Positions 1 to 22,402 of a DNA stretch of 22,402 nucleotides are shown in pieces. How positions within the stretch are numbered: the first letter of the stretch is position 1; each line of letters begins with the position of its first letter. Made by a program: the position numbers and the translations under genes. The notes beneath the pieces were generated by a model. It searched no databases, was not told the DNA's origin, and worked only from the letters and a program-made list of their open reading frames with translations. Origin of the DNA: Acidiferrobacteraceae bacterium (GTDB lineage Bacteria; Pseudomonadota; Gammaproteobacteria; Arenicellales; UBA868); NCBI GenBank assembly GCA_002721105.1, contig PBJL01000022.1, forward strand, positions 27,595 to 49,996, in the 5' to 3' direction.

Positions 1-281
1 GCACCGGTTGAAAGCTGTGATTCTATCAACCAACGGATGTATCCAATATCTTTCTGGCCAACAGCTTCAGCGACATGGGGGATTTTTCCAGTTGGCACGT
101 CTGCTTCGTCTTTTGGGTATGTACGTGAGATATCTAATCTACCCTTTTTATCAAATCCGTAAGTTACAAACGGTTTACCGCTCTCTATTACAACTCTTGG
201 GCCGTTTGCTCTGAAGTTTCGGGTGGTATTTATATTCTCCCCTATTACAATAAGGCCTAGTTTTTTAACATCAAAGTCCAC
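1..281 (-). CDS. Pterin-binding (methyltetrahydrofolate) methyltransferase, partial
   Basis: N-terminal 93 codons of a gene that continues past the left edge. Translating the minus strand from a GTG at 281 gives an uninterrupted protein with the segment IVIGENINTTR at about residues 10-20. That is the opening beta strand of the DHPS-like TIM barrel found in AcsE/MtrH-type CH3-tetrahydrofolate methyltransferases. It is followed by a conserved GQKDIGYIRWL segment. A purine-rich Shine-Dalgarno stretch (AGAGGG) lies just upstream of the GTG, and I see no in-frame ATG nearby. In such pathways this enzyme transfers the methyl group from a methyl-corrinoid protein to tetrahydrofolate, or the reverse. 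It lies about 200 bp downstream of the corrinoid protein gene on the same strand, as expected for a partner. The family call is firm; the exact substrate direction is inferred. Confidence 0.8.
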   Translation of the reverse strand, partial: MDFDVKKLGLIVIGENINTTRNFRANGPRVVIESGKPFVTYGFDKKGRLDISRTYPKDEADVPTGKIPHVAEAVGQKDIGYIRWLIESQLSTG

Positions 282-478
282 AGTCTGCCCTCTCTTTCCT
301 AAAATGAATGTTTTGTTCAGGTGATACCATGACTAAAGGGAATACTTCCTTTAACTAATACCACAGTTAGATGTTTAAGTTACTCAGGATTCGGATTCGA
401 ACTTTTCAACATATCCTTTAACCATGATGGCTAGAGTTATAGTTGTAGTAGCCATATCTAGGATGCCTGGAGTAAGCT

Positions 479-1159
479 TTAAGCAGCTTCGGTTACTAAA
501 TCCTCCACCAGCAGATTTGCTAGTTTAACTGTATGGGCTGCGTCAGGTGCGTAACCGTCAGCATCGATCTTTTCAGCCCAATCTGATGTTACTGGTGCTC
601 CGCCAACCATAATTGCGGCATCCTCTAATAGTCCCGCCTCATCAAATGCTTTAATCGTTTCTCGTTGCATTGGCATTGTCGTAGTTAGTAGTGCTGACAA
701 ACCCACCAAATTAGCATTGACTTCACGGCATTTATCCATAAATTTTTCAGGCGACGAGTTTGGTCCGATATTGTGAACTTCAAAACCATTTCCTCTTAAC
801 ATCATGGATACTATGTTCTGTCCGATGTCGTGTAGATCTCCTTTCACAGTTCCTATTACCACAATACCGCGTGGTGGCTCATTGGATGCCTCCAAAATTG
901 GTCTCAATAAATTCATGCAGGCATGCATAACCTTTGCCGAGAGCAATACTTCTGGAATGAAAATCTTTTCTTGCACCCATAATTCAGAAATGATATCCAT
1001 ACCAGATATAAGACCGCCATTTAAAATAGCTTTAGCGGCTTCGAGGTCGTTGAGACCTTCTTGTTTCAGAATTACGAGATCTTCTTCAACCGCTTTGACC
1101 GCGGTATCCGTCTCCGCCTCTACAATCGCATTCGCTATAACATCGTAGTCAACAGGCAT
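479..1159 (-). CDS. Corrinoid (B12-binding) methyltransferase protein, MttC/MtbC type
   Basis: A 226-residue methyl-carrier protein that holds cobalamin and shuttles a methyl group between a substrate methyltransferase and a pterin enzyme. An N-terminal helical cap domain (about residues 1-90) precedes a Rossmann-like B12 domain. The lower-ligand motif DxHxxG is present as DLHDIG at residues 108-113, with His110 as the expected cobalt ligand. The later SALLTTTM and VGGAPV segments of the B12 fold are also present. The length is normal for MttC, MtbC and MtgC. AGGAG sits 7 nt upstream of the ATG. The gene begins 26 bp after the MttB-family gene ends, so the two are almost certainly co-transcribed partners. 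A second corrinoid protein is coded at 9779-10627. Confidence 0.93.
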   Translation of the reverse strand: MPVDYDVIANAIVEAETDTAVKAVEEDLVILKQEGLNDLEAAKAILNGGLISGMDIISELWVQEKIFIPEVLLSAKVMHACMNLLRPILEASNEPPRGIVVIGTVKGDLHDIGQNIVSMMLRGNGFEVHNIGPNSSPEKFMDKCREVNANLVGLSALLTTTMPMQRETIKAFDEAGLLEDAAIMVGGAPVTSDWAEKIDADGYAPDAAHTVKLANLLVEDLVTEAA

Positions 1160-1185
1160 TTTTAGGCTCCTAGCACTTTAAAATT

Positions 1186-2733
1186 TTATAGGGATCTGAA
1201 TTTACGTCTTCGTTTCGCTTTGCTTGTTTTTCCAACCGCCAATGTTTCCTCACTTGTCGCTGATTTTGCTATTTCTTCTAGTGTTTGTAATGTTTCAGGT
1301 GGAAGTGGCTCTGGCGTATAGTTTTCAAGAATATCTCTAACTTTTTCGTTACAAACTTGGTGGGTGTATTTCGCACCCTTTTCCGTCCACGATTGGAAAT
1401 TATTTCTACTGAAAACTTCTGGCTGCCATTGCTCAGTTAAATAGTTTTCCGTTGTGTGATCCCGGTCGATGAATATCGCATTGGGAAGATTATCGCCCAC
1501 CTCTTGAACGACATCCATCGCTAGAGTTGAATTATCAATTGGGGCGCCTTTCATAAATCTACGCACCGAAGAGATTAGTTCATTACACAAAACCATGTGT
1601 TCAAAGGAACCAATGAGGTGTGATTCCATACTGCCTGCTCCAATATTGAGATGGCATCCGCTTAATGCCGCACAAAGATAGCTCCATAAAGCTTCCGCGC
1701 CCGCCTGCGCATCAACGACTTTAGAATCGGTAATGCCTGCTGTGGCCATAACTGGAAGGCCTAGTTCATGGCATAATTCAGTGTACATGCCGTGGAACAA
1801 ATGATATTCGGGTGCGCCCGACGATAGAATACCGAATTTCAGATCCATTATTCCTGGCAAAATCGCCATTACGAAAGGCGTTCCAGGCCTTTTTAATTGG
1901 ACCGCTATTAATCCCACCAACGCCTCAGCCAACGACTGTGCGGCGGCACCTGGCAATGTCACAGGTGATGATGCGCCTGACATGGTAAATGCGCCATATC
2001 GTACAGGTAGCCCTTCGCCTGCTAAGTACATAAATTTGTCGAAGGCATGATTTTTATGTTTCAAGGGAGATAGCACCTCGTCATATTGCAGGATAAAGGG
2101 CCGTTCTCGGAGTTTGTCCCAACCTCCCGCAATTACTGCAGCCATCTCGCAGATGGCTTTTGTATCAGGTACGTCGTTTGACAAGTAAATTATAGGCTTG
2201 GTGGTGTTCATCATCATGGCGTGAACTTCATGCACAAAACAGTCGAATCCATAATCATCGGCTAGCGACCCCAGGGCGAACATTGCATCTAGGTTAGGTA
2301 GTGCGTCATTTATTTTTGTGGCGTTACCGATATCCTCTTTTTTCCATGCTCGTCGTTCTCCAGTATATGGATCCCACATTTTTGGACATGCCGAAGTCGG
2401 AGAAAAGTAACTGTTACGCCCTTCGCAATAAAGACTCGGTTCACCTTTTCGATTGTACAGGAGCAGTCTTTTTGGAGTGAGTCTTAAACATTCCTCTATC
2501 AGTCGTTGAGGAAAGAATACTTTATCGCCTTCGTCGTCTAATGGTTCTATGCGACATCCTGCTTGGCGAAACAACTCGAGCGCTTCTTTACTGCCAACCC
2601 GTTGCCCGGTACGCTCTAACATTTCGTAGGCGGTATTTATCAGAATATGCTTTTGATCTTGAGATAGGATGCTCAACGATGGTGACATTTTCTGGGTTAA
2701 TCCTGCCCAACGTAAGTCTTTTACTGTACTCAT
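1186..2733 (-). CDS. MttB-superfamily (trimethylamine-type) corrinoid methyltransferase, non-pyrrolysine
   Basis: A 515-residue TIM-barrel methyltransferase of the MttB superfamily, which removes a methyl group from a quaternary or tertiary amine-like substrate and passes it to a corrinoid protein. The conserved blocks are visible, including AFTMSGASSPVTLPGA near residue 250 and MATAGITDSKVVDAQAG near residue 335. The frame is full length with no in-frame amber codon, so it is not the pyrrolysine-containing trimethylamine enzyme. It belongs with the non-Pyl homologues, of which MtgB (glycine betaine) is the best known. The cognate corrinoid gene follows after 26 bp. The last 15 or so residues form a very basic tail (SKAKRRRKFRSL). 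A purine-rich AGAGGGG lies about 13 nt before the ATG, a long spacing. The substrate cannot be read from sequence; betaine, carnitine, other methylamines or a methylated arsenical are all possible. Confidence 0.9.
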   Translation of the reverse strand: MSTVKDLRWAGLTQKMSPSLSILSQDQKHILINTAYEMLERTGQRVGSKEALELFRQAGCRIEPLDDEGDKVFFPQRLIEECLRLTPKRLLLYNRKGEPSLYCEGRNSYFSPTSACPKMWDPYTGERRAWKKEDIGNATKINDALPNLDAMFALGSLADDYGFDCFVHEVHAMMMNTTKPIIYLSNDVPDTKAICEMAAVIAGGWDKLRERPFILQYDEVLSPLKHKNHAFDKFMYLAGEGLPVRYGAFTMSGASSPVTLPGAAAQSLAEALVGLIAVQLKRPGTPFVMAILPGIMDLKFGILSSGAPEYHLFHGMYTELCHELGLPVMATAGITDSKVVDAQAGAEALWSYLCAALSGCHLNIGAGSMESHLIGSFEHMVLCNELISSVRRFMKGAPIDNSTLAMDVVQEVGDNLPNAIFIDRDHTTENYLTEQWQPEVFSRNNFQSWTEKGAKYTHQVCNEKVRDILENYTPEPLPPETLQTLEEIAKSATSEETLAVGKTSKAKRRRKFRSL

Positions 2734-2796
2734 CTTTTAAGTTGTACCCCTCTTTCTTTGCTTCTTAATGTTTGTTAAAAATATCTGACAATAACT

Positions 2797-2811
2797 TACA
2801 AAAATTTTGTA
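2797..2811. promoter_or_regulatory. 15-bp AT-rich inverted repeat between ferredoxin and mttB-like genes
   Basis: TACAAAA and TTTTGTA are perfect inverted arms around one central A, in the 93-bp gap between the ferredoxin-subunit stop and the MttB-family start. No run of T follows the arms on the minus strand beyond those in the stem, so a terminator is weakly supported. A protein-binding dyad or an AT-rich processing hairpin is equally possible. Confidence 0.3.
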
Positions 2812-2826
2812 TGGTTATTATCCCCT

Positions 2827-3384
2827 CTAGCTTCCGAAATTTTGTGCGGCATCAACAATAAGGCCTGGTAATCCTTTCATAGCGGTGCCCGAAAGTCTTT
2901 TGGCTGCTGATTCCCTTCCGCTTTCGGCCAAATCGGTCATTGGGCCTGATTTTATAGCGCCAGTTGGGCATATTTCCTCGCACGCTCGAGGCATATCTAA
3001 CGGACGTTCTTTGCCGGGAGTTTGGCAAAAATTGCATTTTTCCATCTTGCCTTTAACCGATGAGAGTTGTGGGGCATTAAAAGGACAGGCCCAGGTACAA
3101 AAACCACAACCTATGCAAGTGTTTTGGTCCACAGTCACCACTCCATTTTCGGCATCTTTACTAATAGCACCCACAGGACACGCATCTTTACAAGGTGCAT
3201 TTCCGCAATGCATACAGGCCATTGATACGTTCATGCTTTTTACATTTGGGAATGTGCCCTCCTCAATTTTTACAACCTCTCTCCATCTGGGCCCAACGTC
3301 TACTTCATTCCATGTTTTACAGGCGATTTCACAGGCGTGACATTTTACACATCGTGTATGATCAAAGTAAAAACCGTGTTGCAT
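2827..3384 (-). CDS. Four-cluster [4Fe-4S] ferredoxin subunit of a molybdopterin oxidoreductase (DmsB/PsrB/NrfC type)
   Basis: A 185-residue electron-transfer subunit. Four cysteine groups occur in the order typical of DmsB-like proteins: CVKCHACEIAC (from residue 12), CMHCGNAPCKDACP (about residue 57), CIGCGFCTWACP (about residue 90), and CNFC followed by CEEICP (about residues 117-139). Together these bind four [4Fe-4S] clusters. There is no signal peptide, which matches the absence of a Tat signal on the catalytic partner coded directly upstream. An excellent Shine-Dalgarno site (AGGAGG, 8 nt from ATG) sets the start. The protein should relay electrons between the catalytic molybdenum subunit (3448-6198) and a membrane partner, plausibly the cytochrome b at 8594-9718. 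Confidence 0.93.
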   Translation of the reverse strand: MQHGFYFDHTRCVKCHACEIACKTWNEVDVGPRWREVVKIEEGTFPNVKSMNVSMACMHCGNAPCKDACPVGAISKDAENGVVTVDQNTCIGCGFCTWACPFNAPQLSSVKGKMEKCNFCQTPGKERPLDMPRACEEICPTGAIKSGPMTDLAESGRESAAKRLSGTAMKGLPGLIVDAAQNFGS

Positions 3385-3447
3385 TTTAAAATCCTCCTAA
3401 ATATTCGGTGGAGCTAATTTTTAAATATTGAATTATTAGCATTAGGT

Positions 3448-6198
3448 TCATACTGCCGCTCGAATACGGACTTTGCATTCGTTATAGCAGTTAGCTCCCG
3501 TAATTGGGCTAGTGTGTGCCTCCATAAGGTTGTTTGAATGCGCTCCCTTACCTTTGGCTGTGGAACCCATAGCCCAGTGACCAAATCCGTGACCATGCCG
3601 GACGCTAACGCACCCTGGAACTAAACCTTCCGTTACTTTCACCTTGATTCTTATCTTGTCTTTGGGTGACTCAATCATAACGTAAGTATCATCCACAATC
3701 CCATATTTGGAGGCATCTTGGCTATTTATTTCTACCCAATTCTCTGGACAAATTTCCATGAGCAACGGATTATTTTGAGTAACGATATTGCAGTGCATGC
3801 TTAGTTTGGAATGCGTTAACTGGAGAGGGTATTCCGAATCTGGAATTACACTTCTTTCCGTATAAATCGGGTAGGGACTGAAGCCTGCGTCTGCATAGGC
3901 CGAGGACCGAATTTCAATTTTACCCGACGGAGTTGGTAGTCCATCAGGCACTCGGTTATATTTTCTATTTCCTACCCAGAACCCTTTATCTTTTAGTTCA
4001 CTGACACTCATTGGAACATTTTCCATCATTGGCTCTGCCCAATCTTCCCATTTTTCATAAGGGAAATGCTCTGCCCAACCCATTTTCTCTGCGATCCCTT
4101 TAACAATATCGTATAGAGGTTTCGATTCCCCTAAAGGCTCAATAGCTGGTTGACACAACACTACCTTTGGGTCGATGTACATACCTTGTCGGATTTCAGC
4201 ATGCTCATAAAACGAGGTTTCCGGCAATACAATATCGCACTCGATGGCCGTTTCGCTCATGAAAAGCTCAATTGCGACACTTAGCTCCAAATGTTTGAAC
4301 ATTTCTTTCATCAAGTCCGTGTCAGGATCACTCATGACTGGATTGGTGCTTTGAACAAACAACGCCTTTACGGGATATGGATTTCCATTAATAACCGCTT
4401 CAGGGAGTCGTGCATTGGGAAGATCAGGGGCTAACGGATACCCCATTGCGACATGCAGTGGTTGGGCATCGTTATTTGCTTTTGCCTCATCAGGAATGCT
4501 TACTGGTAGCCCTAACGGAGCCCAGTCTTTCAAATGGAGGTTTCCCGGCTTATCTACTTCACCACAAATGGCATTGAGGATGTAGCATGCACGGCCTGCA
4601 TCGGCACCATTCGTGTAATACCCTGACCCTTTAAAAATAGCTGACATAGCCGGTTTACTAGTTGCAAATTCTCGAGCGAGACGAGCAATGGTCTCGGCTG
4701 GAATTCCAGTGATATCAGCCGCCCATTCAGGGGTATAACCGCAACTTTGGAGGTGTTCCGCAAAACCATCGAACCCTTCGCAGTATCGGCTTACAAATTC
4801 AGTATCAAAAAGTTCTTCATTAGTGATGACATAACACATCGCAAGCGCCATCGCGCCATCTGTGCCAGGTTTGATGGGAATCCATTCATCAGCTTTCTGG
4901 GCTGTTTCTGTGAAATTTGGATCAACGACAACCAGTCTTGCTCCTTTTTTCTTTGCTTCAATTAATGCTCGGCTCTCCCATAGGCCTTGATTCGCCCCCA
5001 GCATGTTCATTCCCCACAACATGATATAACGAGAGTTTTCAAAATCATGCATTGGAAATAAATGTCCGAAAAGTGTCAGGCAAGCTGAACGTCTATCCAT
5101 TTCACAGCCCGACGTATGTGTGTAGTTATTTGGCGATCCATAAAGATCACCTAGGAGGTGACGGAAAAACTGAGTGTTTGGATCGTGGTGGCAGGTATAG
5201 ACGACAGATTCTGCCCCATAATTAGACTTGATCTCTTTTAATTTATCAGCGATGTAGGTAAAGGCTTCATCCCACGTTATTCTTTTAAATTCCCCGGGTT
5301 CTCCTTTTGGGTTAGTACGCAACATAGGGTACCTGAGCCGATCCGGATCTTGAGTAATATATGTGCTTGCCATGCCTTTAGCGCACCTTGACCCGATGTT
5401 ATGTGGTGATTCTGGATTTCCTTTTGTATAAACCACTTTTCCGTCTCGAACAAATACTTCGGTTGGACATTGCCATGGGCAAGTGTAGCAAAAGCTTTTT
5501 ATACGCTCTGCACCTTTTATGTCCGCTATCCTCGATCCTAAGTCTTGCGCTTGATTCATTTTGGTTCCCCTGTGTTTTGCTACTACTGATCCGTTATTAA
5601 CTCTCGTAACCGCCACGTTATTTGTTGTATCTGCTGTATTATTATTTGCGGCCACCAAAGTTTCGGTTGTGCTTGTTGCCAAGTTTACGTCTAATTGGTC
5701 GTTTTCTCCTAGAATTCTCCGTAACCGATCGCTCTTCCAAGTATGTCCATGCGATTCTTGAATGGCCCCAGTTAATTTATCTTTTAGCGCGGGTTTTTCA
5801 GTATTCTTCGTATTTTCTGCTGAAAGGTCCAACTTTCTATTGCTTACTTCTTTATTTGTACTGTCCTCTTGTCGATTTTCAGGGTTGCTAGCCTCGCTGT
5901 TTGTATTGGATATGTCATCGTTGCCAACAGCATCTTGTATGATTGTTCCAATCTCGACTGGGTTTTCTACTACCTCTAGGTCCATTATTCGGCGCAAACG
6001 GTCACTAATCCAATTAGGCCGCGCCTGGGTAATCGTCTTGACAGATTCAGCTTTGTTGGGCGTTGGCTTAGAATTACTTTGTGGAGTTAGAGGTTTTTCT
6101 GCTGTTTGAAGGGGCTCTTCTTGAATTAGGCGCGACTTTGATTTCGCGCCTGGTTCCGCCAAATCTCCAAACAATAATTCTCCCATGTGTTCAGACAA
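3448..6198 (-). CDS. Molybdopterin oxidoreductase catalytic subunit (DMSO reductase family, Psr/Phs/Arr-like) with long N-terminal extension
   Basis: A 916-residue protein. The enzyme proper begins near residue 230. The [4Fe-4S] ligands are Cys237, Cys240, Cys244 and Cys272 (CX2CX3CX27C). The likely Mo ligand is Cys365 in HTSGCEMDRR. The C-terminal dinucleotide-binding domain ends with HGHGFGHWAMG. A Cys ligand and this tail suit the polysulfide/thiosulfate/arsenate reductase branch; the substrate is not readable. There is no Tat signal, so the protein should be cytoplasmic. The first 213 residues are polar, low-complexity and probably disordered, with two copies of W-x-SDRLRRI (residues 63-71 and 154-162). 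The start is TTG, chosen because AAGGAG lies exactly 8 nt upstream; the next ATG is codon 5. A second ATG at codon 214 (5557-5559) has its own Shine-Dalgarno site, so a 703-residue form without the extension may also be made. The ferredoxin gene follows 63 bp downstream. Confidence 0.92.
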   Translation of the reverse strand: MSEHMGELLFGDLAEPGAKSKSRLIQEEPLQTAEKPLTPQSNSKPTPNKAESVKTITQARPNWISDRLRRIMDLEVVENPVEIGTIIQDAVGNDDISNTNSEASNPENRQEDSTNKEVSNRKLDLSAENTKNTEKPALKDKLTGAIQESHGHTWKSDRLRRILGENDQLDVNLATSTTETLVAANNNTADTTNNVAVTRVNNGSVVAKHRGTKMNQAQDLGSRIADIKGAERIKSFCYTCPWQCPTEVFVRDGKVVYTKGNPESPHNIGSRCAKGMASTYITQDPDRLRYPMLRTNPKGEPGEFKRITWDEAFTYIADKLKEIKSNYGAESVVYTCHHDPNTQFFRHLLGDLYGSPNNYTHTSGCEMDRRSACLTLFGHLFPMHDFENSRYIMLWGMNMLGANQGLWESRALIEAKKKGARLVVVDPNFTETAQKADEWIPIKPGTDGAMALAMCYVITNEELFDTEFVSRYCEGFDGFAEHLQSCGYTPEWAADITGIPAETIARLAREFATSKPAMSAIFKGSGYYTNGADAGRACYILNAICGEVDKPGNLHLKDWAPLGLPVSIPDEAKANNDAQPLHVAMGYPLAPDLPNARLPEAVINGNPYPVKALFVQSTNPVMSDPDTDLMKEMFKHLELSVAIELFMSETAIECDIVLPETSFYEHAEIRQGMYIDPKVVLCQPAIEPLGESKPLYDIVKGIAEKMGWAEHFPYEKWEDWAEPMMENVPMSVSELKDKGFWVGNRKYNRVPDGLPTPSGKIEIRSSAYADAGFSPYPIYTERSVIPDSEYPLQLTHSKLSMHCNIVTQNNPLLMEICPENWVEINSQDASKYGIVDDTYVMIESPKDKIRIKVKVTEGLVPGCVSVRHGHGFGHWAMGSTAKGKGAHSNNLMEAHTSPITGANCYNECKVRIRAAV
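5557..5571 (-). promoter_or_regulatory. Candidate internal ribosome binding site and ATG inside the Mo-subunit gene
   Basis: On the minus strand AGGGGA (5571-5566) lies 6 nt before an in-frame ATG (codon 214, 5559-5557). Translation from here would give a 703-residue enzyme beginning 23 residues before the first cluster cysteine, close to the usual start of this family. The upstream TTG start has an equally good site (6207-6212), so two products from one gene are plausible. Confidence 0.5.
5710..5739 (-). repeat. Second copy of the W-x-SDRLRRI peptide repeat in the Mo-subunit extension
   Basis: Codes for WKSDRLRRIL (residues 154-163). It matches the copy at 5983-6012 in eight of ten residues, 91 residues apart. 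Nearly every shared residue except the invariant Trp uses a different codon in the two copies, so the likeness is at protein level rather than from recent DNA duplication. Confidence 0.75.
5983..6012 (-). repeat. First copy of the W-x-SDRLRRI peptide repeat in the Mo-subunit extension
   Basis: Codes for WISDRLRRIM (residues 63-72), surrounded by Asn-, Ser-, Glu- and Pro-rich sequence. It resembles the segment DRLRYPM of the enzyme's own folded N-terminal region (residues 286-292), hinting that the extension mimics a part of the catalytic subunit. Confidence 0.75.
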
Positions 6199-6383
6199 TG
6201 CTGATTCTCCTTGTATTGTGTAGTTCGAATTCTAACAACAAAATAAAAGCTCTGTTACGCCTAAATCCTGAAATTTAGCACAAAAAAGAAATCTCTTATC
6301 AAAGTTTGAGGAACCATAGAGCATCAAAAGTTATTTTCGGCATTTATCACTATCTGGGCCAATATTAGATAACCGAAGCTTAT
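6199..6383 (-). promoter_or_regulatory. Intergenic region upstream of the Mo-subunit gene, with an 18-bp inverted repeat
   Basis: This 185-bp gap probably carries the promoter for the Mo-subunit/ferredoxin/MttB/corrinoid run. CTAAAT and ATTTAG are perfect inverted arms around a 6-base spacer at 6261-6278. A possible promoter on the minus strand is TTGATA, 17 bases, then GCTAAA preceded by TG (extended -10 style); it overlaps the dyad, so binding there could control initiation. The promoter call is weak; the inverted repeat is directly visible. I see no convincing terminator for the CDGSH gene. Confidence 0.35.
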
Positions 6384-6656
6384 TTAGAAATCAAAAAAAT
6401 CGTTTTTTCGCTTTGATGCGTTACCGGTGCAATTTCCAAAACAATACGGTTTGTTATCACTCCGCTTACATCCACACATATAGAAGACGCCATTCACTGG
6501 AGCCTTAAAGGTTATCGGTTCAAAATCCGTTTCAGCATGCGAATCGTCACACCATGGTTGAGTTTTACTTAAACCGCAACTACACCAACGGTAAACACTG
6601 CCCGCTTTGACTTCGACAGCATAGGGAGCGTTTTGTGAGGATTTAGGATATTTCAT
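6384..6656 (-). CDS. Double-CDGSH iron-sulfur protein with altered second site
   Basis: A 90-residue small protein with two CDGSH-type cluster sites. The first, CSCGLSKTQPWCDDSH (residues 25-40), keeps the three Cys and one His (Cys25, Cys27, Cys36, His40) that bind a [2Fe-2S] cluster, with Asp in place of the usual Gly. The second, CGCKRSDNKPYCFGNC (residues 61-76), has the same spacing, but the usual Asp is Phe73 and the ligand His is Cys76. CDGSH proteins act in redox or cluster transfer. The gene starts 31 bp after the LysR stop and has no clear Shine-Dalgarno site, so it may be translated after LysR. A role as accessory redox protein for the demethylation genes is inferred from position only. 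Confidence 0.88.
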   Translation of the reverse strand: MKYPKSSQNAPYAVEVKAGSVYRWCSCGLSKTQPWCDDSHAETDFEPITFKAPVNGVFYMCGCKRSDNKPYCFGNCTGNASKRKNDFFDF

Positions 6657-6687
6657 ATCTAAACTAGAAGATATGGGATAGCTTAAG

Positions 6688-7590
6688 TCAATTCAGCTTA
6701 TTTTGACTCGCATGTTTTACTAGAAAGTCACGAAGTACATTTAACCTTTTTGCATTTCTCATTTCTTCGAGGTAGACAAAATAAACCTCGATCTGAGGTC
6801 CGCTAATGTCTGGCAATACTTCAACAAGATTATGATCATCACCAACAAGATATTTTGGTAGTGCTCCGACCCCGACCCCACTTTGGATTGCATGGAGTAT
6901 TCCATGGACGTTAGCTACACTCAAAGCCGGTTCAAATTTGGGTTGATTTTTGCGGATCATTTCGAGCAGCCAGTTTATATTGCTAACAGGCGCTGGAACA
7001 TCATTTCCGTAAACAACGATATCATGGCTATAAAGGTCTTCAATAGTATTTGGTGTCCCACGATTCTTCAAATAAGAATCGCTTGCATAAAGGTGGTACC
7101 GTAGTTCCATTAATTTTTTTTGAATTAAACAAGGTTTTGTTTGCGGGGCAAATCGGATTGCTACGTCGGCTTCGCGAGTACTTAAACTCATTTCATGTTG
7201 ATCGCTAAGCAATAATGATATTTTTACGTCAGGATACTCCTGATGGAAATCTCCCATTAAAGGTGAAAGCCAAGCCGCACCAAACGCGACAGATGTGGTC
7301 AATCGTAACGGTCCTACAGGAGTATCTTGATTATTAGCAATTCTTGACTCCATAAGATCAACTTCTGCTTTTAAACATGCGGAGGTTTTGAATACTTCCT
7401 CGCCGATCTCTGTTAACACCAAGCCTTTATAATCTCGATGGAATAAGGTTATCCCTAATTCTTGTTCAAGAGTGCTGATTTGGCGACTCACAGCTGGCTG
7501 ACTCAATTTTAGCCGCTTGGCGGCAGCAGTAAACGTTCCGCACTCTACTACTTCAAAAAATACTCTTAAACGATCCCAATTCCAGCTCAT
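6688..7590 (-). CDS. LysR-family transcriptional regulator
   Basis: A LysR regulator of 300 residues from the chosen ATG. The winged helix-turn-helix lies at the N-terminus (segment FTAAAKRLKLSQPAVSRQIS), followed by the linker helix and a periplasmic-binding-protein-like effector domain from about residue 90. The frame can be extended 8 codons upstream to a TTG at 7614, but the ATG at 7590 has GGAAG 8 nt upstream and gives the usual LysR start (MSWNWDRLRVFFEV). It is embedded among the methyltransferase and redox genes on the same strand and is the natural candidate for a substrate-responsive regulator of them. Two inverted repeats lie directly upstream (7628-7640, 7645-7662), suggesting autoregulation. 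Confidence 0.93.
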   Translation of the reverse strand: MSWNWDRLRVFFEVVECGTFTAAAKRLKLSQPAVSRQISTLEQELGITLFHRDYKGLVLTEIGEEVFKTSACLKAEVDLMESRIANNQDTPVGPLRLTTSVAFGAAWLSPLMGDFHQEYPDVKISLLLSDQHEMSLSTREADVAIRFAPQTKPCLIQKKLMELRYHLYASDSYLKNRGTPNTIEDLYSHDIVVYGNDVPAPVSNINWLLEMIRKNQPKFEPALSVANVHGILHAIQSGVGVGALPKYLVGDDHNLVEVLPDISGPQIEVYFVYLEEMRNAKRLNVLRDFLVKHASQNKLN

Positions 7591-7627
7591 GACAAGTCTT
7601 CCAGTATTAACCAATATTCTTTGTTCA

Positions 7628-7640
7628 TATAAATCTTATA
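7628..7640. promoter_or_regulatory. T-N11-A dyad upstream of lysR (candidate LysR box)
   Basis: TATAA-ATC-TTATA is a perfect 5-bp inverted repeat in the T-N11-A form typical of LysR-family binding sites, 38 bp before the lysR ATG. It is AT-rich, so it could also be part of a promoter. Confidence 0.35.
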
Positions 7641-7644
7641 AACC

Positions 7645-7662
7645 TTGCCTGATAAAAGGCAA
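7645..7662. promoter_or_regulatory. 18-bp inverted repeat upstream of lysR
   Basis: TTGCCT and AGGCAA form perfect 6-bp arms around a 6-base spacer. The element sits 20 bp after the stop codon of the kinase/cold-shock gene and 55 bp before the lysR start. It may be an operator for the regulator or a short hairpin at the end of the preceding gene; there is no T-run after it, so I favour an operator. Confidence 0.4.
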
Positions 7663-7681
7663 ACAATTTCATTGTGTTTAG

Positions 7682-8509
7682 TCAGTCGGTAACTACTTCT
7701 AAGTCAACTGCTCTGAATCCACCCACTCCATCTTCCTCTATTTTGTAGCGTAGCCTGTGACCTCTTTCCAGGGGCGGTAAGCCGGCTGCTTCCACAGCAG
7801 ACTTGTGAACATAAACAGGTTTTCCGCTTGTTTCGTCGTCGATATAACCACCGAACGGGTTTCGATTTACGCTGTAAACTCGAACTATACCTGACGATGG
7901 CCCCGGACGAACCCCTTTCGTTAGTTTTTTGTCCATTGCTGGCTTTCCTGAGGACGATCCCGTGAACTCTTGATCGATTGGTTTGCCTTCAAAGGCGCTC
8001 CAAATTTCGTAAGCACAATCTTCCGCTGACCTTTCGGAGCTGTCAATAACTACCTGCGCGAAATCATTTACCTCTGTGGTTCCGTATAATCGTTTTTGAA
8101 GCTCCGCATCATCTTTGTCACGCGTGGCTAAATTTTCCCCAATCTGGCGGGTTCGACCACCACCTTCCTCTTTACGCTTTATCCATCTTTTTTGCCGAAT
8201 TTCATCCCTAGAACTAACCTGTACACGAAAAATATCCGGGGTTTCATTTAGGACTAATCCAAGATGAGTGCTCTCGACTATTATTGTCGGGTCTGGGTTG
8301 TTCGCAATCCATTTTCGAGTTGAAACATCTAAATCGTTATGGTAATCACTATCGACATTGAGCCCAGAATCCTTTCCTTCAGTTTTAGCCTTAGTAGTGA
8401 TCGCTTCACCTGGGTGCCGTACTTTGTATCCAGTTAGTCTTGAGATTTCCCGTGCGATATCTGATTTTAAAGAACAGCTCGGGCCATAGATTGCTATTGT
8501 TTTTGACAT
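7682..8509 (-). CDS. Cytidylate-kinase-like protein fused to a C-terminal cold-shock domain
   Basis: A 275-residue two-domain protein. Residues 1-172 resemble a cytidylate-kinase-like P-loop fold. They include IAIYGPSCSLKS (P-loop position 9-16, Lys15 kept, but two Gly of the usual GPSGSGKG replaced by Cys12 and Leu14), then NLATRDKDDAELQKRLYG and a VVIDSSERSAEDC segment typical of the family's C-terminal half. After a Gly/Ser/Pro linker (173-205), residues 206-273 look like a cold-shock nucleic-acid-binding domain. The RNP1 position reads FGGYI, the RNP2 position reads VYVHKSA, and a Gly-rich RAVDLEV end follows. Such a fusion could couple nucleotide binding to RNA or DNA binding; its job in a methyl-transfer locus is unknown. 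An AGGA about 10 nt upstream supports the ATG. The domain calls are from motif recognition and should be tested by fold prediction. Confidence 0.78.
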   Translation of the reverse strand: MSKTIAIYGPSCSLKSDIAREISRLTGYKVRHPGEAITTKAKTEGKDSGLNVDSDYHNDLDVSTRKWIANNPDPTIIVESTHLGLVLNETPDIFRVQVSSRDEIRQKRWIKRKEEGGGRTRQIGENLATRDKDDAELQKRLYGTTEVNDFAQVVIDSSERSAEDCAYEIWSAFEGKPIDQEFTGSSSGKPAMDKKLTKGVRPGPSSGIVRVYSVNRNPFGGYIDDETSGKPVYVHKSAVEAAGLPPLERGHRLRYKIEEDGVGGFRAVDLEVVTD

Positions 8510-8593
8510 TTAAATCTAATCCTATTTATATAATTTGTTATTCAAAAATAATTGTTCGAACGTTTATAGAAAATTTAACTCCATAGTGTTGTT

Positions 8594-9718
8594 TTAACGA
8601 TCACGCCCGTTTAAATGGGAAAGAATGGTATTTCTCTTGTCTCGCAGGATTGTTAATTGCGAATTCATCAAACGGCCAAAAGGTGTTGCAAACATATGGA
8701 TTGCGCGTTTTAGTGGAATGTACGCCATAAATAGACATGAACCTATTACGTGAATGAGCCAAAGCGCGTCATAGTATTTCATGAAATTATCAGAGTGCCC
8801 AACTAAAGGTAATGCTATTAAATAGCCGACAAACTCGATTGGAATATACCATGCATCCATAGGTTCTGAAGAAATTCTCAATGCTTCTACCAGATAACCA
8901 CTTATCATGACAAAAAGGATAAACCAGACTGTGGGGGTGTCCGAGAACTTTTTCTCTTCCGAATTGCCAATCGCAATACGCCACCCTATCGCTATCACAC
9001 AACCGACCGTTACCATTAAACCAAAAAAATCATATAAAAATCCAATTACTAGTCGAACAGGATGGCCAGGGATATGCCAAACATCCGGTAATCCAAAAGC
9101 GGGAAACGCTTCCTGGAACACGACTCTGGTCAACTCTGTTAACACCAAGAAAGCAAAACCCCATAAAATCAAAGTATGGCGCAACCATCGGATGAAACTA
9201 ACTTTATATAGAGATTTATGCAGAATTACATCATCAATCAGTGTTTTTCTGAGGCTTTTATGGTCGATTGATTCCCGTGATAAGAATCGTCGGTAACGAT
9301 TGAAAGTTGGTCGATTGTTGGTTATTAACGCTCGGTAAACTCCATATTCCAGGATTCCCAAAGCAGCCAAAACGGTAGGACCAAAAATAATGTACTTGTA
9401 ATCTACGTTACCTAGGAAAGCCTCGCTTGTAAAAAAACCACCAAACGAAGCTATGCAGTAAATATAAGACCATAAGCCAATCAGGAAAAATATTTTGCAT
9501 AGCCTTCGAAGTTTATTGGTTTCAATGTATTTCGTAAAAAGGAAAACTAGGGCAAAAAAGATGGCAATTCCCCAAAACGCTGATGCGCCAAGAAAAAATG
9601 CATATCCCCACGCTGCAACTAATGAACCCCAAAACCCCGCTATTAAAATGCCTAACGCTACCAAAAGACCAACAATAGTCCTTGGGTTTCCAAGAATTGT
9701 TGTCGTCTTGTTTGTCAT
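8594..9718 (-). CDS. NarI-like membrane cytochrome b, extended N-terminus
   Basis: A 374-residue integral membrane protein with roughly eight to nine hydrophobic segments. The C-terminal half (about 178-350) resembles the NarI/DsrM/HdrE cytochrome b fold. Candidate haem ligands are His181 in WLRHTLILWGF, His215/His219 in HIPGHPVR, His323 in WLIHVIG and His341 in PLKRAIHMF. The first four hydrophobic segments (about 14-128) form an extra N-terminal membrane domain not seen in plain NarI (about 225 residues). It would exchange electrons between the quinone pool and the ferredoxin/Mo subunits coded downstream, with the active site on the cytoplasmic side. The gene follows the second corrinoid gene after 60 bp. 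The function is a family inference; pairing with the Mo subunits is from context. Confidence 0.8.
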   Translation of the reverse strand: MTNKTTTILGNPRTIVGLLVALGILIAGFWGSLVAAWGYAFFLGASAFWGIAIFFALVFLFTKYIETNKLRRLCKIFFLIGLWSYIYCIASFGGFFTSEAFLGNVDYKYIIFGPTVLAALGILEYGVYRALITNNRPTFNRYRRFLSRESIDHKSLRKTLIDDVILHKSLYKVSFIRWLRHTLILWGFAFLVLTELTRVVFQEAFPAFGLPDVWHIPGHPVRLVIGFLYDFFGLMVTVGCVIAIGWRIAIGNSEEKKFSDTPTVWFILFVMISGYLVEALRISSEPMDAWYIPIEFVGYLIALPLVGHSDNFMKYYDALWLIHVIGSCLFMAYIPLKRAIHMFATPFGRLMNSQLTILRDKRNTILSHLNGRDR

Positions 9719-9778
9719 ATTCTCAAAAAAATAGATTCAGGCGCAACCCTAACCTTAGAATAAACTAAGTAACAAAAT

Positions 9779-10627
9779 CTATGCGTAGGCGGCTTGAGCC
9801 CTCTCAGCTTTCTGTTTAGTCGCATCAGTATCAATTGCAAGCATGGCGGCATGAAGTTCTGGAGCGCCTCCTTTCATGGCTTTAAACGTACTCACGCAGG
9901 CCTTCGCTTTCTCCACTGCTACCAGTGCGTCTGCAGCATAGGCATCTGCCCCGATCTTATCGCACCAAATCTGACTAATGGGCGCTCCACCTACAAAAAT
10001 TTTCACGTCCTCGCGCAGTCCTTCCTCGGTGATCGCTTTGATAGTTTCCCACTGCATATTCATGGTGGTGGTCAACAAAGCTGAAAATCCGACGATCTGG
10101 GGTTTATGTTCTTTTATGGCGGAAATAAATTCTTCTGGCGGCACCGTCACACCTAGGTCATGGACTGTGAATCCAGCTGCTTCCATCATCATTGCTACTA
10201 TTCGTTTACCAATATCGTGCAAGTCACCCTGGACAGTCCCCACCACTACAGTGCCTAATTCTTCAGTCTTTTCTGCAATAATGAGCGGTTTGAGAATTCC
10301 CAATGCTTGATGCATCGATTTAGCCGACATCATAACCTCAGGCAAGAAATACTCATCAAATTTAAAGCGTCGTCCGACTTCAGCTATGCCAGTTGCCATT
10401 GGGCCTGCTATCAATGTTCGTGCACTGACATCATTTTCAAGGGCAGGGTTTATCAAACCCACAGTATCAGCATGTTCGCCTTCTATTACATTCCATTCAA
10501 TTTGATGAAAAAGATCCTTGACTTCTGCAGGCGCATCGTTCCAACGCTCTGTTTTGCGGGAAGATTCGATATCCTCTTTCAAATCCTCAAGATCAAATTC
10601 TTTTTCGGTCTCAATTTCTAGGCCCAT
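9779..10627 (-). CDS. Corrinoid (B12-binding) methyltransferase protein, second copy, longer form
   Basis: A 282-residue cobalamin-binding methyl carrier. The cap domain covers about residues 35-120 and the B12 domain follows, with DLHDIG at residues 135-140 (His137 expected to ligate cobalt). It shares the SALLTTTMNMQWETIKA and VGGAPI blocks with the 226-residue protein at 479-1159. It has extra acidic sequence at the N-terminus (about 35 residues) and an Ala/Lys-rich tail of about 40 residues. AGGGA lies 7 nt before the ATG. It starts 47 bp after the UroD-family methyltransferase ends, so that enzyme is its likely methyl donor or acceptor partner. Two different carriers in one locus suggest two separate methyl-transfer steps. 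Confidence 0.92.
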   Translation of the reverse strand: MGLEIETEKEFDLEDLKEDIESSRKTERWNDAPAEVKDLFHQIEWNVIEGEHADTVGLINPALENDVSARTLIAGPMATGIAEVGRRFKFDEYFLPEVMMSAKSMHQALGILKPLIIAEKTEELGTVVVGTVQGDLHDIGKRIVAMMMEAAGFTVHDLGVTVPPEEFISAIKEHKPQIVGFSALLTTTMNMQWETIKAITEEGLREDVKIFVGGAPISQIWCDKIGADAYAADALVAVEKAKACVSTFKAMKGGAPELHAAMLAIDTDATKQKAERAQAAYA

Positions 10628-10674
10628 GTTTTATTCCCTTTTGAGTATTGGCATGTGTATTTGACCATTAGATT

Positions 10675-12009
10675 TCACGATGTTTCGTCATCATCAGGCT
10701 CTCCAGTATCCGCACCCGGCGGTGGGTCGCTTGGTAATGGATATACACCATATTCGTGCGCTTCTTCGATCATTGCTAACGTATTCTCAATTGGCACGTC
10801 ATGCTCTAGGCGGTGGGATGAGCTGAGAAGAAATCCACCTCCATGCCCCATCTCCCAAATCCGGGAACGTACCTCAGATCTGACATCTTCTGGTTTACCC
10901 CAAGGCAATGTCTCTTGGACATCGATTCCTCCATAGAAAAACATCTCCTTACCGAGCGCACGTTTTTTTGCTGACGGGTTACATTTTCTGCTGACTTTAG
11001 GCGGCAGACTGTCGTAACCATCAACACCGCAATCCATTAAACCTCGCATAAATGTCTCAGGAACTGCACCACAACTATGGAACTGTATCTTGCCATTAGG
11101 ATTTTGCTTTAAAAAATTCTTTTTTGTTTCCTGAGTTGCGCGTTCGTAGTGTTTTTTTAACTGCTTATTAAACATTCGTAATGATATAAAAGTTGTGTTT
11201 TCACTTGCTAAATCTTCCGGGCTCATTCTTAACCAATCTATATATTCGCCACAGCGCTCCAGAAATACCTTATTAAACTCAATTTCAATATCGGTTAATT
11301 TAGTTAATAACGCTTCAAGAAACTCAGGTGCTTCAATAAAATCAGAAAAGATTTTTGCATACCCCACCATATATTTAGCTTGCTCAAACAATCCCCCTCT
11401 CCCAGCTTGACCCATTATTGCGAATGGTGTTTCCTTCCGGATAAATTTACAGTAATCCACCAGGGACATTCCTGGGATGGGGGAGTCTTCCCAACAACCT
11501 TCATCATATGGATCAGGCCAAGGAAATTCCTCCAGTATCTTTAACCCTTCATCTAAGGGGGCGCTTGTTGCATGGAATAATGGATAGCCAATCATTTCGT
11601 AATAACCACCTTGCTCATGCGGCGTCCACTTTCTGACTACGCCCCATTCATCCACATTAATATCTGCATCTGGCGGAGGTATGCCCATGTCGAAGGGCAC
11701 TTCTTCAAACCTAATAGGGTGAAAGCCAGGCGAGCCTCCCGGAGGACCCATTGAAATGCGGATAGCATCAACTCCCAAACTTTCTGCAATGTCTAGTTCG
11801 AAGCTTACGTCAGTAGTCCATGTTGTTGAACCAGTTCGATAATCCCGAGGATCCGCTTTGTATTCTAATCCTAACCCCTTTCGCAAATTTTGATAACCTT
11901 CTATAGTGCCCCACAGGACGATTGGGACCCGGTCAGGCTCTCGGAGGTGAAGCGCATCAACTACTCTTTTTCGCTCCGGGGGCATCGCATTTTTTAATAT
12001 TTCGGCCAC
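10675..12009 (-). CDS. Uroporphyrinogen decarboxylase-family methyltransferase (MtaA/MtbA-like)
   Basis: A 444-residue URO-D family protein. Family members near corrinoid proteins are methyltransferases that act on methyl-corrinoid or the methylated substrate rather than haem enzymes. The Zn-type motif HxC is present as FHSCGAV (His311, Cys313). The third ligand, a Cys near the C-terminus in MtaA/MtbA, is not obvious: the segment at about 393-400 reads FLLSSSHR. It is therefore an atypical member, possibly with His399 or another group as ligand. The start is GTG with GGGAG 9 nt upstream. The C-terminal 30 residues are rich in Asp, Pro and Gly. The corrinoid gene at 9779-10627 directly follows. 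True haem-pathway URO-D is unlikely given length (about 350 in HemE) and context. Confidence 0.88.
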   Translation of the reverse strand: MAEILKNAMPPERKRVVDALHLREPDRVPIVLWGTIEGYQNLRKGLGLEYKADPRDYRTGSTTWTTDVSFELDIAESLGVDAIRISMGPPGGSPGFHPIRFEEVPFDMGIPPPDADINVDEWGVVRKWTPHEQGGYYEMIGYPLFHATSAPLDEGLKILEEFPWPDPYDEGCWEDSPIPGMSLVDYCKFIRKETPFAIMGQAGRGGLFEQAKYMVGYAKIFSDFIEAPEFLEALLTKLTDIEIEFNKVFLERCGEYIDWLRMSPEDLASENTTFISLRMFNKQLKKHYERATQETKKNFLKQNPNGKIQFHSCGAVPETFMRGLMDCGVDGYDSLPPKVSRKCNPSAKKRALGKEMFFYGGIDVQETLPWGKPEDVRSEVRSRIWEMGHGGGFLLSSSHRLEHDVPIENTLAMIEEAHEYGVYPLPSDPPPGADTGEPDDDETS

Positions 12010-12174
12010 GTTGCTAGTCTCCCAATTGGTTCGATTACTATTCGTTAATTCCTGTTGGAACTACCTTTGCGATAATCTTTTACGAATATGTCCCACTTAG
12101 TTTACACGAATTCTAAATGTAACCTGTGTTGCGATACGTTTGTGCTATAGCTGTAATACCATATTGTAATCACG
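12010..12174 (-). promoter_or_regulatory. Leader region of the UroD-family gene
   Basis: This non-coding stretch between the importer's binding-protein gene and the UroD-type gene probably contains the promoter for the second half of the cluster. I find no clear -35/-10 pair. It holds an 8-bp palindrome GCTATAGC and, on the minus strand, GGTATTACAG (12151-12160), a motif that recurs upstream of the liv genes and of the acyl-CoA synthetase. Confidence 0.25.
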
Positions 12175-12206
12175 TTAGCCCAACGATCCTTCGACCGCTG
12201 GACTAA
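12175..12206 (-). terminator. Strong 14-bp stem-loop after the binding-protein gene
   Basis: Minus-strand RNA can fold 14 consecutive pairs (three of them G-U) closed by a four-base GAAG loop, 20 nt after the binding-protein stop. The G-U pairs become A-C mismatches on the opposite strand, so the structure favours minus-strand RNA. No T-run follows, so it is not a textbook intrinsic terminator; it may be a 3'-end stabiliser or processing site that separates importer and enzyme transcripts. Confidence 0.55.
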
Positions 12207-12226
12207 CATTTGAAAAAACTACTTTT

Positions 12227-13402
12227 TTACGGGGTAAAATCCTGAAATGCCCCGTCTTTGAATACAACCCATGACATATCTTTAACGATGAAGTGATCTG
12301 GGGCTCCACCTGTGCCAATGCTAATAGAAGGAACAACACTATCAGTCCAACCTTGGATTCCCTCAAGAGTCTCCACTAGCCGGTCTCGAGTTAAATTGTC
12401 ACGACCCATTCGTCGCATCGCTTCGGTAAACACCTGAGCACCCGCAAACCCCCAAAGGTGCACTGCCCCCGGGGTTTCCTCTGGGTAATATTTAAGCAAT
12501 AAGGATTTCGCTTCTTGAATTTGTGGTGCTGGAGAATCAAAGTCCCGAAAGATCGTGGCAAAATGGATGCCTTCGATTGCATCGTCACCTGCTAGTTCTG
12601 GCACCTTAGGGCTTTTACCAAAAAATACGTTCACAACAGGTACATCCCAACCCAATTTCTTCCGTTCCGTATAAAACCGTGCGGCTGGCTCAGGCGCGCA
12701 TGAACACACGACTGCATCCGGATTTTTATTTTTCATCGCAACAGCTTGCGCACTAACGTCAATTTCCTTTTGCTCATAGCCTTCCTTAGCAACTAACGTA
12801 ACTCCGTGCTCATCCAAAACTGACTCAATTCCTTGTATATGGGTTTGGCCTGACGGATCGTTCTGGTAAAGAAGTGCAATCGTCTTAGCGCCATAAACAT
12901 TCTTTGCAAACTTCACAAGTTCTTGACCTTCAGTAAAATAACTTGGATAAAGTGGGAAAACATACTTACTTGGATGTTCCAAGTTTTTCGCAGCGCCAGT
13001 ACCCGCGCCAATAAGTGGTACTTTCATGTCTGTTATATAATCAATAACTGCTGATGTCGGTGCTGAGCCAAGCGGTGCAACAATAGCAAAACACTTATCT
13101 CTTTCAATAAATCTTTTGACGGCAGTTTTAGTTCTCGCTGGCTCGTATTTATCATCAACCATGCGGAAATTCACCATGCGTCCGTGAATGCCTCCTGTTT
13201 CGTTTACATGCTTAAACCAAGCGTCTGCTCCTTTACCCATTCTAAAGTAACTAGAAACCTTTCCTGTCATAGGCTGATATGAACAGATTAAAATTTCGTC
13301 ATCACTGATTCCTGGGCCATTGTCTGCCATAGCTATGGTGCTACCTATTCCGATTAAGCTAGCAAATATACTAGTAGCGATCGTCTTAAGATATTTCTTC
13401 AT
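12227..13402 (-). CDS. ABC transporter periplasmic substrate-binding protein (LivJ/LivK family)
   Basis: A 391-residue binding protein from the chosen ATG. A signal peptide is clear: MKKY at the start, a hydrophobic core to about residue 22, and probable cleavage after AMA. The mature part has the two-lobed Leu/Ile/Val-binding-protein fold (segments GADAWFKHVNETGGIHG and VDDKYEPARTKTAVKRFIE). An upstream GTG at 13420 is in frame but lies inside the GGAGG ribosome site, so the ATG at 13402 (11 nt spacing) is preferred. It forms one transport operon with livH, livM, livG and livF. Members of this family bind amino acids, amides, urea or small aromatic acids, so the name does not fix the solute. 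Context suggests the methylated substrate of the enzymes downstream. Confidence 0.93.
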   Translation of the reverse strand: MKKYLKTIATSIFASLIGIGSTIAMADNGPGISDDEILICSYQPMTGKVSSYFRMGKGADAWFKHVNETGGIHGRMVNFRMVDDKYEPARTKTAVKRFIERDKCFAIVAPLGSAPTSAVIDYITDMKVPLIGAGTGAAKNLEHPSKYVFPLYPSYFTEGQELVKFAKNVYGAKTIALLYQNDPSGQTHIQGIESVLDEHGVTLVAKEGYEQKEIDVSAQAVAMKNKNPDAVVCSCAPEPAARFYTERKKLGWDVPVVNVFFGKSPKVPELAGDDAIEGIHFATIFRDFDSPAPQIQEAKSLLLKYYPEETPGAVHLWGFAGAQVFTEAMRRMGRDNLTRDRLVETLEGIQGWTDSVVPSISIGTGGAPDHFIVKDMSWVVFKDGAFQDFTP

Positions 13403-13471
13403 TTTAGTGTTGTCCTCCACAAATAATGTTTAAAATCATTCCCTCTTTCAAATATCAATTTTTTGGCAGTC

Positions 13472-14191
13472 TCAACTACGAATGCCGAGATACGAATTGA
13501 TTACTTCTCGCTTATTTTGTAATTCGGAAGAATCACCAGCGATTGCGATCTTCCCTACTTCCATAACATAACCAAAACTCGAGTTCTTCATCGCTATATT
13601 AGCGTTTTGCTCAACGATCAACAGTGTAGTTCCATTCTCTTTATTTACTCTTTGGATAGTCTCAAAAATTGCAGAAACTATAATAGGAGCCAGACCTAAA
13701 GATGGCTCATCGAGCAATAATAACTTCGGGCGCGCCATTAGCCCACGTCCGATTGCGAGCATTTGCTGTTCTCCACCACTTAGCGACCCGCCCAACTGCT
13801 TCCATCTATTCTTAAGCACTGGGAATAATTCAAATACCATATTCAAATCGGATTCGATTCCTGCTTTATCCTTTCGAATATATGAGCCCATACGAAGATT
13901 TTCTGTTACAGATAAATCCTTAAAAATTCGCCTTCCTTCGGGCACCTGCGCTATCCCCATCTTAACAAGTTGGTTTGGAGTTCTCCCCGAAATACTTTGC
14001 CCTTCATAGCTAATCGAGCCAGAAGAGACTTTCATCATTCCAGATATGGTTTTAAGCGTTGTTGATTTTCCGGCACCATTTGCACCTAGGAGAGTTACGA
14101 TAGATCCCTGTTCTACATCTATAGTTACCCCTCGTAATGCACGGATAGCTCCATAACTTGCTTCTACTGCCTGTAAACTCAATAGCGGCAT
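13472..14191 (-). CDS. livF: Branched-chain amino acid-type ABC transporter ATP-binding protein LivF
   Basis: A 239-residue cytoplasmic ATPase. Walker A is GANGAGKST, the ABC signature is SGGEQQMLAIGRGL and Walker B is LLLLDEPSLGL. It ends near the family's usual length. The frame can begin at a TTG (14197) that overlaps the livG stop, but the ATG two codons later has GAGG 7 nt upstream and is preferred. With LivG it powers the LivHM permease. Confidence 0.95.
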   Translation of the reverse strand: MPLLSLQAVEASYGAIRALRGVTIDVEQGSIVTLLGANGAGKSTTLKTISGMMKVSSGSISYEGQSISGRTPNQLVKMGIAQVPEGRRIFKDLSVTENLRMGSYIRKDKAGIESDLNMVFELFPVLKNRWKQLGGSLSGGEQQMLAIGRGLMARPKLLLLDEPSLGLAPIIVSAIFETIQRVNKENGTTLLIVEQNANIAMKNSSFGYVMEVGKIAIAGDSSELQNKREVINSYLGIRS

Positions 14192-14193
14192 AG

Positions 14194-14952
14194 TCAATCC
14201 TCTCCCAGATAGGCCTTTATAACATCCGGGTTATTTTGGATTTCGCTAGGAGTGCCTTGTGCCAAATTTTCTCCGAAATTAATCGCATATATGTAATCAC
14301 AAGAATCCATCACCATCGACATATCGTGTTCTACTAAAAAGAAAGTGATACCGAGATCACGATTTAATCTCTTTATTGACTCTTTGAGATCATTGGTTTC
14401 TTCGTCATTACAACCAGCTACAGGCTCATCCAATAGAACAATTTCTGGGTCCGATGCCAAAGCTCTTGCTAATTCCACTCTCTTTTGGAGACCATAAGGT
14501 AGGCTAGCTGCAATATGATCAAGATAATCTTCAAGATGTAAAATTTCCGCGATTTCATGTGCTCGTTTATATAATTTCTTTTCGTTGCGTCGAGCACTCG
14601 GCAACGAAAACATGCTTGCCAATGGATTACCAAGCCGGTGATGTGCCCCAATTAAGATGTTATTTAATGCTGTTTGGTCTTTGAATAAATTGATATTCTG
14701 AAAAGTTCGAACAAGTCCCAGTGAAGCCATGTCATGCGGCTTTTTCGTGTCAATGCTCTCACCGTTAAAATAAATGTGTCCAGATTCGTGCTCCTGAAAA
14801 CGGGTCAGCACGTTAAATAGTGTAGTTTTACCAGCACCGTTGGCTCCTATCAAACCTGATACTTGACCTTTTTCTACCTCCAAAGAAATATTTTTGCAAG
14901 CCAAAACACCCCCGAATCTGACCGTGATATCTTCACAAGTGAGCGCTTTCAT
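14194..14952 (-). CDS. livG: Branched-chain amino acid-type ABC transporter ATP-binding protein LivG
   Basis: A 252-residue ATPase with Walker A GANGAGKTT (residues 36-44), the LivG-type signature region LPYGLQKRVELARAL and Walker B IVLLDEP. The signature departs slightly from the usual LSYGQQRRLEIARAL. The segment after Walker B (VAGCNDEETNDL) keeps the LivG pattern with Cys-Asn-Asp in place of Met-Asn-Pro. AAGG lies 5 nt before the ATG. It sits 37 bp after livM and abuts livF, consistent with one operon. Confidence 0.95.
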   Translation of the reverse strand: MKALTCEDITVRFGGVLACKNISLEVEKGQVSGLIGANGAGKTTLFNVLTRFQEHESGHIYFNGESIDTKKPHDMASLGLVRTFQNINLFKDQTALNNILIGAHHRLGNPLASMFSLPSARRNEKKLYKRAHEIAEILHLEDYLDHIAASLPYGLQKRVELARALASDPEIVLLDEPVAGCNDEETNDLKESIKRLNRDLGITFFLVEHDMSMVMDSCDYIYAINFGENLAQGTPSEIQNNPDVIKAYLGED

Positions 14953-14989
14953 TTAAGCCTTCTTGTTAAAAAAGAAAATCTGACTCATG

Positions 14990-16039
14990 TTATTCGATCA
15001 CGCCACGCGCTTTAGCTAGCTTTTTAGCCCGCCTTCGCATAAAAGGTCTTCCGATCAATTCAGCCACTCCTAGCGGTGCTATCCAAAGCACCACAATCAA
15101 AGCAACACCCTTGAAAATATATGAGAAGTCAGCCATCCTCTCTAAAAAGAATGGAACCATCACCACAAACGTTCCTCCGATTAAAGGTCCCATCAACATG
15201 GCTGAACCACCAATAACGGACGCCATCAAAATATCCGCCGAATACCAAATATCAGCATAGACTTCGGAGGACACATAATTAACGTAATGGCCACTAAGCA
15301 CTCCTGCGATACCTGTTATCGACGCGCTTACAGTAAAACCAACCGTTCGGAAAAACCATCGATTAACACCGCTACTCTGCGCGGCATTTTCAGCATCTCT
15401 TAACGCCATTAAAGCTCGGCCAACGCCAGAACGCGTTAAGCTATACATGAAAAGAAGAACCATTGCGAACAAAATCACTGAGACATAGTAAAACCCATAG
15501 TCACCAATCTCAATTCCGAAGATTTGGTTAGCTGGAAGTGATATACCGGTCCGACCTTGGAAGAAAGGTATATTGTTTACAATAGTTCCAATAAAAAAAG
15601 CGAACCCTAAGGTACCGACGGCCATAAATGCGCCTGACAACCGTAAGAAAATAAGTGCTAAAACCATACCAAAAATGCCTGTTACAACTGCGCCTGCTAA
15701 AATACCTACAGCAAGGTCTATCCCATAATGGAATGTTAATAGAGCCGAGGTGTACGCTCCTATAGCTAGAAATCCACCATGCCCCATAGACACCAATCCG
15801 GTGTAACCAGTAAGCACTGCTTGCCCTTGCGCCGCTATCACATATATCAATATTATTGTGCCTTGGGCAGCCATCCATCCTTCTACGAAAGGCAATATCG
15901 GCACGATGAGAAGAATCCCCACAAATGCTGTAACAAAAATCCAGGAGTTACGTTTATAAAGTTGTTTAAGCGCGCTTACCTTTTTATTTACATCAACCCT
16001 GTGGCTTGTTATGTCGTTTTGTTCCGTTGAATTATTCAT
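14990..16039 (-). CDS. livM: Branched-chain amino acid-type ABC transporter permease LivM
   Basis: An integral inner-membrane permease of about 349 residues. The diagnostic motif TGYTGLVSMGHGGFLAIGA is present near the start of the permease core, followed by eight or so hydrophobic segments, with a basic tail (FMRRRAKKLAKARG). The start is uncertain. A TTG at 16081 overlaps the livH end; the ATG at 16039 lies 13 nt after the livH stop but has no Shine-Dalgarno site, so translation may be coupled to livH. The roughly 30-residue polar N-terminus before the first membrane span is longer than usual. Confidence 0.92.
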   Translation of the reverse strand: MNNSTEQNDITSHRVDVNKKVSALKQLYKRNSWIFVTAFVGILLIVPILPFVEGWMAAQGTIILIYVIAAQGQAVLTGYTGLVSMGHGGFLAIGAYTSALLTFHYGIDLAVGILAGAVVTGIFGMVLALIFLRLSGAFMAVGTLGFAFFIGTIVNNIPFFQGRTGISLPANQIFGIEIGDYGFYYVSVILFAMVLLFMYSLTRSGVGRALMALRDAENAAQSSGVNRWFFRTVGFTVSASITGIAGVLSGHYVNYVSSEVYADIWYSADILMASVIGGSAMLMGPLIGGTFVVMVPFFLERMADFSYIFKGVALIVVLWIAPLGVAELIGRPFMRRRAKKLAKARGVIE

Positions 16040-16052
16040 GGAGTTACACAGT

Positions 16053-16922
16053 TTAAATCTCACGACGTTGCTGGATAGCAAACAAACCTTGAGGTCTTAA
16101 GCTGAGCAACACAACGATCATTGCGAACGCAGTAACGGTTTTGTAGTGAGAGCCGATATAACCACCGGCGAGATTTTCTGCCACACCAATCATTAGCGCT
16201 CCAACGATCGCACCTGGTATAGAGTATAAGCCTCCAAAAACTGCAGCTACATAACCTTTAATCAATACGTCGTCCATCATTTCAGGCGAAACATAAATAA
16301 TTGGAGCTGTTAGAACACCTGCGAAAGCAGCTAAAAAACCTGCTACCGCCCAGGTTAACATCACAATAAAACGTACTGGAATCCCCATCATTCGAGCCGC
16401 CTCAGGATCGTCTGTAACGGCACGCAGGGCAATGCCTTGGCGCGTGTACTTAAAAAACAGAAACAACACTACACCTATACCGATGGTCCAAGAGACATTA
16501 ATTAAATGACCTTTGCTGATCGCAGCGCCCAAAAAATCCACAGGAGTGGTATCAAACGTAATTGGAAACGATTTGGTATCGCGGCCCCATAGTAAACCGG
16601 CTACCCCGTGTAATATAAAATAAACTCCCAAGGTTGCATGAAACAAAATCAACCAATCTGAGTCTGCTAACGGCCTCATGACAATCCGTTCAGTTATTAC
16701 TCCAATACCCATTACGGCTATAACTGTGATTGCAACGGTTGCTAAGTAATGTAAGCCCAGTCCCTTAAGGAGTAACAGAGCGATAAACGCTCCCATCATA
16801 GCGAAATCCCCTTGAGCGAGATTGATGGTCCGGGTATTGCGAAAAACCACCACAACACCAACAGCGGTTAGTGCGTATAAACCGCCTACGGCCAACCCAT
16901 CGGTAACTAACTGCACAAACAT
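16053..16922 (-). CDS. livH: Branched-chain amino acid-type ABC transporter permease LivH
   Basis: A 289-residue permease with the LivH motif INLAQGDFAMMGAF near residue 35, multiple membrane spans and the conserved AVFGGLYSIPGAIVGALMIG block near residue 230. AGGGG lies 6 nt before the ATG. It is first of the transport genes and pairs with LivM to form the membrane channel. A probable promoter with a -10 TATAAT (17037-17042) lies about 115 bp upstream. Confidence 0.95.
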   Translation of the reverse strand: MFVQLVTDGLAVGGLYALTAVGVVVVFRNTRTINLAQGDFAMMGAFIALLLLKGLGLHYLATVAITVIAVMGIGVITERIVMRPLADSDWLILFHATLGVYFILHGVAGLLWGRDTKSFPITFDTTPVDFLGAAISKGHLINVSWTIGIGVVLFLFFKYTRQGIALRAVTDDPEAARMMGIPVRFIVMLTWAVAGFLAAFAGVLTAPIIYVSPEMMDDVLIKGYVAAVFGGLYSIPGAIVGALMIGVAENLAGGYIGSHYKTVTAFAMIVVLLSLRPQGLFAIQQRREI

Positions 16923-17084
16923 TTTAATCCCCTTTTATTTTTGGCGTCGTCGGTCGGTATGATCAGTGGAACTTTTCTTGGTTACAGTCAGATTTGGCAT
17001 TACAGTAACATATGCCATTAGGGATTACTACTTAATATTATAGACCTGCAAAATTTGCATTACTGTTATAAATTAAGTTGTTGG
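16923..17084 (-). promoter_or_regulatory. liv operon promoter and leader
   Basis: On the minus strand a perfect TATAAT lies at 17037-17042, with no good -35 at 16-18 bp, which suggests activator dependence. A 13-bp dyad (17047-17059) sits just upstream of the -10. TGGCAT and ATGCCA form 6-bp inverted arms 11 bases apart at 16995-17017, within the leader. GCATTACAGTAACA (16997-17010) and GCATTACTGTTATA (17057-17070) are near-identical and exactly 60 bp apart on the plus strand. Confidence 0.5.
17047..17059. promoter_or_regulatory. T-N11-A dyad TGCAAA-A-TTTGCA in the liv promoter
   Basis: This is a perfect 6-bp inverted repeat with one central base and the T-N11-A form used by LysR-family regulators. 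It lies between the -10 and -35 regions of the liv promoter, where bound protein would control initiation. The LysR coded at 6688-7590 is a candidate binder. Confidence 0.45.
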
Positions 17085-17399
17085 TTACAATTTAGTATCT
17101 ATTTTGTGGTGCCCAGTGCAGCAGTTCTTAACAAGATATCCTATTGTCTCGTCCATTAAGTCAAAATTAGCACAATAGATTAATTTGCGTCCCTCTCTTT
17201 TCACAGAAATGAGATCAGTCGATCTAAGGTTTTTTAAATGGAAAGAAAGCGTGCTCGCCGACACTGTCAGTTCCTCTTGGATGGCGCTTGGGCTTGCGCC
17301 GTTATAACCTGCTCTTACCAAATGCCGAAAAATTTCTAACCTTCTGTCGTGTGCTAACCCTGCAAAAACCTCTACTGCTTTTTTGGTATTCAAACTCAT
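17085..17399 (-). CDS. arsR: ArsR-family repressor
   Basis: A 104-residue winged-helix repressor. The recognition helix region is VSASTLSFHLKNLRSTDLI (about 46-64). The metal-sensing ELCVC motif of the E. coli type is absent. Instead a Cys pair (Cys93, Cys94) followed by His97-His98 lies in the C-terminal helix, at the place where the AfArsR-type As(III) site has its Cys pair. The third Cys of that site is not present after the pair; Cys76 is the only other Cys. It lies 32 bp downstream of arsA and ends the ars run, an unusual last place for the regulator. It likely represses the arsD promoter and possibly others here. Confidence 0.87.
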   Translation of the reverse strand: MSLNTKKAVEVFAGLAHDRRLEIFRHLVRAGYNGASPSAIQEELTVSASTLSFHLKNLRSTDLISVKREGRKLIYCANFDLMDETIGYLVKNCCTGHHKIDTKL

Positions 17400-17431
17400 G
17401 TCTTTTGGAACACGGGAGCCTGTTCGATCGA

Positions 17432-19201
17432 CTAAGCGATATGCCTACAGTTCTCTGTTTTAGCGCTGTTTTCCGACGCTAAAGGTTCTTCTAGCCAAGG
17501 TAAAATAAATGACTTTTGAGCATACTGATCACAAACTTCTCGAATGTAGCGATGTTCTTGATTTTTTCTTGAGCTTAGGACGGGATGGTTGGTTGTCAGT
17601 GGCGCTAAACTCTGGTTAATAACCCATGCGTAAGGATGGATGCTTGCGCGACGAAGATCATTTTGAAGCTCGGACGCTTCATGCACTGGAGTTGCTTCAG
17701 CCAACGTGCAAATAATTGGAAACGTAAAATCAGCATCCCTGAGACGTGGTAATAATTCAAGCACATGCTGCGGAACCATACGAGCTTGGCGCTCGACTTC
17801 CTTGTGGAAAGATTGAGCCGCATCAAGCAATAGAATGGTATGTCCTGTTGGTGCCGTATCAAGAACCACAATTTTTTCTGTCGCTGTTTCAACAGTTTTT
17901 GCAAAGGCTTGAAAAACTGCTATCTCCTCCGTGCATGGTGACGATAAATCTTCTTCCAAAAGTGCCCGGCCATTTTCATCCAAATTTGCTCCAGTTGTTG
18001 ATAACACTTCGTTGCGGTACCTTTCAACCTCAACTGCCGGATTTATTTCTGCAAGCTCAAGATACTTTGAACCCTCTCCAACAACTTGCCGTATGTGTGC
18101 AGCAGGGTCGGTGGTAGCTAACAACACATCCTTCCCCTGACTCGCCAAGCTCTTCGCAATTTTTGCCGCTATTGTTGTTTTCCCTACACCACCTTTTCCC
18201 ATGGTCATAATTAAACCACGTTTCAAGGATGAAAACTTATCAATTAGAGTATCGACACTAGGTGGTAGTATGCCAGCAAAACTATCAGGCTGGATAGCAG
18301 GCAAATCTCCGTCGGAAAGCAATCCTCTTAATGAGTTAATCCCGATAAGTTGACCTGATTTTAATGGAAGACGGTTTTGTTTAAGTTTAGTTAAAGTGTT
18401 GGGTATGTTTTGCAAAGCTAAATCACCGCGTGTGTAAAATGCATGAGCTAGAGGATCACTGTTTGCGGATTGATCAAACACCCCATTAATTACTAATTGT
18501 TGCTCTTGGAGTCCGGCGCCTTCAAGTTCTTCGCTTGTTCGCGCCGCTTCTTCCAGCGCCGTTTTTTCGGGGCGAGCAACTAAAATAATAGTTGTTAAAG
18601 AATCACTTTTTAGAACATCTACCGCTCGAGCATAAAGTTTCTGTTGGGCTATCATCCCTTTCAGTGGGCCTATGCAGGATGTCCCTGCAGTGTTATTGCC
18701 GATATAACCTGTCCAGGCTGCAGGCAAAGTTAAGAGGCGTAGTGTATGACCCGTAGGTGCCGTATCAAAAATAACATGATCAAATTTCTCCACCAGGTCC
18801 GGTTTACCAAGAAGTTTTGCGAATTCATCAAACGCTGCTATTTCAACAGTACAAGCGCCCGCTAATTGTTCTTCCATGCTAGCAATCGCTGCCTCCGGCA
18901 ATAGTTCGCGATATGGGCCAATCATACGCTCCCTATACTGTTCTGCTGCTACATCTGGGTCTACATTTAATGCCCAGAGGTTCTCAATTCTCCTAATTTT
19001 AGTAGGAGACGTTCCTACTTCGTTTTCCAGAACCTCATCTACGTTTGAAGCGGGATCTGTCGAAACCAAAAGCACCGTTTTTCTTTGATCTGCTAGAGCA
19101 ACCGCAATAGCGCAGGCTGTTGAAGTTTTTCCGACTCCGCCTTTACCTGTAAAAAAAATATTCGGCGTTTTAAGCGAATCTGTACTTATCATCCGCAACA
19201 T
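17432..19201 (-). CDS. arsA: Arsenical pump-driving ATPase ArsA
   Basis: A 589-residue two-half ATPase of full length. P-loops GKGGVGKTS (residues 19-27) and GKGGVGKTT (335-343) mark the A1 and A2 halves. The three cysteines that bind As(III)/Sb(III) in plasmid R773 ArsA are all kept: Cys117 (ACTVEIAAFDEF), Cys176 (SCIGPLKG) and Cys423 (SPCTEEIAVF). DTAPTGHT occurs in both halves. ArsA takes arsenite from ArsD and drives the ArsB or Acr3 pump, which is not in this window. The arsD and arsA frames overlap. The ATG at 19201 has AAGGA 5 nt upstream; a second ATG three codons later overlaps the arsD stop as ATGA and is also plausible. Confidence 0.96.
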   Translation of the reverse strand: MLRMISTDSLKTPNIFFTGKGGVGKTSTACAIAVALADQRKTVLLVSTDPASNVDEVLENEVGTSPTKIRRIENLWALNVDPDVAAEQYRERMIGPYRELLPEAAIASMEEQLAGACTVEIAAFDEFAKLLGKPDLVEKFDHVIFDTAPTGHTLRLLTLPAAWTGYIGNNTAGTSCIGPLKGMIAQQKLYARAVDVLKSDSLTTIILVARPEKTALEEAARTSEELEGAGLQEQQLVINGVFDQSANSDPLAHAFYTRGDLALQNIPNTLTKLKQNRLPLKSGQLIGINSLRGLLSDGDLPAIQPDSFAGILPPSVDTLIDKFSSLKRGLIMTMGKGGVGKTTIAAKIAKSLASQGKDVLLATTDPAAHIRQVVGEGSKYLELAEINPAVEVERYRNEVLSTTGANLDENGRALLEEDLSSPCTEEIAVFQAFAKTVETATEKIVVLDTAPTGHTILLLDAAQSFHKEVERQARMVPQHVLELLPRLRDADFTFPIICTLAEATPVHEASELQNDLRRASIHPYAWVINQSLAPLTTNHPVLSSRKNQEHRYIREVCDQYAQKSFILPWLEEPLASENSAKTENCRHIA

Positions 19202-19551
19202 CCAGATCCTTGGTTTTTGGTGTCGATTTTTAACACCTGCGGTAAATCAAGTTGAAAGGCAGCAGCTAAATCTTTTCGTGACATATAACCACCGGTCTTA
19301 ATTACTTGGTTGTTTGCGATTAATAATGGAAGGCACTCGATACCTTCTGTTTCTAGCTTTGATTTCACTGTGTCATTGGTGGCAAATTCTCCCGGTTCAA
19401 ACCCTAAATTAAAGCGCTCTACTGAAACCCCAGAGCTTTTAAGCCATTCCAAAGATGCCGCAAATTGCGCCGGCTCATCATCGGCATCCGGACCACAAGC
19501 GCCAGTAGCGCAGCACTGTACGGGGTCATAAACCTGCAGTTTTCCTGTCAT
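19189..19551 (-). CDS. arsD: Arsenical metallochaperone ArsD
   Basis: A 120-residue thioredoxin-fold chaperone that binds As(III) and hands it to ArsA. The needed cysteines are present as VQCCATGACG (Cys13, Cys14, Cys19), matching the Cys12-Cys13-Cys18 site of R773 ArsD. A second Cys pair ends the protein (CCG, Cys118-Cys119). It overlaps arsA by 13 bp. An AGGA lies 9 nt upstream of the ATG. It is the first gene of the arsD-arsA-arsR run, which faces the acyl-CoA synthetase gene across a shared 167-bp control region. Confidence 0.95.
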   Translation of the reverse strand: MTGKLQVYDPVQCCATGACGPDADDEPAQFAASLEWLKSSGVSVERFNLGFEPGEFATNDTVKSKLETEGIECLPLLIANNQVIKTGGYMSRKDLAAAFQLDLPQVLKIDTKNQGSGCCG

Positions 19552-19718
19552 TTCCTTAATTCCTATTATTTATTTAATGATTGGGTAAGATTTACTATTC
19601 GATAGTTCAAGTATAGTAGAATTATAATCCTTAGTCTACACAATTTAATATACAGTATCTGGCTGTGTAGGTATTACACTACCGAGCCCCCTCAATTATT
19701 AAGTACTCGGACACGAAC
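19552..19718. promoter_or_regulatory. Divergent control region between arsD and the acyl-CoA synthetase gene
   Basis: On the minus strand TATAAT (19621-19626) is a good -10 for arsD. The dyad ACTAT-TCG-ATAGT (19594-19606) lies just downstream of it, around +8 to +20, a fitting place for an ArsR operator. Towards the plus-strand gene, CTACACA (19636-19642) and TGTGTAG (19664-19670) are perfect inverted arms. GTGTA-GGTAT-TACAC (19665-19679) is a second dyad overlapping the right arm. CCGAG and CTCGG (19682-19710) could form a short leader hairpin. No clear plus-strand promoter or Shine-Dalgarno site is visible. Confidence 0.5.
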
Positions 19719-21371
19719 ATGTCAGACAACCAACACCTAAAACAACTGACCGAAGTTTCGAATTTAGTTTACGACGAAAATAACCAATCACACCATATAG
19801 CAATCCCCTCGATAGCGAACATTGGAGCAGACACCATTGGATGCCATTCATCTAATGAGAATGCAAACAAAACTGCTCTAATTTACGAAGACGCGGAAGG
19901 GCGAATTTCTAAATTTACATTCAGAGAACTCCATCACTCTGGCATTAGATTAGCATTGGGGCTTCAGAAGTTAGGAGTAAAACGGGGCGACGCTGTAGCT
20001 ATTCATACTGGTCAAAGTCCAGAAACAGCTATCGCTCATATTGCCACCTATTATCTTGGTGGAATCGCTTTAACGTTATCGCAACTTTACGGCCCTGATA
20101 CTATCGAACACATATTAAATAGCTCCGGCTGCAAACTTATTATCACTCACACCAAAACCTGGGAGTCACTGAGGCCTCATAGGTCACGTTTTCGCACCTT
20201 AGAGAAATGCATTGTGACTGATTCACCAATTACCGACGAGCTGCTACTAAGTGATGTATTCGCTATAAATACTGATGACTTTAAACCCGAAGCCACCTTA
20301 GCTGATGATCCTGCATTGCTCATGTACACATCGGGGTCGACCGGCATGCCAAAAGGAATGCTCCATGCCCACAGAATCATCCATGCCTACTATCCAACCG
20401 TTTCTATGTTTTACAACCTCGAACTAAAAGATGAAGGTGCTGTTTTCTGGACTCCCGCTGATTGGGCATGGGTCGGCGGCTTGCTTGATTTAGTATTACC
20501 AGCTTGGCAAGCTGGGCAAACAGTAGTCGCATCTCAAAATCGATTCTCAGCAGACTGGGCTTTTGAATTTATGGAGCGTCATAACATCACTCATTCTTTT
20601 ATGACACCTACTGCACTGAAAAGACTTGCTGAAGTATCGGACCCTCGATCCAAATGGGATCTGCGTCTTCGGGTGGTTTGTACGGGAGGGGAAAGTCTGC
20701 CTAGCCGAGTCGTGGATTGGGCACAACATGAAATGAGTATCGTATGTAATGAATTTTATGGTCTTACCGAATTTAATCATATGGTAGGAAACTGTGAAGC
20801 GTTATATCCAATCGTCCCAGGATCTATGGGTCAAGCATTGCCTGGCCGAACGGTTGCGATAATCAACGATAAAGGAGTCGAGCAGGATGTCGGAACTGTG
20901 GGGGAAATAGCTTCTTGGCGAGATCATGACCCGAGTATATTTTTAGGGTATTGGGAAGGAGCAAAAGCAGCGAACAAATATATTGAATTTGATTGGCTGC
21001 GATCAGGTGATCTTGCATACAAAGACAATGATGGTTATTTTTGGTACCAGGGTCGAAATGATGATCTAATTAAGAGCGCTGGTTATCGTATTGGACCTGC
21101 TGAAGTGGAAGATACATTGGTGCGTCATCATTTAGTAGCGGAAGCTGCTGTGGTTGGAAAAAAAGATATTGAGCGTGGCCAGATTGTTGTTGCATTTGTC
21201 AGATTAATTAAAGACACAAAGCCTGACGACAGCCTTAAGTCGGAACTACAAAGCTATGTTAAAGATAACCTAGCTTTCTACAAATACCCACGAATGATCA
21301 GGTTCGTTGAATCCTTTCCTTTAACGAGCTCAGGAAAAATTCAAAGAAAAAAACTTCGCGAGCAACTCTAA
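19719..21371 (+). CDS. AMP-forming acyl-CoA synthetase (acetyl/medium-chain type)
   Basis: A 550-residue adenylate-forming enzyme that activates a carboxylic acid with ATP and CoA. The phosphate-binding loop is YTSGSTGMPKG (about residues 203-213). The adenylation motifs FYGLTE and SGDLAYKDNDGYFWYQGRNDD are present, and the catalytic lysine lies in SSGKIQRKK (Lys540). The sequence looks closest to the acetate/medium-chain (ACSM-like) branch, with WTPADWAWVGG in the middle. The acid is not identifiable. It faces away from the ars genes and is followed 54 bp later by an enolase-superfamily gene on the same strand, so the two may form a catabolic pair. No Shine-Dalgarno site is clear; the ATG is the first good start. 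Confidence 0.93.
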   Translation: MSDNQHLKQLTEVSNLVYDENNQSHHIAIPSIANIGADTIGCHSSNENANKTALIYEDAEGRISKFTFRELHHSGIRLALGLQKLGVKRGDAVAIHTGQSPETAIAHIATYYLGGIALTLSQLYGPDTIEHILNSSGCKLIITHTKTWESLRPHRSRFRTLEKCIVTDSPITDELLLSDVFAINTDDFKPEATLADDPALLMYTSGSTGMPKGMLHAHRIIHAYYPTVSMFYNLELKDEGAVFWTPADWAWVGGLLDLVLPAWQAGQTVVASQNRFSADWAFEFMERHNITHSFMTPTALKRLAEVSDPRSKWDLRLRVVCTGGESLPSRVVDWAQHEMSIVCNEFYGLTEFNHMVGNCEALYPIVPGSMGQALPGRTVAIINDKGVEQDVGTVGEIASWRDHDPSIFLGYWEGAKAANKYIEFDWLRSGDLAYKDNDGYFWYQGRNDDLIKSAGYRIGPAEVEDTLVRHHLVAEAAVVGKKDIERGQIVVAFVRLIKDTKPDDSLKSELQSYVKDNLAFYKYPRMIRFVESFPLTSSGKIQRKKLREQL

Positions 21372-21425
21372 TTAGTTAAGTTTTAACCAGGTAATGTAAA
21401 ACCCAATTTATATTAATTTTTGCAT

Positions 21426-22402
21426 ATGAATGAATTCATTATCGACTATGCGGATGTTTTTCTCCTCCGCACAACTATAAAAGAGCCTATCGTCACTTCT
21501 TTTGGGAAAATGGAGTCACGCTCAGCCGTTCTGATAAGAATTATTGATAATAACGGATACATAGGTTGGGGGGAAGCTTGGTGCAACTTTCCAATATACG
21601 CAGCGGAAAACAGAGTGAATTTTTTTACTACTGAACTAGTTTCAAAACTCTTAGGCAGAAAAGTCAACCATCCCAAAACTGTTTTTTTAAAACTCTGGAA
21701 TGAACTGCGTGCAATTTCAAATCAGTCAGGGGATCGTGGAACGGTTTCACAAGTCCTAGCAGGCATTGATTTAGCTTTATGGGATATCAAAGCTCAAAGA
21801 AGTAAGCAACCGTTGTGGAAACTTCTTGGTGGAGCCAATAGTTGCATTCAAACCTATGCTAGTGGAATCAATCCTAATAATCCTGCTGCTATAGTCGAAC
21901 AAAAACTTTCTGAAGGCTATACGGCGTTTAAGTTGAAAATTGGCTTTGACCCTGATTTAGATCGCCAAAATCTTGATCAGATTAGGAAATTGATTGGGCA
22001 ATCTTTCAAACTAATGGCAGATGCCAATCAAGCGTGGACCCCTAACCAAGCTCAATCAATGATCCAATCTATAGAAAATACAAAATTAGTGTGGTTAGAA
22101 GAACCCTTACCAGCGGATTCCACTAGCTCAGAATGGAAAGAATTGGTTGAGTTTTCGCCCTTTCCGATAGCTGTTGGCGAAAACTTGTATCACTACGACT
22201 CTTTTATCTGGGCGATCAAAAGCAACTTTTTTAGATACATTCAGCCAGATCTCTCCAAGTGGGGGGGCATTTCAGGTTGCCTTGATATCGGCAAAACCGC
22301 ACTAAAAAATAGGGTTATTTTCTGTCCACATTGGTTAGGCAGTGGGATTGGATTACTAGCATCAGCACATCTCCTCGCGGGTGTTGGGGGCGAGGGGTAT
22401 CT
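21426..22402 (+). CDS. Mandelate racemase/muconate lactonizing enzyme-family protein (enolase superfamily), partial
   Basis: The first 325 residues of a gene that runs past the right edge; no stop occurs before the end. The N-terminal capping domain is followed by the (beta/alpha)7 barrel. Catalytic features are visible: KLK (Lys169, Lys171), metal ligands Asp199 (ADANQAW), Glu225 (WLEEPL) and Glu252 (VGEN), then QPDLSKWGG and His302 in PHWLGSG. The KxK motif with a downstream His fits the mandelate racemase or acid-sugar dehydratase side of the superfamily, but the substrate is open. The ATG at 21426 gives a normal N-terminus; no Shine-Dalgarno site is seen. Confidence 0.9.
   Translation, partial: MNEFIIDYADVFLLRTTIKEPIVTSFGKMESRSAVLIRIIDNNGYIGWGEAWCNFPIYAAENRVNFFTTELVSKLLGRKVNHPKTVFLKLWNELRAISNQSGDRGTVSQVLAGIDLALWDIKAQRSKQPLWKLLGGANSCIQTYASGINPNNPAAIVEQKLSEGYTAFKLKIGFDPDLDRQNLDQIRKLIGQSFKLMADANQAWTPNQAQSMIQSIENTKLVWLEEPLPADSTSSEWKELVEFSPFPIAVGENLYHYDSFIWAIKSNFFRYIQPDLSKWGGISGCLDIGKTALKNRVIFCPHWLGSGIGLLASAHLLAGVGGEGY

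Follow-up and report, generated by a model that had tools for sequence, protein, structure and literature searches.

CmuA and CdmB, which act on chloromethane, belong to the corrinoid-dependent methylotrophic systems whose methyltransferases are of the UroD superfamily. For arsenic, the only demethylation gene known to our knowledge is that of ArsI, a dioxygenase, for methylarsenite. According to the accessible text of PMC10579292, arsenic in the sea and in paddy soils includes methylated forms as important species, and straighthead disease in rice can result from dimethylarsenic. The same text describes a methylotrophic methanogen that demethylates dimethylarsenite, that is, the trivalent and not the pentavalent form, with the label reaching methane in coculture. 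ArsM, as presented in the available part of PMC11868830, methylates with SAM. The paper on the mlp cluster (PMC10418091) does not contain "arsen" anywhere in its main text. Among the matches listed from open-licence literature, no paper ties the genes described below to arsenic demethylation; subscription papers fell mostly outside this scope, and the result is weak evidence of absence.

The locus lies in a window of 22,402 nucleotides, which is the whole stretch of DNA analysed. Its minus strand carries 19 co-directional genes at 3-19551 (Table 1), all of them open frames separated by short gaps or overlaps, with the largest gaps measuring 217, 197, 185, and 162 bp. Every gene named in the first-pass annotation was found on this strand, in the order and range described there, including the complete Liv-type importer, with two BPD_transp_2 permeases, two ABC ATPases, and a Peripla_BP_6 binding protein. 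The gene order recurs across 31 loci in related genomes assigned to several classes, and consequently the run is more than a chance arrangement. As the somewhat more probable reading, we infer that these genes form the half of a corrinoid-dependent pathway devoted to uptake and demethylation, with methylated arsenicals as substrate and demethylation as direction, feeding folate one-carbon metabolism.

Table 1. Features of the gene run, in order of position in the window.
Feature	Position	Strand	Basis
Pterin-binding methyl-corrinoid:H4F methyltransferase, truncated by window end	3..281	-	37-49% identity to related-island genes
Corrinoid protein of MttB module	479..1159	-	PF02310, PF02607
MttB-family methyltransferase, accessory	1186..2733	-	PF06253, 290 bits; TIGR02369, 351 bits, under cut-off 525
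Fdx, DmsB-like 4Fe-4S subunit of MoOx	2827..3384	-	TIGR02951, 148 bits, under cut-off 214
MoOx, molybdopterin oxidoreductase core, candidate methylarsenical(V) reductase	3448..5559	-	PF00384
MoOx N-terminal extension, 213 codons, in frame	5560..6198	-	Open frame and comparison with relatives
CDGSH iron-sulfur protein	6384..6656	-	PF09360
LysR-family regulator	6688..7614	-	PF03466, PF00126
Kinase-like + cold-shock-like protein	7682..8509	-	Weak CSD and cytidylate-kinase matches
Membrane cytochrome b, probable quinol-side anchor	8594..9718	-	PF02665 NarI-type, weak: 24.5 vs cut-off 22.9
CorC1, cognate corrinoid protein	9779..10627	-	PF02310, PF02607
UroD1, candidate arsenical:corrinoid methyltransferase	10675..12009	-	PF01208, 68 bits
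Periplasmic binding protein of Liv-type importer	12227..13420	-	PF13458 (Peripla_BP_6), 206 bits
livF-type ATPase	13472..14197	-	PF00005
livG-type ATPase	14194..14952	-	PF00005, PF12399
livM-type permease	14990..16081	-	PF02653 (BPD_transp_2)
livH-type permease	16053..16922	-	PF02653 (BPD_transp_2)
arsR, SpArsR-like	17085..17399	-	ArsR/SmtB family, NF033788, 57.5 bits vs 55
arsA, arsenite-efflux ATPase	17432..19201	-	TIGR04291, 768.6 bits vs curated cut-off 650
arsD, arsenite metallochaperone	19189..19551	-	NF033727, 99.4 bits vs curated cut-off 90

UroD1 fits a corrinoid methyltransferase of the UroD superfamily in its UroD fold, its HxC zinc motif, and the corrinoid protein adjacent to it. 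The predicted model (pLDDT 69.6, moderately confident) is nearest to UroD 3cyv and the methyltransferase 4ay7; by sequence, no solved structure was matched at E 0.001, and nothing meaningful appeared up to E 10. H311 and C313 are present in 31/31 rows and H399 in 30/31, the latter standing, as judged by position only, in a motif like that of 4ay7. The search with UroD1 led to the 31 loci, all of them in MAGs, whose names place most among the alpha-, beta-, or gammaproteobacteria; CorC1 was called in 29 of the loci. On plasmids, only two distant matches to UroD1 were obtained, with 27 and 30% identity.

The corrinoid route proposed earlier is supported by these relatives, where a corrinoid protein and RACo accompany the conserved partner, a second UroD (UroD2), and a pterin-binding protein is often present too. 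Within the UroD2 stretches read, the corrinoid protein and RACo activator occur in 29/30 and the pterin-binding gene in 24/30; the module was not seen in the window. The second Cys of the S-methyltransferase 4ay7, its third zinc ligand, aligns with a His in UroD2, a departure from the His-Cys-Cys zinc site of UroD-superfamily S-methyltransferases (MtaA/MtbA/mlp). Many islands include an MTHFR-like protein, and that of G001 holds ArsC, ArsJ, FolD, and formate-H4F ligase. A BHMT-like gene lies near the islands in 10 of the 31 genomes (PRK07534 over cut-off in G001).

The frequency of the marker genes was compared with 288 other genomes from the class of G018, a Rhodospirillaceae MAG whose class is presumably Alphaproteobacteria; the 31 UroD1 genomes span several classes. 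UroD2 is present in 30 of the 31 UroD1 genomes vs none of the 288, ArsA over cut-off in 20 vs 6, and AioA2, a distinct arsenite oxidase, in 23 vs none, where AioA matches of the sample without a fetched locus, a low-scoring third kind at 389-423 bits, were classed as non-AioA2 by score alone. The corresponding Fisher values (UroD2 2.6e-41, ArsA 5.9e-19, AioA2 1.2e-28) express enrichment only, because the genomes are not independent and UroD1 itself was the query that led to the 31. Five genomes (G002, G003, G004, G007, and G008) carry both UroD1 and UroD2 without an ArsA above cut-off or an AioA match at E 1e-50, and consequently the core can exist without them. The description of the ArsA-lacking gammaproteobacteria as free of arsenic-related genes was dropped, since in G003, G007, and G008 the UroD2 module has a MIP channel next to it, and in G004 it has ArsR and an ArsI/CadI-like gene (ArsI-like match 110.5, just under the cut-off of 116).

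The arsenic link, drawn at first from gene order alone, is strengthened by this marked enrichment of arsenic-enzyme genes and by the position of ArsA. The first-pass annotation had stated beforehand that absence of arsDAR from the neighbourhood in relatives would overturn the link; that outcome did not occur, as ArsA adjoins UroD1 in 10 of the 31 loci, with an 11th genome added through a second contig bearing a divergent arsDA-MoOx pair. In nine of the ten loci, ArsA is located between MoOx/Fdx and LivH or UroD1. The neighbourhood of the remaining UroD1 loci is without ArsA, and contig ends cut many of them. A single ArsA group (99/98) comprises the window ArsA, 11 linked sequences, and 8 unlinked ones from UroD1 genomes; outside it fall all 6 background rows and also two rows from UroD1 genomes. 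Cys117, 176, and 423 of ArsA (11/11 rows) and Cys13, 14, 19, 118, and 119 of ArsD (10/10 rows), which we take to be the As(III)-binding-site cysteines, are kept throughout, the window sequences being among those counted. Neither arsB nor acr3 was identified by profile matches among the window's genes.

The window ArsR has a C-terminal Cys93-Cys94 pair with no later cysteine. In the available text of PMC11868830 and PMC13236881, an ArsR with a C-terminal Cys pair and without the third cysteine of AfArsR is of the SpArsR type, selective for methylarsenite rather than arsenite. The protein encoded here carries the site and is a predicted methylarsenite sensor on the basis of its sequence. The two-cysteine pattern is found in the window and in five of the seven linked loci with a matching ArsR; the linked ArsRs of L015 and L030 have an extra cysteine beyond the pair, and the ArsR-type regulator of L005 and L024 is of another kind.

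AioA2 is encoded on the UroD1 contig in 12 genomes, at a gap of 5.0-22.8 kb in 11 and 59 kb in one. In L129 and L134, the UroD2 module, AioB2-AioA2-MIP, and MoOx-UroD1 follow one another in a single same-strand run, and L131 is arranged likewise with two extra frames. The AioA2 proteins of L018, L021, and L022 score 963-984 bits vs a curated cut-off of 359. His195, Glu203, Arg419, and His423, presumably the arsenite-site residues, occur in 23/23 sequences, and the Fe-S ligands in the 21 that are uncut there. AioA2 was rejected as an exclusive marker of the UroD system: in a second class sample, that of G013, counted for AioA2, 2 of the 311 other genomes (G547 and G430) carry it without UroD1 or UroD2, contrary to prediction.

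The MoOx core has no apparent signal peptide. Its profile scores lie under the curated cut-offs, the nearest being PhsA (427 vs 694 bits), with ArrA at 192 vs 1600; the best solved chain is the thiosulfate reductase 2vpw, and ArrA 6cz7 was matched too. The N-terminal extension was not seen in any of the 12 long relatives listed, and the MoOx proteins of relatives begin close to the position that corresponds to M214. Cytochrome b was called in 25 of the 31 UroD1 loci. MoOx or Fdx was uncalled in nine, two of which are on complete chromosomes (L013 and L026), and consequently the Mo enzyme need not adjoin UroD1.

Three further genes within the run had gone unnamed in the first-pass annotation. 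These encode the LysR-family regulator, called in 16/31 UroD1 loci, the CDGSH protein, whose 7 Cys and 1 His are kept in 24/24 aligned rows, and the kinase/cold-shock-like protein, seen again in some of the 31 loci.

The MttB gene is an open frame with no in-frame stop. The protein matches 2qne and 9yce at 191 bits each, best solved chains that include glycine betaine methyltransferase, and trimethylamine methyltransferase chains at 160 bits. The pterin-binding fragment at 3-281 alone gave no Pfam match; one counterpart from a related island (L131:327-1322) is PF00809. MttB was rejected as the core enzyme, as it was found in only one of the 31 UroD1 genomes (G014, 84% identity), there apart from UroD1 on another contig, the first 14 kb of whose 24 kb hold no arsenic gene of the compared set. 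Of the gene order proposed earlier for comparison among genomes, the association of arsenic genes with UroD1 recurs, but the MttB/corrinoid pair stands outside the conserved core. Consequently, the earlier argument that runs through MttB and MtgB to arsenobetaine is unsupported, and methylarsenicals in general are a better fit than arsenobetaine in particular. The MttB-corrinoid-pterin module of the window might provide the methyl acceptor or act on a methyl group of betaine type.

In the proposed pathway, the Liv-type ABC system would bring in an organoarsenical, which the cytoplasmic MoOx, with ferredoxin, cytochrome b, and quinol electrons, would reduce from the pentavalent to the trivalent state. 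UroD1 would then take a methyl off trivalent arsenic and place it on Co(I) of CorC1; UroD2, together with a corrinoid protein of its own, may act likewise on another methyl or intermediate. From the genes present in relatives, the pterin-binding protein is predicted to pass the methyl to tetrahydrofolate for oxidation by folate enzymes, and RACo to re-reduce inactive Co(II). Released arsenite would be taken by ArsD and ArsA for export and, in the 23 of 31 relatives with AioBA, oxidised outside, while the two-cysteine ArsR would sense methylarsenite.

It is unlikely, though deserving of some weight, that the corrinoid system instead takes methyl groups from a sulfur, nitrogen, or selenium compound (DMSP, betaines, methyl sulfides or selenides), its arsenic genes being nearby since it lies in a resistance or arsenite-oxidation island. 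As set out in the accessible text of PMC10418091, the substrates known for the UroD, MttB, and corrinoid families are O, S, N, Se, or halogen compounds. The five genomes that keep the core without ArsA or AioA, the two with AioA2 and no UroD, and the BHMT-like genes are also consistent with such a substrate. However, the ArsA proteins of UroD1 genomes belong mostly to one lineage, whether linked or unlinked, and the location of ArsA in nine of ten loci, the organoarsenical type of the ArsR site, and the His in UroD2 at the position of the 4ay7 Cys all argue for arsenic. Methylantimony, or another methylated relative of arsenic, is a highly improbable substrate: ArsA and ArsD handle both antimonite and arsenite, and Aio may also act on antimony, but methylated arsenic is far commoner than methylated antimony in sea water and soil, and ArsJ and ArsC are part of the G001 island.

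The reverse direction, in which folate methyls would be put on arsenite through the corrinoid proteins for detoxification or organoarsenical synthesis, is very unlikely. In principle the folate and corrinoid steps can run both ways, and FolD and formate-H4F ligase of G001 could supply methyl groups; however, the importer, ArsA-ArsD, and the arsenite oxidase suit the release of arsenite and not its capture, and in other bacteria arsenite is already methylated by ArsM (PMC11868830, available part). Demethylation of methylated arsenicals also includes, as a special case and not as an additional reading, arsenobetaine, with MttB (here) or BHMT (elsewhere) removing one methyl first and the UroD modules those that remain. 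The glycine betaine methyltransferase among MttB's best solved relatives and the BHMT-like genes near islands point that way, but this case is quite doubtful given the single, unlinked MttB among the 31 genomes, and BHMT may be just the homocysteine part of a split methionine synthase (compare the accessible text of PMC12478193).

If the favoured reading, demethylation of methylated arsenicals, is true, the arsenic cycle is joined to one-carbon metabolism, and enzymes are named for a poorly known step of that cycle. The gene set offers testable enzymes and candidate organisms for demethylation of di- and trimethylated arsenic, and the UroD1/UroD2 pair can serve as a marker for metagenomes.

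Several known systems share parts of this locus. The Methanomassiliicoccus demethylation of dimethylarsenate, in the available text of PMC10579292, likewise uses a trivalent methylarsenical, sends the methyl to C1 metabolism, and has a corrinoid route proposed for it; in contrast, it is archaeal and methanogenic, with no gene named there. The window's left end resembles the MtgB/MtgC/MtgD glycine betaine demethylation of Ruegeria pomeroyi and Desulfitobacterium in its MttB-corrinoid-pterin module, which is not conserved with the arsenic core. ArsI, a C-As lyase, and ArsM both handle methylarsenite, but neither involves a corrinoid. Arsenic islands with aioBA and ars genes have in common AioBA, ArsA/D/R, and a MIP channel, together with ArsC and ArsJ in G001, whereas here these are joined to a corrinoid-folate methyl pathway. 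The UroD-superfamily methylotrophic systems (MtaA/MtbA; mlp, accessible text of PMC10418091) likewise combine a UroD-type methyltransferase with a two-domain corrinoid protein, a RACo-type activator, and often a pterin-binding methyltransferase. Unlike those systems, the present one is linked to arsenic genes and has a recurring Mo oxidoreductase, ferredoxin, and cytochrome b in its core; and unlike 4ay7, the zinc-ligand Cys position is a His in UroD2, with UroD1 His399 in a like motif.

The window carries a run of 19 minus-strand genes with small gaps or overlaps, starting at arsD and reaching a pterin-binding gene truncated by the window end. Its ArsD and ArsA pass curated cut-offs and its ArsR a family cut-off. 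Besides the Liv-type importer, the families recognised in the run are UroD, two corrinoid proteins, MttB, a molybdopterin enzyme with its ferredoxin, cytochrome b, LysR, CDGSH and a kinase/cold-shock-like protein.

Coordinates and composition of features in the window and in related loci (L-numbers)
Feature	Stretch	Position	Strand	Remark
Gene run	window	from 19551	-	arsD to pterin-binding gene
UroD1	window	10675-12009	-	UroD-type methyltransferase
Liv-type importer	window			two permeases, two ATPases, binding protein
Low-complexity extension of MoOx	window	5560-6198	-	in frame, 213 residues, repeated W.SDRLRRI(M/L) motif
AMP-ligase and enolase-superfamily gene	window	19719-22400		divergent from the run; the latter by eye
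AMP-ligase	window	19719-21371	+	54-62% identical genes near islands of G020, G006, G030 (L020, L122, L133)
Partial second UroD1 match (68%)	L005	8282-10001		upstream of full copy
AioBA2-pentapeptide-MIP cassette alone	L223	3486-8384		G013 class-sample genome
AioBA2-pentapeptide-MIP cassette alone	L224	6584-11482		G013 class-sample genome
BHMT-like genes	L115, L006, L011, L012, L020, L116, L117, L130, L132, L133			

A search with the UroD-type methyltransferase (UroD1) found 370 proteins, the best 120 of which show 69-92% identity. A scan with the profile, restricted to a single genome for each species, identified 31 loci. Every one is titled a MAG, and by title they comprise alpha-, beta- and gammaproteobacteria, a Candidatus Muproteobacteria and a proteobacterium without placement. 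Their genes recur in the order MoOx-Fdx-(ArsR/ArsD/ArsA)-(LivHMGF-SBP)-UroD1-CorC1-CytB-(kinase-like)-(LysR)-CDGSH, where MoOx is the molybdopterin oxidoreductase, Fdx its ferredoxin, CorC1 the corrinoid protein of UroD1 and CytB the cytochrome b. Within these loci, many of which end at contig ends, CorC1 is called in 29/31, CytB in 25/31, MoOx or Fdx in 22/31, Liv permeases and LysR in 16/31 each, ArsA in 10/31 and MttB in 0/31. MoOx is not next to UroD1 in L013 and L026, both on complete chromosomes. Only one of the 289 genomes of the G018 class sample, G018 itself, has UroD1. In four gammaproteobacterial loci the UroD1 core is followed by phoU and pst phosphate-uptake genes, called by eye in L002, L003 and L004 and, in L008, with a PstS-family match under cut-off. 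There is good support for a genomic unit here, a conserved corrinoid methyltransfer system linked to arsenic.

The link to arsenic includes ArsA; in 9 of the 10 loci that carry it, MoOx or Fdx is to one side of it and LivH or UroD1 to the other. Genome G019 has arsDA on a separate contig, divergently oriented to MoOx-Fdx on one side and followed on the other by a MIP channel. ArsA exceeds the cut-off in 20/31 UroD1 genomes versus 7/289 in the even G018 class sample, G018 being among the 7; the truncated, below-cut-off ArsA of G011 would make a 21st UroD1 genome. In a tree of 28 ArsAs, a branch with support 99/98 groups the window, on a long branch, with 19 ArsAs from UroD1 genomes, of which 11 are linked and 8 unlinked; G027, G011 and all 6 background rows lie on the other side. 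Three ArsA cysteines (11/11 rows) and five ArsD cysteines (10/10 rows), which we take to be the arsenic-site cysteines, are kept. In five MAGs, Rhodospirillaceae or Magnetovibrio by title (L064-L068), no arsB or acr3 was recognised by eye near arsDA.

Arsenite oxidase is likewise associated with the system: AioA exceeds the cut-off in 25/31 UroD1 genomes versus 0/14 control genomes, G027 being among the 25 only via a low-scoring relative. There are two main kinds, AioA2, with 65-83% identity to the L018 copy, and canonical AioA, with 41-46%, and AioA2 forms one side of a tree branch with support 98/92. AioA2 keeps the residues that we presume to form the arsenite and Fe-S sites. It occurs in 23/31 UroD1 genomes, in 0/288 other genomes of the G018 class sample and in 2/311 others of the G013 sample. 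It shares a contig with UroD1 in 12 of the 23, the distance being 5.0-22.8 kb for 11 of these and 59 kb for the twelfth, and lies far from it in two complete chromosomes (G013, G026). In L129 and L134 a single strand carries genes for a pterin-binding protein, a second UroD (UroD2), a corrinoid protein, RACo, CobW, GntR and an MTHFR-like protein, and onward AioB2, AioA2, a pentapeptide protein, a MIP channel, MoOx, Fdx and UroD1; L131 repeats this order with two extra frames before MoOx, one on the opposite strand. Exclusivity of AioA2 to the UroD system was considered and rejected, as the AioBA2-pentapeptide-MIP cassette is present in G547 and G430 while neither UroD1 nor UroD2 is; searches for both UroDs gave no match in any of 10 genomes, these two included and no positive control among them. 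The cassette there is a stand-alone arsenite oxidation unit of the second AioA lineage.

UroD2, 25-30% identical to UroD1, is present in 30/31 UroD1 genomes versus 0/288 others of the G018 class sample; the sole miss, G023, is a MAG seen as 4.5-6.8 kb contigs. The surroundings of UroD2 were read in 30 stretches, some only short. In 29 of them a corrinoid protein and RACo were called near it; CobW is present in 25, as is an activation-domain-like protein, which was identified by eye and has no Pfam match. Pterin-binding proteins number 24, GntR 20, MTHFR-like proteins 17 and MIP channels 15. A MIP channel adjoins the module in G003, G007 and G008, genomes without ArsA and AioA matches. In G004 the module is accompanied by ArsR, a different MIP-family gene and an ArsI/CadI-like gene that scores 110.5 bits against a cut-off of 116. 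G001 also carries FolD, formate-H4F ligase, ArsC, ArsJ with its GAPDH and an ArsK-like exporter (under cut-off).

The substrate is best read, with moderate confidence, as some methylated arsenical. The first-pass annotation had suggested arsenobetaine on the basis of MttB, and this idea is no more than plausible: at an E-value of 1e-60 or lower, the 31 UroD1 genomes contain a single relative of the window MttB, in G014 (84% identity). That copy lies beside a corrinoid protein of its own and genes for pterin-binding, MTHFR-like and RACo proteins; in the 14 kb read there, none of the arsenic genes compared is present. The window MttB is either a neighbour or an added branch. BHMT-like genes near UroD1 or AioA2 in 10/31 genomes are possibly a further betaine demethylase; alternatively they could form the homocysteine-side component of a split methionine synthase, as described in PMC12478193. 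The window AMP-ligase perhaps activates a carboxylic side chain.

Inside the window itself, the only evidence for an organic arsenical comes from ArsR. Eight linked ArsRs match (window, L006, L010, L014, L015, L017, L028, L030; duplicate row L149 and truncated L204 were left out), and all eight have a C-terminal Cys-Cys pair. No cysteine follows it in 6/8, while L015 has one 13 residues on and L030 one 7 on. A further cysteine follows the pair by 7 residues in two ArsRs of the G001 ars operon (L115), and by 9, 13 and 10 residues in L070, L072 and L189, respectively. L005 and L024, with a different ArsR-type regulator beside ArsA (CxC motif near the N-terminus), were not counted. According to PMC11868830 and PMC13236881, the arsenite sensor AfArsR uses Cys95-Cys96-Cys102, and the third cysteine is absent from SpArsR, which answers methylarsenite only. 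By its residues, the two-cysteine site of the window ArsR points to an organic arsenical.

The best solved relative of MoOx is thiosulfate reductase, with ArrA further off. Because its start has no evident signal peptide (by eye) in the relatives listed, MoOx is probably cytoplasmic; these relatives lack the 213-residue extension. The UroD1 model (pLDDT 69.6) is similar to UroD and to the methylcobalamin:CoM methyltransferase 4ay7. Every row has H311 and C313, and 30/31 have H399. When UroD2 is aligned to 4ay7, His replaces one Cys, presumably a zinc ligand. UroD2 differs in this from the S-methyltransferases of the UroD superfamily, for which PMC10418091 gives His-Cys-Cys. Reduction would come first and demethylation would follow, an order that fits the finding for a methylotrophic methanogen (PMC10579292) that the substrate is trivalent, not pentavalent, dimethylarsenic.
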